Positions 1-64,000 of a stretch of 64,000 bases of DNA are shown one piece after another. The DNA comes from Natrialba swarupiae (GTDB taxonomy: Archaea > Halobacteriota > Halobacteria > Halobacteriales > Natrialbaceae). Each line of letters begins with the position of its first letter. Position 1 is the first letter of the stretch. The stretch spans positions 124,001 through 188,000 of the forward strand of contig NZ_VTAW01000002.1 in NCBI RefSeq assembly GCF_008245225.1. The letters are read 5' to 3'. The notes below the pieces were generated by a model. The model had not been told where the DNA came from. It made no database searches and was given only the letters and a program-made list of their open reading frames with translations. The position numbers were made by a program, and so were the translations under genes.

Positions 1-725
1 TCGACGAGTTCCCGTTCGTCGTCGGTCAGCGAGTCGAGTACGACGGTTCGTCGACGAAGCTGTGTGCCGTACTCGGCCACCGACGACGCTTGCTCCTCGA
101 GTTCGTACCGATACGTGTGGACAGCGGTCTCCGTCTCGCGGCTCTCGACCTCGACCGATTCTCCGTCGACCTCGATCACCTGGTAGTCGGAATCGGGGAC
201 GAGCGCCGACGCCTCGAGGTCGACGTCTCGATCGTACTCGAAGACGGCACCCGTCTCCGGGTCGTCACCGCCCTGGTGGGCATCGACGCGCTCTGGCAAC
301 GCCTCAAGCGCCGACCGATCCACGGCGGGGAGATCCTCGAACGCGATTTCTGGATCGCCGACGTCTTCGGAACCGACCGTCGCGGTGACGACGTATCCCG
401 TCTCCGTCCGCTCGTCGACGACCGCCAAGGAGGCCTCGAAGACGGCCCCGCGAAACTCGAGCGGACGATCAGGACGAAACGGTGGCCGTTCGCCGTCGAC
501 CGTCGCCTCCCCGTCGGTGTGGGCAGCTTCGAGCAACGCAGTCGTCTCCGAATCGCGATCCGACTCGATCGAGAGCGTGGCCTCGGCTCCGATCTCCTCG
601 TCGGTTTCGACGGGCGTCATCGTCAACGCACCACCGGGTTCGACACATCCCGCGAGAACGGCACCGAGGCCGATCGCACTCGAGGCGAGAAACGCCCGTC
701 TGGAAGATAGTTGTGTGGAGGGCAT
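1..725 (-). CDS. Tat-exported lipoprotein, partial at window edge
   Basis: The reading frame opens at an ATG (725-723) and is still open at base 1, so about 241 codons are seen and the C-terminus is missing. Residues 1-27 form a Tat lipoprotein signal: twin arginine at 9-10 (SSRRAFLA), a short hydrophobic stretch, and the lipobox LAGC with Cys27 as the likely lipid-carrying residue. The rest is acidic and rich in Glu, Asp, Ser and Thr, as expected for a haloarchaeal protein facing high salt outside the cell. I recognise no catalytic domain. Family knowledge says such proteins are exported folded and held on the outer face of the membrane; partner and substrate are unknown. Confidence 0.8.
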   Translation of the reverse strand, partial: MPSTQLSSRRAFLASSAIGLGAVLAGCVEPGGALTMTPVETDEEIGAEATLSIESDRDSETTALLEAAHTDGEATVDGERPPFRPDRPLEFRGAVFEASLAVVDERTETGYVVTATVGSEDVGDPEIAFEDLPAVDRSALEALPERVDAHQGGDDPETGAVFEYDRDVDLEASALVPDSDYQVIEVDGESVEVESRETETAVHTYRYELEEQASSVAEYGTQLRRRTVVLDSLTDDERELV

Positions 726-855
726 CGTTCGTTTGTCAGACCTGTCGGTCAAATGAATTACGGTAGTGACCCGAGGATAGTGGTCTTCGACATCCGACGT
801 CGCGTATCTCGCCGCCGTTCGCGCTTTTAACACCGCTCAACTCGTAGGCACGCCT

Positions 856-2088
856 ATGACTGCAACGCGGACGGACGATCGAGGGCGCGACCGGGCGTTT
901 CGGTTCGAGTACGATCCCGCGACGATCAGGTTCGGCTCCGGCTGCGTCGACGACCTCGAGGACGAACTCGAGCGCCAGAGTCTCGAACGCGCGCTGGTCG
1001 TCTGTGGCTCGACGGTCGGTACCACGCCGGACGTCATCGATCCCGTCAGGAGCGGGCTCGGCGATCGGCTGGCTGGCGTCTTCGACGAGACGACCCCCGA
1101 AAAGCGCCTCGAGACGGCGGTCGACGGCCTCGAGCGAGCCGAGCGTGAGGACGTCGACGTCCTCGTGAGTCTCGGCGGCGGAAGTAGTCTCGACGTCGCG
1201 AAGGTGGTGAGCACGCTCGCGGCGCTCGATCGGCCGCGGGAGGCGGTAGCCGGAGCGTTCGCCGAGACGGGGACGATTCCGGTTCCCGACGAGGGACTGC
1301 TCCCGATCGTGGCCGTCCCGACGACGCTTGCGGGTGCAGACCTCTCACAAGTCGCTGGCGTGACGGCCGCGCCCGACTCCGGCCTCGTCGACGAGGAGGT
1401 CAGCGGCGGCATCTCCGGCCCGGCACTGATGCCCGCCGCGGCCGTCTGCGATCCGGAACTCGTCGCGACGACGCCCGAACCGATCCTCGCGGGCTCGGCG
1501 ATGAACGGCTTCGACAAGGGTCTCGAGACGTTGTACGCGAGCAACGCCACGCCCGTAACCGACGCGACCGCATCCCGCGGTTTGCGCTCGCTGGTCGACG
1601 GCCTCCGCGCGTTCGGCGAGGGTGAGCGCGATTTGTCGACGTTCGAGACGATCGTCGAAGGGACCGTCCTCGTCCAGTACGGCATCTCGAGACCCGGCGA
1701 GACGACGATCTCGATCGTCCACGCGTTCGGCCACGGCCTGACGCGGACGTACGACGTCCAGCAGGGAGCTGCCCACGCCGTCGTCGTTCCCCACGTCCTC
1801 GAGTACCTCCTCGAGGCGGAGGGCGTCGACGTTCGGCCGACCGTCCTGGCGGACGCGCTCGGCGTCGACGACCCGGCTGATCCGGACGACGCGATCCTCG
1901 AGGCCGTCGAGGACGTTCGCGACGCGCTGGCGCTCCCCGACCGACTCCGCGATGTCGACGGCCCCAACCCCGACGAGTTCCCCGCTGTCGCCGAGAGTAT
2001 TCTCGCCGATTCGTTCATGGCCAACGCACCGCCGGGACTCGACCCCTCGCGGGAGGAGATCGAGGGTATTCTCGAGGACGCCTGGTAG
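856..2088 (+). CDS. Iron-containing alcohol dehydrogenase family protein
   Basis: A 410-residue member of the Fe-ADH/dehydroquinate-synthase-like superfamily. The nucleotide-binding GGGS lies at residues 107-110 (SLGGGSSLDVAK), followed by a PTT motif near 155. Metal-site positions can be traced: Asp220 (GFDKGLE), His289/His293 (HAFGH) and His307 (GAAHA). The position four residues after the Asp, normally His, is Glu224 here, so metal binding or substrate may differ from classical Fe-ADHs. A TATA-like box (cttttaac, 824-831) sits 25-32 bases before the ATG, fitting a leaderless transcript. It is divergent from the lipoprotein gene. The alcohol or ketone substrate cannot be read from the sequence. 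Confidence 0.85.
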   Translation: MTATRTDDRGRDRAFRFEYDPATIRFGSGCVDDLEDELERQSLERALVVCGSTVGTTPDVIDPVRSGLGDRLAGVFDETTPEKRLETAVDGLERAEREDVDVLVSLGGGSSLDVAKVVSTLAALDRPREAVAGAFAETGTIPVPDEGLLPIVAVPTTLAGADLSQVAGVTAAPDSGLVDEEVSGGISGPALMPAAAVCDPELVATTPEPILAGSAMNGFDKGLETLYASNATPVTDATASRGLRSLVDGLRAFGEGERDLSTFETIVEGTVLVQYGISRPGETTISIVHAFGHGLTRTYDVQQGAAHAVVVPHVLEYLLEAEGVDVRPTVLADALGVDDPADPDDAILEAVEDVRDALALPDRLRDVDGPNPDEFPAVAESILADSFMANAPPGLDPSREEIEGILEDAW

Positions 2089-2160
2089 CGCGGCAGGTCG
2101 ATGCCGCCGACCGCGTCCCCGACCACGAGTCTTATCACCCGCCGCCGGTATCCAGTGTCC

Positions 2161-3732
2161 ATGACCGAGCGCGGCGCGGACCTGCTCGCTCTGGGCTGTG
2201 ACGCGCTCGAGTACGCCGACGAGCCCGCACTCTGTGACCTGCTCGAGTACGCCGATCCCGACCTCGTCTACGTCCTTTGGGAGGGGGCCGACGTCCGAGT
2301 CGCGAGCCGAATTCGGCGCGCGTTCGACGGTCCCGTGATCGCGCCCGGCGGTTCCGCGACGTGCCGGACCGAGACTGTCGCCGGAAACTCGGTCGTCTTC
2401 GCCGACTCGATCGAACTCCTCGAAAACCGGGCGTCTGCGGACGTTCCGCCGGACGCCGACTACGTCGTCTGCGAGGACCTGGCGCCGACGACCGACCGCG
2501 TCGCGCTCGAGGTGGAACTCGAGGGACTCGGGACGATCGCCGACTATCAGCGCGAGTCCGCCACCGAAACGGTGTTCTGTACTGGTTCGTTTCCGGCGAG
2601 CTACGACCACGTCTGGGGCCGCGAACTTGAGGAGGGATCGGTTCGGCTTCCGCTCCGCGGACTCGGTCCGATCCGTCGATCCGGAGCAGCCGAACTCGCC
2701 CGTCTCCGCCTCGGCGCAGACGGGTCGGTCACAGTCTCGTCCGTTCCTGCGGACCGGTTCGGGCTGGGTGCGCTCTCCGGCGTCGGCCCGACGACCGCAG
2801 AACGGCTTCGAAATCGAGGGTACGACTCGAGGAGAGCGGTCGCCGACGCGTCGGTCGCCGACCTGCGTTCGATCCGCGGCATCGGTGAGTCGACGGCGAG
2901 CGCGATACAGCGAAGCGCTCGTGCGCTCGAGCAGTCCCGCGTGGTTCGTCGAACCGACGATCCGGTGTCCCCCGTCGGGTGCGATCCGCTGTTCGTCGAC
3001 GTCGAGACTGACGGGCTCCATCCGACGGTGATCCCCCTGATCGGGGTCTTCGATCCGAACCGCAGGAAGTACGTCGATTTCGTGGACAGCGATCCGTCAC
3101 GGACCGACCCAGGCACCGCGACCCGGGCGTTCGTCGACTGGCTGGCGGCCACGTACGACGAACCGGTTCTCGCGGCCTGGAACGGCTACGAGTTCGACTT
3201 TCTCCACCTCGAGCGGTTCGTCGCCCGGTACGCGCCCGAATACCGCGAGTACTGGACCGAGCACGTCTCGACGGTCGATCCCTACGACTGGGCGATCCGG
3301 CGCGACAACGCCGTCCTGCCGGGACGGACGAACCGACTCGAGGACGTCGCCAGGGCACTCGGCTGTGAGCGAGCGGCCGACGCCGAGGCGGTCGACGGCC
3401 GAACGTTCGCAACGCGGGTACGTCGACTGCTCGAGGCTCCCGACGCGGACGACCCGTGCCGTTCGGCGGGGAAATCGAACCGTTCGGCGGACGAACCGAG
3501 CCGTTGCGCGGACGAGACCCGACTCGAGTGCGAACCTCGGATCGACTGGGAACGGGCACGTCGCTACTGCGAGGCCGACGTTCGCGAACTGGCCGCCGTG
3601 TACGACGCGCTCGCCGAGGCCGATCCGCCGGCCGACTCCGACTCGAGGAGCGCGGCGGGCGGAGCCGGCGAATCCGAAGACGAGCGAACCGACGCGACGA
3701 CTCAGACCGGACTAACCGATTTCGACTCATGA
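2161..3732 (+). CDS. MrfB/YprB-like DEDD 3'-5' exonuclease with HhH domain
   Basis: A 523-residue protein. An N-terminal domain of unknown function is followed by a double helix-hairpin-helix region (about 201-255, SGVGPTTAERL and IRGIGESTAS) and an RNase H-fold exonuclease. The exonuclease motifs are DVET (280-283), NGYEFD (341-346) and YCEADVREL with Asp473, matching DEDD nucleases. The ATG at 2161 is preferred over an earlier in-frame ATG at 2101 because a TATA-like cttatca lies 24-30 bases before it. The stop overlaps the helicase start in ATGA, so the two are translationally coupled. In Bacillus, MrfB (exonuclease) works with helicase MrfA in excision of mitomycin damage; this looks like an archaeal counterpart, an inference from domains and pairing. 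A Cys/Ser-rich insertion lies at about 430-458. Confidence 0.8.
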   Translation: MTERGADLLALGCDALEYADEPALCDLLEYADPDLVYVLWEGADVRVASRIRRAFDGPVIAPGGSATCRTETVAGNSVVFADSIELLENRASADVPPDADYVVCEDLAPTTDRVALEVELEGLGTIADYQRESATETVFCTGSFPASYDHVWGRELEEGSVRLPLRGLGPIRRSGAAELARLRLGADGSVTVSSVPADRFGLGALSGVGPTTAERLRNRGYDSRRAVADASVADLRSIRGIGESTASAIQRSARALEQSRVVRRTDDPVSPVGCDPLFVDVETDGLHPTVIPLIGVFDPNRRKYVDFVDSDPSRTDPGTATRAFVDWLAATYDEPVLAAWNGYEFDFLHLERFVARYAPEYREYWTEHVSTVDPYDWAIRRDNAVLPGRTNRLEDVARALGCERAADAEAVDGRTFATRVRRLLEAPDADDPCRSAGKSNRSADEPSRCADETRLECEPRIDWERARRYCEADVRELAAVYDALAEADPPADSDSRSAAGGAGESEDERTDATTQTGLTDFDS

Positions 3733-6290
3733 ACTCGAACGTCCCTGACGACGACGTCATTTCTGGCGACGGCATCGCGCTTTCGGGCGAGGAACTCGCT
3801 GCGAGTTACCCGGCCGGCCGATACCACGGGCAGATTCGCGACCAGTTCACGATTCCCGAACGAGAGCCACAGTACGTTCCCGCGGTGGAGGTTCTGCCCG
3901 CGGAGCTGGCGTCGAGACTCGAGGTCGACCTCTGGAGTCATCAGGCCGAGGCGCTCAGCGCGCTCAGGGCGGGCGAGAACGTTTGCGTCTCGACCTCGAC
4001 GTCCTCCGGGAAGACGTACGTCTACGGTCTCGAAATCGCCCGGCAGTACCTCGAGGACCCGGACGTGCGGGCGCTGCTCGTCTATCCGACGAAGGCGCTC
4101 AGCAGGGATCAGCGGGGCGAACTCGAGGAGCTGTTTGGGCACCTCGGCGTCGACGTCTCGGTCGGCGTCTACGACGGCGACACCGACCCCGAGACGAAAT
4201 CGCGGATCCGCGAGGAGTCGAACGTCGTCATCACCAACGTCGCGGGATTGAACCAGTACCTCGAGGGTCACCACCGGTGGGCGGCGTTTCACGCGAACTG
4301 CTCGCTCGTCGTGGTCGACGAAGCCCACTCCTGGACGGGGATCAGCGGGATGCACGCCGCGTGGATTCTCCGACGAGCGCGCCGGGTGGCCGAGTGGTAC
4401 GGCGGCGATCCACAGTACGTCCTGACGAGCGCAACGATCGGTAACCCGGGCGAACACGCCCGCGCGCTGACCGGCGAGCCGGCGACGGTGATCGACGACG
4501 ATGGCTCGCCGAGCGGCCGCCGACAGCTGGTGTTCTGGGAGCCGCCATCGAACGACGAGTCCCCGGCCGATTCCGCTGATCTCGGTGAGGGGCGTGGCCG
4601 CGACGACCGCTCTGCCGGTACACGTCCCGCGACCGTCGAGGCACCCGAGCTCTGGGCGCATCTGTGTGCCAGCGACGTCTCGAGTCTGCTGTTCTGTGGG
4701 TCGCGGAAAGGAACCGAACTCGCGGTCGATCGCGCGACCGACTATCTCGAGACACCTTCCCTGCCCGACCGCGGTGACGTCGAACTCGCGGCGTACAACG
4801 CGGGCCACGGCGCCCGGTCGCGCCGCGAGACGGAAACCCGACTCGCGGACGGAACGCTCGACGGCGTCGCGACGACGAGCGCACTCGAGGTCGGGATCGA
4901 CGTCGGTCGAATCGACGGCGCCGTACTCCAGGGGCATCCGGGGAGTCGCGCGTCGTTCTGGCAGCGACTCGGTCGCGCGGGTCGCGGTCGACGGGAGGCG
5001 CTTCTCGCGTTCGTCCCCAGATACTCGACGCTCGACAGGTACGTCCTCGAGCACCCGGAGTACGTACTCGAGGGGGAGCCCGAACGCGCGGTGGTCGACC
5101 TCGAGAACAATCCGGTCTACCTCCAGCACGTCCGGTGTGCGACCCAGGAACTCCCGCTTTCCCGCGAGGACGCCGACCGGTTCGGTGGGATCGAGCGACT
5201 CCGGCAGGCGGTCGAGTACGGCCGTCGGACGGGCGACCTCGAGGGGACGCTCGCGGGCGGCGTGAGCTACGCCCACCGGGACCGGCCCCAGGACGCGGTG
5301 AGTCTCTACGCGGCGGGCGGGAACGCCTTCGACGTTCGCCTCGCTGGCGCGGAGTCGTTCGACCACGAACCGATCGGCCGCGCCCGTGCCTATCGCGACT
5401 ACCACGAGGGGGCGACGGTGCGCTATCGCGGCGAGCAGTATCAGGTCCGCGAACTCCGGGAGGACGGTCCACAGCCGTACGTGGAACTCGAGTCGGTCGA
5501 CGTCGACTACTACACGCAGTCCCAGCGGCAGGTGTCGATCTACGACACCGAGATCCGCGACTCACGACGGGTCGGCGCGTTTCGGCTCAACCGGGGGTAC
5601 GGCACCGTGACGGCGCGCTACAACAAGTACGCGAAACGCGACGTATCGACCGGGGAGACGATCGAGGCAGGCCTCGAAACCGGCGTGTCGCCTCTCGAGA
5701 TGCGGACCGAACTGTGCTGGGCGGAGGTGCCGCCAGCCCTCGAGCGCGCGGTGACGGACGCACACGCGGACTACCTCGACGAGGACTGCGAAGAGATCCC
5801 ACCACATCTGCACGGCTACCTCGGCGGTATCCACGCGATCGAACACGCGATGATCGCCGTCACGCCGCTCGAACTCACCGTCGATCCGGCGGATCTCGGC
5901 GGGCTGGCGACGAATCGCCTCCCCGACCGCCCCGACAGGAGCGGCTGGTTCATCTACGACGGCGTCGACGGCGGACTCGGCTTCTCGCGGCGGATTTACG
6001 AGCGCTTCGAGGACGTCACCCGACGCGCTCGAGCGCTGATGGTCGATTGTGGCTGTGGCCGCGACGACGGCTGTCCGGCCTGCCTGATGGACCCGCGGTG
6101 TGGAAACGACAACAAACCGCTGTACTCGCCGGCGGCGACGGCCGTCATCGACGCGCTCCTCGAGGGTGAGGACGAACCGGTACACGAAGACGACGAACCG
6201 GCACACGTAGACGGCGAATCGGCGCACGTGGATGACGTGCCCGACGACGGCGACCGAGACGACCGACGCCCTCCCGCATCGGTGTCCTGA
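3729..6290 (+). CDS. MrfA/YprA-like DEAH helicase with C-terminal Cys cluster
   Basis: An 853-residue superfamily 2 helicase. Walker A is STSSGKT (90-96), motif II DEAH (197-200), motif III SAT (234-236), and motifs V-VI read GIDVGRID and QRLGRAGRG. The C-terminus carries the DUF1998-type cluster at about 771-791 (CGC, then CPAC, then a Cys before GNDNKP), a probable zinc or iron-sulfur site. This arrangement, helicase core followed by the Cys cluster, is that of MrfA (YprA), the partner of the exonuclease MrfB encoded just upstream with a 4-base ATGA overlap. The expected role is strand unwinding during removal of bulky or crosslinked DNA lesions. The C-terminal tail has an acidic repeat (about 812-840, EDDEPAHVD-like units). 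Confidence 0.87.
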   Translation: MNSNVPDDDVISGDGIALSGEELAASYPAGRYHGQIRDQFTIPEREPQYVPAVEVLPAELASRLEVDLWSHQAEALSALRAGENVCVSTSTSSGKTYVYGLEIARQYLEDPDVRALLVYPTKALSRDQRGELEELFGHLGVDVSVGVYDGDTDPETKSRIREESNVVITNVAGLNQYLEGHHRWAAFHANCSLVVVDEAHSWTGISGMHAAWILRRARRVAEWYGGDPQYVLTSATIGNPGEHARALTGEPATVIDDDGSPSGRRQLVFWEPPSNDESPADSADLGEGRGRDDRSAGTRPATVEAPELWAHLCASDVSSLLFCGSRKGTELAVDRATDYLETPSLPDRGDVELAAYNAGHGARSRRETETRLADGTLDGVATTSALEVGIDVGRIDGAVLQGHPGSRASFWQRLGRAGRGRREALLAFVPRYSTLDRYVLEHPEYVLEGEPERAVVDLENNPVYLQHVRCATQELPLSREDADRFGGIERLRQAVEYGRRTGDLEGTLAGGVSYAHRDRPQDAVSLYAAGGNAFDVRLAGAESFDHEPIGRARAYRDYHEGATVRYRGEQYQVRELREDGPQPYVELESVDVDYYTQSQRQVSIYDTEIRDSRRVGAFRLNRGYGTVTARYNKYAKRDVSTGETIEAGLETGVSPLEMRTELCWAEVPPALERAVTDAHADYLDEDCEEIPPHLHGYLGGIHAIEHAMIAVTPLELTVDPADLGGLATNRLPDRPDRSGWFIYDGVDGGLGFSRRIYERFEDVTRRARALMVDCGCGRDDGCPACLMDPRCGNDNKPLYSPAATAVIDALLEGEDEPVHEDDEPAHVDGESAHVDDVPDDGDRDDRRPPASVS

Positions 6291-6352
6291 GAGCACCGCC
6301 ACCCGGCTGTTTCGCCGGGGGTCAGAGGCTCGTCGCCCCGTCGCGACGAAGT

Positions 6353-6613
6353 TCAGTCCTCGGCCTCGAGTTCGTCCGGATCGACCGACCCTTCGAGAAC
6401 GCGCTCGCCGAGGTCGGTGATGTCGTACAGGCCCGGCGCGTGTTTTCGGAGCAGTCCGCGTTTCGCGAGTTCGCGACATCGGTAGGCTGCATCGGGACCG
6501 CGACAGATGTCGGCCTCCTCGATGTGCGTCGGCGAGAAGACGTCGTCGGACTGCATCTCCTCGAGGATGTACTCGTCCGGTGGTGCCATCCAGTCGTCGG
6601 TGTCCTCGGACAT
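6353..6613 (-). CDS. Small winged-helix DNA-binding protein (PhiH1 repressor-like)
   Basis: Eighty-six residues. The order fits a compact winged helix: an acidic N-terminus with WMAPPDEYILEEM, a helix pair around SPTHIEEA, a recognition helix around YRCRELAKRGLL, then a wing with GLYDITDLGERVLEG. This pattern is common in haloarchaeal PhiH1-type repressor relatives. The ATG at 6613 gives the family N-terminus; a longer in-frame extension to 6844 reads through the zinc-ribbon gene and is unlikely. It is probably a local transcription regulator, but no operator is recognised. Confidence 0.75.
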   Translation of the reverse strand: MSEDTDDWMAPPDEYILEEMQSDDVFSPTHIEEADICRGPDAAYRCRELAKRGLLRKHAPGLYDITDLGERVLEGSVDPDELEAED

Positions 6614-6675
6614 GTGCCTGATCTCTCGTTCGCTTCGGAGACGAATGTGTGCTTCGGTCCGGCCACCGGCTCCGG

Positions 6676-6840
6676 TCACGAGGGGTGTTGATGGCTGATT
6701 TTCTCGGCGACTGTTCCGGGAACCGGAGTGCCACAGTCCTTGCACTTCCACGTCGGAGCGGTCGTTCCCGGCTCCTTTCGGAGATCCTGTTTGAACTGCA
6801 ACACGGCGCCACAGACACAGGTGTGACTCGAGCGAGCCAT
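6676..6840 (-). CDS. Small zinc-ribbon protein
   Basis: Fifty-four residues with CVC near the N-terminus (Cys8, Cys10) and CKDC (Cys33, Cys36), spaced as in a zinc ribbon. It is too short for an enzyme and may bind nucleic acid or protein. A TATA-like gatttatcg at 6863-6871 lies 23-31 bases before the ATG, supporting a leaderless transcript and this start rather than the upstream in-frame ATG at 6918. It sits upstream of the winged-helix gene on the same strand with 62 bases between, so both may be transcribed together. Confidence 0.65.
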   Translation of the reverse strand: MARSSHTCVCGAVLQFKQDLRKEPGTTAPTWKCKDCGTPVPGTVAEKISHQHPS

Positions 6841-6961
6841 ACATGAGGAGAACGCGTCGTCGTCGATAAATCGACCGCCGGCTATTCGGCGTGAGGTCGC
6901 GATGGCTCCTCGAGTCACTCGGCCGGAGACGAAACGTGATTAGACGGGCGAAGGCGACAGA

Positions 6962-7183
6962 TTAGGCGCCGTCCTCGAGCAACCCGAGCTCCGTCGCGAT
7001 CAGGTCGGCGATGTGGTCTGCGACGTCCGGGTCGACTTCGGCGACCCCCTCGCCGTCGTGGAGCTGGTCGTTGTGCCGTTCGATCGCGTCGGCGAGATCT
7101 GTCAGCGGGACGCGCGAGGTGGTCTCGCATTCGGGACAGACGATCGGAACGCGTGGGTTTCCGCTCTCGGCGTCGGAATTCAT
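6962..7183 (-). CDS. Small haloarchaeal zinc-finger protein
   Basis: Seventy-three residues. CPEC near residue 16 is followed by SRVPLTDLADAIERHNDQLHDGE and an acidic C-terminus; only one CxxC pair is visible, so metal binding would need another ligand or dimerisation. A TATA-like cttttactg at 7211-7219 is 28-36 bases before the ATG. Proteins of this shape are common in haloarchaea and uncharacterised. Confidence 0.7.
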   Translation of the reverse strand: MNSDAESGNPRVPIVCPECETTSRVPLTDLADAIERHNDQLHDGEGVAEVDPDVADHIADLIATELGLLEDGA

Positions 7184-7237
7184 CGTCCTCGAATGCTCCG
7201 GGACCGATCAGTAAAAGCGTACGTGATTCGCTCGAGA

Positions 7238-8260
7238 TCACCACCGCCGGCTCGCGACGGCGGCGACCGTCAGCGCGAGGAGTGCGACGAGGACGCCGAA
7301 TCCGGGCATTCTGTCGCTTTCGTCACCGGAGTCGTCCGCTTCGGTGTCATCTCCCTCGCTCGCCCGGTCGTCCGAGTCGACCGACTCGTGGTCGTCGACG
7401 TCGGTGATCGTATCGTCGGCGTCGGTGATCGTATCGTCGGCGTCGGTGATCGTATCGTCCGCATCGCCGCCCTGCTCGCCACCGTCGTCCGTGGACGTCT
7501 CGAGATCCTGGCCGTCGAGTTGTAACACGACGACTGCCTGCCCGTGTGAGCCGTCGGGGAGGTAGGTCCAGCCGCCAGCCTCCTCGTACGGTTGTGCTTC
7601 CGTCAGCGGATCGACGTCCGTATCCCAGGAATCGTGGGCCTGCTGGACGTAGCCGACGACCTCGATTCTGTCGGCGTCGTCACCCTCGAGTTCGATCTCG
7701 CCGTAGGCCACCGTCTCGTCCTCTGGCAGGCCGTGCCACTCGAGACAGTGCGAATCGAGGTAGCCGTCGCCCTGTGGGAGATCGGGATCGGTACCGAACT
7801 GGTCGGCGTCGAGCGGGCGGTCGTAGTTCTCCGTCAGCGGGTACTCCACGACGAACGGGTCGGCGTGGCTGTGCCACTCGAGTTCCTCGCCGGTGTCGAT
7901 CGTCGCTGTCACGTCCGAGACCGACTCGCCGACGACGGGTTCGCCGGCTTCGTTGAGGAGCGTGACGCAGAGTTTTCCGGAGCCGTCGCCGAGATACGGC
8001 ACCCGATACTCGTCGCGGGGATTGACGTAGCTGATCCAGCTACCGTCCTCCGCGGTCGCTTCGAAGTACGGATCGTCGGGTTCGGGCACTGGCTCCTCGT
8101 ACGTCTGCTCGGAAACGGGAGTATCGTTCGTCGACTGGGCGACCGGGGCGGGCGTTCCTGGCGAAGCGGCGACACCGGCAACGGCGCCGCTCGCCACGAG
8201 CACTCCGAGTACGACCGCACCGATCGGAACGACCAACCTGGCGTCTCGACTCTCGCGCAT
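7238..8260 (-). CDS. Secreted PGF-CTERM surface protein
   Basis: A 340-residue exported protein. The N-terminus has a signal with a hydrophobic core (VVPIGAVVLGVLVASGAVAG), the middle is a large acidic domain without recognised catalytic motif, and the C-terminus ends in a PGF-CTERM signal: PGFGVLVALLAL, hydrophobic helix, then RRW. In haloarchaea such signals are processed by archaeosortase ArtA, leaving the protein lipid-anchored on the cell surface. Before the anchor there is an Asp/Thr-rich stalk with three copies of DDTITDA. The start at 8260 is chosen over 8281 because it begins directly before the charged n-region MRESRDARL. Confidence 0.85.
   Translation of the reverse strand: MRESRDARLVVPIGAVVLGVLVASGAVAGVAASPGTPAPVAQSTNDTPVSEQTYEEPVPEPDDPYFEATAEDGSWISYVNPRDEYRVPYLGDGSGKLCVTLLNEAGEPVVGESVSDVTATIDTGEELEWHSHADPFVVEYPLTENYDRPLDADQFGTDPDLPQGDGYLDSHCLEWHGLPEDETVAYGEIELEGDDADRIEVVGYVQQAHDSWDTDVDPLTEAQPYEEAGGWTYLPDGSHGQAVVVLQLDGQDLETSTDDGGEQGGDADDTITDADDTITDADDTITDVDDHESVDSDDRASEGDDTEADDSGDESDRMPGFGVLVALLALTVAAVASRRW
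7400..7462 (-). repeat. Three tandem 21-bp units in the surface-protein stalk
   Basis: Three consecutive 21-base units encode DDTITDA in the stalk just before the membrane anchor of the PGF-CTERM protein. The first two units are nearly identical at DNA level, so copy number may vary between strains by slippage and change stalk length. Confidence 0.8.
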
Positions 8261-8595
8261 GGTCACCTCACGAGCAGCCACGTGCTGGACCGGCCTCGTG
8301 GTCTCGGTTCGGCGGTGTCTGCTTTCGGTTCACTGGCTGGTGCTCGCGGGTCGGCGGTCCGCCGATGCTCGACCGTATCGACCGGCCGCCTGGTTCCGAC
8401 GCCGCCATCGTTCGGGGGCCGTGACTGTCGTGGATGAGGACCAATCATTCAGCTGAAGTTCCGAGTGCGTGGTTCTAAATATGCTCCGCCTAGTCGCAGG
8501 TACGGAGTGCCTTCGACCGGTTTTGCCGACCGCGGGACGAACCGCCTGCGGGATCACCCCGAACCGACTTCCGACTCGAGGCTGTACGACGCTCG
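8261..8595. other. Intergenic region, no gene seen
   Basis: This divergent interval between the PGF-CTERM gene and the acidic membrane-protein gene contains no reading frame with haloarchaeal composition and a plausible start. AT-rich bases (around 8445-8485) could carry promoters for either side, but no box stands out at the proper spacing. Confidence 0.5.
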
Positions 8596-9117
8596 ATGCG
8601 CTCTCGATTCACCGCTGGAGCGGGGCCGCCAACCGACGACGAACGACAGGGCGAGACGACCGAACCGGGGTCTCGAGACACGTCCCTGCGACGACTGGTC
8701 GCACTCGCGGTCGGTCTCGTCGCTGTCGGATACCTCGTCGTCCGATATCTCGACCGGGCCGACGACACCGCAGTGGAGAACGCACGCGACCTGGCACCGT
8801 CGCTCGAGGCGGTTCGCGATCGAACGTCGAACGCGGTTCCGGGTGAGTTCCAGCAGATTCCCATCGGAGAGTCGGACGAACCCGACGCGTCGGACGAGGA
8901 CGCCGACGAGCTCTCCGCTGACGAGACATCCGCCGCCGACGTCATCGACGACGCGGAGACGAACGTGGACGTGACGGACGAGCAACGGTCGCCCGAAGAG
9001 ATCGAGGAGCGAGCGCGCGAGGAACGAGCCGAACCCGGTGAGATGGCGATCGACGACGACGTGGCCGACGTGATCGACGGGGAGGGATCGGACGACGAAA
9101 CCGAAGAGGAGGAGTGA
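8596..9117 (+). CDS. Single-pass membrane protein with acidic tail
   Basis: A 173-residue protein of unknown function. A hydrophilic N-terminus (about 1-32) leads into one membrane segment (RRLVALAVGLVAVGYLVV, about 32-50), followed by a long tail dominated by Asp and Glu. No catalytic motif is visible. The stop codon is followed after one base by a repeat element with terminal inverted repeats. Confidence 0.65.
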   Translation: MRSRFTAGAGPPTDDERQGETTEPGSRDTSLRRLVALAVGLVAVGYLVVRYLDRADDTAVENARDLAPSLEAVRDRTSNAVPGEFQQIPIGESDEPDASDEDADELSADETSAADVIDDAETNVDVTDEQRSPEEIEERAREERAEPGEMAIDDDVADVIDGEGSDDETEEEE

Positions 9118-9118
9118 G

Positions 9119-9243
9119 CTATAGTAACAACTGAAACGATTTACACATCGCTCGCAGCCATCACCCGGAGACCGACCCGATTGGGCGGTCTCCGGGTAGA
9201 TTATCGAGAGCGGGTGTGCAATGACTTTCAGTGGCTACTATAG
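9119..9243. mobile_element. MITE-like element, uninterrupted copy (CTATAG family)
   Basis: A 125-base non-coding element bounded by imperfect terminal inverted repeats: left CTATAGTAACAACTGAAA, right end reverse-complementing to CTATAGTAGCCACTGAAA. Over 29 bases about 22 pair. Inside is a perfect 12-bp inverted repeat, ACCCGGAGACCG (9163-9174) with CGGTCTCCGGGT (9186-9197). The ends match the element at 56996-57161, but the inner stem does not. No coding capacity is seen, so any movement would depend on a transposase elsewhere. It starts one base after a stop codon and may also act as a transcription terminator. Confidence 0.65.
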
Positions 9244-9311
9244 CGCGACGACGGGCCGGGATCGACGAATAACGTGGCCCTTAACCGGCCGTCTCCCCTA
9301 CCGTATCTCGA

Positions 9312-12143
9312 ATGAGCGACGGGGACGTAGCCGCCTTTACGCACCTCGGACCGACGGTTCGTGATGCGCTCTCCGAGCGCGGGTTCTCGACGCCGACAGC
9401 ACCCCAGCGACTGGCGATTCCACCGCTGTCGGCCGGCCAGAACACGCTCGTGATCGCGCCCACCGGGAGTGGCAAGACCGAGACGGCCATGCTCCCCGTC
9501 TTCGACCACCTCGTCGACGGCGAGGGACCGCCCGAGGGGTTCGGCGCGCTCTACGTCACCCCGCTTCGAGCGCTCAACCGCGACATGCTCGAGCGCCTCG
9601 AGTGGTGGGGTGAGTACCTAGAGCTCGAGGTCGCGGTTCGCCACGGCGATACGACCCAGTACGAACGAGGGAAGCAGGCCGAAGATCCGCCGGACGTCCT
9701 GATCACGACGCCAGAGACGCTGCAGGCGATGCTGACCGGCGAGCGGCTGCGGGAAGGACTTCGGGACGTCTCCCACGTCGTGATCGACGAGGTCCACGAA
9801 CTCGCGGCGTCGAAACGCGGTGCCCAGCTCGCGGTCGGCGTAGAGCGACTCCGAAATCTGGCGGGGGAGATCCAGCGGATCGGACTCTCGGCGACCGTCG
9901 GCGACCCCGCGGAAGTCGGGAACTTCCTCACGGGCGGCCGACCCTGCCAGATACGGGAGATCGACGTCGGGAGCAACGTCGACGTCGCCGTCCGCCAACC
10001 GGAGATCACCGAGGAAGACGAGCAACTCGCAGGGCGGCTGATGACCGAACCGGACACCGCGAGTCATGTTCGGTTGATCCGCGACCTCGTCGACGAACAC
10101 GAATCGACGCTGATCTTCGTCAACACCCGCCAGACTGCCGAGGCGCTTGGCTCCCGCTTTACGGAACTCGAGTTGCCGATCGGCGTCCACCACGGCTCGC
10201 TCTCGAAGGAGGCCCGGATCGACGTCGAAGACCGGTTCAAGGCCGGCGAACTGGACGGGTTGCTCTGTACGTCCTCGATGGAACTCGGGATCGACGTCGG
10301 CCGGGTCGATCACGTAATCCAGTACAAGAGCCCGCGACAGGTTACCCGACTGCTTCAGCGGATCGGCCGTGCCGGTCATCGACGCGACGAAGTCTCGAGC
10401 GGGACCATCGTCACGACCCGTCCCGACGACACGTTCGAAGCGCTCGCCATCGCGAGACGCGCCCGTGCAGGAGAGGTCGAACCGGCGGCGATTCACGAGG
10501 GGAGCCTCGACGTCGTCGCGAACCAGATTCCGGGCATCGTCCAGAGCCGCGGCTCGAGACATGCAAGCGAGGTCTACGGGACGATCCGTCGCGCGTACCC
10601 GTTTCGGGATCTCTCCGAGGAACGATTTCGCAACGTCGTCTCCGAACTCCACCGCAATCGGATCGTCTGGTTCGACGAGGGCGAGAACCGGATCGAAACG
10701 AGCGGCAGCACGTGGCAGTACGTCTACGCGAATCTCTCGATGATCCCTGACGAGGAGACCTACGAGGTCCACGACATCGCCTCGAGTACCCAGATCGGGA
10801 CGCTCGACGAGCGGTTCGTGGTCAACTTCGCCCGACCCGGCGAGGTGTTCGTCCAGCGCGGCGAGATGTGGCGGATCGCCGAGATCGACGACGACGAGGC
10901 CAGAGTCAAGGTCAGCCCGATCGAGGACCCTGCCGGCGAGGTGCCGTCGTGGATCGGCCAGGAGATCCCGGTTCCGGCCGCCGTCGCCGGCGAGGTCGGC
11001 GAGATCCGCGGCGTCGCCGCCACCCAACTCGAGGCAGGGGCCGACGGGGCGGCGGTCGGTCGGGAGCTCGCGGGCCGCTATCCGGGCGACGAGTACACGC
11101 TCACCGAGGCCTGTGGCCAACTCGAGCGCCAGGTCGACGCCGACGCGCCGATGCCGACGGCCGACCGCCTCGTTCTCGAGCGTCGGGGCCGAACCGTCGT
11201 CCTCAACGCCTGCTTCGGCCACATGGCCAACGAGACGCTGGGGCGGATCCTCTCGGCGCTGCTCGGCCAGCGCGCCGGTTCGTCGGTTGCCCTCGAGACG
11301 GATCCCTACCGGATCGAACTCGAGGTGCCGAGTTCGATCGCGACCAGCGACGTCCTCGAAGTCCTAACCGAGACGGATCCGGATCACGTCGAGGCGATCG
11401 TCGAACTCGGGCTCAAGCGCTCGGACGCCCTCGCCTTTCGGCTCGCACAGGTCTCGGGGAAGTTCGGCGCGCTCAAACGCTGGCAGGGGTCGGGTCGTCT
11501 CTCGAACGAACGACTGCTCTCGGCGCTCGAGGACACTCCGATGTACGAGGAGGCGATCCGGGAGGTGTTCCACGAGGACCTGGCCGTCGAGCGAGCGAGT
11601 TCGGTCCTCGAGGCGATCCAGTCGGGTGACCTCGAGGTCATGTGCCACCGCGGGCGGACGGCAATCGGACAGGGCGGACGATCGTCGGGTAAGGAGCTGC
11701 TGGCCCCCGAGAACGCCGACGCGAGCGTCATCGAGACGGTCCGAGAGCGGATTCAGAACGACCGGATTATTCTGCTCTGTACCCACTGCACGGAGTGGAA
11801 GTCCAGGACGAAGGTAAAACGTGTCCGCGACCAGCCGGAGTGTCCCGAATGCGGATCGACTCGGATCGCGGCGCTGAACCCGTGGGCCGACGAGGTCGTC
11901 GACGCCGTTCGCGCCCAGAAGAAAGACGACGAACAAGAGCGGATGACCGAGCGTGCATTCCGGAGCGCGAGTCTCGTCCAGAGTCACGGCAAACGCGCCG
12001 TGATCGCGATGGCCGCCCGCGGCGTCGGCCCGCACAACGCGGCCCAGATCATCAACAGACACCGAGAGGACGAATCCGAGTTCTACCGGGACGTCCTCTC
12101 AAAGGAGCGTGAATACGCGCGAACGCAGTCGTTTTGGGACTGA
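9312..12143 (+). CDS. lhr: Lhr-family ATP-dependent helicase
   Basis: A 943-residue superfamily 2 helicase of the large archaeal Lhr type. Walker A is APTGSGKT (49-56), motif II DEVH (about 158), motif III SAT, and motifs V-VI read GIDVGRVD and QRIGRAGHR. Long Lhr-specific C-terminal domains follow. Near 822-848 a CTHC...CPEC cluster forms a probable zinc site. Family members translocate on single-stranded DNA and unwind RNA:DNA hybrids and branched DNA, acting in repair and recombination. A TATA-like cccttaacc at 9278-9286 lies 26-34 bases before the ATG. The gene stands alone in its transcription unit. Confidence 0.9.
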   Translation: MSDGDVAAFTHLGPTVRDALSERGFSTPTAPQRLAIPPLSAGQNTLVIAPTGSGKTETAMLPVFDHLVDGEGPPEGFGALYVTPLRALNRDMLERLEWWGEYLELEVAVRHGDTTQYERGKQAEDPPDVLITTPETLQAMLTGERLREGLRDVSHVVIDEVHELAASKRGAQLAVGVERLRNLAGEIQRIGLSATVGDPAEVGNFLTGGRPCQIREIDVGSNVDVAVRQPEITEEDEQLAGRLMTEPDTASHVRLIRDLVDEHESTLIFVNTRQTAEALGSRFTELELPIGVHHGSLSKEARIDVEDRFKAGELDGLLCTSSMELGIDVGRVDHVIQYKSPRQVTRLLQRIGRAGHRRDEVSSGTIVTTRPDDTFEALAIARRARAGEVEPAAIHEGSLDVVANQIPGIVQSRGSRHASEVYGTIRRAYPFRDLSEERFRNVVSELHRNRIVWFDEGENRIETSGSTWQYVYANLSMIPDEETYEVHDIASSTQIGTLDERFVVNFARPGEVFVQRGEMWRIAEIDDDEARVKVSPIEDPAGEVPSWIGQEIPVPAAVAGEVGEIRGVAATQLEAGADGAAVGRELAGRYPGDEYTLTEACGQLERQVDADAPMPTADRLVLERRGRTVVLNACFGHMANETLGRILSALLGQRAGSSVALETDPYRIELEVPSSIATSDVLEVLTETDPDHVEAIVELGLKRSDALAFRLAQVSGKFGALKRWQGSGRLSNERLLSALEDTPMYEEAIREVFHEDLAVERASSVLEAIQSGDLEVMCHRGRTAIGQGGRSSGKELLAPENADASVIETVRERIQNDRIILLCTHCTEWKSRTKVKRVRDQPECPECGSTRIAALNPWADEVVDAVRAQKKDDEQERMTERAFRSASLVQSHGKRAVIAMAARGVGPHNAAQIINRHREDESEFYRDVLSKEREYARTQSFWD

Positions 12144-12380
12144 CGGGTACCGACCGGGTCGAATTCGGAACGACCGTTACGTCCCGAAGAAGTGACGTAT
12201 ATTTGACAGTGGTGTCGGGGGCGCTGGAGGACGAGTTTCACCACCCCGTTTTGTCCCCAGTATCCCCGCAGTTACGTTTCTTCCGGGGTGAGTAGTGGCG
12301 AAATACGCTGATAAGGATAGGAGTCTGATACGATCTGCAAGAAGAATTATTAGACGGACCTGTGTCACTTCTCGATACGT

Positions 12381-12767
12381 ATGTCGTCGTACACCGTTCT
12401 CCTCGCCGAAGACAGCGATTTCATCACACAGCACGTCAGCCAGACCCTCGAGTCGGAACACGGCTTCGAGATCGAAACGGTCACCTCGGCGAGTGAGACT
12501 CGAGACACCCTCGCGGAGTCGGATTTCGACTGCGTCGTTTCGACGTACGAACTCCCGGACGAAACCGGGATCGAACTCGCCGAATCGATCAACGGTGACG
12601 GCGACGAGGTCCCGTTCGTCCTCTTTACCGGAAACCCGCTCGAGCCACTCGCCGAGGAGGCCCTCGAGGCCGGGGTTTCCGCGTTCGTCAGCAAGAGCAG
12701 CGGCGCGACGGGCGGGATGGACGTCTTCGCAAACCGGATTCGACTCGCGATCGCCGCCGGAGAGTGA
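12381..12767 (+). CDS. Receiver-domain protein lacking the phospho-acceptor Asp
   Basis: A stand-alone 128-residue CheY-like receiver fold. The acidic pair (Glu10, Asp11), switch Thr83 (LFTGNP) and Lys105 (FVSKSSG) are in place. The central Asp normally found in VVSDY is Thr55 (CVVSTYELPD), so classical phosphorylation is not expected. It has no output domain. It may act as a constitutive or partner-binding adaptor in a histidine-kinase network, which is inference. A TATA-like gaattatta at 12344-12352 is 29-37 bases upstream. The decarboxylase gene follows 85 bases later on the same strand. Confidence 0.85.
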   Translation: MSSYTVLLAEDSDFITQHVSQTLESEHGFEIETVTSASETRDTLAESDFDCVVSTYELPDETGIELAESINGDGDEVPFVLFTGNPLEPLAEEALEAGVSAFVSKSSGATGGMDVFANRIRLAIAAGE

Positions 12768-12852
12768 CGTCGTCAGACCGCGGCGGACGCCCCCTCGTGG
12801 AGATCGCAAACCGTCCGTAACGGCCATACGAGTCGCGTCCGTCTACCTCGAC

Positions 12853-13551
12853 ATGAACTTCGCGCCGGGGGCCTGGAAGTACGCGGTCGTTCCCCTGCTC
12901 GCCGCGCCGTTCGCGCTCGTCATCAGCGTCACGGCGAGCGTCGTCGCGCTCGCACTCGCCGTCGCAACGCTCGCGTTCTTCCGAGATCCTGAGCGAACGC
13001 CGCCACCGACGGGCGTCGTCTCGCCAGCCGACGGCACGGTCTCGGTCCTACGGGAGGAAGGCGACCGGGTTCGCCTCGGCGTCTTCATGAACGTCTGGCA
13101 CGTCCACGTCGTCCGCGCCCCGGTCGCCGCCCGCGTCGTGGACGTCGAACACGTCTCCGGTGCACACCGACCCGCCTTCTCGAAGGAGTCCGATCGAAAC
13201 GAGCGGGTCCACGCTCGCCTCGAGACGGACTCGCCGAACCTTCCCTCGGCGGACACCTCCGAAAGCGACGCCGAGGTGACCCTCATCGCCGGCGCGTTCG
13301 CCCGTCGAATCCACCCCTACGTCGAGTCCGGCGAGGATCTCGAGCGGGGCCAGCGGATCGGCCACATCGCGTTCGGGAGTCGAGTCGATCTCCTCTTCCC
13401 GCCGACTGTCGACGTAGATGACGTCGCCGTCGAACGGGGCGATTCGACGACGGCTGGGGAGACGGTGGTCCTCGACGCCGGTTCGGTCGAACGTGGCGAC
13501 CTCGAGATCGACGTCTCGCCACCCGATGACGACGACCCCGCCATGGGGTAA
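12853..13551 (+). CDS. asd: Archaetidylserine decarboxylase (PSD family proenzyme)
   Basis: A 232-residue short-form phosphatidylserine decarboxylase homologue. One or two hydrophobic segments lie at 10-44, followed by RDPERTPP, SPADG (57-61) and NVWHVHVVRAP with His83 and His85. FGS at 174-176 is the self-cleavage site where Ser176 would become the pyruvoyl prosthetic group. Family knowledge: it converts archaetidylserine to archaetidylethanolamine in the membrane. The ATG at 12853 gives the usual short N-terminus; the frame extends upstream to 12295 only by overlapping the receiver gene. The C-terminus carries an extra acidic tail (DVSPPDDDDPAMG). Confidence 0.88.
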   Translation: MNFAPGAWKYAVVPLLAAPFALVISVTASVVALALAVATLAFFRDPERTPPPTGVVSPADGTVSVLREEGDRVRLGVFMNVWHVHVVRAPVAARVVDVEHVSGAHRPAFSKESDRNERVHARLETDSPNLPSADTSESDAEVTLIAGAFARRIHPYVESGEDLERGQRIGHIAFGSRVDLLFPPTVDVDDVAVERGDSTTAGETVVLDAGSVERGDLEIDVSPPDDDDPAMG

Positions 13552-13694
13552 CCGCCCGTGCGTCTGGAGGTGATCCATGCCCCCAAGAGAACGAGTGCCT
13601 CCTGGGACGAAAGAGCGTAGGGGGCCAATCCGCATCTCCTGATAGTGGCGAAATCTAAATCGGAAGGGCGGACTCACACCACACCGGGAACCCG

Positions 13695-15896
13695 CTATCC
13701 ATCGACGTGCTCGCGGGCCGCCTCGAGGTGTCGGCGCTCGACGACGACTTCGTCCGCCTTCGCGTTGGCCTCCTCGGGATCGTACTCGCTTGCGACCTCG
13801 CGGATCGCCTTCATCGAGGCGTCGCGGACGAGCGCCTCGAGGTCAGCGCCGGTATACCCCTCGAGTTCAGCCGCGAGGCCGTCGATATCAACGTCGTCGC
13901 TCAGTGGTTTGCCGCGGGTGTGGACCTCGAGGATCTTCTCGCGGGCCTCCTGGTCGGGCTCGCCGACCAGCACGTGCGTATCGAGCCGTCCGGGCCGAAG
14001 CAGGGCGGGATCGATCTGATCCTTGCGGTTGCTCGCCGCGAGGACGACGAGATTCGGATTCTCGCGCATGCCGTCGAGTTCGGTCAGAAGTTGGGAAACG
14101 ACGCGTTCGGTTACCTCGTGGCTCTCGCCGCGAGCCGCCGTGATCGCGTCGATCTCGTCGAAGAAGACGATCGATGGCGCGGCCTGCCGAGCCCGTTCGA
14201 ACACCTCACGGATCGCCTTTTCGGACTCACCGACGTACCGGTCGACGATCTCGGGGCCGTCGACCCGGACGAAGTTGACGTCGGTCTCGCCGGCAAGCGC
14301 CCGCGCGAGCAGCGTCTTCCCGGTTCCCGGTGGGCCGTACAACAGGACGCCCGAGGGCGGGTCAGTGTTCGTCTCCTCGAACAGTCTGTCGTACGTAAGC
14401 GGCCACTCGACGGATTCTCGGAGGACCTGTTTGGCGTCCTCGAGGCCGCCGACGTCCGAAAAGTCGGTGTTCGGTGACTCGGCGACGTACTCGCGCATCG
14501 CGGAGGGTTCGACCGACGCCAGCGCCTCGTCGAAGTGACGTTTCGTCACGACGGGATCGCGGTTCCACGACGCCCGCTCGTCGGCGTCGGTCGGTCGATC
14601 CCGAATGGCGGCCATCGCGGCCTCGCTCGCGACGGCGTCGAGATCTGCACCGACGAAGCCATGTGTTCGACGAGCGATCGCGTCGACGCTGACGGCGTCG
14701 GACAGCGGCATGCCGCGGGTGTGGACCTCGAGGATCTCCCTGCGGCCCTCCGCGTCGGGGACGCCGATCTGGATCTCGCGGTCGAAGCGGCCGCCACGGC
14801 GCAGGGCCTGATCGAGCGAGTCGACGCGGTTGGTTGCCCCGATGACGATCACCTCCTCGCGGGCGTCGAGCCCGTCCATCAGTGTCAGCAGTTGACCGAC
14901 GATCCGGTTCTCGGCATCCCCGTCGTCGTCGCGCTCGCCGGCGATGGAGTCGATCTCGTCGAAGAAGATGATCGTCGGCGCGTTCGCCTCGGCGGCCTCG
15001 AAGACTTCCCGCAGGCGCTCCTCGCTCTCGCCTTTGTACTTCGACATGATCTCCGGGCCCGAGATCGTCACGAAGTTCGCGTCGACCTCGTTGGCGACCG
15101 CGCGGGCGATCAGCGTCTTCCCGGTGCCCGGCGGGCCGTACAACAGGACGCCCGATGGCGGTTCGACGCCCAGCCGCTGGAACAGTTCGGGCTCGGACAG
15201 CGGCAGTTCGATCATCTCCCGGACGAGTTCGAGTTCCTCGTCTAAGCCACCGATATCCTCGTACGTCACGCCGGAACTCGGCTCGGATTCGAACCCGTCT
15301 CTGGACGCCGACGAACTGCGAGACGTCGAGGAATCGCTTGAATCACCGCCTCGAGCGCTCGTGACGAGGTCGTCGGCCGGCTCGCCGCTCCGATCGACGA
15401 CGCGAACCGTCGTCGCGCTGGTGATCCGAACGTCGCCGTCGGGGTCGGTGTCGACGACGCGAAACGGCTCCTGACCGACGCCCTCGAGTCGGATCTGTTC
15501 GCCGACGCTGACCGGCCGGTTGCGCAGCTTCTTCGTCGCCTCGCGCGCGGTGAGCGCTTCCTCGGAGAGCGTCGGCGGGGCGGCGAGGGTGACGCGTTCG
15601 GCCTCCCGGATGGTCGATTTGTCCTTCGTGCGGACGGTGACCGTATCGCCGACGTGGACGCCGGCGTTCGCGCGGGTGTCCGCGTCGATCTGGACGACGT
15701 TCTCGGGGACGGCGGAGTCCGCGGGCCAGAGCTTCGCGACGGTCGTCGACTCGCCCTCGATGACGACGGTGTCGCCGCTCAGCACGCCGAGCTGTCTCCG
15801 TGCGATCTCGGGAATTCGGGCGACACCGCGTCCCGCATCCCGCTTTTCGGCGGCGCGAACCGACAGCGAAACGCCGTCTGAATCCGACCCACTCAT
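13695..15896 (-). CDS. Cdc48/VAT-type AAA+ ATPase
   Basis: A 733-residue protein with the Cdc48 plan: an N domain (double-psi beta barrel plus second subdomain, about 8-170), a Ser-rich linker (about 183-208), the D1 AAA module (Walker A GPPGTGKT at 254-261, Walker B with DEIDSIAGERDDD) and the D2 module (second GPPGTGKT near 517-524, DEIDAITAARG). Such proteins form hexamers that unfold ubiquitin-like-modified or damaged proteins, in archaea often upstream of the proteasome. A TATA-like taattctc lies about 30 bases before the ATG. It is convergent with the decarboxylase gene and divergent from the NAD-kinase-like gene. Confidence 0.93.
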   Translation of the reverse strand: MSGSDSDGVSLSVRAAEKRDAGRGVARIPEIARRQLGVLSGDTVVIEGESTTVAKLWPADSAVPENVVQIDADTRANAGVHVGDTVTVRTKDKSTIREAERVTLAAPPTLSEEALTAREATKKLRNRPVSVGEQIRLEGVGQEPFRVVDTDPDGDVRITSATTVRVVDRSGEPADDLVTSARGGDSSDSSTSRSSSASRDGFESEPSSGVTYEDIGGLDEELELVREMIELPLSEPELFQRLGVEPPSGVLLYGPPGTGKTLIARAVANEVDANFVTISGPEIMSKYKGESEERLREVFEAAEANAPTIIFFDEIDSIAGERDDDGDAENRIVGQLLTLMDGLDAREEVIVIGATNRVDSLDQALRRGGRFDREIQIGVPDAEGRREILEVHTRGMPLSDAVSVDAIARRTHGFVGADLDAVASEAAMAAIRDRPTDADERASWNRDPVVTKRHFDEALASVEPSAMREYVAESPNTDFSDVGGLEDAKQVLRESVEWPLTYDRLFEETNTDPPSGVLLYGPPGTGKTLLARALAGETDVNFVRVDGPEIVDRYVGESEKAIREVFERARQAAPSIVFFDEIDAITAARGESHEVTERVVSQLLTELDGMRENPNLVVLAASNRKDQIDPALLRPGRLDTHVLVGEPDQEAREKILEVHTRGKPLSDDVDIDGLAAELEGYTGADLEALVRDASMKAIREVASEYDPEEANAKADEVVVERRHLEAAREHVDG

Positions 15897-16049
15897 ACCA
15901 GGTTCTTTCCGGCCAGTCGCCTTGAGAATTACCCTCCACAGACTGGCGTCGGATCAGCTACCGCCTCGACTCGCTGGCGGCTCACCGCCGGGTTGACTCC
16001 GCACATCGAATCCGCACCCTTTTGTCCGATCCCTGGCAACGAGTACCCA

Positions 16050-16817
16050 ATGGACGGTGACGCGTGGCGACCGGATCCCACGTCCCCGGTCGGGTTCGTC
16101 GAAAGCGATTCCGAGGACGACCTCGAGCCGAGCGATCTCGAGGCCGCTGAAGCGAACGTCGTCTCCGGCCCGCCCGCAGACGTTCTCGAGGCCGATCCCT
16201 CGACGATCGTCGCCGTCGGTGACTCGGCAGTCGCCGCGGCCGCCGACGCAAGGCCCGATGTTCCGGTATTGCCGGTCGGCGACGTCCCCGGTATCGCCGC
16301 CGTCGATCCCGACGACGTCGTGGGCGCACTCGAATCGGTCTTCCGCGGCGACGGGCACCTCCGGACGAATCCAGTACTCGTCGTCGAGACTCCGAGCGGA
16401 AACAGCGAACGTGCGCTGTTCGACGTCGCGCTCGTCACCGCCGAGCCGGCACAGATCTCGGAGTACGGCGTCTCGAGCCGCGAGGAGTCGGTCGCCCAGT
16501 TTCGTGCCGATGGCGTCGTCGCCGCAACGCCTGCGGGGAGTCACGGCTACGCCGAGACGATCGACGGCCCACTGCTCTCCACGGCAGTCGAGGGCGTCGT
16601 CGTCGTTCCGATCGCACCGTTTGTCACGCAGACGTGTCGATGGGTCCTTCCGAACGACGGGGTGGCGCTGTCGGTCGAACGGGATCAACCTCCGATCGTC
16701 CTCTGTGTCGACGACCGCACGGTCGAACGGATCTCGGCGGGTGAACGAGTCTCGATCACCGCGGACGGAACGCTCTCGACCGTCGTCGTTCCGGAGTCAG
16801 CAGACGAGCGAGGCTGA
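16050..16817 (+). CDS. NAD-kinase-like protein with degenerate ATP motif
   Basis: A 255-residue protein. The C-terminal half matches the NAD-binding lobe of ATP-NAD kinases: VVAATPAGSHGYA corresponds to the TPTGSTAY motif and is followed by GPLLSTAVEG and VVVVPIAPF. The N-terminal half is divergent; the GGDGT motif that binds and activates ATP is reduced to AVGDSAVAA. It may be an inactive paralogue or use a different donor. The ATG at 16050 is supported by a TATA-like ccttttgtcc at 16018-16027. It is divergent from cdc48. Confidence 0.75.
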   Translation: MDGDAWRPDPTSPVGFVESDSEDDLEPSDLEAAEANVVSGPPADVLEADPSTIVAVGDSAVAAAADARPDVPVLPVGDVPGIAAVDPDDVVGALESVFRGDGHLRTNPVLVVETPSGNSERALFDVALVTAEPAQISEYGVSSREESVAQFRADGVVAATPAGSHGYAETIDGPLLSTAVEGVVVVPIAPFVTQTCRWVLPNDGVALSVERDQPPIVLCVDDRTVERISAGERVSITADGTLSTVVVPESADERG

Positions 16818-16862
16818 TCGCGGGCGGCGAAAACGAATTGTCGGATCGCATTCGACACGCGA

Positions 16863-17132
16863 TTAACTGTTGTACGGTTCCTCGTCTCGGTGGTGGTCGG
16901 GGTTCGCGTTCTCGAGGGCATCGGCCTCGCGCTGTGTCGATTTGTGTTCGATGTCCTGGCGACGCTGTTGCTCGTCCTGGCGCTCTCGTGCTTCCTTTTC
17001 GGCCTCGGAGAGCCCTTCGCCTTCGTCCTCCTCCGGATCGCTCTTCTCGCGGGCGAGTTGGACGTCGCGTCCGTGCTCGTCCGTGCCCGTCTTGGTTCGC
17101 TCGTCGGAGTTGGTGTCGGTGTTGTCGGACAT
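16863..17132 (-). CDS. Small, highly charged Glu/Arg/Gln-rich protein
   Basis: Eighty-nine residues, almost entirely charged or polar, with a central run of Glu, Arg and Gln (SEAEKEARERQDEQQRRQD) that could form a single helix. No domain is recognised. The ATG at 17132 (MSDNTDTNSDE) is chosen because residues upstream of it in the longer frame look like non-coding translation. It lies downstream of endonuclease III on the same strand with 145 bases between. Confidence 0.6.
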   Translation of the reverse strand: MSDNTDTNSDERTKTGTDEHGRDVQLAREKSDPEEDEGEGLSEAEKEARERQDEQQRRQDIEHKSTQREADALENANPDHHRDEEPYNS

Positions 17133-17277
17133 AGTGATCCCGACTGAGGGTATCGGGAGTTGCGGAAAAGGCGTTGGGCTTGCGACGGTCGGCCTCGAGC
17201 GTGGAGCCGTCGTGGGTCCGTCGCAGGTCCGATCGTGGCCTGTAGTCAGCGGCTTGTCTGCCCGTCGATCCTCGCCG

Positions 17278-17961
17278 TTACCAGGGTTCGTCCGCCGCGA
17301 GGTCGACCTCGGAGTCGCCTTTCTCGGAGGGGCAGATGTCCGCGAGAACGCAGTCGGCACAGTCGGGATTTCGCGCCGTACAGGTCGCCCGACCGTGATC
17401 GATACAGAGGTGGGTGAACTGCTGCCAGTACCCCTCCGGAACGATCTCCATCAGCTCCTGTTCGATCGGTTCGGGGTACTCCTCGTCGGTGAGTCCCAGC
17501 CGCCGCGAGAGTCGCTGGACGTGCGTATCGACGACGATTCCTTCCACGACGTCGTGGCCGTGCTGGAGGACGACGTTCGCCGTCTTCCGGCCGACACCCG
17601 AGAGGTCGGTGAGTTCGTCCATCGTATCTGGAACCTCGCCGTCGTACTCCTCGACGATCGTCTCGCAGGCGCTGCGGATGTACTTCGCCTTGTTGTTGTA
17701 GTATGTGATCGAGTTCAGCGCCTCCGCGAGTTCCGCCTGCGGGGCGTTCGCGTACGCTTCCGGTCCGTCGTACGTCTCGAAGAGCTGTTCGGTCTCCTGG
17801 TTGACTCGCTCGTCCGTACACTGCGCCGAGAGGATCACCGCAATCAGCAACTCGAGGCGATCCGAGTAGCGAAGCGAGATCGTCGAGTCGGGGTAGGCTT
17901 CCTCGAGCCGGTCGACGACCGCCTCGGCCTGTTCTGACCGCGTCTCGTGTGGGGTTCCCAT
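17278..17961 (-). CDS. nth: Endonuclease III (DNA glycosylase/AP lyase)
   Basis: A 227-residue HhH-GPD glycosylase. LSAQCTDERVN is the typical first signature; the helix-hairpin-helix DLSGVGRKTANVVL supplies the catalytic Lys, and VVDTHVQR the catalytic Asp. The C-terminus holds four cysteines spaced C-x6-C-x2-C-x5-C for a 4Fe-4S cluster. It removes oxidised pyrimidines and cleaves the abasic site in base excision repair. The ATG at 17961 gives the usual N-terminus; the extension to 18069 looks non-coding. Confidence 0.95.
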   Translation of the reverse strand: MGTPHETRSEQAEAVVDRLEEAYPDSTISLRYSDRLELLIAVILSAQCTDERVNQETEQLFETYDGPEAYANAPQAELAEALNSITYYNNKAKYIRSACETIVEEYDGEVPDTMDELTDLSGVGRKTANVVLQHGHDVVEGIVVDTHVQRLSRRLGLTDEEYPEPIEQELMEIVPEGYWQQFTHLCIDHGRATCTARNPDCADCVLADICPSEKGDSEVDLAADEPW

Positions 17962-18162
17962 GAGGGTGTGGTAGGAGCGGCCTCGTTTCAGCGTTCGGGT
18001 TCCGGATCGCCCACGTTGTCGGCTCTCGACTCCCTGCAGTCGGCTTCTTTGCGTGTCGCGGATGGCCATCGCTCGAGCGGCGATTTCGACGGTAACCGTC
18101 GGTCGAGAACGGTCGGTCGGAATGCCGTGACATTTAAGCGGCCTTCACTCACGTGTGTGGGT

Positions 18163-19146
18163 ATGAAAGCAACCGCGATGGCCCACCCGATCCAGGGGTT
18201 GGTGAAGTACCACGGGATGCGCGACGACATCGAGCGCCTCCCCTACCACGACAGCATCAGTCTCTGTACGGCGCCGAGTCACACCCGGACGACCGTCGAG
18301 TTCTCGATGGACTACGACGAGGATACCTACGTCGTCGACGGCGAGGAACTCGAGGGGCGTGCGTTCGAGCGGGTCGAGGCCGTCGTCGAGAAGGCTCGAT
18401 CGATGTCCGACGCCGCCCACACGGTCTACCCCGTCCGCCTCGAGAGCGAGAATAGCTTCCCCTCGAACGTCGGACTCGGATCGTCGTCATCCGGATTCGC
18501 GGCCGCCGCGGTGGCGCTCGCGGAGGCGGCCGAACTCGATCTCTCGCTCCCCGAGATTTCGACGATCGCCCGCGTCGGCTCTGCCTCGGCCGCTCGAGCG
18601 GTCACGGGCGCGTTCTCCCAACTCGACGCCGGATTGAACGACGATGACTGTCACTCCCGGCGCATTCCGACGGACCTTCACGAGAACTTAAAGATCGTCG
18701 TCGGTCTCGTTCCCTACCACAAGGAGACCGAGGACGCCCACGCGGAGGCGACGGACAGCCACATGTTCGACGCTCGTCGGGCACACGTCCAGGACCAGAT
18801 CGTCGAGATGCGCGACGCGCTCCGCAACGACGAGTTCGACCGCGCGTTCGAACTCGCCGAACAGGATTCGCTGTCGCTGGCCGCGACGACGATGACCGGC
18901 CCTTCGGGGTGGGTCTACTGGCAGCCGGCCACCCTCGCGATCTTCAACCGCGTTCGCGAACTCCGCGAGGAAGAGGACATTCCTGTCTACTTCTCGACCG
19001 ACACCGGCGCGAGCGTCTACGTCAACACCACCGAGGAACACGCCGAGTTCGTCGAGGAGGAGATCGCCGACTGCGGCGTCTCGACGACCACCTGGGACGT
19101 CGGCGGACCCGCCCGTCTGCTCGAGGAGGACGACCACCTGTTCTAG
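18163..19146 (+). CDS. mvaD: Phosphomevalonate decarboxylase (haloarchaeal mevalonate pathway)
   Basis: A 327-residue GHMP-superfamily protein of the diphosphomevalonate decarboxylase family. It has KYHGMRD in place of the KYWGKRD of diphosphomevalonate decarboxylases, the phosphate loop NVGLGSSSSGFAAAA, and DTGASVYVN holding the catalytic Asp. In Haloferax this enzyme decarboxylates phosphomevalonate to isopentenyl phosphate; the changed Lys in the first motif fits that monophosphate substrate. It feeds isoprenoid and archaeal lipid synthesis in the cytosol. A TATA-like atttaagc at 18132-18139 places the start at a leaderless ATG. It is divergent from endonuclease III. Confidence 0.88.
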   Translation: MKATAMAHPIQGLVKYHGMRDDIERLPYHDSISLCTAPSHTRTTVEFSMDYDEDTYVVDGEELEGRAFERVEAVVEKARSMSDAAHTVYPVRLESENSFPSNVGLGSSSSGFAAAAVALAEAAELDLSLPEISTIARVGSASAARAVTGAFSQLDAGLNDDDCHSRRIPTDLHENLKIVVGLVPYHKETEDAHAEATDSHMFDARRAHVQDQIVEMRDALRNDEFDRAFELAEQDSLSLAATTMTGPSGWVYWQPATLAIFNRVRELREEEDIPVYFSTDTGASVYVNTTEEHAEFVEEEIADCGVSTTTWDVGGPARLLEEDDHLF

Positions 19147-19227
19147 ACGCTGTTGACCCAGCGCAACCGCTCCGGACGCCGCTCGAGTACATCAATCGCT
19201 ATACATCTCGAGTCCGTACCTGGTCGT

Positions 19228-20370
19228 ATGCACGTCGTCGTTCTCGGCGCGGGGTACGCGGGGCTCACCCTCACCCGCTCGCTCGAGCGTGAGCTCCCCG
19301 AAGACGTCGCGCTTACGCTCGTCGATCGGTCGCCGGATCACCTCGTTCAACACGAACTTCACCGGGTCGTCCGTCGACCCGAACTCGCCGAGGAGATCAC
19401 AGTGTCCCTCCCCGACGTTCTCGAGCGCGCGGCCGTCCGGGTCGGCCGGGTCGAGGCGATCGATCGGGACGACCGAACCGTGTCGCTCTCGGGAGGCATC
19501 CTCGAGTACGACGTCGCGGCGATCTGTCTCGGCGCGAAAACCGCGTTCTACGGCCTCGAAGGGGTCCGCGAGCACGCGACGCCGCTCACGCGACTCTCGG
19601 ACGCGTTTCGGATCCGCAACCGAGCGCTCGAGGTCCTCGGCGAGGATCACCCGCGGATCGTCGTCGGGGGCGCGGGGCTCTCGGGGGTCCAGGTCGCCGG
19701 CGAACTCGCGGCGCTCGCTCGCGAACGCCGCGCCGAGGCGACGATCACGATCGTCGAGCAGTTTCCGTCCGTCGCGCCGTCGTTCCCGGCGAACTTCCAG
19801 CGGGCCGTCGAAAAGGCCCTCGGGGACGCCGGTGTCGAGATTCGGACCGACGCGACCGTCGCATCGGCGGACGAACGGGCCGTTCACCTCGAGAGCGGTG
19901 AGACGATTCCGTTCGACCAGTTCGTCTGGACCGGCGGTATTCGAGGGTCGGACGCGTTCGAGGGAGAGCGTCCGACGGTCGGAGACGACCTCCGGCTCGA
20001 CGACCGGACGTTCGCGCTGGGTGACGCCGCAACCGTCGTCGACGCCGACGGCGAGACGGTCCCGGCGAGTGCGCAGGCGGCTGTCCGGCAGGCTCGAACG
20101 GCCGCGACCAACGTAACGCGGGTCGTCGAGGCGGCCCGTGGCGAGAGCGACGGCGTCGAGCCCCGAATGGAGTCGTTCAGCTTTCACTCGCCGGGCTGGC
20201 TCGTCAGCGTCGGTGACGATGCCGTCGCACAGGTCGGCCCCGCGGTACTCACGGGCCGTGGGGCGAAGGCGCTCAAATCGACCGTCGGCGTCGGCTACCT
20301 CTCCGCGGTCGGCGCGAGGAGGACGGCGCTCGGTCGCGCTCGAGACGAACTCGATCCGCGACACCGGTAA
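19228..20370 (+). CDS. ndh: Type II NADH dehydrogenase-like flavoprotein
   Basis: A 380-residue FAD/NAD(P)-dependent pyridine nucleotide-disulfide oxidoreductase. The FAD-binding VVVLGAGYAGL is at residues 3-13, an ATG-like motif YDVAAICLGAKT follows, and a second Rossmann motif VVGGAGLSGVQVAGEL near 148-165 binds NADH. The FAD-anchoring LDDRTFALGDAA is near the C-terminus. Expected role: oxidising NADH on the inner membrane face and passing electrons to menaquinone without proton pumping. A TATA-like gctatacatc at 19198-19207 supports the ATG. The 3' end is partly duplicated just downstream. Confidence 0.88.
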   Translation: MHVVVLGAGYAGLTLTRSLERELPEDVALTLVDRSPDHLVQHELHRVVRRPELAEEITVSLPDVLERAAVRVGRVEAIDRDDRTVSLSGGILEYDVAAICLGAKTAFYGLEGVREHATPLTRLSDAFRIRNRALEVLGEDHPRIVVGGAGLSGVQVAGELAALARERRAEATITIVEQFPSVAPSFPANFQRAVEKALGDAGVEIRTDATVASADERAVHLESGETIPFDQFVWTGGIRGSDAFEGERPTVGDDLRLDDRTFALGDAATVVDADGETVPASAQAAVRQARTAATNVTRVVEAARGESDGVEPRMESFSFHSPGWLVSVGDDAVAQVGPAVLTGRGAKALKSTVGVGYLSAVGARRTALGRARDELDPRHR

Positions 20371-20411
20371 CGGTCGCGATGAACTCGATCCGCGTCACCG
20401 GTAGCAGTCGT
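20344..20411 (+). repeat. 34-bp tandem duplication over the ndh stop codon
   Basis: Two adjacent 34-base units (20344-20377 and 20378-20411) agree at about 29 of 34 positions. The first unit encodes the last eight residues and stop of ndh; the second repeats this stretch outside the gene. It looks like a past tandem duplication that left a gene end copy behind. Confidence 0.7.
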
Positions 20412-20448
20412 GGCGACGGTCCGTCGAAGTCGTCGAATTCGGTGGCCG

Positions 20449-21579
20449 TCAGTCGGACGACGACGACCGCGCGTTCGTCCCCCCAACCGGCGACGTCGAC
20501 TGTAGCGCTCGTCGCGTCGACGGCGTCACGCGCTCGAGCGAGCCGCCGGCTTGTGCGACGTCGACGAGCAGGTCGGTCAGGTTCACCAGATCGCCGACGT
20601 ACTCGCGTCGTCGCGTCGCCCAGCGGTCGGATGCAGTCTCGTCGGCCACCAACTCGAGCGAGCGATCGCGGATCGCCTCGTACTCGTCGAACTGTTCGGC
20701 GAGACCGACGCGCTCGAGTTCGCGGAACTCGCCGTACTCGTGGTCGTCGGTTCCCCGATATCGGAGCGCGGGCGTCCCCAGTAAGGCGGCCTCGTTGACC
20801 ATCGTCCCGGTGTCGGCCACCAGTAACGACGCCTCGGCCATGGCGTCGTGGATCAACGCCGGGTGAAGGTCGTACTCGCGAGCGGGGAGATCACGGAGGG
20901 TCATCTCGCCGCCCTCGTCCGAGACGAAGACGGTCGCGCGCTCGCTCAAGCGCTCGAGCAGGTCGCGACGTTGCTCGCGCGTAAAGCCCTCGAGTCCGGC
21001 GTCGTGGAGCGCGTCGAGGCCGTTGAATCGAACCAACGCGTACGGCTCGTCGGGACCGATCCCGAGGTACTCCCGGACGGCGCCGTCCGGTTCGAAGACG
21101 TCGGGGTGGAGATACGCACACTCCTTGAAGCCGTCGAAGGTGTAGTGGTCGTCGCCGAGGTCGCGGCGAGTCACCGCCGGCGAGATGATGCAGTCGGCGA
21201 AGGGCCTGGAGACGGTGTGGTTGAAATCGCCCGGTTCGTCGTCGAGCACCAACACGGTCGGCGTCCGGGTCACCGTCCCGGCGAGGGCGGCGTAGGGACC
21301 CCGCCCGAAGACAACGTCTGGTCGGAATCGAAGGCTCTCGCCGACGATCCGGGCGGCTTGCTCGCCGAGTTCGCGCGCCAGCTGTGGCTTCGTCGGCGCC
21401 GTAGTCTCGTGTCTCCCGTAACGCCGGAACGGCATCCCGAAGAACTCGAGTAGGTCGGTCGTACAGGCGTACTCCCTGGTCAGGACGAGGACGTCGTGGC
21501 CGGCGTCCTCGAGGCGATCAGCCGCGTGGCGATAGAGGTGAACGTGCGCGGGCGTGTTAGCGAAGACGAGAATCCGCAT
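20449..21579 (-). CDS. DUF354-type glycosyltransferase-like protein
   Basis: A 376-residue protein with a GT-B-like plan: an N-terminal Rossmann half beginning RILVFANTPAHVHLYRHAA and a C-terminal half with AEASLLVADTGTMVNEAALLGTPALRYRG, the sugar-nucleotide-side motif of UDP-GlcNAc 2-epimerase-like and DUF354 proteins. It probably handles a nucleotide sugar for a surface glycan; the sugar is unknown. The ATG at 21579 is chosen because an ATTACAAAGC box lies 34 bases upstream, as in neighbouring surface-glycan genes. It is divergent from the next glycosyltransferase gene. The C-terminus ends in a Ser run. Confidence 0.8.
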   Translation of the reverse strand: MRILVFANTPAHVHLYRHAADRLEDAGHDVLVLTREYACTTDLLEFFGMPFRRYGRHETTAPTKPQLARELGEQAARIVGESLRFRPDVVFGRGPYAALAGTVTRTPTVLVLDDEPGDFNHTVSRPFADCIISPAVTRRDLGDDHYTFDGFKECAYLHPDVFEPDGAVREYLGIGPDEPYALVRFNGLDALHDAGLEGFTREQRRDLLERLSERATVFVSDEGGEMTLRDLPAREYDLHPALIHDAMAEASLLVADTGTMVNEAALLGTPALRYRGTDDHEYGEFRELERVGLAEQFDEYEAIRDRSLELVADETASDRWATRRREYVGDLVNLTDLLVDVAQAGGSLERVTPSTRRALQSTSPVGGTNARSSSSD

Positions 21580-21603
21580 CGAGGGTGGATTCCCGCCGCG
21601 CGT

Positions 21604-21613
21604 GCTTTGTAAT
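21604..21613 (-). promoter_or_regulatory. ATTACAAAGC box before the DUF354 gene
   Basis: On the minus strand the box reads ATTACAAAGC and its first base is 34 bases before the ATG at 21579. It differs at one position from the ATAACAAAGC shared by the other surface-glycan units. Confidence 0.6.
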
Positions 21614-21692
21614 CGTACACGTACAAACGAACGTGGGTCGGCGGCGCTGGCGGACCATTCGGTGCGACGAGACGTGTCGGAAAAAGGGGCGG

Positions 21693-21702
21693 ATAACGAA
21701 GC
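21693..21702 (+). promoter_or_regulatory. ATAACGAAGC box before the GT4 gene
   Basis: One mismatch from ATAACAAAGC; its first base is 40 bases before the ATG at 21733. It lies back to back with the box of the divergent DUF354 gene. Confidence 0.5.
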
Positions 21703-21732
21703 GTCGTCGGGCGGTTTCACTCCTCGACCCGG

Positions 21733-22650
21733 ATGCACGTGCTCGCGCTGACGACGAACGACGACGCGCCGTTCATGAACGAGCAGATGCGACTCCTAGA
21801 GCGCCGCGGCGTCTCGTTTTCGACGCTTTCGGTCTCCGGCGACGGCCGCGCGGGCCACTCGAGGGGGCCGACCGACTACCTCCGATTCTTCCCGTCGGTC
21901 CTCCGCGAGTCGACGAACGGCTACGATCTGATCCACGCCCACTACGGGCTGACGGCACCGATGGGCCTCGCACAGTGTCGCAAGCCGGTCGTGCTCTCGC
22001 TGTGGGGATCGGACCTCTACGGCCCGATCGAGCCGATCAGCCGCGCCTGCGTCCCGATCTGTGACGAGGTGGTCGTCATGTCCGAGGAGATGCGGGAGTA
22101 CCTCGGACGGGAGTGTACGGTCGTCCCGGACGGCGTCGACCTCGAGAAGTTCCATCCCGGTCCCAGGCGGGACGCACGCGAGGCGGTCGGCTGGGCCGGC
22201 GACGAGTACCAGGTACTGTTTCCGTACACGCCAAAGCGGACGGTGAAGAACTACCCCCGCGCCCGTCGGATCGTCAACGCGGTCAACGGACTGGTCGACC
22301 GCCCGGTCAGGCTCCGGACGGTCTACGACGTCGATCACGAGACCATCCCGGACTACATGAACGCCGCCGACGCGCTGTTGATGACCTCCGATAGCGAGGG
22401 ATCGCCGAACTCGGTGAAGGAGGCTCTCGCCTGTAACCTCCCGGTCGTTGCAACCGACGTCGGCGACGTTCGGACGCGCCTCGAGGGAGTCTCCCCCTCC
22501 TGCGTGAGCGACGACGACGAGGACCTGGTCGACGGGCTTCGGGAGATCCTCGAGCGCGGCGAGCGATCGAACGGTCGCGAGGCGGCCCGCGAGGTGAGCC
22601 TCGACAACACGGCGACGCGGATGCTCGAGGTGTACGAACGAGTCGTCTAA
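21733..22650 (+). CDS. Glycosyltransferase family 4 protein
   Basis: A 305-residue GT-B glycosyltransferase. The N-terminal half has DLIHAHYGLTAP; the C-terminal half carries the retaining-GT4 donor motif near 221-230, SEGSPNSVKEAL, where the first Glu and the Glu of KEAL contact the nucleotide sugar. VVPDGVDLEKFHPGP is the usual hinge signature. It should add a sugar to a lipid-linked or extracellular glycan at the cytoplasmic membrane face; donor and acceptor are unknown. It is somewhat shorter than typical GT4 enzymes (about 350-400) but both halves are present. Confidence 0.88.
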   Translation: MHVLALTTNDDAPFMNEQMRLLERRGVSFSTLSVSGDGRAGHSRGPTDYLRFFPSVLRESTNGYDLIHAHYGLTAPMGLAQCRKPVVLSLWGSDLYGPIEPISRACVPICDEVVVMSEEMREYLGRECTVVPDGVDLEKFHPGPRRDAREAVGWAGDEYQVLFPYTPKRTVKNYPRARRIVNAVNGLVDRPVRLRTVYDVDHETIPDYMNAADALLMTSDSEGSPNSVKEALACNLPVVATDVGDVRTRLEGVSPSCVSDDDEDLVDGLREILERGERSNGREAAREVSLDNTATRMLEVYERVV

Positions 22651-22709
22651 ATCAGGAGGGTGCCTCGAAAAACCGTCAGTCGACGTGCTCGAGAGTGAGT
22701 TCTGGCAAA

Positions 22710-23012
22710 CTATTCGCTACGAGCGGTTTCGACCGAATCCGAAACCCCCTCTTCGTCGACACGCTGGCGAAGGTCGTCGAGGCGGGCGTGTAGCTCGTCG
22801 TCGCTCACCGGCTCCTGTTCGGCGCGAGCGAGTAGCTGTTCGACGCGAAGTGCGGCGATAGCTGGCTCGTCGTTTAGTTCGATCAGGTGGCGACGGACGG
22901 ACTCCTTGATGAACTCGCTCTTGTTCGTGTAGACGCCTGTCTCTTCGAGAAACTGCTCGAGTTCCCGGTCGAGCTCTGTAGGGAATTTGACGCTAACGTT
23001 GGCGTACTTCAT
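22710..23012 (-). CDS. Ribbon-helix-helix transcription regulator
   Basis: One hundred residues. The N-terminus KYANVSVKFPTELDRELEQFLEE is a CopG/Arc-type ribbon followed by NKSEFIKESVRRHLIEL, the two helices of the RHH fold, which binds DNA as a dimer. The C-terminal half is a charged helix. There is no toxin-like gene next to it, so antitoxin status is not supported. A 20-base palindrome lies directly before the ATG and a TATA-like tttatttgg (about 23035-23043) just beyond it, an arrangement that fits autorepression of a leaderless transcript. Confidence 0.8.
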   Translation of the reverse strand: MKYANVSVKFPTELDRELEQFLEETGVYTNKSEFIKESVRRHLIELNDEPAIAALRVEQLLARAEQEPVSDDELHARLDDLRQRVDEEGVSDSVETARSE

Positions 23013-23032
23013 TGTAATACTATAGTAGTACA
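23013..23032. promoter_or_regulatory. Palindromic operator at the RHH gene start
   Basis: TGTAATACTATAGTAGTACA equals its reverse complement at 18 of 20 positions. It fills the space between the TATA-like box and the ATG of the RHH gene, where a bound repressor would block transcription initiation. That the RHH protein binds here is inference. Confidence 0.6.
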
Positions 23033-23099
23033 GCCAAATAAAGATGCGGACATCCTCGATGGAACGATCGATCGTCTCTCGACATGGTCCCGGGGCAGT

Positions 23100-24062
23100 T
23101 CACCCGTTCGTCGACCGGTACCACGCCACCGTCTCCGGCAGGTGCGCCTCGAGCGGTTCGTACTCGTAGCCCAGTTCCTCGTGGGCTTTCTGCGAGCTGT
23201 AGAATAGTTCGCTGGTCGCGAGACGGGCCATCCGCCGGTCGAAGGGAAACACTCGCCTGTCGGCGACGGCGTCGACGACCTCGGCGACTGGGCCGGCGGC
23301 GTGGATCGCCGTCGACGGAACGGGAACGCGTGCGGGGGAGCCACCCGCGTGGTCGGCGATCCGTTCGGCCGCCCGGTCGTAGGTGAGGTTCTCGCCGCCG
23401 AGGATGTAGTGGTCGCCGCGCGTGCCGGCGGCGTAGGCCGAAAGTAGGCCGTCGACGACGTCCGAGACGCCGACGACGCTCAGTCCGCCCGGGAGGTAGG
23501 CGGGCATCGTCGGCTCGAGGCCCATCGCGAGCAACTGTGGGGTAAAGGAGTCGTCGCCGGGGCCGAAGATCGAAGTGGGGTGAACCGTCACCGCATCGCC
23601 GTCGTCCTCGGCGTACCGGTCGACCAGTCGTTCGGCCGCGGCTTTCGAGGACTGGTAGGCACCGATCGGTTCGGCGAAGTCCGTCTCGTCGGCGAAGCGT
23701 TTCGTGGTCCGGCGGGTGCCCGCGGTGCTGGTGAAGACAAGCCGGCCGACGTCCGAATCGCGACAGGCCGACAGCAGCGTCGCCGTCCCGTCGCGGTTGA
23801 CCCGTTCGACGGTCTCCGGGCCGGCACTCCAGAGCCCGACGCCGGCGAGGTGGAAGACGGCGTCGACCCCGTCGACGAGCGCCCGGAGGGTCTCGTCTTC
23901 GAACACGTCTCCGACGTACCAGTCGACGCCCTCCAGCCCGTTTCGATCGGAGGTCGGGCGGCTGAGTCCCCGAACGTCCCACCCCTCCTCGAGCAGTCGC
24001 TCACACAGGTGGCCCCCGAGAAACCCCGTCGCGCCGGTGACCGCCGCGACGTCAGTCGGCAT
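23100..24062 (-). CDS. NAD-dependent epimerase/dehydratase (extended SDR)
   Basis: A 320-residue extended short-chain dehydrogenase. The dinucleotide motif GATGFLG is at 10-16 (VTGATGFLGGHL) and the catalytic Tyr-x3-Lys is in GAYQSSKAAAE near 136-140; TSIFGPGDDSFTP follows as in sugar epimerases. It likely acts on a nucleotide-linked or free sugar. The start overlaps the end of the DUF362 gene by 11 bases, making it the third gene of a tightly packed operon with the Gfo/Idh gene. Exact substrate is not predictable. Confidence 0.85.
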   Translation of the reverse strand: MPTDVAAVTGATGFLGGHLCERLLEEGWDVRGLSRPTSDRNGLEGVDWYVGDVFEDETLRALVDGVDAVFHLAGVGLWSAGPETVERVNRDGTATLLSACRDSDVGRLVFTSTAGTRRTTKRFADETDFAEPIGAYQSSKAAAERLVDRYAEDDGDAVTVHPTSIFGPGDDSFTPQLLAMGLEPTMPAYLPGGLSVVGVSDVVDGLLSAYAAGTRGDHYILGGENLTYDRAAERIADHAGGSPARVPVPSTAIHAAGPVAEVVDAVADRRVFPFDRRMARLATSELFYSSQKAHEELGYEYEPLEAHLPETVAWYRSTNG

Positions 24063-25026
24063 CCCCTTTCCCCTCGAGTTGCGGTGGGACGGCATCGCGC
24101 CCGGCCGCGGCGTACAGTCGGTAGGCTGCGGTCACTACCGGATGCATGTCTCCGTCCGGCGGTAACTCGCCGCCGGAGAGCCGATCGCCGATCGCCTCGA
24201 CGTCAAGCGTTCGCGCCTCCGGCCCGACGCGTTCGACGTCGATTCTCGCCCCGTCCTCGAGCGCGAGTGAGAGTGCGGGCTCCTCGTCGATCGACCGGCC
24301 GAGAAGCGAAGCGGCGACGGCGTCGGTTGGCGCCGTCGGACCGGCGAAGATCGCGTTCGCCGCGTGTGGCGTCCCGCCGTAGGCCGTCGTCGCGTCGAGA
24401 ATCGAGAGCGCGGGATCGACGATGTCGGCGGCCGCGACTGCCGTCGCGTCCGGATCGTCCGTCTCATCGCCGAGCGCTGCGAGCGTCCGCATGCCGCCGG
24501 CAACCGCCCCCGACTCGGTCGGCCTGAGCGTCGGGACGACGACCACGGTGCGCTCGAGGAGGTCGGTCGGCACCGCGAACGGAACCGACCGATCGTCGAC
24601 GGATCGAACGACTCTGGTCCGGCTCGTCTCGTCGTCGATCCCCGAAAACGTCGCTTCGAAGCGTTCGAGAACCGCCGGGTAGCCGAGGTAGGCGGCGGTT
24701 CGGTCGGCGTCGATTCCGGTTCCGGCGCCGACGACGTCGATCTCGGCGTCGCCCCGACGCTCGATGTGGGAGACGAGCGCCCCGACGAGCGCCGGATCGG
24801 TCACCATCCCGGTCGACGGGTGAAAGGGGTAGTGGACGTCGGGAACGACGGCGATTCGATCGGCGTTCTCGATCACAGTGATCGACGGCTCGAGGATCGC
24901 CGAAAGTGACGACTCGAACGTCGCCATCCGCGCGTCGACGTCGGGGAGCCAGCCACCGGTTCGGTCGCCGGCGTCGACGGCGGCCACGCGAACGTGACCG
25001 TGGCTCCCGCCGTGGTCAGCACTCAT
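24052..25026 (-). CDS. DUF362-like protein
   Basis: A 324-residue protein resembling the DUF362 family (nickel-pincer or ferredoxin-linked proteins of unknown role). Recognisable segments are VVPDVHYPFHPSTGMVTDPALVGALV, VDVVGAGTGIDADRTAAYLGY-like and the later TAYGGTPHAANAIFAGPTAP; no cysteine cluster is present, unlike ferredoxin-fused members. The start overlaps the Gfo/Idh stop in ATGA and the end overlaps the epimerase by 11 bases, so the three should be coexpressed and act on a common surface-sugar pathway. That role is inference. Confidence 0.6.
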   Translation of the reverse strand: MSADHGGSHGHVRVAAVDAGDRTGGWLPDVDARMATFESSLSAILEPSITVIENADRIAVVPDVHYPFHPSTGMVTDPALVGALVSHIERRGDAEIDVVGAGTGIDADRTAAYLGYPAVLERFEATFSGIDDETSRTRVVRSVDDRSVPFAVPTDLLERTVVVVPTLRPTESGAVAGGMRTLAALGDETDDPDATAVAAADIVDPALSILDATTAYGGTPHAANAIFAGPTAPTDAVAASLLGRSIDEEPALSLALEDGARIDVERVGPEARTLDVEAIGDRLSGGELPPDGDMHPVVTAAYRLYAAAGRDAVPPQLEGKGDAD

Positions 25027-26126
25027 AGCGTCACCTCCGTCGCCTCGAGATCGTTCGATCCGGTCGGTTTGGCACACTCGTAGGCGGCTTCGGCGAGCTC
25101 GAGCGTCCGCTTGCCGTCGCGGCCATCGACGGGCGGCCGTTCGTCGTTCCGGATGGCGTCGAAAAACGCAGCCAGGGCATCGTAGTGTGCCCGGAGGTAG
25201 AACGTCGGGCCGAAGACGTCCGGGTCGTCTCCGGTCACCCGACCGGCGACGTTTCCGATCGCGGATTTGGCGGCACTCGCATAGAAGTTCTCCGGGAGGT
25301 ACTCCTCGTTGGCGATCGTCCCCGTCACGCCCTCGAGACGGAGCCGCGTGTTGACCTCGGGGAGCTGTTCCCACTGGTAGGAACCACAGTGAAGCGTGAT
25401 CGTCGTCTCGGTCTCCGGCGCCCGGAGCAGTACCGTCGCGGCGTCTTCGACCGGCAACTCGAGCGTCTCGCCGATCGCCGCGCTCTCGACCTCGAGGTCG
25501 CCGAACAGCCACTCGAGGACGTCGAAACAGTGAATTCCGAGTTCGAGCAACGAGCCGCCCCCGGCCGCGTCGGCGTCGAGCGGCCACTCCGGCGGTGAGT
25601 CCGTCGCCGGCGGTCGACCGAGGGCGCCGTCGTTGAGCCGCGTGATCGACGCGTACGGCACGTGACCGACGCGACCGTCCTCGTAGGCCTCCTTGACTCC
25701 AACTACGTCGGGCTGGTAGCGAAGCGTGTGGTCGACGCCCACGGCGATCCCCGCGTCCGTCGCCGCCTCGAGCATCCGGTCGGCTTCCGCGCTCGAGCGG
25801 GCCAAGGGTTTCTCGACGAAGACGTCGATGCCGGCTGCGGCGGCCTGCTCGACGGCGTCCGCGTGGAGAAACGGGGGCAGCGCGACGACCGCGGCGTCGA
25901 GATCCTCCGACTCGAGGAGCGTGGCGTAATCGTCGTACGTCCGCGAGACGCCGGCGCGTTTCGCCCGGGCTCGGTTCTCCGATCGGGCGTCCGCGACCGC
26001 ACGGACGTCCACGCCGGGCATGACCAGCGCCGATTTCAGATGGACAGTGCCGATGTTTCCAGCCCCGAGTACGCCCACAGCGAGTGAATCTGACTCCGTC
26101 AACCGCGAGAGAAGTGCCGTATTCAT
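25023..26126 (-). CDS. Gfo/Idh/MocA-type oxidoreductase
   Basis: A 367-residue dehydrogenase. The NAD(P) motif VLGAGNIG is at 19-26, EKP at 105-107 provides the conserved catalytic Lys, and GIHCFDVLEWLFG near 180 matches the second family signature. Such enzymes oxidise or reduce sugar or inositol hydroxyls. It is the first gene of the three-gene operon with DUF362 and the epimerase. An exact ATAACAAAGC box lies with its first base 34 bases before the ATG. Confidence 0.88.
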   Translation of the reverse strand: MNTALLSRLTESDSLAVGVLGAGNIGTVHLKSALVMPGVDVRAVADARSENRARAKRAGVSRTYDDYATLLESEDLDAAVVALPPFLHADAVEQAAAAGIDVFVEKPLARSSAEADRMLEAATDAGIAVGVDHTLRYQPDVVGVKEAYEDGRVGHVPYASITRLNDGALGRPPATDSPPEWPLDADAAGGGSLLELGIHCFDVLEWLFGDLEVESAAIGETLELPVEDAATVLLRAPETETTITLHCGSYQWEQLPEVNTRLRLEGVTGTIANEEYLPENFYASAAKSAIGNVAGRVTGDDPDVFGPTFYLRAHYDALAAFFDAIRNDERPPVDGRDGKRTLELAEAAYECAKPTGSNDLEATEVTL

Positions 26127-26150
26127 CTGTCGGAGACGGGGTGGCGTCGG

Positions 26151-26160
26151 GCTTTGTTAT
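26151..26160 (-). promoter_or_regulatory. ATAACAAAGC box before the Gfo/Idh operon
   Basis: Exact copy on the minus strand, followed by CCCG as at two other loci. First base 34 bases before the ATG at 26126. Confidence 0.7.
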
Positions 26161-26323
26161 CATCGCCGTACAGCGCTGTCGTCGTCGGATTCGTGATCGT
26201 ACAGCGACCTGCCGTCGGAATCGGCTGTGGTTCGGATCGACGACCGGACCGATCAACAGCGCTGACAGTCGGTCTCGGAGACGGTAAGACGAAAATACAC
26301 TGGGCGAGCGGATCGAGCCGAAA

Positions 26324-27298
26324 TCAATCGTTCGATCGACTCGCCGGTGCCGGCTGGGAGACCGAGATCACGCCGCCGTTGGCGTCGCTCGCAGTCGTGG
26401 CGTTGCCGTCGACGGTGCGCTGGGCGACACGGTTCATCGTCTCGACGCGGAGATCAGTTTCTGACCGCCGGCGATCGAGATACTCGAGGATCGCCCGCAT
26501 CCGCCGGTCGTCTTGTTTGCCGACGAGGTTGTTCGGATGAAGCCACATGTGGAAGACCCCGTCTCGTCGGACAGCCTCGTCGATACCGCGGCGCACCTGG
26601 ACGACCATCGGATCCCGCCAGATCGACTCTGCAACGGTGCGTGCTGGCCCCTCGAACCCGAACAGGAACAACGACGCCGGAACGTCGACCAGCCCGTACT
26701 CGTCGATCGTCGGCGCGACCAGCATGGACCGGTCGCGGATCGTCGAATCGAGCAATCCCCACACGCCGTCGCCGGTTGGCGACCGGCCACGATACGCACG
26801 TACGCCGTACTCCGCCAGCACGTCCCGGTGGCCGACGCCGTTTCGCGGATAGACGAACGAGTCGATCGAGAGCCCCCAGTCGGCGGCGATCTCGACGCTT
26901 CGCTCGAGTTCGGCCGCGGCGATCTCGGCGTCCGTCTCCGGCCGATCGAAGAGGACGTGCGAAAACGAGTGGCTGGCGAACTCGTGGTCGACGTCGGACT
27001 CGAGGAGGTCGGTGACGAGGTCGGGACAGAATCTGAGGTCCTCGCGGTCGCGCCACGTCGTTCGTTCCCGCTCGAACCACTCGTCCGGTGCGGGATGGTC
27101 AGCGTGTCTCCCGTCACACGACTCGAGCATGAGGTGGCCGACCACCGCCCAGGTCGCGGGAATCTCGTACGTCTCGAACAGTTCGAGCATCGTCGACCAG
27201 CCGCGACGGCCGGCTTCGACGCGACGGCCCGGCAGGGACTCGAGGTCGTGAAACCCCCAGCCGAGTTCGGCATCGAGCGAGATGACGACGCTACCCAT
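26324..27298 (-). CDS. Polysaccharide deacetylase (NodB-like)
   Basis: A 324-residue NodB-homology protein. SLDAELGWG at 8-16 supplies the first acidic metal ligand, and FASHSFSH near 107-114 the two metal-binding histidines. Later motifs are YPRNGVG, RAYRGRSP and MWLHPNNL with the final His. It probably removes acetyl groups from a surface or precursor glycan. No signal peptide is seen, so it may act in the cytoplasm on lipid-linked or nucleotide-linked precursors. An alternative ATG four codons upstream (27310) cannot be excluded. It is divergent from the AP-superfamily gene. Confidence 0.82.
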   Translation of the reverse strand: MGSVVISLDAELGWGFHDLESLPGRRVEAGRRGWSTMLELFETYEIPATWAVVGHLMLESCDGRHADHPAPDEWFERERTTWRDREDLRFCPDLVTDLLESDVDHEFASHSFSHVLFDRPETDAEIAAAELERSVEIAADWGLSIDSFVYPRNGVGHRDVLAEYGVRAYRGRSPTGDGVWGLLDSTIRDRSMLVAPTIDEYGLVDVPASLFLFGFEGPARTVAESIWRDPMVVQVRRGIDEAVRRDGVFHMWLHPNNLVGKQDDRRMRAILEYLDRRRSETDLRVETMNRVAQRTVDGNATTASDANGGVISVSQPAPASRSND

Positions 27299-27347
27299 CG
27301 GACCCACCACGGCGTACAGTCATATCCGTAGCGCAACCGACCGGACG

Positions 27348-27357
27348 GTTTTGTTAT
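27348..27357 (-). promoter_or_regulatory. ATAACAAAAC box before the deacetylase gene
   Basis: Minus-strand variant with one change from ATAACAAAGC. Its first base is 47 bases before the ATG at 27310 and 59 before 27298, longer than at the other loci. Confidence 0.4.
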
Positions 27358-27573
27358 TGCTCGCTTTTTCCGACGCGATCTCGTTTCGTGGCCGTCCGTC
27401 GACCGGGACGAACCCCCGCCTCCGTGGTCCTTCCGTTCCGGCTTTCGCCTCGAGTCACCCGGAGTATCGTATCGTCGCAAGCGAGTACCAGAATTCGCGA
27501 ACAGTCGGTGCATCCGACGGTAAGCGGACCGAACAGGGATGGTCAGGGTTCGCCAGCGGCGTGAACACTCTCT

Positions 27574-27583
27574 ATAACAAAGC
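27574..27583 (+). promoter_or_regulatory. ATAACAAAGC box before the first AP-superfamily gene
   Basis: Exact copy preceded by CTCT. Its first base is 54 bases before the ATG at 27628, about 20 more than the usual spacing, so a short untranslated leader is likely. Confidence 0.6.
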
Positions 27584-27627
27584 GGATATCCGGCCACCTC
27601 CCCCACAGCAGGCGTTCTCAGACAATC

Positions 27628-29220
27628 ATGAGTGCATCTACTCCGAGATCCGAGCGAGCGTTCGTGCTCGGGCTCGACGGCGTCCCGTGGAACCTTCTCG
27701 AACAGTGGACAGACAGGGGCGAACTCCCCAACTTCGAGCGACTGCGTGAGGAAGGGGCATCCGGTCCGCTCGTAAGCACCAGTCCGCCGACGACGCCGCT
27801 CGCGTGGCCGTCGATCGCGACCGGCGTCTGGGCCGACAAACACGGTATCTACGGCTTCCAGAACCTCTCCGCTGAGTATAGCCACGAGATGTATACGAGT
27901 CGGGATCTGAAACAGCCGACGCTCTGGGACCTGCTCTCGCCGGCCCACGTCGGGAACGTTCCGATGACCTACCCCGTTCGCGAACTCGACGGAACGATGG
28001 TCTCCGGGATGATGACACCCTCGACCGAGCGCGAGTTCACGTATCCGCCCGACCTCGGCGAAGAGATCGAGTCGCGCGTTCCCGACTATCGGATCAGTCT
28101 CGACTATCCCGAGTACGCCGGTCGGCTCGACGCCTTCGAGGAGGCCGTCGACGAGATGCTCGCGAACCGTCGCGAGGTAATGGACATCCAGATGGAACGC
28201 GCCGACGACGACTGGCAGCTGTTTTTCTTCGTCTACACCGCACCCGACCGATTCCAGCATCTTACCTGGGATCTGGATCGCCTCCTCGAACACTACCGGC
28301 AACTCGACGACCTCCTCGGGGAGGTGATGGAGTACACCGAGCGCCACGACGCGGACCTCTACGTCGTCTCAGATCACGGCTTCGGGCCGATTTACGAACT
28401 CGTCTACGTCAATCACGTTCTCGAGCGGGAGGGGTACCTCTGCAGACGCGAAGACGAGGGGACCAGGGGAGCGCTCGCGAGCCTGGGAATCTCGCGTGAG
28501 CGTATCACGAACGTCTTAGAGCGGGTCGGAATCTCCGAGGAGATGCTCGTCTCGACGCTGCCACGGGGACTCGTCGACTCGGTCGCCGAGCAGATCCCAG
28601 GGGATCACGCCCTCTACGACGTCGACTACGATCGAACGCGCGCGTTCGTCCACGGTGCCGGGAACTGTTATATCAACGACACCAACCGGTTCGAGCACGG
28701 CGTCGTCTCGCCGGTCGACGTCCCGTCGGTCAAAGACGAGCTCATCGAGATCTTCGAATCGGTCACGGACGACGACGGGAATCGAGTTCTCACCGTCGAA
28801 GACGGCGACGAGCTGTTCCCGACGGACGACGACTCGCCCGACCTCGTCGTCAACGGCGTCGACGGCTACGAGTCACGAAACGCGATCACGGACGAGCCGT
28901 TCGGGGACACCGGAACGTACGCCGCGAGCCATCGGAAACAGGGAATCGTCCTCTGTCACGGCCCGACGATCGACGCCGGCGCGACCCTCCGCGGCGCTCG
29001 CGTCGTCGACGTCGCCCCGACGCTGCTCCACGGAATCGGCCAACCGGTCCCTGCGAACGCCGACGGCCGCGTCCTCTTCGATGCGTTCCGGACCGATGCG
29101 AAGCCGTCCCGTACGAAAGTCGAGCGAGTCGACGTCTCGAGACGCGACGAAGACGACGACGTCCACGACGATTTCGCCGACGTCGAGAGCCGCCTGAAAG
29201 GGCTCGGCTACATGGAGTGA
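27628..29220 (+). CDS. Alkaline-phosphatase-superfamily phosphodiesterase/transferase
   Basis: A 530-residue AP-superfamily enzyme (type I phosphodiesterase group). LGLDGVPW places the first metal Asp at 17; the nucleophile segment is TTPLAWPSIATG near 52-63 followed by KHGIYGF; SDHGFGP near 250 and SHRKQGI near 435 give further metal ligands. No signal peptide or membrane segment is visible, unusual for an extracellular phosphatase, which suggests a cytoplasmic substrate such as a nucleotide-linked or lipid-linked glycan intermediate. It is paralogous in plan to the enzyme at 50551-52176. Both end in a matching motif, LKGLGYME here and LSDLGYL there. Confidence 0.82.
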   Translation: MSASTPRSERAFVLGLDGVPWNLLEQWTDRGELPNFERLREEGASGPLVSTSPPTTPLAWPSIATGVWADKHGIYGFQNLSAEYSHEMYTSRDLKQPTLWDLLSPAHVGNVPMTYPVRELDGTMVSGMMTPSTEREFTYPPDLGEEIESRVPDYRISLDYPEYAGRLDAFEEAVDEMLANRREVMDIQMERADDDWQLFFFVYTAPDRFQHLTWDLDRLLEHYRQLDDLLGEVMEYTERHDADLYVVSDHGFGPIYELVYVNHVLEREGYLCRREDEGTRGALASLGISRERITNVLERVGISEEMLVSTLPRGLVDSVAEQIPGDHALYDVDYDRTRAFVHGAGNCYINDTNRFEHGVVSPVDVPSVKDELIEIFESVTDDDGNRVLTVEDGDELFPTDDDSPDLVVNGVDGYESRNAITDEPFGDTGTYAASHRKQGIVLCHGPTIDAGATLRGARVVDVAPTLLHGIGQPVPANADGRVLFDAFRTDAKPSRTKVERVDVSRRDEDDDVHDDFADVESRLKGLGYME

Positions 29221-29317
29221 CGTTCTCGGTCGGCTACGCTGACAGCGCCTCCAACGAACAGCAGACTGCCTCTTTGCAAGCACCGAAGCTACCCGCCGGG
29301 CGTTCCTATCTCGTCCT

Positions 29318-29689
29318 ATGGTCGACGACGACCTCGAACTCGAGCGTGACATCGGCGAGGCGACGATCGTATACGACGAACCGGACGACGGGACGGTCCG
29401 GAAGACGGTTCCGAACGAACACGTGGCGTACTTCCAGGACCACTGGATCATCAAGACCGACGAGGACGACGAGGGACACGATATCGTCCGTCGCATTCCG
29501 TCCAAACGGGTACACTACGTCGAGCGGTCGGTCGAGGAGTTCGAGGAGGAAGTCCAGACGATGATCGATCAGGTCCAGTCGTTCGCCTCGGAGTTACGGA
29601 CCAAGATTCCGGTCGGCGGCGGGAGAGACGAGGACGAGGACGGCCCTCCGATCGAGGTCGGCGTGCGGGACGAAACCGACGAGAAGTAG
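29318..29689 (+). CDS. Small acidic haloarchaeal protein of unknown function
   Basis: A 123-residue cytosolic protein. The N-terminal part alternates short beta-like segments (EATIVYDEP, HVAYFQDHWIIKT, RRIPSKRVHYVE), then a helix (EEFEEEVQTMIDQVQSFASEL) and an acidic tail. This pattern is conserved in haloarchaea as I know them, but no function is established. The ATG at 29318 lies about 100 bases after the AP-superfamily gene on the same strand. Confidence 0.65.
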   Translation: MVDDDLELERDIGEATIVYDEPDDGTVRKTVPNEHVAYFQDHWIIKTDEDDEGHDIVRRIPSKRVHYVERSVEEFEEEVQTMIDQVQSFASELRTKIPVGGGRDEDEDGPPIEVGVRDETDEK

Positions 29690-29729
29690 CGACCCGTCTC
29701 CGGCAGCCAGTCAGTGTGTCCCTGCGATG

Positions 29730-31076
29730 TCACCGCGCCGAACGCACGCGCTCGAGTCCGGTCCGCGCCGATTTTACCGCCGGGTACGCCGCGTTGTAGA
29801 GTCGAGTCGGAACGTTCCTCGCGCCTGCGCGCAAGAGTCGATCCGACAGCGGCGGTTCGGCCTCCGAGACGAGCTCCTCGAGGTCGGCGTCGACCAGCCA
29901 CTCGAAAAAGGCCCGCTCGGCGGCTGATTCGGGCGTCGTCTCGCGAACGCGGTCCCGAATGTCCGCCCACATGTATCGCTCGTCCTCGCCGAGTTCCCAC
30001 TCGCCACCCTCGAGCGTGCGCCTGATCCGATCGTACTCCGTCTCGTCGAACGGGTAGCCGTGGGCCGTCGGCTCGAGTCCCGACAGTCGGAGGCCAACTG
30101 CGGTCCGATAACACTTCTCACAGCGCCCGCAGTTGCCGTCCATCCGGACGTTGCAGGTCTGGAGGTCGAGCGTCGGCGCGTCGCTCTCGACGTAGTCGGC
30201 GATCACGTCGAGGCGTTCCTGTCTGGTGAGGCCGTAGGCGTCGTGGTGACACCGGGTCCCGCTCCAGCGGACGTAGTCGTCGATGTCGGGTCGGGAGCCC
30301 CACTCGAGGTCGACGCCCTCCCAATGAGTCGCCCCGACGTACAGCTCCGAGATACCGCGTGCGTACGCCATCGGTGCACAGAGACCGAGCAACCCGAGTC
30401 CGTGGCCGACTGAGCTATACCACGCGCCGTCGACGAACCGTTTGTAGTGTGCGAGTACCATCGGATGATCGATCGCCGAGAGGACGTTCGACTCGAGGAA
30501 CGCGGTCTCGAGGCCGCGCTCGTCGGCGAACGTCGAGACACGTTCCCGGAGGTCGTTCCACTTCTCGTCGTCGGCTCGGTCCGTCGTGATCGTCCAGCCG
30601 CGGATGCTGACGAGCGTCGGCGACTCCTCGCGGTGGCGGACGTACGAACAGGTCGAGTCGACGCCGCCGGTAAAGAGCAGTGCGCTGTCCGCGTCGGTCG
30701 ATCGACCGTGGTCCCGTTCGGCGGAACTCTCGACTGCCGGTGGTTCAGCGTCGGTCGTCTCCCGTGCGTACAGCGTTCCACCCTCGAGAAAGTCGTGCAT
30801 GGAGAGCAACGAGGCTTTGACGTCCTCTAAGGCGTGCGCGAACCGGCCGTCGACCTCGTCGACGTAGACGTCCGCACCGCTCGCCCAGGCGAGCGGGCAG
30901 ACGTTCGCGAGGGCCGGAATCGCGAGGATACCCTCGGGAACGTCCTCGATCGACCGATCGTACTCTACCCTGAACGGCTCCCCCGAGAAGAAGCGCTCGA
31001 GGTCTTTCGAGGGCCTGACGTCGCACTCGAGGGTCGATCCCGTTGCGGTGATGCTGTCGATGACGATAGATGACAT
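29730..31076 (-). CDS. PP-loop ATP pyrophosphatase-like protein
   Basis: A 448-residue protein. LLFTGGVDSTCSYV with TGGVDS at 136-141 is the PP-loop of N-type ATP pyrophosphatases, which adenylate a carboxylate or carbonyl substrate (QueC, asparagine synthase and relatives). A cysteine cluster, CNVRMDGNCGRCEKCYRT, resembles the zinc site of QueC-like proteins. It is about twice the length of QueC, with an extra N-terminal domain and a C-terminal extension, so it is not queuosine or archaeosine QueC itself. Its place among surface-glycan genes suggests activation of a sugar acid for amide formation, an inference. Confidence 0.7.
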   Translation of the reverse strand: MSSIVIDSITATGSTLECDVRPSKDLERFFSGEPFRVEYDRSIEDVPEGILAIPALANVCPLAWASGADVYVDEVDGRFAHALEDVKASLLSMHDFLEGGTLYARETTDAEPPAVESSAERDHGRSTDADSALLFTGGVDSTCSYVRHREESPTLVSIRGWTITTDRADDEKWNDLRERVSTFADERGLETAFLESNVLSAIDHPMVLAHYKRFVDGAWYSSVGHGLGLLGLCAPMAYARGISELYVGATHWEGVDLEWGSRPDIDDYVRWSGTRCHHDAYGLTRQERLDVIADYVESDAPTLDLQTCNVRMDGNCGRCEKCYRTAVGLRLSGLEPTAHGYPFDETEYDRIRRTLEGGEWELGEDERYMWADIRDRVRETTPESAAERAFFEWLVDADLEELVSEAEPPLSDRLLRAGARNVPTRLYNAAYPAVKSARTGLERVRSAR

Positions 31077-31349
31077 TGGTGTGGAGACGGCAGTGACCGT
31101 CGGTCCCGACGATCACGGCTCGCTACAAAAACGGGCAGAATCGTTGATCGTCACGGCGAGGTGAAAGCACCGGATACGCCGTCGTCGTCGATTCGAGACC
31201 GAGTCGTTACCGGTGTACGACGTTCGTACCGCGTTCCCGGTCGGCGGTCGAAGACGCCGCGTTCGCTCGAGCAGATTCTCACAGAGACTGGCGTCGGTCA
31301 CGAATTCGACGTCGTCAGGCGTGGACCGGGGTCGTCGAATAAGGTCACT

Positions 31350-31359
31350 ATAACAAACG
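31350..31359 (+). promoter_or_regulatory. ATAACAAACG box before the membrane-protein unit
   Basis: A variant that keeps ATAACAAA. Its first base is 38 bases before the ATG of a short leader frame (31388) and 82 before the likely GTG of the membrane protein. Confidence 0.5.
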
Positions 31360-31387
31360 CCGGGTCCAGTGACCCTCCGCTCGAGAG

Positions 31388-31435
31388 ATGCGTACGGATA
31401 CGAGCGTCGTTGGTTGCTGGGGTGGGTTTGTGTGA
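31388..31435 (+). CDS. Possible 15-residue leader peptide coupled to the membrane protein
   Basis: ATG at 31388 opens a 15-codon frame, MRTDTSVVGCWGGFV, ending in TGA at 31433-31435. Its stop overlaps the likely GTG start of the membrane protein in the sequence GTGA, the layout of translational coupling. Its start is 38 bases from the ATAACAAA box, near the spacing seen for the neighbouring glycan genes, whereas the membrane-protein start is not. Too short to judge by composition, so it may be chance. Confidence 0.35.
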   Translation: MRTDTSVVGCWGGFV

Positions 31436-33231
31436 ATCGGACGGCGTCGAACCTGACGTTCGCCCTCGGGTTCTTCGCACTCGCTGCGGGAGTCGTCCTC
31501 GCGCGGGCGAACCCGGCGACGTCGTACGAGTCGTCGATCTACACCGGTACGCCGACGACCGTGTGGCTCTGTTTCGCGGTCGCACTCGGCCTGTCCGTCG
31601 TTGCGGCGGTCGCCGCCCGCGGCCGGTCACAGACGCTCGGGATCGTCCTCGGGGCGACGACGGTTACGTCGATCGTGAGTCTTCCCGTGCTCAGAAACTA
31701 TCGATTCTCGGGGATGGGCGACGCGTTGACTCACCTCGGCTGGACGGGGGATATCGTCGACGGGCTGTTGTCTCCCCACGAACTGATCTACCCGGGCGTT
31801 CACTCGCTCGGAGCCACTCTACACCTCCTCGGTGGCATTCCGGTCGAACGCGCGTTGCTGTTGACCATCGTCGTCCTGTTCGTTCCGTTCCTGATTTTCG
31901 TCCCGTTGACGGTCCGAGAGATGACTGGATCCCCCGCAGCCGTGGGTGTCGCGGCGATCGTCTCCTGGATGGTGTTGCCGATCAACAACGTCGCGACCCA
32001 CATGGGCATCCACTCGAACTCGAACGCGCTGTTTCTGGTTCCGGTCGTCATCTTCGCGCTCGTCGCGTACCTCCGGCGACGCTCGACGACCGAGCGCCTT
32101 CCGTTCGGCATCTCGCCGTACAGCGTTCTCATCTACCTCTCGGGGATCGCTCTCCTTGTCGTCCACCCCCAGCAGATGATAAACGTGGTCGTCCTCGTGG
32201 GAGCAATCGCGGGCATTCAGTTTCTCGCCCGATGGCGATTTTCCGATCACCCGATGGTCGATCAACCGACGACGTACGCGCATACGATCGTCCTGGGGAC
32301 GCTGTTTGCCGTCTGGACGGTCTCGAACGAGCGGTTCAGAAGCGCTGGCGTCGGACTCGCCGAAGGGGTCCTCACAGCTGACGTCGGTGCCAGCGCGGAA
32401 GTCGACCAGCGTGGGGCCTCGCTGACCGAGATCGGCGGCAGTATCCAGGAGCTGTTCGTCACGATGTTCCTCGATGCGGCGATCGTCGGTGTCGTCGCCG
32501 CGCTGTTCGTCCTCGTTACCTGGCTCGGGTGGACCTCACTCGACCGCGAGGCGGCGTCGTTCGTCACCTACCTCGCGATCGCCCTGATCCCCCTCGGTGG
32601 GATCTTCCTCGTTTACTTCGTCGGAACGCCGACGATGGCCTTCCGCCAAGTCGGGTTCATCTACGTCCTCCTGACGATCCTCGGTGCCATCGGGATCGCA
32701 CACGTGATCGGCGGCCTCTCGAGAGTGATCACGAGACCCGGTGCGAACGCAGTCGCGTCGGTGGGTCTCGCTGCACTCCTCGTGTTGGGACTGATGACCG
32801 TCTACGCCTCGCCGCTCATCTACAACCCCAGCCAGCACGTCACTGACGAGCAGTTCAGCGGCTACGAGTCCGGGCTCGAGCACGGGGCCGACGGCTACTC
32901 GCACGCGGCGATCGGTTACGATCCGTTCCGGTACGACCACGCCCTCCACGGACTCGAGGGCGAGGAGACGCTGAGCGGCGCAACGGCCGCGACGGGCGAA
33001 GCCGATCCCGACGAACTCGCGGCTGGGAACTACACCGGTGCGTATCACGGTCTCGATTACTACCTGATCGTCACCGAGTACGACCTCACGCGGGAAATCG
33101 AAGTCTATCAGGAACTCCACTACAGCGAACAGTCACTCGAGGGACTCGGCTCCGATCCGGCCGTCGACAAGGTGATTTCGAACGACGAGTTCGAGATGTA
33201 TGCCGTCGTTAGCGAGGACGACGACGAGTGA
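31432..33231 (+). CDS. Polytopic membrane protein of the surface-glycan cluster
   Basis: About 599 residues with a dozen or so hydrophobic segments from the N-terminus (LTFALGFFALAAGVVLA) to about residue 460, then a hydrophilic C-terminal domain rich in Asp, Glu, Tyr and Gly. No glycosyltransferase or flippase motif is clear; the layout resembles large archaeal membrane proteins of glycan clusters such as GT-C enzymes or polymerases. A GTG at 31369 could extend it by 21 residues, but that stretch looks non-coding and lies only 19 bases from the promoter box. The GTG at 31432 is preferred. Function is not assigned. Confidence 0.7.
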   Translation: MNRTASNLTFALGFFALAAGVVLARANPATSYESSIYTGTPTTVWLCFAVALGLSVVAAVAARGRSQTLGIVLGATTVTSIVSLPVLRNYRFSGMGDALTHLGWTGDIVDGLLSPHELIYPGVHSLGATLHLLGGIPVERALLLTIVVLFVPFLIFVPLTVREMTGSPAAVGVAAIVSWMVLPINNVATHMGIHSNSNALFLVPVVIFALVAYLRRRSTTERLPFGISPYSVLIYLSGIALLVVHPQQMINVVVLVGAIAGIQFLARWRFSDHPMVDQPTTYAHTIVLGTLFAVWTVSNERFRSAGVGLAEGVLTADVGASAEVDQRGASLTEIGGSIQELFVTMFLDAAIVGVVAALFVLVTWLGWTSLDREAASFVTYLAIALIPLGGIFLVYFVGTPTMAFRQVGFIYVLLTILGAIGIAHVIGGLSRVITRPGANAVASVGLAALLVLGLMTVYASPLIYNPSQHVTDEQFSGYESGLEHGADGYSHAAIGYDPFRYDHALHGLEGEETLSGATAATGEADPDELAAGNYTGAYHGLDYYLIVTEYDLTREIEVYQELHYSEQSLEGLGSDPAVDKVISNDEFEMYAVVSEDDDE

Positions 33232-33249
33232 GCGGGGAAAACAGTCTGC

Positions 33250-33259
33250 ATAACAAAGC
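33250..33259 (+). promoter_or_regulatory. ATAACAAAGC box before the CoA-transferase unit
   Basis: Exact copy followed by CCGAG. First base 36 bases before the ATG at 33286. Confidence 0.7.
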
Positions 33260-33285
33260 CCGAGAACACCCATCGTGGTTGATAC

Positions 33286-34506
33286 ATGTCTGCCCTCGAT
33301 GACGTGTGTGTGCTGGATCTGACGAGGGTCCTCGGTGGACCGTACTGTACGATGCTGCTGGCCGATATGGGTGCCGACGTGGTGAAAGTCGAACCGCCCG
33401 GTGGCGATTTCGTTCGCCAGACACCGCCGTTTCACGAAGACGACGACAGCTTCGGCGGCTACTTCCAGAGTATCAACCGCGGCAAGCGGAGTCTCGAACT
33501 CGACTTCACCGACGAACGCGACCGCGAGGAGTTTCGATCCCTCGTCGAGACGGCCGACGTCGTCGTCGAGAACTACCGCTCGGGGACGATGGAGAAGTTC
33601 GGCCTCGAGTACGAGCGACTCGCCGAGATCAACCCGCGTCTCGTCTACGCCGCGATGCGAGGGTTCGGCGATCCGCGAACGGTCTCGAGTCCACGACAGG
33701 ACGAGCCGGCGTTCGACCTGGTCGCGCAGGCCCTTGGCGGGATCATGCATCACACCGGCCAGGAGGACGGCCCGCCGACGAAAGTCGGGTTCGGCGTCGG
33801 TGACATTTTCACGGGCGTGCTCCACGCGGTCAACATCCTCGGCGCGTTGCACTACCGGGATCGGACGGGCGTCGGCCAGTTCGTGGATACGGCGATGTAC
33901 GACGCGATGATCAGCCTGGCCGAGCGGGCGGTGTATCAACACTCCTACACCGGCGAGAACCCGACCCGGTGTGGGAACGCACACCCGACGCTGTTCCCGT
34001 ACAACGCCTTCGAGGCCGAGGACGGCTACGTCGTCATCGCCGCGCTCACCGACCGCCACTGGCGGAACCTTTGTGAGCGGATGGATCGTCCGCAGTGGGC
34101 TGTCGACTATCCCGAGGCGTCCGATCGCCTCGCACACAGAGATCGACTGGAGGAGGGGATCGCCGACTGGGTCGCCACCCTCTCGGTCGAATCGGTCCTT
34201 TCCGAACTCAACGGGGCCGTTCCGTGTGGCCCGGTCCAGGATATCACCGACGTCTACGACAGCGAACACGCCCACCAGCGTGAGATGCTCGTCGAGGCCG
34301 AACTTCCCCACTCCGAGGAGACGGTGACGATCGCGGGGACGCCCATCAAGATGGCCAAGACGCCGCCGTCGCCCGGAGAACGCGCGCCGCTTCTCGACGA
34401 ACACCGGAGCGAGATCGTCGACAGAGAGGACGCGATCCACTCGAGCCGCCACGAAACCGACTCGAGTCCCGTCGGCGTCACCGACGGAAACCCCCAGAAC
34501 GACTGA
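33286..34506 (+). CDS. Class III (CaiB/BaiF) CoA transferase family protein
   Basis: A 406-residue family III CoA transferase. LDLTRVLGGPYCTMLLADMGADVVKVEPP forms the N-terminal signature in parts, and PAFDLVAQALGG carries the catalytic Asp144 that forms the acyl anhydride. It would transfer CoA between carboxylic acids. The acid is unknown. It sits in a surface-glycan block and is followed after 8 bases by a GNAT acyltransferase, so it may supply an acyl-CoA for glycan acylation, an inference. It is driven by an ATAACAAAGC box 36 bases before the ATG. Confidence 0.88.
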   Translation: MSALDDVCVLDLTRVLGGPYCTMLLADMGADVVKVEPPGGDFVRQTPPFHEDDDSFGGYFQSINRGKRSLELDFTDERDREEFRSLVETADVVVENYRSGTMEKFGLEYERLAEINPRLVYAAMRGFGDPRTVSSPRQDEPAFDLVAQALGGIMHHTGQEDGPPTKVGFGVGDIFTGVLHAVNILGALHYRDRTGVGQFVDTAMYDAMISLAERAVYQHSYTGENPTRCGNAHPTLFPYNAFEAEDGYVVIAALTDRHWRNLCERMDRPQWAVDYPEASDRLAHRDRLEEGIADWVATLSVESVLSELNGAVPCGPVQDITDVYDSEHAHQREMLVEAELPHSEETVTIAGTPIKMAKTPPSPGERAPLLDEHRSEIVDREDAIHSSRHETDSSPVGVTDGNPQND

Positions 34507-34514
34507 TCGGAGCT

Positions 34515-35729
34515 ATGGCAACGGAGCGTACACACTCTGACGCGGAATCGACCGACGGTGATCGTGCCACAGATCGTCTCGAACGATCGCGTACTGACAA
34601 CATCGGGGGTGCGGCGAGCGAGAATGGTCGCGAGCCTGGGGACGATCCGTACGTCATTCGGCCGTACCAGCCGGCGGACCGGGAGGAGTTCCTCGAGCTC
34701 TACGATCGGGTTCTCGGCGACCGAAACGACGAGTGGTTCCGCTGGAAGTACGAGGACAACCCGTACGTCGACCACGTGCCGATGATCGTCGCGACCCACG
34801 AGGGACGCGTCGTCGGGACGAAACCCTGTTTCGCCCTCGAGCTACAGGTCGGATCGACGACGAAGCTGGGGCTCCAGCCCGCGGACGTGATGGTCGACCC
34901 CGACCACCGACGCAACGGGCTGTACTCTCGGACGACCGAGCGACTGAAAGACCACTACCGCGACCGCGAGCCGGCGCTGTTTTTCAACTTTCCCAACGAG
35001 GCGACGCTCTCCGGGAGTCTGAAACACGGCTGGCGGATCGTCCAGGAGGTCCCGACGTTCTACCGAGTACAACGCCCGGACGCGCTCGCCGACGGTGACG
35101 GCCGACTCGAGACGCTCGCCTCGCTCGCTCGGCCGGTCGCTGCCGGCTACTGTCGCGCCCGCGAACGGCTCGTTGCCACGCCGTCGGACGTGACGGTCGA
35201 CCGGTTCGACGGGATTCCAGTCGACCAGTTCGTCGGTCTGGCCGGGAAACGGACGCCGGGGACGATCCACGCCGCCCGAGACGAGACGTTCTACGAGTGG
35301 CGGTTCGATACTCCCCACTGGTCCTACGAGGCGTATCTCGCGAGCCGAAACGACGTCCCGGTCGCGGGCGTGGTCGTCGGAACGAGAGTCGACGATCGGT
35401 CGCAAACGACCTGTCTGACGGACGTCGTCCCCCTCGCTGAGACGCCAGCTCGTCGGGACGGCCTGCTCGCGATCCTGTCTCGAGTCGTCCAAGACCACCG
35501 CGACGCCGCGATTCTCGCCGCGAGCGGCAGAGTGATCCAGCCGACGCTCCTCCGCCGGTTCGGGTTTCACACCGACCAGCGACCCCCCCTCTCGAGGCTG
35601 ACCGAGCCGACGACGCAGGTGACGTATCCCATCGCGGACGACGGGGGACACGAGTGGACCGTCGGGGGCCGTGCGGTGACCGACCCCGCGAACTGGACGA
35701 TTACGTTCGCCGAACAGGACTCCTGGTAG
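34515..35729 (+). CDS. GNAT acyltransferase of the glycan cluster
   Basis: A 404-residue protein. After an acidic, low-complexity N-terminus (1-45) comes a GNAT fold: YVIRPYQPADREEFLELYD, then LGLQPADVMVDPDHRRNGLYSRTTERL, where DHRRNGLY is the acetyl-CoA pyrophosphate loop (motif A). The C-terminal half is a second, less conserved acyltransferase-like domain. Eight bases after the CoA-transferase stop, it belongs to the same transcript. Likely acylates an amino or hydroxyl group of a sugar; acceptor unknown. Confidence 0.78.
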   Translation: MATERTHSDAESTDGDRATDRLERSRTDNIGGAASENGREPGDDPYVIRPYQPADREEFLELYDRVLGDRNDEWFRWKYEDNPYVDHVPMIVATHEGRVVGTKPCFALELQVGSTTKLGLQPADVMVDPDHRRNGLYSRTTERLKDHYRDREPALFFNFPNEATLSGSLKHGWRIVQEVPTFYRVQRPDALADGDGRLETLASLARPVAAGYCRARERLVATPSDVTVDRFDGIPVDQFVGLAGKRTPGTIHAARDETFYEWRFDTPHWSYEAYLASRNDVPVAGVVVGTRVDDRSQTTCLTDVVPLAETPARRDGLLAILSRVVQDHRDAAILAASGRVIQPTLLRRFGFHTDQRPPLSRLTEPTTQVTYPIADDGGHEWTVGGRAVTDPANWTITFAEQDSW

Positions 35730-35921
35730 TTCTTCGCGACGCCACGCTCGTTCTCGCCGACCGGTATCGATCCGTATAAACCTGTTTCCGTCGGTTCGCG
35801 TGACTCGCGCAGGCCCGTCACGTCTGCGGGAAATACCGAATTTCTCGAGTAATTGCCTCGTACATCGACCCCTTCACCCACCCAAACTGTTCTTACTTTC
35901 GGGCTAAAACACCCACACAAT

Positions 35922-35933
35922 GTGATCGATCAC
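35922..35933. promoter_or_regulatory. 12-bp perfect palindrome upstream of the beta-helix gene
   Basis: GTGATCGATCAC, 84-95 bases before the ATG at 36017, in an AT-rich stretch. It could be an operator for the first Tat beta-helix gene; no regulator is identified. Confidence 0.4.
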
Positions 35934-35980
35934 GTACTGTTCTAAAGTTATTCAGTAAGTTTAATCTATTTCGGCAAAGA

Positions 35981-35990
35981 AAAGTTTATG
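35981..35990 (+). promoter_or_regulatory. AAAGTTTATG core promoter of the first beta-helix gene
   Basis: The 10-base box AAAGTTTATG lies 36 bases before the ATG at 36017. The identical box lies 37 bases before the ATG of the related gene at 37442. The middle (GTTTATG) is TATA-like. Confidence 0.65.
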
Positions 35991-36016
35991 AGTGTAAACC
36001 CTTGTTACCCGAGTGT

Positions 36017-36955
36017 ATGGCGCAGAACCCCCGTACGTCCGAGACGGATTCCGCTCCGACTACAGGCCGTAACACGCGATTAAGCCGCCGAAACTACGTT
36101 CGCTCGCTCGCCGCGGTCGCGACCGCGACGACGGCGTTTGGCGCAACGGGTACGGTAGCGGGCCAGGACGACTACGAGGTCATCGAAGCTGCAAACCAGA
36201 CGATCACCATCGACTCCGGTGAGACCTGGGAGAACAAACTGATCGACATGACGACCGGCCAGGACGTCGTCATCACCGCACACGGAAGCGACTGGACGGT
36301 CCGAAACGTCGGGTTCCGCGGCGAGAACACGTCCGGAACCGGCTCCGCCACGTTCGGCATCTCCGATGCCGGCGGCTCGAGCACGATCGAGAACGTCTAC
36401 CTCGGCGACGGCTCCGACAGCCGCAACGGCAGTTCGTCGGGCCACGGCCAGACCGCCTTCTGGGTCGACCCCGACCACGCCGGACACGTCGACTTCGAGA
36501 ACGTCAACATCCAGGGCTTCGCGGACAACGCGATCTACGCCTCCGCGCCCGGTAACGCCGGCGGCGGGACGGTCCACATCGACAGCAGTTTCGCCGCCAA
36601 CTGTTATGTCTCCCACTTCCGTCTCGCGACCGAGGGGAGCAAGGTGACCAACTCCTGTGTCTACGTCGACGACGAAGGGTACCAGGGCCGTGGTATCTGG
36701 GCCTGGGCGCCCGGCACCGTCGAAGTCGAGAACTGTCAACTCGAGATGAACGGACAGAACGTCGCGATCGACGCCGGTGCGAACGGGCAGGGAACGACGG
36801 TTGCGGTCCGTGACACCGACTACGACGAAACCGCAGGCGTTCAGGAACACGCCGGTTCGACCGTCCAACTCGAGGACGACGTCGGAACCGCCCCCGACGC
36901 GTACATTCCGAACGGCGTGCCGACCTCCGCGGAAGACGCCGCCGCCGGAAACTGA
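36017..36955 (+). CDS. Tat-exported right-handed beta-helix protein
   Basis: A 312-residue exported protein. The Tat signal has the twin arginine in LSRRNYVRSLAAVATATTAFG (read in parts), ending near VAGQDD. The mature part has the stepwise pattern of a pectate-lyase-like parallel beta-helix (TWENKLIDMTTGQDVVITA, VRNVGFRG, IENVYLGDGS, VDFENVNIQG, VENCQLEMNG). The N-terminal two-thirds align with the product of 37442-39226. No catalytic acid pattern is clear, so it may bind or cleave polysaccharide. It shares a promoter box with its paralogue. Confidence 0.8.
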   Translation: MAQNPRTSETDSAPTTGRNTRLSRRNYVRSLAAVATATTAFGATGTVAGQDDYEVIEAANQTITIDSGETWENKLIDMTTGQDVVITAHGSDWTVRNVGFRGENTSGTGSATFGISDAGGSSTIENVYLGDGSDSRNGSSSGHGQTAFWVDPDHAGHVDFENVNIQGFADNAIYASAPGNAGGGTVHIDSSFAANCYVSHFRLATEGSKVTNSCVYVDDEGYQGRGIWAWAPGTVEVENCQLEMNGQNVAIDAGANGQGTTVAVRDTDYDETAGVQEHAGSTVQLEDDVGTAPDAYIPNGVPTSAEDAAAGN

Positions 36956-37078
36956 TCGAATCGGTCATACGACCCCGCTGACGCGGTCCTCCACGCGCTT
37001 CGTTCTTTTTCACGGTCGATTTCGCTGACGCGCGAGTCGACTGTCCGCATTCGTTCCTCCACGTCTGCTCGAACGGTT

Positions 37079-37289
37079 GTAATACGGTATTACGCCGCGA
37101 GCAGCTGCCCCGATCCGGACCGCTGGACGCCGTATCAGGTGGGGCCACGATTCCGTTTGCGGTTTCGGCGATACATCGAGACGGCAATCGGACGACCCGG
37201 CAGTCGACGCTCGGAAGTCACGTGATCGACGGTCGACATCCGGTAATAATCGCTTACGAAGCGTTCTGCACCCGGTAATATCTTATTAC
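37079..37289. promoter_or_regulatory. Three 15-bp GTAATA...TTAC boxes
   Basis: GTAATACGGTATTAC (37079-37093), GTAATAATCGCTTAC (37243-37257) and GTAATATCTTATTAC (37275-37289) share the form GTAATA-N5-TTAC; the first and third are near-perfect inverted repeats. The last two are 32 bases apart, close to three helical turns. All lie in the intergenic region before the second beta-helix gene. This looks like a cooperative operator array; no regulator is identified. The rest of 36956-37441 shows no gene. Confidence 0.5.
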
Positions 37290-37404
37290 GTCGCCGCCGT
37301 AGGCCGGTTCGACGTTCATTCTTCCGTGAACGTTTTTCGATAGATGTCTATTAAAACCCCTGTGAAGAAATTACATTGTGTAAATTTTAGGGTTATAAAT
37401 TGGG

Positions 37405-37414
37405 AAAGTTTATG
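37405..37414 (+). promoter_or_regulatory. AAAGTTTATG core promoter of the second beta-helix gene
   Basis: Identical to the box before the first beta-helix gene and 37 bases before the ATG at 37442, in a very AT-rich stretch beginning near 37330. Confidence 0.65.
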
Positions 37415-37441
37415 CGAGTAGTGGTATATTACTCGGATTGC

Positions 37442-39226
37442 ATGGCACGCGAACATTCGGTACTGGACGACGAGCGTTCAGTCCGCGACGACGAAACCAC
37501 GACGGCGAACGGTGGTAACGATGGATTACTCCACCGACGCACGTATATGCGGTTGGCCGGCGTCACGACGGCGGCCGCGGCGCTTTCGACTACCACGAGC
37601 GCCGACGAGGAGTACGAGGAGATCACGGCGCGCGGTCAGGTGATCAGAATCGGAGCCGGTGAAACGTACGAAAACAAGCTGTTCGACCTCACCAACGGGA
37701 ACAGCGTCCTGTTACTCGTCGAGGGGGGAAACTCCGTGATCCGGAACGTTGGGTTCAGGGGCCTCCACCGCGGGGACGAGTTCATGATCTCGATCAACGC
37801 GCCCAGCGGCGACGTCCTGATCGAGAACGTCTACCTCGGTGACGGCTCGACGAAAGAGGGCGAGAGTTTCGTTCACGGCCCGGGTGCCGTCTTCTACCAC
37901 CGAAACGCGTCGTGTGACGTCACCTTTCGACACTGCAACGTTCAGGGGTGGCCGAACAACGGCTTTTACTGCTCGAACACGGCTTCGGGCGGTTCGGCTC
38001 GCTTCGAAAACTGTTACGGCAAGAACAACGGTGTCAGTACGTACCGCGTCGCCGGCGGCAACGACGTCATCTCGAACTGCGTCGCTTACAACGACGGCAC
38101 GGACTACGGACCCGGTTGGGGCGGCTACGTCGAAGACGCCGGTCGCCCGGTCTGGGTCTGGCCCGGCGGTCCCGTGACGATCGAGAACTCGGAGTTCGCC
38201 AGCGGTGGCTATCCCCACGCGATGGTCCTGCGAGGCTCGGGCCGAGCGCAGATGTCCGGTGGCGCCATCAGCGGCTCCGTCCAGGGGGGCGGACTCGAGC
38301 GATCGAGCGTCTCCGGGTCGCCGGAGCTGTCGCCGCCGGCAGGCGTCCCGACGTCCGCCGAGGAGGCGGCTTCGGGTGCCTCGAGTAGCCGACGCGACGG
38401 GAGCGGCGCGGACGAGGACACGACCGACGATTCGTCGCTTCCGAATCTGCTCGTCGTCGACGGCGACCCGTCCGACGCGAGCCGCTACGAGTTCGAGGTC
38501 GGCGGTGACGTCGAGAAGTCGAACGCGGACGGAGCCTCGATCGACGAGGAGGACGTCGTCGACGGATCTTCCGTCTACGGCAGCGTCGCCGACTGGAAGG
38601 ACGCGTTCCGGTTCAGCGGCGATCTCGAGAGACTTACGGTCGACGGGCCGGCGACGGTTCGGGTGAACGACGAGGTCGTCGATCCCGACGCGTTCGGCGA
38701 GAACCTTCCGCACGTCCTCGAGGTCGACGGACGCGGCGCGCCGACGAGTTACGAGATCACCGTCGACGGACGAATCGAACTCGAGTCCGCCGATCCCGAA
38801 GAGACGGCCACGACGGTCTCGGGATCGACCGTCCAGAGTTCGGTCACCGACGCGACCCACCGGTTCCGGTTCTCGGGTGCAGTCACCGACGTGACGTTCA
38901 CGGACGGGGAGGCCGCCCTGTTCGTCGACGGCGAGGAGATCGATCCGAGCGAGTACGGCGACCACGAACTCCTCCCGCACGCGATCGTCTTCGACGGAAC
39001 GCACGCTGACGGGCCCACCACGTACTCCTTCGAGGTGAGCGGGACGGTCGTCAAATCAGCGTATCGCGACGCGTCGATCGACGACGAGGACGTCGTCGAG
39101 GGGCGCGCCGTCCGAGGCGGGGTCGGAGACTGGCTCGACGCCTACTGGTTCGACGGCGATATCGAGGAGTTCCATCTGCTCGGCGATGCGACCGTCGACG
39201 TCCAGTACAACGCTCGGAATCTCTGA
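37442..39226 (+). CDS. Tat-exported beta-helix protein with three C-terminal repeat domains
   Basis: A 594-residue exported protein. The Tat signal (HRRTYMRLAGVTTAAAAL) is followed by a beta-helix domain (about 60-300) related to the upstream paralogue (YENKLFDLTNGNSVLLL, IRNVGFRG, IENVYLGDGS, FRHCNVQGW). After a Ser/Asp linker come three copies of an about 85-residue domain, starting LPNLLVVDG, LPHVLEVDG and LPHAIVFDG, each with a TSYEFEVSG-like strand. This domain occurs in other haloarchaeal secreted proteins. Probably binds surface polysaccharide through the repeats. Start chosen at the ATG with the AAAGTTTATG box. Confidence 0.8.
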   Translation: MAREHSVLDDERSVRDDETTTANGGNDGLLHRRTYMRLAGVTTAAAALSTTTSADEEYEEITARGQVIRIGAGETYENKLFDLTNGNSVLLLVEGGNSVIRNVGFRGLHRGDEFMISINAPSGDVLIENVYLGDGSTKEGESFVHGPGAVFYHRNASCDVTFRHCNVQGWPNNGFYCSNTASGGSARFENCYGKNNGVSTYRVAGGNDVISNCVAYNDGTDYGPGWGGYVEDAGRPVWVWPGGPVTIENSEFASGGYPHAMVLRGSGRAQMSGGAISGSVQGGGLERSSVSGSPELSPPAGVPTSAEEAASGASSSRRDGSGADEDTTDDSSLPNLLVVDGDPSDASRYEFEVGGDVEKSNADGASIDEEDVVDGSSVYGSVADWKDAFRFSGDLERLTVDGPATVRVNDEVVDPDAFGENLPHVLEVDGRGAPTSYEITVDGRIELESADPEETATTVSGSTVQSSVTDATHRFRFSGAVTDVTFTDGEAALFVDGEEIDPSEYGDHELLPHAIVFDGTHADGPTTYSFEVSGTVVKSAYRDASIDDEDVVEGRAVRGGVGDWLDAYWFDGDIEEFHLLGDATVDVQYNARNL

Positions 39227-39578
39227 AACGGACTAGTATCCCGATATCCAGGCGTGACCGCGGCCCACCTGCGGTCACACCAGAACTAACGCAGAGCGGT
39301 CCCTACGAGGGTGACGACCGATCCGGCAGCGAGAGCGAACGCTGGTCGCGGTCTGGACAGTCTCGAGTAAAGATGGCTCCCGCGCCGAGAACAGCAAGCT
39401 GGCACGCGAACTGTTCCGGTACTGGATGACGGTCACCGGGAGCCAGACGGTCGTACGTGCGGCGCGAATAAAAGTCCTTCTCGTATGGAGGAACCACGTT
39501 CGTATTTCTCCAAAACGATTAAACGATACGACGGATCGGGGTCGAAATCCGTGGCTCGCGCGTGGCGCGGACGACTCA
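39227..39578. other. Intergenic region, no gene seen
   Basis: Between the second beta-helix gene and a hairpin element. The plus frame around 39339-39500 reads without stops (RTLVAVWTVSSKDGSRAE and on) but has no start or domain, so it is at most a gene remnant. A hairpin at 39254-39278 is listed separately. Confidence 0.4.
39254..39278 (+). terminator. Hairpin after the beta-helix gene
   Basis: GTGACCGC (39254-39261) and GCGGTCAC (39271-39278) form a perfect 8-bp stem with a 9-base loop, 28 bases after the stop codon. No T-run follows, so termination by it is tentative. Confidence 0.35.
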
Positions 39579-39657
39579 TACGATCTGCTGTAAATCGGTA
39601 CCGGCGAAACCACGAGCCATCTGTGGTTTCACCGGTAAACCGTTACAGCAATCCGTA
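39579..39657. mobile_element. TACGG hairpin element, copy A, with TCA target duplication
   Basis: A 79-base near-perfect hairpin with arms of about 35 bases, ends TACG...CGTA, and an inner stem ACCGGCGAAACCAC pairing with GTGGTTTCACCGGT. It is flanked by TCA on both sides (39576-39578 and 39658-39660), consistent with a 3-bp target duplication. The right TCA is also the complement of the TGA stop codon of the DUF7344 gene, so the insertion left that gene intact. It has no coding capacity. Confidence 0.7.
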
Positions 39658-40257
39658 TCACTCGATCCGGGAGAGTTTGCCGTTGACGGAGCGCTCACGT
39701 CGGCGGTTCCGAACGGTGTGGACGGCCGACAACAGCAAAAACGCGAGAACGACCGTGCCGGCGACCGCGATGGTCGGAACGGCCGACAGCGGCGGAACAC
39801 CGAAGAACGCTGCCCCAACGAGTCCCACGCCGCCGACGCTAAGTAGGCCGTACCACCGATCCCATCGGTCCTGCTGGTGAGAGTCGGTGTCCAGGTACAT
39901 CATCAGGAGATCCGCGTTGTCCGCGAGCGTAATGAGCCCACGATCCTGGTCGTACTCGACGATTCCCGCGTCGTCCATCTTGGGGAGATGAGTCTGATAC
40001 AATGCGACGTACACCCGTTTTCGCTGGTCGGAGCTGAGCGCGTTGACGTCCGTATCGTTCTCCCAGGCCGCGATCTGTTCGGCGAGTTCGCCGAGCGTTA
40101 CCGTCTCCTCCGCCTCGAGGAGGTACGCGAGGACTTCCCGTCGGCGTCGGTTTTTCAGGAGTTCGAAAATGACGTCCTTCGAGAGTCCCTCATCGTCTTC
40201 AGACTGAGAGACCGACGACGAAATCTCGTCGGGCAGAGACGTATCGATCGACGACAT
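39658..40257 (-). CDS. DUF7344 winged-helix regulator with two membrane segments
   Basis: A 199-residue membrane-anchored regulator. The N-terminal part (about 20-105) is a winged helix of the DUF7344 type: FELLKNRRRREVLAYLLEAEE, TLGELAEQIAAWEN, KRVYVALYQTHLPKMDDAGIVEYD. Two membrane segments follow (about 135-155 and 158-180), then a short basic tail. It probably binds DNA near the membrane in response to an envelope or energy signal; targets are unknown. A hairpin mobile element abuts its stop codon. Confidence 0.85.
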   Translation of the reverse strand: MSSIDTSLPDEISSSVSQSEDDEGLSKDVIFELLKNRRRREVLAYLLEAEETVTLGELAEQIAAWENDTDVNALSSDQRKRVYVALYQTHLPKMDDAGIVEYDQDRGLITLADNADLLMMYLDTDSHQQDRWDRWYGLLSVGGVGLVGAAFFGVPPLSAVPTIAVAGTVVLAFLLLSAVHTVRNRRRERSVNGKLSRIE

Positions 40258-41029
40258 TATGTTTGGCCTCCGGACTGCAGCCGCCTGCTCGAACCGCGTC
40301 CGCGTCGGTTTCGGGAGACGAGACCACCACCGAACTGACGGGTTTGCAGGGGCCGTTTCGTATTCAAACGGCAGGTCGCAATCACGATTGACACACCAAG
40401 TTGTACACCAACAGTGACTCTCTTAAACACGGTCACGTTTTGCACCGGCTGCAAAGGTACTACGCGTCGACTTCGGTCTGGGGTCGCCACTAGGGGTCTG
40501 CATCGGCTCGCGGGGCGGGTCGACTGGCGAATACGACGGCGTCGGTATCGTCCGATTGCGCCGCCGTATCCGTTGCGTACGCCCCACAACTCGGCTGCAG
40601 ACGAGGGATCGTCGGCGACTGTCGGGGATATCTCGAACACGGCAATACGAGAGAACGTCCGACTGGAGCGACATAAATTCGGGCGTCGGTTTGCCCCCGA
40701 AATGGAAGTTTACGGGATGAACTCCCAGTTTATTGGACGAGATTCGCCGAACAATGAAGTCGATTAATGTACCATGTTGGCATTTGACTCACTGGCCGAG
40801 GCGGTCGAGGTGGCTCGCATCGTCCGCCGCCGTCGATCGCTTCGTCCGAACACGACCGACGGGACACGGTCTCGGCACGAATGCTGACCGCCTCGAGCGG
40901 GCGGGTGGGACGTTCCGTGTCGCTTGTCTTCGCTCTTTTTCTTCGGAAGCCGACGACTGCAGTAAGTCGGTGTTTCCCGCGAAACCATGTGAACCCCTTA
41001 CAGTCTCGGCACGGCTTCCCCCACCACTG
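40258..41029. other. Long intergenic region upstream of tfb
   Basis: No convincing gene. Two TATA-like boxes on the plus strand, gacataaattcg (40669-40680) and gtttatt (40729-40735), could start transcription, the second 25 bases before an in-frame ATG at 40754. That frame would extend TFB by 92 residues, but the extension is not acidic and has no domain, so a long 5' leader or small RNA is as likely. The region also carries promoters for the DUF7344 gene on the other strand. Confidence 0.4.
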
Positions 41030-41983
41030 ATGACACAGTCCATTATCGACCATACTACGCGCGAGTCTCAGCGAGCGGATGCCGAACTGTGTCCCGATTG
41101 TGAGACCGATACGATCGTCCACGACCCCGACCGAGGCGAACGAGTGTGCCGGGAGTGCGGTCTCGTCCTAACCGAAGATCCGATCGATTACGGGCCCGAG
41201 TGGCGGGCGTTCAACGCGAAAGAACACGACCAGCTCTCGCGCGTCGGCGCACCCCTCACTCAGTCGATGCACGACCGCGGGCTGACGACGACGATCGACT
41301 GGCGAAACAAGGATGCGAAAGGACACTCGGTGTCGTCCGATAAACACGGGCAGATTCATCGCCTTCGCGTCTGGCAGGAACGGATTCGGACGAAAAACGC
41401 CGGCGAACGAAATCTCAAGTACGCGCTCTCGGAGATCGATCGAATGGTCAGCGCACTCGGCGTCCCCAACCCAGTCAAGGAGACCGCGAGCGTCATCTAC
41501 CGACGGGCGCTCGATCAGGATCTCATCCGCGGCCGATCGATCGAAGGCGTCGCGACCAGCGCGCTCTACACCGCCTGCCGAAAGGAGGATATCCCGCGGA
41601 GCCTCGAGGAGGTGACGGCAGTTTCACGCGTCGACCAGCGGGAGATCGGCCGCACCTACCGATACATCGCGGACGAACTCGACATCAACCTCGAGCCGAC
41701 GAACCCGAGACAGTTCGTCCCGCGATTCTGTTCGGAACTCGACGTCGACAAGGACGTCGAGACGAAGGCGATCGAGATCATCGACCGCACGACCGAACAG
41801 GGGCTTCACTCCGGAAAGTCGCCGACCGGGTTCGCCGCCGCCGCGATCTACGCCGCCGGATTGCTCTGCGAGGAGACGATTCCCCAGCGGGCCGTCGCCG
41901 ACACCGCACAGACGACGGTCGTCACGGTCCGAAACAGGTACCGAGAACAACTCGAGGCGATCGACCAGACACCCGCTACATGA
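41030..41983 (+). CDS. tfb: Transcription initiation factor TFB
   Basis: A 317-residue TFIIB homologue. The zinc ribbon has Cys21, Cys24, Cys40 and Cys43; the B-finger/reader follows (EWRAFNAKEHDQLSRVGAPL), then two cyclin repeats (about 115-200 and 210-305). It recruits RNA polymerase to TBP-bound promoters and recognises the BRE. Haloarchaea carry several TFBs with different promoter preferences, so this one could serve the local promoter boxes, which is speculation. The ATG at 41030 gives the usual length. Its last 8 bases overlap the convergent gene. Confidence 0.93.
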   Translation: MTQSIIDHTTRESQRADAELCPDCETDTIVHDPDRGERVCRECGLVLTEDPIDYGPEWRAFNAKEHDQLSRVGAPLTQSMHDRGLTTTIDWRNKDAKGHSVSSDKHGQIHRLRVWQERIRTKNAGERNLKYALSEIDRMVSALGVPNPVKETASVIYRRALDQDLIRGRSIEGVATSALYTACRKEDIPRSLEEVTAVSRVDQREIGRTYRYIADELDINLEPTNPRQFVPRFCSELDVDKDVETKAIEIIDRTTEQGLHSGKSPTGFAAAAIYAAGLLCEETIPQRAVADTAQTTVVTVRNRYREQLEAIDQTPAT

Positions 41984-42203
41984 TCGAACGCTCGTCGCCG
42001 CCGTAGACGTCTTCGTCGACCAGCGCGTGGAGGTTCGCGTACGGGACGAACCCGAGGAACTCGTCGTTCTCGTCGTACAGTTCGAGGCCCTTCTCGACGT
42101 GGTCGTACCGTTCACAGACGATCTGACCTTCGGGGAGGATCGCACGGAACATGCGCGAGAATACGTCCTCGATCGGCATATACTGTTGGACCGTCACGAA
42201 CAA
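41976..42203 (-). CDS. Small conserved haloarchaeal protein
   Basis: Seventy-five residues: MPIEDVFSRMFRAILPEGQIVCERYDHVEKGLELYDENDEFLGFVPY in parts, suggesting a small beta-barrel with an N-terminal helix. No motif for a known activity. It overlaps the 3' end of tfb by 8 bases on the opposite strand and lies after the chemotaxis transducer on the same strand. Confidence 0.6.
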   Translation of the reverse strand: MFVTVQQYMPIEDVFSRMFRAILPEGQIVCERYDHVEKGLELYDENDEFLGFVPYANLHALVDEDVYGGDERSIM

Positions 42204-42256
42204 CTGGGGCTCCGTACCGACCGCGACGAATTACCCGAGCTGTCCCCCGGTCACAC

Positions 42257-43984
42257 TTACTCCTCTACGGTGAACTCCTCGAGCCGATCGCTGAGTTCCG
42301 TCGCCCGCTCGGACAGCGACTCTGCTGCGCCGGCGATGTCGGCGATCGTCGCGGTCTGTTCCTCGACGGCGGCTGCGACGCTGCTCGTCTCTTTCAACGT
42401 CCGCTCGCTCCGTTCGGTCGCCGTATCGACCATCGTGACGACTTGCTGACTCGAGCGCGCCTGCTCGTCGGTGGCATCGTCGATCGACTGAATCCCCTCG
42501 TTGGCGTCCTGGACGCGGTCGGCGATCTCCGTGAGCGCGTCGAGACTCTCCTCGATCGTCTCGACGCCCTCGACGACCTCCCGTCGCATCGTTCGGATCT
42601 CCTCGAGTGCTCGTCCGGCCGACGACTGAACGTCGCCGACCACGGCGTCGACGTCGTCGGTCGCGTCGCTCGTCTCCTCGGCGAGCGATCTGACCTCGGT
42701 CGCGACGACGGCGAACCGTTTCCCGTCCGCACCGGCTCGAGCCGCCTCGACCGAGGCGTTGATCGCGAGTAGGTTCGTCTCCTCGGCGATCCCGTCGATC
42801 ACGTCGACGATGTCACCGACCTCCGAGAGGTCGTCCTCGAGCGTTTCGATCCGGTCGACGATCTCCCCGGCGCGTCGTTCGATGCGATCGAGTTCGTCGA
42901 GTGCGTCGGTCGCCGTTTCGCGACCGGCTTGTGCACGCTTGGTCGCCGCCGCCGAGACGTCCGCGACGCCGTCGGCCGTCGCGGCGATCTCCTCGATCGT
43001 CGCCGAGAGGTCACTCATCTCACCGAGGACGTCTTCGAAACGATCGTTCTGTTCGTCCGTCGCGATCGAAATCTCCTCTGCGGATTGGCTGACGTCTTCG
43101 CTGGCCGCCTCGATCTGCCGGACGCTCTGTGAGACCTCGCGTCCGACGTCTTCGACTTCCAGCGCGAGCGTCTGGATGCCGTGGAGCGTCCCCTCGATGT
43201 CGTCGAGGGTCTCGTTCAATCCGTCAGCGATCTCGTTCATCGCGTCGTGGTCGCTTTCGGCCGTCACGCGGCGGGTGAAATCGCCCTGGCGACATCGGTC
43301 CAGAACCGCTCGTATCCGTTCGGCGTCGGCCTCGAGCGTCGCGTTTCGCTGTTCGACGCGCTCACGCTGACGGTCGATCTGCTGGCGGCTCTCCTCGAGT
43401 TCTCCGATTCGGTCTTGCAAGCCTGTCTGCATCGCCTCGAGCGAGTCGCCGAACTCGCCGGGGACTCGCTCGTCGAGGACGTCAGCGTCGAACTCCTCGC
43501 AAGCGAGTGCATCCGCCTGGGCCGCGACCGTCCTCAGGTGGGCGTGCATCGAGTCGAACGAGCGCTGGAGGTCGCCGATCTCGTCCGACTGATCCGTCCG
43601 TTCCGGCCGATCGTCGAGCCGTCCCGACGCGATGGCGTCGGCAGCCGTCCGAAGGGACAGGATCGGTCCGACGATGTCACGGCGAGCGATCAGGAGCGTG
43701 TTGACGAACGCGACCACCGAGAGCGCAAAGACGAGGCCCGTCAACACGATCTGTGCGGTCGGAAAGACCGCGATCGCTTCTCGCGGCCCGAGAAACGCGA
43801 GCGGAAGCGCAAAGACGGCGAGCGTCGAGAGAAACTGCAGGAAGACCGCCGCCATGATCTTACGCTCGAGGCTCTCGGCGATCCCGATTCGTTCCATCAC
43901 TCCCCACAGTGCCGTCTCGTATCGCTCCCGTATCGACGTTGTCCGGCCGTCGAATCCATCGAGTTCTGAAGAAGCGGTCGACAT
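42257..43984 (-). CDS. Methyl-accepting chemotaxis transducer without external sensor domain
   Basis: A 575-residue Htr-type protein. Two membrane segments (about 43-65 and 75-99) are separated by only some ten residues, so there is no extracellular ligand domain. A HAMP region (about 100-155), a linker coiled coil and the signalling domain follow, with the hairpin tip near [19 protein letters not shown]. It likely senses a membrane, cytoplasmic or protein-bound signal and controls CheA and the archaellum. A TATA-like gttaagtag at about 44006-44014 is 22-30 bases upstream. Confidence 0.9.
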
Positions 43985-44196
43985 ACGCTGAAATTCCCGA
44001 AGGACTACTTAACTGCGGTGGCTAGTACCAGATCGTCGAAATACATCACTAATTCAACTGGTCTGTCGGTCGAGGGAAACGCGGCTCACCGGCGCGACGT
44101 GAGTAGCATACGGACGACCCTCGGGACGCGGTCGAGAGACGAAACGGGCGAGACACGAGCGAAATGGGTTTACTCCCGCCGACGGTAGATCCCCCA

Positions 44197-46179
44197 GTGA
44201 CCGACGAACGTTCCTCCGAGCGGGCGACCGACGGAGCCGCCGGCAACTCCGACGCTGTGTCGGACAACGGGGACGACCCTGACGGGCGAGAGACTGCGGG
44301 CGAGACGAACGAACCGAACGACGTCGACGGACCCGACGAATCGAGCGATGACGACGGACCGGGCGAAGCCGACGGCGAAATCACGCTCGCGACGTTCCAC
44401 GAGGCCTGCCAGCGCGAGGGGCGACCGGTGCTCACCGCCGGTGCCGTCGCTCGAGCGCTCGAGTATCCCCACGACGCGGTCAGCGAGCGCCTCGACGACC
44501 TCGCCGACCGCGGTGATCTCGAGCGACTCTCGGTGTCGACCGATCCGGTCGTTTGGTACCCGAGCGAACTCGAGGATCTGACCGACCGAGAGCGGATCGT
44601 CGTCTTTCCGAAACGACGTGAGATCGTCGTCGACCGACCGGAGCAGTTCACCCGCGCGCAACTGGCACAGTTCGCCCACCTCGCCGACGCGAACGGCGCG
44701 GACGGCTACCGATACGTCGTCCGACCGGAGGACGTCTGGCAGGCCCCACACGACTCCTTCGAGGCCCTCGAGCGGACGATGCGCCAGGCGCTCGGATCGC
44801 GAAACGACGAGCTCGAGGAGTGGGTCCACAGCCAGTGGGATCGTGCCCACCAGTTCCGCTTGCGGACCCACGAGGACGGCTACACGGTCCTCGAGGCGAA
44901 CAGTCCGGAGGTAATGGGTAACGTCGCCCGCCAGAAACTCGACGAGGAACACGTCCACGCGCCGATCTCGGAGACCGAAGACTGGGTCCGTGAGGGGGCA
45001 GAAGCCGCGATCAAGCGAATTCTCTACGAGGCTGGCTACCCCGTCCAGGACCACCGGGATCTCGACTCTGGCGAGTCGCTGTCGATCGACCTCGAGGTCA
45101 GCCTGCGGGAGTACCAGCGAACGTGGGTCGATCGCTTCGCTGAGAGTGGCGAGGGGATCTTCGTCGGTCCGCCAGGCAGCGGCAAGACTGTCGCGGCGAT
45201 GGGTGCGATGGCCCACGTCGGCGGCGAGACCCTGATTCTCGTTCCGAGCCGGGATCTGGCCCGCCAGTGGGCCGAGGCCGTCGTCGAGTACACCTCCCTC
45301 GAGCCAGCACAGGTCGGACAGTACCACGGCGGGCAAAAGCAGGTCAGACCGGTAACGATCGCCACGTACCAGATCGCCGGGATGGACCGCCACCGGTCGC
45401 TGTTCGACGATCGGGAGTGGGGGCTCGTCGTCTTCGACGAGTGCCAACACGTTCCCTCGGACGTCTACCGGCGGAGTACGCACCTCCAGTCGCGGAACCG
45501 ACTGGGACTGTCAGCGTCGCCAATCCGTGAAGACGACCGACAGACGGAGATTTTCACCCTCGTTGGGCCGCCGATCGGCACCGACTGGCAGGCGCTGTTC
45601 GACGCCGGCTTCGTCGCCGAGCCCGAACTCGAGATCAGGTACGTCCCCTGGGGTGACGAGGAGCAACGAAACGCCTACGTCTCGGCGGAGGGCCGCAAGA
45701 AGTACCGGATCGCCGCCGAGAACCGAGGGAAGGTCGACGAGGTCAGCTACCTGCTGTCGGCTCACCCGAACTCGAAGGCGCTCGTCTTCGTCGACTATCT
45801 CGAACAGGGCTGGGAGATCGCCGCCGCACTCGACGTTCCCTTCCTCAGCGGCGAGACCCACCACCACGAGCGCCAGCGCCTGTTAGAGGAGTTTCGCCGC
45901 GACGAACGCGACCTCCTCGTGATCTCGCGGGTCGGCGACGAGGGGATCGACCTCCCGACGGCGGATCTCGCGATCGTCGCCTCGGGTCTCGGCGGCTCGC
46001 GACGACAGGGGACCCAGCGGGCTGGCCGGACGATGCGACCCGCCGGCGGCGCGCTCGTCTACGTGCTCGCGACGCGGGGCACGCGCGAGGAGGAGTTCGC
46101 CCGCCGACAGCTCCAGCATCTCGGGAGGAAGGGGATGACGGTTCGCGAACGGACGGTCGATTCGTCCGACGAGAGCTGA
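44197..46179 (+). CDS. XPB/Rad25-like DNA repair helicase
   Basis: About 660 residues. A long acidic N-terminus (about 1-60) precedes a winged-helix-like region (TLATFHEACQREGRPVLTAGAVAR in parts) and a damage-recognition-like domain, then the helicase core: GPPGSGKT (about 324-331), DECQH (about 415-419) in place of DEVH, and QRAGRTMRP (about 608-616). XPB opens DNA during nucleotide excision repair. The nuclease Bax1, often next to archaeal XPB, is absent here. A GTG at 44197 with tttact 25-30 bases upstream is preferred; an ATG at 44164 would add 11 residues. Confidence 0.85.
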   Translation: MTDERSSERATDGAAGNSDAVSDNGDDPDGRETAGETNEPNDVDGPDESSDDDGPGEADGEITLATFHEACQREGRPVLTAGAVARALEYPHDAVSERLDDLADRGDLERLSVSTDPVVWYPSELEDLTDRERIVVFPKRREIVVDRPEQFTRAQLAQFAHLADANGADGYRYVVRPEDVWQAPHDSFEALERTMRQALGSRNDELEEWVHSQWDRAHQFRLRTHEDGYTVLEANSPEVMGNVARQKLDEEHVHAPISETEDWVREGAEAAIKRILYEAGYPVQDHRDLDSGESLSIDLEVSLREYQRTWVDRFAESGEGIFVGPPGSGKTVAAMGAMAHVGGETLILVPSRDLARQWAEAVVEYTSLEPAQVGQYHGGQKQVRPVTIATYQIAGMDRHRSLFDDREWGLVVFDECQHVPSDVYRRSTHLQSRNRLGLSASPIREDDRQTEIFTLVGPPIGTDWQALFDAGFVAEPELEIRYVPWGDEEQRNAYVSAEGRKKYRIAAENRGKVDEVSYLLSAHPNSKALVFVDYLEQGWEIAAALDVPFLSGETHHHERQRLLEEFRRDERDLLVISRVGDEGIDLPTADLAIVASGLGGSRRQGTQRAGRTMRPAGGALVYVLATRGTREEEFARRQLQHLGRKGMTVRERTVDSSDES

Positions 46180-46235
46180 TACGAACAGTCGTACCGATCT
46201 CCCGGTGTTCGGAGCGGCCCACTGTCCGTCCTCGG

Positions 46236-46562
46236 TCAGCCGACTTCGGCGACCGGCGTCCGCTCGGCGTCGACGGTTTCGACCTCGTCGACGCGTCGGA
46301 CGCCGACGCCGCCCTCGAGTTCGCGTCTCACCAGCGCGTCGTCCGCGCCCTCGTCGTCGAACGTCAGGTCGGCGCGAACGTGGAGTTCGACGACGGTGTC
46401 GTTGAGTCCGGGCTGGACGCCCCTGACTTCGACGTCCTCGAGGTGGGAGACGGCGTCTATTCGTTCGACGACTCTCGTCGCACCGTCGGCGAGGCTCCCG
46501 GTGGCGTTCACTGGAACGCGCACGGCGAGTCTCACCACGACGGCGTGCAGTTGTCGTGCCAT
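46236..46562 (-). CDS. Small haloarchaeal protein, unknown function
   Basis: A 108-residue protein with alternating hydrophobic strands (HAVVVRLAVRVPVN, VVELHVRADLTFDD) and an acidic C-terminus; no recognised domain. The ATG at 46562 is taken because the frame above it looks non-coding. It is convergent with the XPB-like gene, 56 bases between stops; a TACGA...-like sequence abuts the XPB stop and may be a decayed hairpin element. Confidence 0.5.
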   Translation of the reverse strand: MARQLHAVVVRLAVRVPVNATGSLADGATRVVERIDAVSHLEDVEVRGVQPGLNDTVVELHVRADLTFDDEGADDALVRRELEGGVGVRRVDEVETVDAERTPVAEVG

Positions 46563-47281
46563 ACGCCCTCGTCGAGAGTCGAACTCGAGGCCGGGACCGA
46601 ACCCGGCTGGCCAGCCCACGAGGGTCGTCGTGGCTGGCCGAACGGTCGACACCGTCTACTTCGTGAGAGTGGAAGAAGGTGAGATCCGTCCGGCCAGCGT
46701 TCGGGGCTTACGCGGCGCGGACGGACCCGATATCACCGATAATCGACATCGGATAGCCGACGACCGCGCCGAACCCGCCCCAGGCCGCCCCGGTTCCTTC
46801 AGCAGGGGCGGCGATAGCCTCCGCAGCGCTATTGACGCGTGCGAAAGCCGAGATATGGGTTGTGAGCGCGGTCATCGGTCGAAACGGTCGCGGTGTGCGA
46901 CCCGTCGATCCAAACGTCTGCCGGGAATGACATAATTGTTTCTCAGGCGTGGTATATCATGGCATTACCGAGTTGTGAACTCCCGTACGATTGGTGGTCG
47001 GTCGCCCACCGGCGGCTCGATTCCGGTTTCCTCCCGGTACGGATCGACGTCGGAACGCGCTCCACCGCCGGCTCATACGGACTGCTGTGACTGATTGTCG
47101 GTCGATCGTCTGCCGTTCGTCGATCGACCGGGATCGGCTCGTCGCTGTCCGTATCGGGGTGGCCGCTTCACTGTTGGCTCGAGAGGACCGCCCCGTCGAC
47201 ACGAATATTCAAGGTGTCGTGTTGAAACGGTAATTCTATGACTAGCGTGTGTGGATCGAACCGGGTCGAGGTGAACGGGTC
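46563..47281. other. Intergenic region with one hairpin element
   Basis: No gene is supported between the small protein and the HerA-like gene. It holds the diverged hairpin element at 47076-47153 and an AT-rich patch near 46927-46960. A plus frame at 46893-47090 lacks haloarchaeal composition. Confidence 0.5.
47076..47153. mobile_element. TACGG hairpin element, copy C (diverged)
   Basis: A 78-base segment with ends TACGGACTGC...GCTGTCCGTA and an inner stem CGGTCGATCG pairing with CGATCGACCG. The left flank is TCA, the right flank TCG, so a target duplication has decayed or is absent. Length and layout match copies A and B, but the inner stem has different sequence. Confidence 0.55.
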
Positions 47282-49063
47282 GTGAGCGACGAGCGGGTGA
47301 TCGTCGGCGAGACCGCCGACGGCTCCGACGTCGCGCTTCCGGTGGTCCAACTGTTAACCGGTCGCGGCTTCGTGACGGGGAAGTCCGGAAGCGGCAAGTC
47401 CAATACCGCGTCGGTGATCGCCGAGGAGTTACTCGACGCGGGATTTCCGCTGCTCATCGTCGACACCGACGGGGAGTACTACGGCCTGAAAGAGGAGTAC
47501 GAGATGTTGCACGCGGGCGCAGACGAGGAGTGTGACATCCAGATCGGTCCGGAACACGCCGAACAGATGGCGACGCTCGCCTTAGAGGAGAACGTCCCCG
47601 TTATCCTCGACGTCTCCGGCTACTTGGACGAGGAGGTCGCGGACGAACTCATCAAGGAGATCGCCCGCCAGCTGTTCGTCAAGGAGAAGAAACTGAAAAA
47701 GCCGTTCTTACTCGTCGTCGAGGAGGTCCACGAGTACATCCCCGAGGGCGGCGGCGTCGGCGAGACCGGCAAACTCCTCATCAAGATCGGCAAACGCGGC
47801 CGGAAACACGGCCTCGGCATCCTGGGGATTAGCCAGCGTCCCGCGGACGTCAAGAAGGACTTTATCACGCAGGCGAACTGGCTCGTCTGGCACCGACTCA
47901 CCTGGGAGAACGACACCAAGGTCGTCGGCCGGATCATCGACACCGAGTACGCCGAACTCGTCTCCGATCTCGGCGACGGCCAGGCGTTCGTCCAGACCGA
48001 CTGGACCGAAGCCGACGTCCGCAAGGTGCAGTTTCGGCGCAAGCGGACGTTCGACGCGGGCGCGACACCCGGCCTCGACGACTTCGAACGACCCGAACTC
48101 AAATCCGTCTCCGACGCGCTCGTCGGCGACCTCCAGGAGATCTCGGAACGAAAGGAGCGCAAACAGGATCGGGTTCACGAACTCGAGTCCGAACTCCAGA
48201 AAAAGGAAAAACGGATCGAAACCTTGGAGAACGAACTCGAGTCCGCCCGGGACGTCTCGAACGCAGCGAAACAGATGGCCGACGCGTTGAGCAACCCGAA
48301 CACCGTCCAGTCGAAGTTACCGAACGGCGACGAGGAGCTTCGCCGCCTCCACGACGAGGTCGTGGAACTCGAGGACGAACGCGACGACCTGAAGGCCGAC
48401 CTCGAGGCCCGCAAGGGGCGCATCGAGACGCTCCAGACCGAACTCGAGGACCGCGAGGAGCGCATCGAAGCCCTCGAGTCGGAACTCGACTCTCGTTCGG
48501 ACCTGATCCGACGGCTCAGAGACGAGACCGAACGGCTTCGAAACCGCGTCGACGAACTCGAGCGCGACGGCGAGCGTCCGGACGAATCCGCGGACGCGAG
48601 CGTCTCCGCGGACGCCGAGGAGATCGAAAACGCAGTCGCGGACGTCGAGGCGGGCGACTCGTCGACCGACGACGCGATCGTCCACGGCGGCGGTGAAGAG
48701 TTCGAGTTCGGCTACGTCAGCGTCGACGACCCGGAAACCAGTTCACGGATCGTCGTCGCGAACGATCGACGGGAGTTCTCTGACTACCTCGAGACGGCCG
48801 GGATCGCCGAACCGGTCGAGCGGGGGAGCGAGCGATCGCGGTGTTCGACGGAGACTGCGGCGGTGGTTCTGGCGATACTGGCCAGTGAGGGACCGCTCGA
48901 CGTCGACTCGCTTTCCGTTCGGGTTGGCCGCTCCCCGGTCGCAGTCCAGAGCTTACTCTCCGAGCTTCGGAGCGAGTCGATCCTCGATCGGAGTGACGAC
49001 CGGCGGTACGGGCTGGCTGACGACGTTCGATCGAAGCTCGTGTTGGTGGCCGGTGACGAGTGA
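47282..49063 (+). CDS. HerA-like ATPase with coiled coil and C-terminal winged helix
   Basis: About 593 residues. The ATPase domain has Walker A GKSGSGKS (33-40), VDTDGEYYGL, and Walker B LLVVEEVHEYIP (about 141-152); ISQRPADVKKD and NDTKVVGR follow as in HerA/VirB4-type DNA pumps. A long charged coiled coil (about 275-430) and a winged-helix-like C-terminus (VLAILASEGPLDVDSLSVRVG, RSESILDR) follow. No NurA nuclease lies beside it, so it is not the classical HerA-NurA pair. It may translocate or regulate DNA. The GTG at 47282 gives MSDERVIVG; a GTG at 47249 is possible. Confidence 0.8.
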   Translation: MSDERVIVGETADGSDVALPVVQLLTGRGFVTGKSGSGKSNTASVIAEELLDAGFPLLIVDTDGEYYGLKEEYEMLHAGADEECDIQIGPEHAEQMATLALEENVPVILDVSGYLDEEVADELIKEIARQLFVKEKKLKKPFLLVVEEVHEYIPEGGGVGETGKLLIKIGKRGRKHGLGILGISQRPADVKKDFITQANWLVWHRLTWENDTKVVGRIIDTEYAELVSDLGDGQAFVQTDWTEADVRKVQFRRKRTFDAGATPGLDDFERPELKSVSDALVGDLQEISERKERKQDRVHELESELQKKEKRIETLENELESARDVSNAAKQMADALSNPNTVQSKLPNGDEELRRLHDEVVELEDERDDLKADLEARKGRIETLQTELEDREERIEALESELDSRSDLIRRLRDETERLRNRVDELERDGERPDESADASVSADAEEIENAVADVEAGDSSTDDAIVHGGGEEFEFGYVSVDDPETSSRIVVANDRREFSDYLETAGIAEPVERGSERSRCSTETAAVVLAILASEGPLDVDSLSVRVGRSPVAVQSLLSELRSESILDRSDDRRYGLADDVRSKLVLVAGDE

Positions 49064-49106
49064 GGAACCGACATACAGGAAACCGTACGAGTCGTCGCCG
49101 GTGAAA

Positions 49107-50270
49107 TCACCGAACCAGTCGATTTCCGGCATCGACGATCGCCGCGGGGTCGATCTGCTGGTGAACGGGAAGCGTAACGATCTCCCTGGAGAGACGCCTC
49201 GCGGTGTCGTAATCCGGGTCGTCGAGAACTGACGAGGACAGCCGCGGCCAGGTGTGGACGCCATCGACCGCACAGGCCTCGAGTTCCGCGAGAAAGCCCT
49301 CGGGATGGTCGGCACGAACCGGAACCACCTGGGGGCAGATTCCTGTAGGGAGGGAGTCGAAGACGACCTGGAGGTCGTCTCGCGCCTGGAGGATCTCCTG
49401 CCACGCCCGGTAGTTTCTCCGGCGTTCGGCCCGGACTCCGTCGGGGTCGACATCCTCGAGAACGTCCCAGGAGAGCTTCGCCATCGGCCGCTTTCCCCGC
49501 TCGTAGCGTTCACGCGGTCCGCCAACGGCCGGCGTGTCACCCCGTCCAGCGACGAGCGCGTCGATGGATCGGCGAACCGCTCCGTTAGCCCCGAACAGGT
49601 CGTCGACGATCGACGACGCGACGAACCGACAGTCGACGGTCCCGATGCCGTTTCGCACACCGGCCGACGACGAGGGGTCGTACCGGTCCGCTACCGTTTC
49701 GTCGGTCAGATAGAGGAGCGCACCGTCGGGGATCGGCAACACCTTCCAGAGGCTCGTAATCCCGAGGTGGCCCCGCGTTCCGAGCAACGTTCCGTCGTCG
49801 ACGCTGAACGAGCCGTGTGCGTTGTCGTCGACGTGATAGCAGTCGTACTCGGCGACGAGTGCCTCGAGCTCGGCGAGCCCCGGTTGTGGAAAGCCGAAGT
49901 AGTTGACCGAGACCACGGCGGCCGTCTCGTCGTCCAACCGCTGCTCGAGGTCGGCGAGGTCGGGTGCCAGCGACGGCTCGATCCGGTAGTAACGGGTCTC
50001 GAGACCGAGTTCGGCGAACGGTTCGGCGACGCCGTCGGGGAGATACGCCGGAACGAGGACGTTCTCTCCCGGTTCGACGAGTCCGGCGAGACCATCCCTG
50101 AGTGCGGCCTTTCCCGACCCGTAGTAGGCGAATTCGCGAACGAACTGCTCGACGAACAGTTCGATACCGGCCGGCCGTTGGTTCGACAGCGAGGCGACGA
50201 ACAGCGACGGCGTTCCGTCGATCATCGACGACGCCCCTCCCGACCGACGACCCGTGTTGTCAGAGAACAT
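49107..50270 (-). CDS. DegT/DnrJ-type PLP aminotransferase-like protein
   Basis: A 387-residue fold-type I PLP protein. YYGSGKAALRDGL near 49-62 is the N-terminal signature, HVDDNAHG (147-153) holds the acidic residue that contacts the PLP ring nitrogen, and SLWKVLPIPDGALL holds Lys176, the Schiff-base Lys. DegT members make amino sugars or other surface-glycan building blocks. The ATG at 50270 is used; a second ATG 15 codons in is possible. It is convergent with the HerA-like gene and divergent from the second AP-superfamily gene. Confidence 0.8.
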   Translation of the reverse strand: MFSDNTGRRSGGASSMIDGTPSLFVASLSNQRPAGIELFVEQFVREFAYYGSGKAALRDGLAGLVEPGENVLVPAYLPDGVAEPFAELGLETRYYRIEPSLAPDLADLEQRLDDETAAVVSVNYFGFPQPGLAELEALVAEYDCYHVDDNAHGSFSVDDGTLLGTRGHLGITSLWKVLPIPDGALLYLTDETVADRYDPSSSAGVRNGIGTVDCRFVASSIVDDLFGANGAVRRSIDALVAGRGDTPAVGGPRERYERGKRPMAKLSWDVLEDVDPDGVRAERRRNYRAWQEILQARDDLQVVFDSLPTGICPQVVPVRADHPEGFLAELEACAVDGVHTWPRLSSSVLDDPDYDTARRLSREIVTLPVHQQIDPAAIVDAGNRLVR

Positions 50271-50517
50271 GCCTCGACTACCTGGCCCATACCGTCGGTA
50301 ACTCGTCGAGAGTGGCCTTAGTGATGGGTGCAGTACGCTCGAGATAGCGCCTGAAACCGATCCTTACACTGGCGTTCGTTCGCACAGTCCGACCAGCCAG
50401 GAGACCTGTAGACGACCTCGATCGACCGCCGCCGTGAGAACGGGGAGTCGTGTTTCCTCGGGATCACCGACTATCGACACGCCGTGAAGAGCCGGCTTAC
50501 AGGCCCAAAGCACTCGC

Positions 50518-50527
50518 ATAACAAAGC
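50518..50527 (+). promoter_or_regulatory. ATAACAAAGC box before the second AP-superfamily unit
   Basis: Exact copy followed by CCGG. First base 33 bases before the ATG at 50551, and 17 kb from the nearest other box. Confidence 0.7.
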
Positions 50528-50550
50528 CCGGACGCACGGAGAGCCCGACC

Positions 50551-52176
50551 ATGACGGAACCGACCGACGAAACCGACCTTCGCCTGCTCGTCGTCGGGCT
50601 CGACGCCGGCTGTCGACCGGTGCTCGAGCCGCTGTTCGAGTCGGGCGAGATTCCAACCCTCGAGGGACTGTTCGAGACGGGAATCGACGGACCACTCGAG
50701 TCCCAGATTCCCCCGTGGACGGCGAGCGCCTGGCCCTCGATGTTCACCGGAAAGAACCCGGGGAAACACGGCGTCTACGACTTTCTCTCGTTCGACGGCT
50801 ACCACTGGAACGTCGTCAACGCGACTCACGTGCGCGAACGGCCGATCTGGGAACTCCTGGGCGAACACGGGATCAGAAGCGTCGTCGTCAACGTGCCGGT
50901 CACTCACCCCGCCCGCGAGTTCGACGGTGCATTGATTCCAGGAATGACCGCCCCCGAAGACCCCGACTGTCACCCGGATGGCGTCCTCGAGGACGTCAAA
51001 ATCGCCTGTGGCGACTATCACGTCTATCCACAGAGTACGCCCGCCGCCGATCGGTCGATCGAGGGGTACGAACTGACGATCGAACGGCGCGGAAAGGCGT
51101 TTCGGTACCTCTGTCGCCGGATGAAACCCGAGTTCGGATTCCTCCAGTTTCAACAGACCGACAGCGTCTTTCACGAGCGCCCGGGCGACAAGGCGGCGAT
51201 CGAGGCGGTCTACCGCGCGGTCGACCGCCAACTCGAGGAGACGCTCGCCGAGACCGATCCTGACAACGTCCTCGTCGTCAGCGACCACGGCATCGGCCCG
51301 GTGTCGGGTCTCGAGTTCCGCATCAACGAGTTCCTCCGCGATCGGGGCTATCTCACGGCGCAAAACGGCGGCGAGGGAATGCCCGACTGGTCTCGTGCCT
51401 GGGAGAACGACCTCCTCGAGGGCGAGGACGCGGGTGAATACGAGGAGACTGTCCTCGAACGAGCGATGAACGTCGCCGCCCGCGCCGGAATTACGACCCA
51501 GCGAGTCGCGAACGCCCTCGATCGGGTCGGGCTCAAAGAGCCGATCGGGCGGCGGGTTCCGAACGAGATGATCCGGGCGGCCAGCGAACAGGTCGATTTC
51601 CCGAACTCCGCGGTCTACATGCGCTCGAAGAGCGAACTCGGTCTCCGGATCAACCTCGAGGGCCGCGAGCCCGAGGGGACCGTCTCCGAGTCGGAGTACG
51701 AGGAGGTTCGGGCGGAGGTCGTCGAGGCGCTGTCGGACGTCCGAACGCCTGACGGTGGACCGATGTTCGAGACGGTCGGGCCACGAGAGGCGTTCTTCGA
51801 CGGCCCGCACGTAGCGGATGCACCCGACATTGTAACCGTTCCAGCGGCGTTCGACACCGCGCTCGCCGCCGATCTCGGCACAGCGCAATTCGGCGAGCCG
51901 ATGGAGTCCTGGAACCACAAGCGGACGGGCATCGTCGCGGCGACGGGGCCGGCATTCGACGAGCACGGCTCGCTCGAGGGCGCGACGATCTTCGACGTTG
52001 CACCGACGATCTGCTCGCTGTTCGGGATACCGGTCGATGCCGACTTCGACGGGGAAACGCTCTCGATCGTCGAGGGGAGCGCCGAAGCCGAGTATCCGGC
52101 CTACGAGTCGACCCCGGTCATGGCGACGGACGATCGAGCGGTCGAGGATCGACTCTCGGATCTCGGATATCTATGA
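50551..52176 (+). CDS. Second AP-superfamily phosphodiesterase/transferase
   Basis: A 541-residue AP-superfamily enzyme paralogous to the one at 27628-29220. GLDAG puts the first metal Asp at 18; the nucleophile segment WTASAWPSMFTG precedes KHGVYDF; SDHGIGP lies near 244-250 and NHKRTGI near 455 adds a metal ligand. No signal peptide or membrane segment, so a cytosolic substrate is likely. It overlaps the FemAB/GNAT-like gene in ATGA, and both follow the ATAACAAAGC box, so phosphoryl-bond chemistry and acylation of one surface-glycan intermediate may be coupled (inference). Confidence 0.82.
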   Translation: MTEPTDETDLRLLVVGLDAGCRPVLEPLFESGEIPTLEGLFETGIDGPLESQIPPWTASAWPSMFTGKNPGKHGVYDFLSFDGYHWNVVNATHVRERPIWELLGEHGIRSVVVNVPVTHPAREFDGALIPGMTAPEDPDCHPDGVLEDVKIACGDYHVYPQSTPAADRSIEGYELTIERRGKAFRYLCRRMKPEFGFLQFQQTDSVFHERPGDKAAIEAVYRAVDRQLEETLAETDPDNVLVVSDHGIGPVSGLEFRINEFLRDRGYLTAQNGGEGMPDWSRAWENDLLEGEDAGEYEETVLERAMNVAARAGITTQRVANALDRVGLKEPIGRRVPNEMIRAASEQVDFPNSAVYMRSKSELGLRINLEGREPEGTVSESEYEEVRAEVVEALSDVRTPDGGPMFETVGPREAFFDGPHVADAPDIVTVPAAFDTALAADLGTAQFGEPMESWNHKRTGIVAATGPAFDEHGSLEGATIFDVAPTICSLFGIPVDADFDGETLSIVEGSAEAEYPAYESTPVMATDDRAVEDRLSDLGYL

Positions 52177-59983: not shown

Positions 59984-62044
59984 ATGAACACTACACCAGT
60001 CGCGAACGTCCTCGAGATGCCGCTCGAAGAGCCGGTGCTGGTGTTTACCATCGCCATGGCGATCTTTCTCGCCGGTCCGCTGATCGTCAAACGGCTGGGA
60101 CAGCCGGGAATCGTCGGCATCGTGGTGTTCGGTGCGCTCGTCGGCCCCGACGCGCTCGAGATCGTCGACCACTCCGGCGCGATCGTGTTGCTCGGTGAGG
60201 TCGGGCTCATCTATCTGTTGTTTACCGTCGGGCTCGAACTCGATCTCCGTGGGTTCAAAGAGGCTCCGGAGAACGCGGCGCTGTTCGGGCTGACGAGTTT
60301 CTTCTTCCCGTTTACCGTCGGCACCGCGGTGATGTACTTCGTGTTCGAATTCGACCCTTGGGCCGCCCTGTTGCTGTCGGCTGTCTTCGCTTCACATACG
60401 TTGCTCGCCTACCCGATCGTCAACCGACTCGGCGTGACCAAAAACCGGGCCGTCACCGCTGTCTTCGGCGGTATTCTCTTTACGGACACGCTCGCGTTGG
60501 TCGTCCTCGCGATCGTCACCGGCGCGACGGAGGGTGAACTCACCGTCTGGCTGATCGCCCAGGTACTGCTCGCGTTGGTCGTCCTCTTCGGAACCGTCTG
60601 GCTCGTCTTGCCGCGTGGATCGCGGTGGTTCTTCCAGAATTTCAGCGAGGAGAGCTACTTCGAGTTCCTGTTCGTGATGGTCGCCATCTTCGCCGCCGCC
60701 AGTCTCGCCGAAGTGCTCCAGCTCGATCCGATCCTCGGCGCGTTCGTCGCCGGCATCGCCGTCAACCAGCTGATTCCGGAGGGAGGTACCCTGATGAACC
60801 GCATCGAGTTCGTCGGCAACGCCTTCTTTATCCCGTTTTTTCTGTTGCACGTCGGGATGCTCGTCAACCCGGTCGTCATCTTCGACGGACCGACGACGCT
60901 CCTGATCGCCGCCACCATCATCGGAATCATGCTCCTCACCAAGGGCAGTGCCGCCTGGATCGTTTCACGGATCCAGGGATACACCGCCAACGAACGCGCG
61001 GTCATCTTCGGGCTCTCGACCGGGCAGGCCGCTGCGGCGCTTGCGATCACTCTCGTCGGCTACGATGCCGGTCTGTTCGGTGACAGCGTCCTCAACGCTG
61101 TCGTCCTGATGTTGCTCGTGACCGCCCTCGTCAGCCCCTGGATTACCGAGCGCGCGGCGACCCGCCTCGCCCTCGAGCGCGAGGTCGGCGACGGCGAGGC
61201 CGACACCGACGATCCGAGCATTCTGTTGCCCCTGTCTCGTAACGCCGAACTCCAGCAACGGCTGCTCGAGCTCGCGTTCGTGATCAAGGGCGATCGCGGA
61301 ACCGAGCCGGTCAACGTTATCACGGTCGTCCAACCGGATGGCGAGGCGGAGACGGAGCGCCGCGTCACCGACGTGCAAGCTGATCTCGACGACCTGGCCG
61401 CGGCCGGAAGCGCTGCAGAGGTTCCCATCGAGACCGAAACTCGGATCAACCACAACGTCGCCTCCGGCATCGTCCAGGGCTCGATCGAGGTCCAGGCCGA
61501 CCAGATCATCATGGGCTGGGACGCGAAACAGAGCTTCCGCCACCGCATCTTCGGGAGCATCATCGACCAGGTCCTCGAGCGAACCAAACTCCCCGTGCTC
61601 ATCTCGCGACTCGGTCACCCGGTCAACACGACTCGCCGCATCTTCGTCGTCGTCCCGATCGGTGCCGACCACCACGAGGGGTTCTACGAGGCGGTCCACC
61701 TGGTCAAGCGTATCACGTCTGGACTCGGCGCCGAACTGAACGTCGTCGTCGTCGAGGGATCGTCCCACCAGTTCGAACAGCTGTTCGAGCTCGTCGAGGA
61801 GGACGTTCCAGCCGAGTTCGATTCGATCGACGACTGGGGCCGCCTTCTGCCGTTACTCGAGTCTCAGACGGACGAGGACGATCTTATCGTCGCCATCTCG
61901 CCGCGTCGTGGCGACGTCGGCTGGCACTCCGAACTCGAGGACCTGCCAGCCAGACTCGCCGAACTGCCCCCGGAGTCGTTCATCACGATTCACCCCCGAC
62001 AGGACGAACCCGACTACGACAGACAGTACCTCCGGCTGAAGTAA
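59984..62044 (+). CDS. CPA2/Kef-type cation:proton antiporter with C-terminal USP domains
   Basis: A 686-residue protein. About a dozen membrane segments (residues 20-390) form the CPA2 fold, with LILGAFVAGIAVN-like and GLSTGQAAAALAITL segments. The C-terminal half has universal-stress-protein-like nucleotide-binding domains (PVNVITVVQPDG, ILGWDAKQ-like IMGWDAKQ, VLERTKLPVLISR) instead of TrkA-N. It likely exchanges Na+ or K+ for H+ at the cytoplasmic membrane and is gated by nucleotide through the USP part. Ion specificity is not determined. Confidence 0.87.
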   Translation: MNTTPVANVLEMPLEEPVLVFTIAMAIFLAGPLIVKRLGQPGIVGIVVFGALVGPDALEIVDHSGAIVLLGEVGLIYLLFTVGLELDLRGFKEAPENAALFGLTSFFFPFTVGTAVMYFVFEFDPWAALLLSAVFASHTLLAYPIVNRLGVTKNRAVTAVFGGILFTDTLALVVLAIVTGATEGELTVWLIAQVLLALVVLFGTVWLVLPRGSRWFFQNFSEESYFEFLFVMVAIFAAASLAEVLQLDPILGAFVAGIAVNQLIPEGGTLMNRIEFVGNAFFIPFFLLHVGMLVNPVVIFDGPTTLLIAATIIGIMLLTKGSAAWIVSRIQGYTANERAVIFGLSTGQAAAALAITLVGYDAGLFGDSVLNAVVLMLLVTALVSPWITERAATRLALEREVGDGEADTDDPSILLPLSRNAELQQRLLELAFVIKGDRGTEPVNVITVVQPDGEAETERRVTDVQADLDDLAAAGSAAEVPIETETRINHNVASGIVQGSIEVQADQIIMGWDAKQSFRHRIFGSIIDQVLERTKLPVLISRLGHPVNTTRRIFVVVPIGADHHEGFYEAVHLVKRITSGLGAELNVVVVEGSSHQFEQLFELVEEDVPAEFDSIDDWGRLLPLLESQTDEDDLIVAISPRRGDVGWHSELEDLPARLAELPPESFITIHPRQDEPDYDRQYLRLK

Positions 62045-62225
62045 CGTGGTCGCCACCCGGTCGACGGGCCTCGAGCGAACCATCGACTGTGACCGACCAC
62101 GGTCGGAACCGGTTGCCCCTGAGGGCCGACGAACACTGGCGGTCGGATCGCGTCGACACGTGTGAGCAGTTCGCAGTACGGCAACGAACCGCCACGCCTT
62201 TACCCACCTACCGACCAGTAGTCCT

Positions 62226-62411
62226 ATGGGTTTTGGTAGCTACGACGAGTCCGAACAGCGAGAGCAGACGAGCGAGGACGAGGAGGACGTCGAGGCGGTC
62301 AACGTCCACGAGAACGACCACGACGGCCAGCTGTCGTTCGAGTCCGATCTCTCGACGAACGAACTCGTCTCCCAGCTCGACGGGATGAAAGACGACGACA
62401 ACGACGACTAA
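62226..62411 (+). CDS. DUF5786 family small acidic protein
   Basis: Sixty-one residues starting MGFGSYDESEQ, the typical start of the haloarchaeal DUF5786 family, very acidic with a central NELVSQLDGMKD. A TATA-like cctttaccc at 62197-62205 supports the ATG and a leaderless transcript. Function is unknown. Confidence 0.8.
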   Translation: MGFGSYDESEQREQTSEDEEDVEAVNVHENDHDGQLSFESDLSTNELVSQLDGMKDDDNDD

Positions 62412-62561
62412 CCGATCTCCGCGACCGGTTCCAATTTTCACGGCCGACGTCCCTGTTCCGGGAGCCGATACCGATCCACGACTCGTCTCTTCGTTCTCGA
62501 GTGACGTCGCCAATCGAGTCGTCGTCGAACCAGTCCACTCACTGCTCGAGTCCCGATACAC

Positions 62562-62759
62562 TTACCCCTGGGCTGTGACCCACAGCGCCGTCGACCCCAT
62601 CAAAATCCCGGGAAGCATCGCGATCAGCCCGACGACGATCATCCGCGAGCCGTCAACCGCGGCCAGACCGCCGTTCGAGAAGAAGTAGGTGAGTCCGCCG
62701 GGAATCAAGAGCAGTGACACGGCGATCGTCCCGAGAGTCACCATCCAACTTCCGTTCAT
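62562..62759 (-). CDS. Small membrane protein
   Basis: Sixty-five residues with two hydrophobic helices (MVTLGTIAVSLLLIPGGLTYFF and MIVVGLIAMLPGILMGSTALWV in parts) and a short polar loop. Function unknown. Overlaps the upstream small gene in ATGA, so the two are coupled. Confidence 0.7.
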   Translation of the reverse strand: MNGSWMVTLGTIAVSLLLIPGGLTYFFSNGGLAAVDGSRMIVVGLIAMLPGILMGSTALWVTAQG

Positions 62760-62923
62760 TCCGGCCTCACCGTTCGGTCGCCGTGATAGTGGTCGCTGAT
62801 ATCGATCCCGAATAGCGCGTTGGTCCGTCGGCCCTCGAGAGACGCCACGGTCGCACCCACTAGCGTGACGATTCTCGCAATTCCCTCCGCGGTCCGACCG
62901 GTTCCGGCAACGATCCGCTTCAT
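62756..62923 (-). CDS. Small protein coupled to the membrane protein
   Basis: Fifty-five residues, MKRIVAGTGRTAEGIARIV..., mildly hydrophobic at the N-terminal half and charged at the end. Its stop overlaps the membrane-protein start in ATGA. No domain is recognised. The ATG at 62923 fits better than the longer frame to 63028, which crosses a TATA-like region (aaatataaag, 62976-62986). Confidence 0.55.
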   Translation of the reverse strand: MKRIVAGTGRTAEGIARIVTLVGATVASLEGRRTNALFGIDISDHYHGDRTVRPE

Positions 62924-63060
62924 ACGGGTGGAGACGCTCCGACGGGAGGAAGCACTCCTGCCGCATATTTCTCCCACCTTTATATTTCGACGGCTGAGAT
63001 CCGTTCCGCGCTGTGACGCGTTCGCCAACGCTTTTCACCGGATCGCGAAATCAACGCTGT

Positions 63061-63738
63061 ATGAAACGCGTCCAAGTGACGATCGATCCGGGCGATTCGG
63101 ATCTGCCACTCACGTACGACGCCGTCACGGGGGCGGACGAGGAGTTCGCTCGAGTGGCGGTCGTCAACTGGAACGTCACGGAGTCACCCGCAACCTTTCT
63201 GTTGCGGGTCCGCGGCGACACGTCGCGTTTCGAATCGGTTCTCGAGCGCGACGATGCGATCAGCGAGTACGAACTGCTCTCGCTGTCGGCGGAGAAGTGT
63301 TACTGTTTCGTGCGGGGGACGGGGTCGGCGAGCGCTCGGGCACTCTGGGAGAACTTCAAACGGGGGAGTCTGATGACGATCCCGCCGGCGGAGTGGAACC
63401 CCGATGGTACCTACACGTTCACCGTCGTGGGTTCAGACGGCGACGTCCAGACCGCGGTCACGAACGCCCAGTCCACCGTGGCAGACATTCCTGACGACAT
63501 CACGGTCGAGATCGACTCCGTCGGCGGAACGCGGGTCGCACCCGACACCGTCGTCGACCGACTCTCCGAGCGCCAGCGGGAAGCGGTCGAATCCGCGATC
63601 GAACTCGGCTACTACGACACTCCCCGCGAAGCGACGAGCGAAGACGTCGCACGCGAGCTCGGCTGTGCAACGTCGACCGCGGCAGAACACCTCAGGAAAG
63701 CCGAAGCGGCGGTACTGACCGCACTCTTCGAGGAGTAG
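63061..63738 (+). CDS. Bat-type HTH-10 transcription regulator
   Basis: A 225-residue regulator. The N-terminal domain (1-150) is a bacterio-opsin-activator-like sensing domain; the C-terminus has the HTH-10 signature LSERQREAVESAIELGYYDTPREATSEDVA and LGCATSTAAEHLRKAEA. Targets and signal are unknown. A TATA-like cttttcacc at 63031-63039 supports the ATG. Confidence 0.88.
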   Translation: MKRVQVTIDPGDSDLPLTYDAVTGADEEFARVAVVNWNVTESPATFLLRVRGDTSRFESVLERDDAISEYELLSLSAEKCYCFVRGTGSASARALWENFKRGSLMTIPPAEWNPDGTYTFTVVGSDGDVQTAVTNAQSTVADIPDDITVEIDSVGGTRVAPDTVVDRLSERQREAVESAIELGYYDTPREATSEDVARELGCATSTAAEHLRKAEAAVLTALFEE

Positions 63739-63791
63739 GCACCGCCTCGAGGAACGGACGACTCGCTCTGGTCGTCGGTATTGTTCGTCGA

Positions 63792-63817
63792 AAAATGCGC
63801 TGGCTGGGATTTGAACC
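63792..63817 (-). repeat. Duplicated 3' end of tRNA-Gly (att-like)
   Basis: Twenty-six bases identical to 63908-63933, covering the acceptor and T-arm end of tRNA-Gly and four bases downstream. It is a partial tRNA copy about 116 bases from the real gene, the usual scar of integration at a tRNA 3' end. Confidence 0.65.
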
Positions 63818-63859
63818 ACGGTCGGAGCAAAGCTCCTCCCTGATTCAAATCCAGGTTCG

Positions 63860-63912
63860 ATTTTCACTGGACAGACGACTCGCTTCGCTCGTCGTTGTTG
63901 TCCAGTGAAAAT
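63860..63912. repeat. 14-bp perfect inverted repeat next to tRNA-Gly
   Basis: ATTTTCACTGGACA (63860-63873) and TGTCCAGTGAAAAT (63899-63912) are perfect complements; the second arm touches the tRNA 3' end. The 25-base loop itself has partial pairing. Upstream, GGATTTGAA and TTCAAATCC also form an inverted repeat around a GGAGC/GCTCC hairpin. Confidence 0.6.
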
Positions 63913-63982
63913 GCGCTGGCTGGGATTTGAACCCAGGTTGTGACCATGGCAAGGTCACGTGATACCACTACACTACCAGCGC
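63912..63982 (-). tRNA. tRNA-Gly(GCC)
   Basis: Seventy-one nucleotides fold as a tRNA: acceptor stem GCGCTGG/CCAGCGC with discriminator A, anticodon stem GTGACC/GGTCAC around TTGCCAT (anticodon GCC), and T-loop GGTTCAAATCC. CCA is not encoded. The 3' end is duplicated 116 bases downstream. Confidence 0.93.
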
Positions 63983-64000
63983 CCTGTTGCACTCTATTCT

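Follow-up and report, generated by a model that had tools for sequence, protein, structure and literature searches.

A conserved promoter box of surface-glycan genes in Halobacteriales, with a family-specific TFB as a candidate reader

A short box, ATAACAAAGC, precedes surface-glycan genes of Natrialba swarupiae and their homologues in other haloarchaea. The box has a defined sequence and sits at the TATA position, is conserved among relatives and largely restricted to envelope genes, and lies in promoters from which the normal signal is missing. That this element exists and marks a surface-glycan regulon is, taken alone, very probable. The fuller reading, which we favor with some reserve, is that the box belongs to a dedicated, non-canonical core promoter of surface-glycan genes that would be read by a dedicated factor, in Natrialbaceae most likely a TFB encoded in the same gene cluster. 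The promoter activity, start sites, co-regulation and reader proposed below are predictions drawn from sequence comparisons.

Results

Box sites in the N. swarupiae genome

We analyzed a 64-kb stretch of the N. swarupiae genome (the window). All eight box sites named in the original prediction lie where it had placed them, on the same strands; they are listed here with a related element at 50316.

21604..21613, minus strand: box ATTACAAAGC; start of a DUF354-type glycosyltransferase gene (20449-21579, minus) 34 bases on
21693..21702, plus strand: box ATAACGAAGC; start of a GT4-type glycosyltransferase gene (21733-22650) 40 bases on
26151..26160, minus strand: exact box ATAACAAAGC; start of a GFO/IDH/MocA oxidoreductase gene (25023-26126, minus) 34 bases on
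27348..27357, minus strand: box ATAACAAAAC; start of a polysaccharide deacetylase gene (26324-27310, minus) 47-59 bases on
27574..27583, plus strand: exact box; start of a type I phosphodiesterase-like gene (27628-29220) 54 bases on
31350..31359, plus strand: box ATAACAAACG; gene for a large protein, no family assigned, start near 31432, stop 33231
33250..33259, plus strand: exact box; start of a CoA-transferase III / GNAT pair (33286-35729) 36 bases on
50316..50325, minus strand: related element GTA-N8-ATCACTAAGG; DegT aminotransferase-like gene (49107-50270, minus) downstream
50518..50527, plus strand: exact box; start of a phosphodiesterase / FemAB-like pair (50551-53183) 33 bases on

Gene starts are predicted throughout, and gene names rest on family-search E-values and homology, which do not prove function. 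The expected spacing, 33-36 bases from box to start codon at five sites and 40 at one, is found at most of the sites where a distance could be assigned, with 54 bases at 27574, and breaks down at 27348 and 31350. The ATG 34 bases past the 27348 box opens a frame of only ten codons, and the start candidates of the deacetylase are GTGs at -47/-50 or an ATG at -59 from the box; the ATG at -38 from the 31350 box is out of frame, and comparison with relatives places the start of the large protein near the GTG at 31432, about 82 bases past the box. Both boxes are conserved in relatives despite these failed spacings. The CCCG said to follow the box is shorter by one base, CCG, since its first C is the last C of the box itself. 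PMM of the same cluster has a different, weaker element. The CoA-transferase III / GNAT pair is boxed and lies within the surface-glycan cluster.

The exact box occurs four times in the 64 kb of the window, where 0.01 copies are expected, and seven times with at most one mismatch (0.29 expected). The 4.2-Mb genome has no further exact copy, and the reversed control gives five hits in it; all four copies lie in promoters of one glycan cluster and, as predicted, no housekeeping gene lies behind any of them. With at most one mismatch there are 42 matches genome-wide and 87 for the reversed control, so the box is no general feature of the genome; the signal is its concentration in the window, not its genome-wide frequency. 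The surface-glycan regulon that had been proposed is upheld when the flanking positions are included, and equal frequency before unrelated genes was not seen: WA-N8-ATAACAAA-N14-W is found at 11 places in the genome and one in the control, and nine of the 11 precede glycan or linked regulator genes.

Window: five matches
Second glycan locus, contig C60: two matches, at a DUF1616 membrane protein gene and a PadR gene
Contig C49: one match, at a PadR gene
Contig C95: one match, at a DUF354 glycosyltransferase gene
Contigs C99 and C41: two matches, at genes for Tat-type secreted proteins, the C41 match lying in an AT-rich tract

The second glycan locus is on a separate contig (C60, ~24.3-27.4 kb), outside the window cluster, and its operon of hexapeptide transferase, DegT, GFO_IDH, UDP-glucose dehydrogenase and GT2 genes has a variant box of its own. 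A DUF7344 gene is divergent from this operon, and the same divergent pairing is seen in other families.

The box occupies the place of TATA

With its flanks, the element reads RWA-N8-ATAACAAA(G/A)C-N12-W. The upstream RWA, which adds to the original description of the box, lies at -11 to -9; when 87 exact boxes of N. swarupiae and its relatives are aligned with their flanks, 85% have the A at -9, and by reading RWA is found at all eight sites named earlier, variants included. On the downstream side, an A or T is present at +22 in 92% of long-leader boxed promoters, with no enrichment at +20 or +21. This W is kept in most homologue groups taken separately, however far away the start codon lies, the GFO_IDH group being without it. 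From box center to W there are 17.5 bases, nearly the spacing of TATA and WW in ordinary promoters, and the box therefore stands in for TATA.

Ordinary promoters, taken from 20 other stretches of the genome and the window, have AA at -34/-33, a T-rich segment at -29 to -26 and WW at -11/-10. Their unsupervised matrix, CGAAACGCTTATGC, agrees with the published haloarchaeal core promoter of a CGAAA BRE, a TTWT TATA element and a -10 WW (PMC4983044). Boxed promoters score far below ordinary ones on this matrix (p = 2.7e-7) and slightly above shuffled sequence. They lack the canonical CGAAA BRE and TTWT TATA ~26-37 bases before the start and, except for the GFO_IDH group, they do have an AT-rich -11/-10 element at the fixed TATA distance. 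The box had been placed where TATA and BRE contacts would be, and its center indeed falls where ordinary CGAAA/TTAT promoters have TATA; conservation also extends over more bases than in an ordinary TATA, as had been noted. RWA, at about -45 to -43, is farther upstream than a normal BRE, and this placement could reflect a separate DNA-binding protein.

Transcription is predicted to start ~33 bases past the first base of the box, which would make several boxed genes leaderless. Standard TBP and TFB should load poorly on such promoters because the box takes the TATA position and CGAAA/TTAT is absent; a dedicated factor would switch on the whole boxed gene set together.

Conservation in Natrialbaceae and beyond

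The box with RWA is present in 92 of 96 Natrialbaceae genomes, at ~309 sites compared with 8 for the reversed pattern (totals summed by hand from a per-genome table), and in 117 of 296 genomes outside the family. Within Natrialbaceae the boxed orthologues encode the GFO_IDH oxidoreductase, polysaccharide deacetylase, phosphodiesterases, CoA-transferase, glycosyltransferases and the protein of 31432-33231. Both signs of a shared regulon that we looked for were found, namely conservation before orthologous genes in relatives and enrichment before related genes with rarity elsewhere. In 22 genomes, 83 of 118 sites lie within 50 kb of another, where random placement gives 12.7, although that test takes no account of contig breaks and related genomes do not give independent counts. 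The two blocks 24 kb apart that had been described are instead parts of one conserved cluster of ~40 kb.

Site by site, the box at 21604 has GTA at -11..-9, and the variant ATTACAAAG is kept with GTA in relatives; at 21693, several relatives have an exact box at the equivalent place. The 26151 box is found with GTA or ATA in all 14 promoters compared (12 exact, two ATAACAAAAC), and the 27574 box in 16 of 16, exact in 14. At 27348, ATAACAAA(A/G)C is kept in most relatives; at 31350, 15 of 16 have ATAACAAAC(C/G/T) with W at +22, mostly with RWA as well. The 33250 box precedes orthologues in six genomes. Seven relatives keep the 50316 element, with GTA and in most cases with W at +22; it is a looser member of the box class.

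For the 50551 gene, 80 named homologues were compared, from Natrialba, Natrinema, Natronorubrum, Haladaptatus, Halorussus, Haloferax, Actinarchaeum and others; ~77 have in their promoter the box or a variant close to it (ATAAC(A/G/C)AAGG and similar). In Haloferax, Haladaptatus, Halorussus and other genera, the boxes before glycan genes are divergent; boxed genes in other families encode flippase-like and UDP-GlcNAc epimerase-like proteins, nucleotidyltransferases and hexapeptide acetyltransferases, names that come from homology and sequence inspection and for only part of them from Pfam. These comparisons point to a real, order-wide class of surface-glycan promoter, in which the box would be the center of a dedicated core promoter throughout Halobacteriales. 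In the open-access literature searched we found no surface-glycan promoter class of this kind, and of 42 matches to the exact box string in open-access text, the 20 listed concern unrelated subjects. In two genera an exact box also lies 36 bases before a gene whose product is small and cysteine-rich; this gene appears to stand outside glycan clusters.

A cluster-encoded TFB as candidate reader

The box probably has a dedicated reader. Two genes of the window are candidates.

41030..41983, plus strand: TFB (TFIIB-like) paralogue, 317 aa, with a Pfam Zn ribbon (PF08271) and two PF00382 stretches
39658..40257, minus strand: DUF7344 protein, candidate regulator, with a C-terminal hydrophobic, membrane-like segment

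The first has the N-terminal Zn ribbon and two cyclin-like repeats of a TFB and aligns to Pyrococcus TFB. Its orthologues, separated from all other hits by a gap in E-value (1e-178 vs 1e-137), are present in 87 of 96 Natrialbaceae genomes and none of the 296 others; they form a monophyletic clade with a long stem and little internal variation, 83-93% identical to the window copy. In the second helix-turn-helix the cluster TFB reads TTVVTVRNRYREQ, compared with VTEVTIRNRYQEQ in the closest ordinary paralogues; in the TFB/TBP/BRE structure it is this helix that contacts BRE. All 18 cluster TFB sequences compared have TTVVTV for VTEVTI, a change at positions that do not vary among the ordinary close paralogues; the helix of Pyrococcus TFB (PDB 1d3u), VTEVTVRNRY, is like theirs.

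A family-linked clade with an altered BRE-reading helix makes the cluster TFB the leading candidate in Natrialbaceae, where the factor would most likely be this TFB acting with a TBP. That it reads the box there is plausible from its sequence but short of an even chance, and that surface-glycan genes have a private core promoter in place of TATA and BRE, read by a TFB/TBP pair specific to the box, is possible rather than probable. Natrialbaceae genomes with the cluster TFB average 3.4 boxes and those without it 1.1, a difference confounded by cluster linkage.

The cluster TFB is not a universal reader: it is absent from the 296 genomes outside Natrialbaceae, many of them boxed, and it is therefore not present wherever the element is used, as a promoter-specific TFB should be; its DNA-reading helix does differ from that of ordinary TFBs, as such a factor's should. 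Because boxes persist without it in genus g7, Haloferax, Halorussus, genome G316 (four boxes with RWA) and others, it cannot be the only reader. A dedicated TFB/TBP, as originally proposed, is a hypothesis that the cluster-encoded, family-specific TFB with its changed DNA-reading helix fits, but boxes are also present in genomes lacking this TFB. In five genomes checked outside Natrialbaceae, no TFB gene lies within ~30 kb of a box.

Genome G260, a non-Natrialbaceae genome with seven boxes with RWA, encodes a separate TFB (G260:C60:121768-122622) with the helix TVVTVRNRY. This helix resembles that of the cluster TFB, a point in favor of a TFB as reader, and the N-terminal region is without zinc-ribbon cysteines. 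We rejected this type as the reader: its orthologues (86-100% identity) are limited to genera g89 and g76, and their distribution agrees only weakly with that of boxes.

Alternative readings of the box

The box may instead be the site of a winged-helix regulator, PadR-type or the cluster DUF7344 protein, that recruits ordinary TBP and TFB to promoters with poor TATA and BRE, in the manner of TFB-RF1 and EarA. A small PadR-type gene (91 aa) has a conserved box in this genome and three other genera, and a second PadR gene, at the C60 glycan locus, has a variant box. The DUF7344 gene adjoins the TFB gene in relatives too, in conserved synteny, and DUF7344 genes adjoin boxed genes in Natrialbaceae, the Haloferax family and, as paralogues, other families. 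The RWA at about -45 to -43 would fit such a regulator, and activators acting on weak BREs are known (PMC5937170, PMC5512572, PMC5817253). However, activator sites normally lie upstream of TATA and BRE, whereas the box replaces them; several distant box clusters have no PadR or DUF7344 gene in the 20-kb stretches examined; and both gene types may be numerous enough to lie near boxes by chance. We regard this reading as a serious but minority possibility.

It is improbable that the box is simply an accepted variant of the haloarchaeal core promoter, used by standard TBP and TFB with no dedicated factor. Its position and -10 spacing do match ordinary promoters, and looser relatives exist (ATCACTAAGG, ATAAC(G/C)AAGG), but in its strict form the motif is found before few genes other than envelope genes, every base of it is kept between distant relatives, and the canonical signal is missing beside it. 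Recent duplication of promoter-bearing DNA, or chance, is ruled out by the comparative data: the two boxed phosphodiesterase genes are homologous (~28% identity), but the element is constant while flanks differ among sites, the boxed homologue groups are unrelated, and conservation crosses families.

Discussion

Haloarchaea have many TBP and TFB paralogues, and whether they serve different promoters is a long-standing question. The element described here is conserved, takes the place of TATA and precedes few, related genes, and one family has a linked TFB with an altered helix. These features bear on the question and offer a concrete test case for whether archaeal gene sets are assigned to particular basal factors, as bacterial ones are to sigma factors. 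A box-specific TFB/TBP pair, if true, would be a sigma-factor-like division of labor among archaeal basal factors. Whatever the reader, the element would allow envelope-glycan genes in hundreds of genomes to be picked out by sequence alone, and it suggests that the cell surface, which meets viruses, salt and other cells, is under coordinated control.

Boxed promoters share position relative to the start codon, -10 spacing and a predicted leaderless architecture with the haloarchaeal core promoter, and differ in having ATAACAAAGC for CGAAA/TTAT, an upstream RWA and largely envelope genes only (PMC4983044). The UV-inducible promoters of Sulfolobus likewise carry a short, non-palindromic regulon element at fixed spacing, the hexamer A(N)TTTC at -44 to -39, and a role of the TFB paralogue TFB3 is suspected; there the sequence and the genes are different, and the hexamer lies upstream of a recognizable TATA and a weak BRE, whereas the box replaces both (PMC5817253). 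Dedicated control of genes with off-consensus basal elements is also known for EarA and the fla genes of Methanococcus maripaludis (PMC5512572) and for TFB-RF1 of Pyrococcus furiosus (PMC5937170). Both are known activators, whereas boxed promoters have only candidates, and the fla promoter keeps its TATA intact where the box takes its place. The cluster TFB belongs with the expanded haloarchaeal TFB/TBP families (PMC4230888); it differs in forming a Natrialbaceae-restricted clade linked to a glycan cluster, with a hypothetical box-specific recognition.

Other genes of the cluster

Unboxed genes for an MCP (chemotaxis-type), an XPB helicase and a HerA-like protein (42257-49063) are retained within the glycan cluster in most Natrialbaceae examined. 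A conserved 71-aa ORF (55152-55367, minus strand) was rejected as a regulator, as it encodes a small CxxC zinc-ribbon-like protein. This protein is highly conserved in the cluster, and its paralogues lie near boxed glycan loci of relatives.
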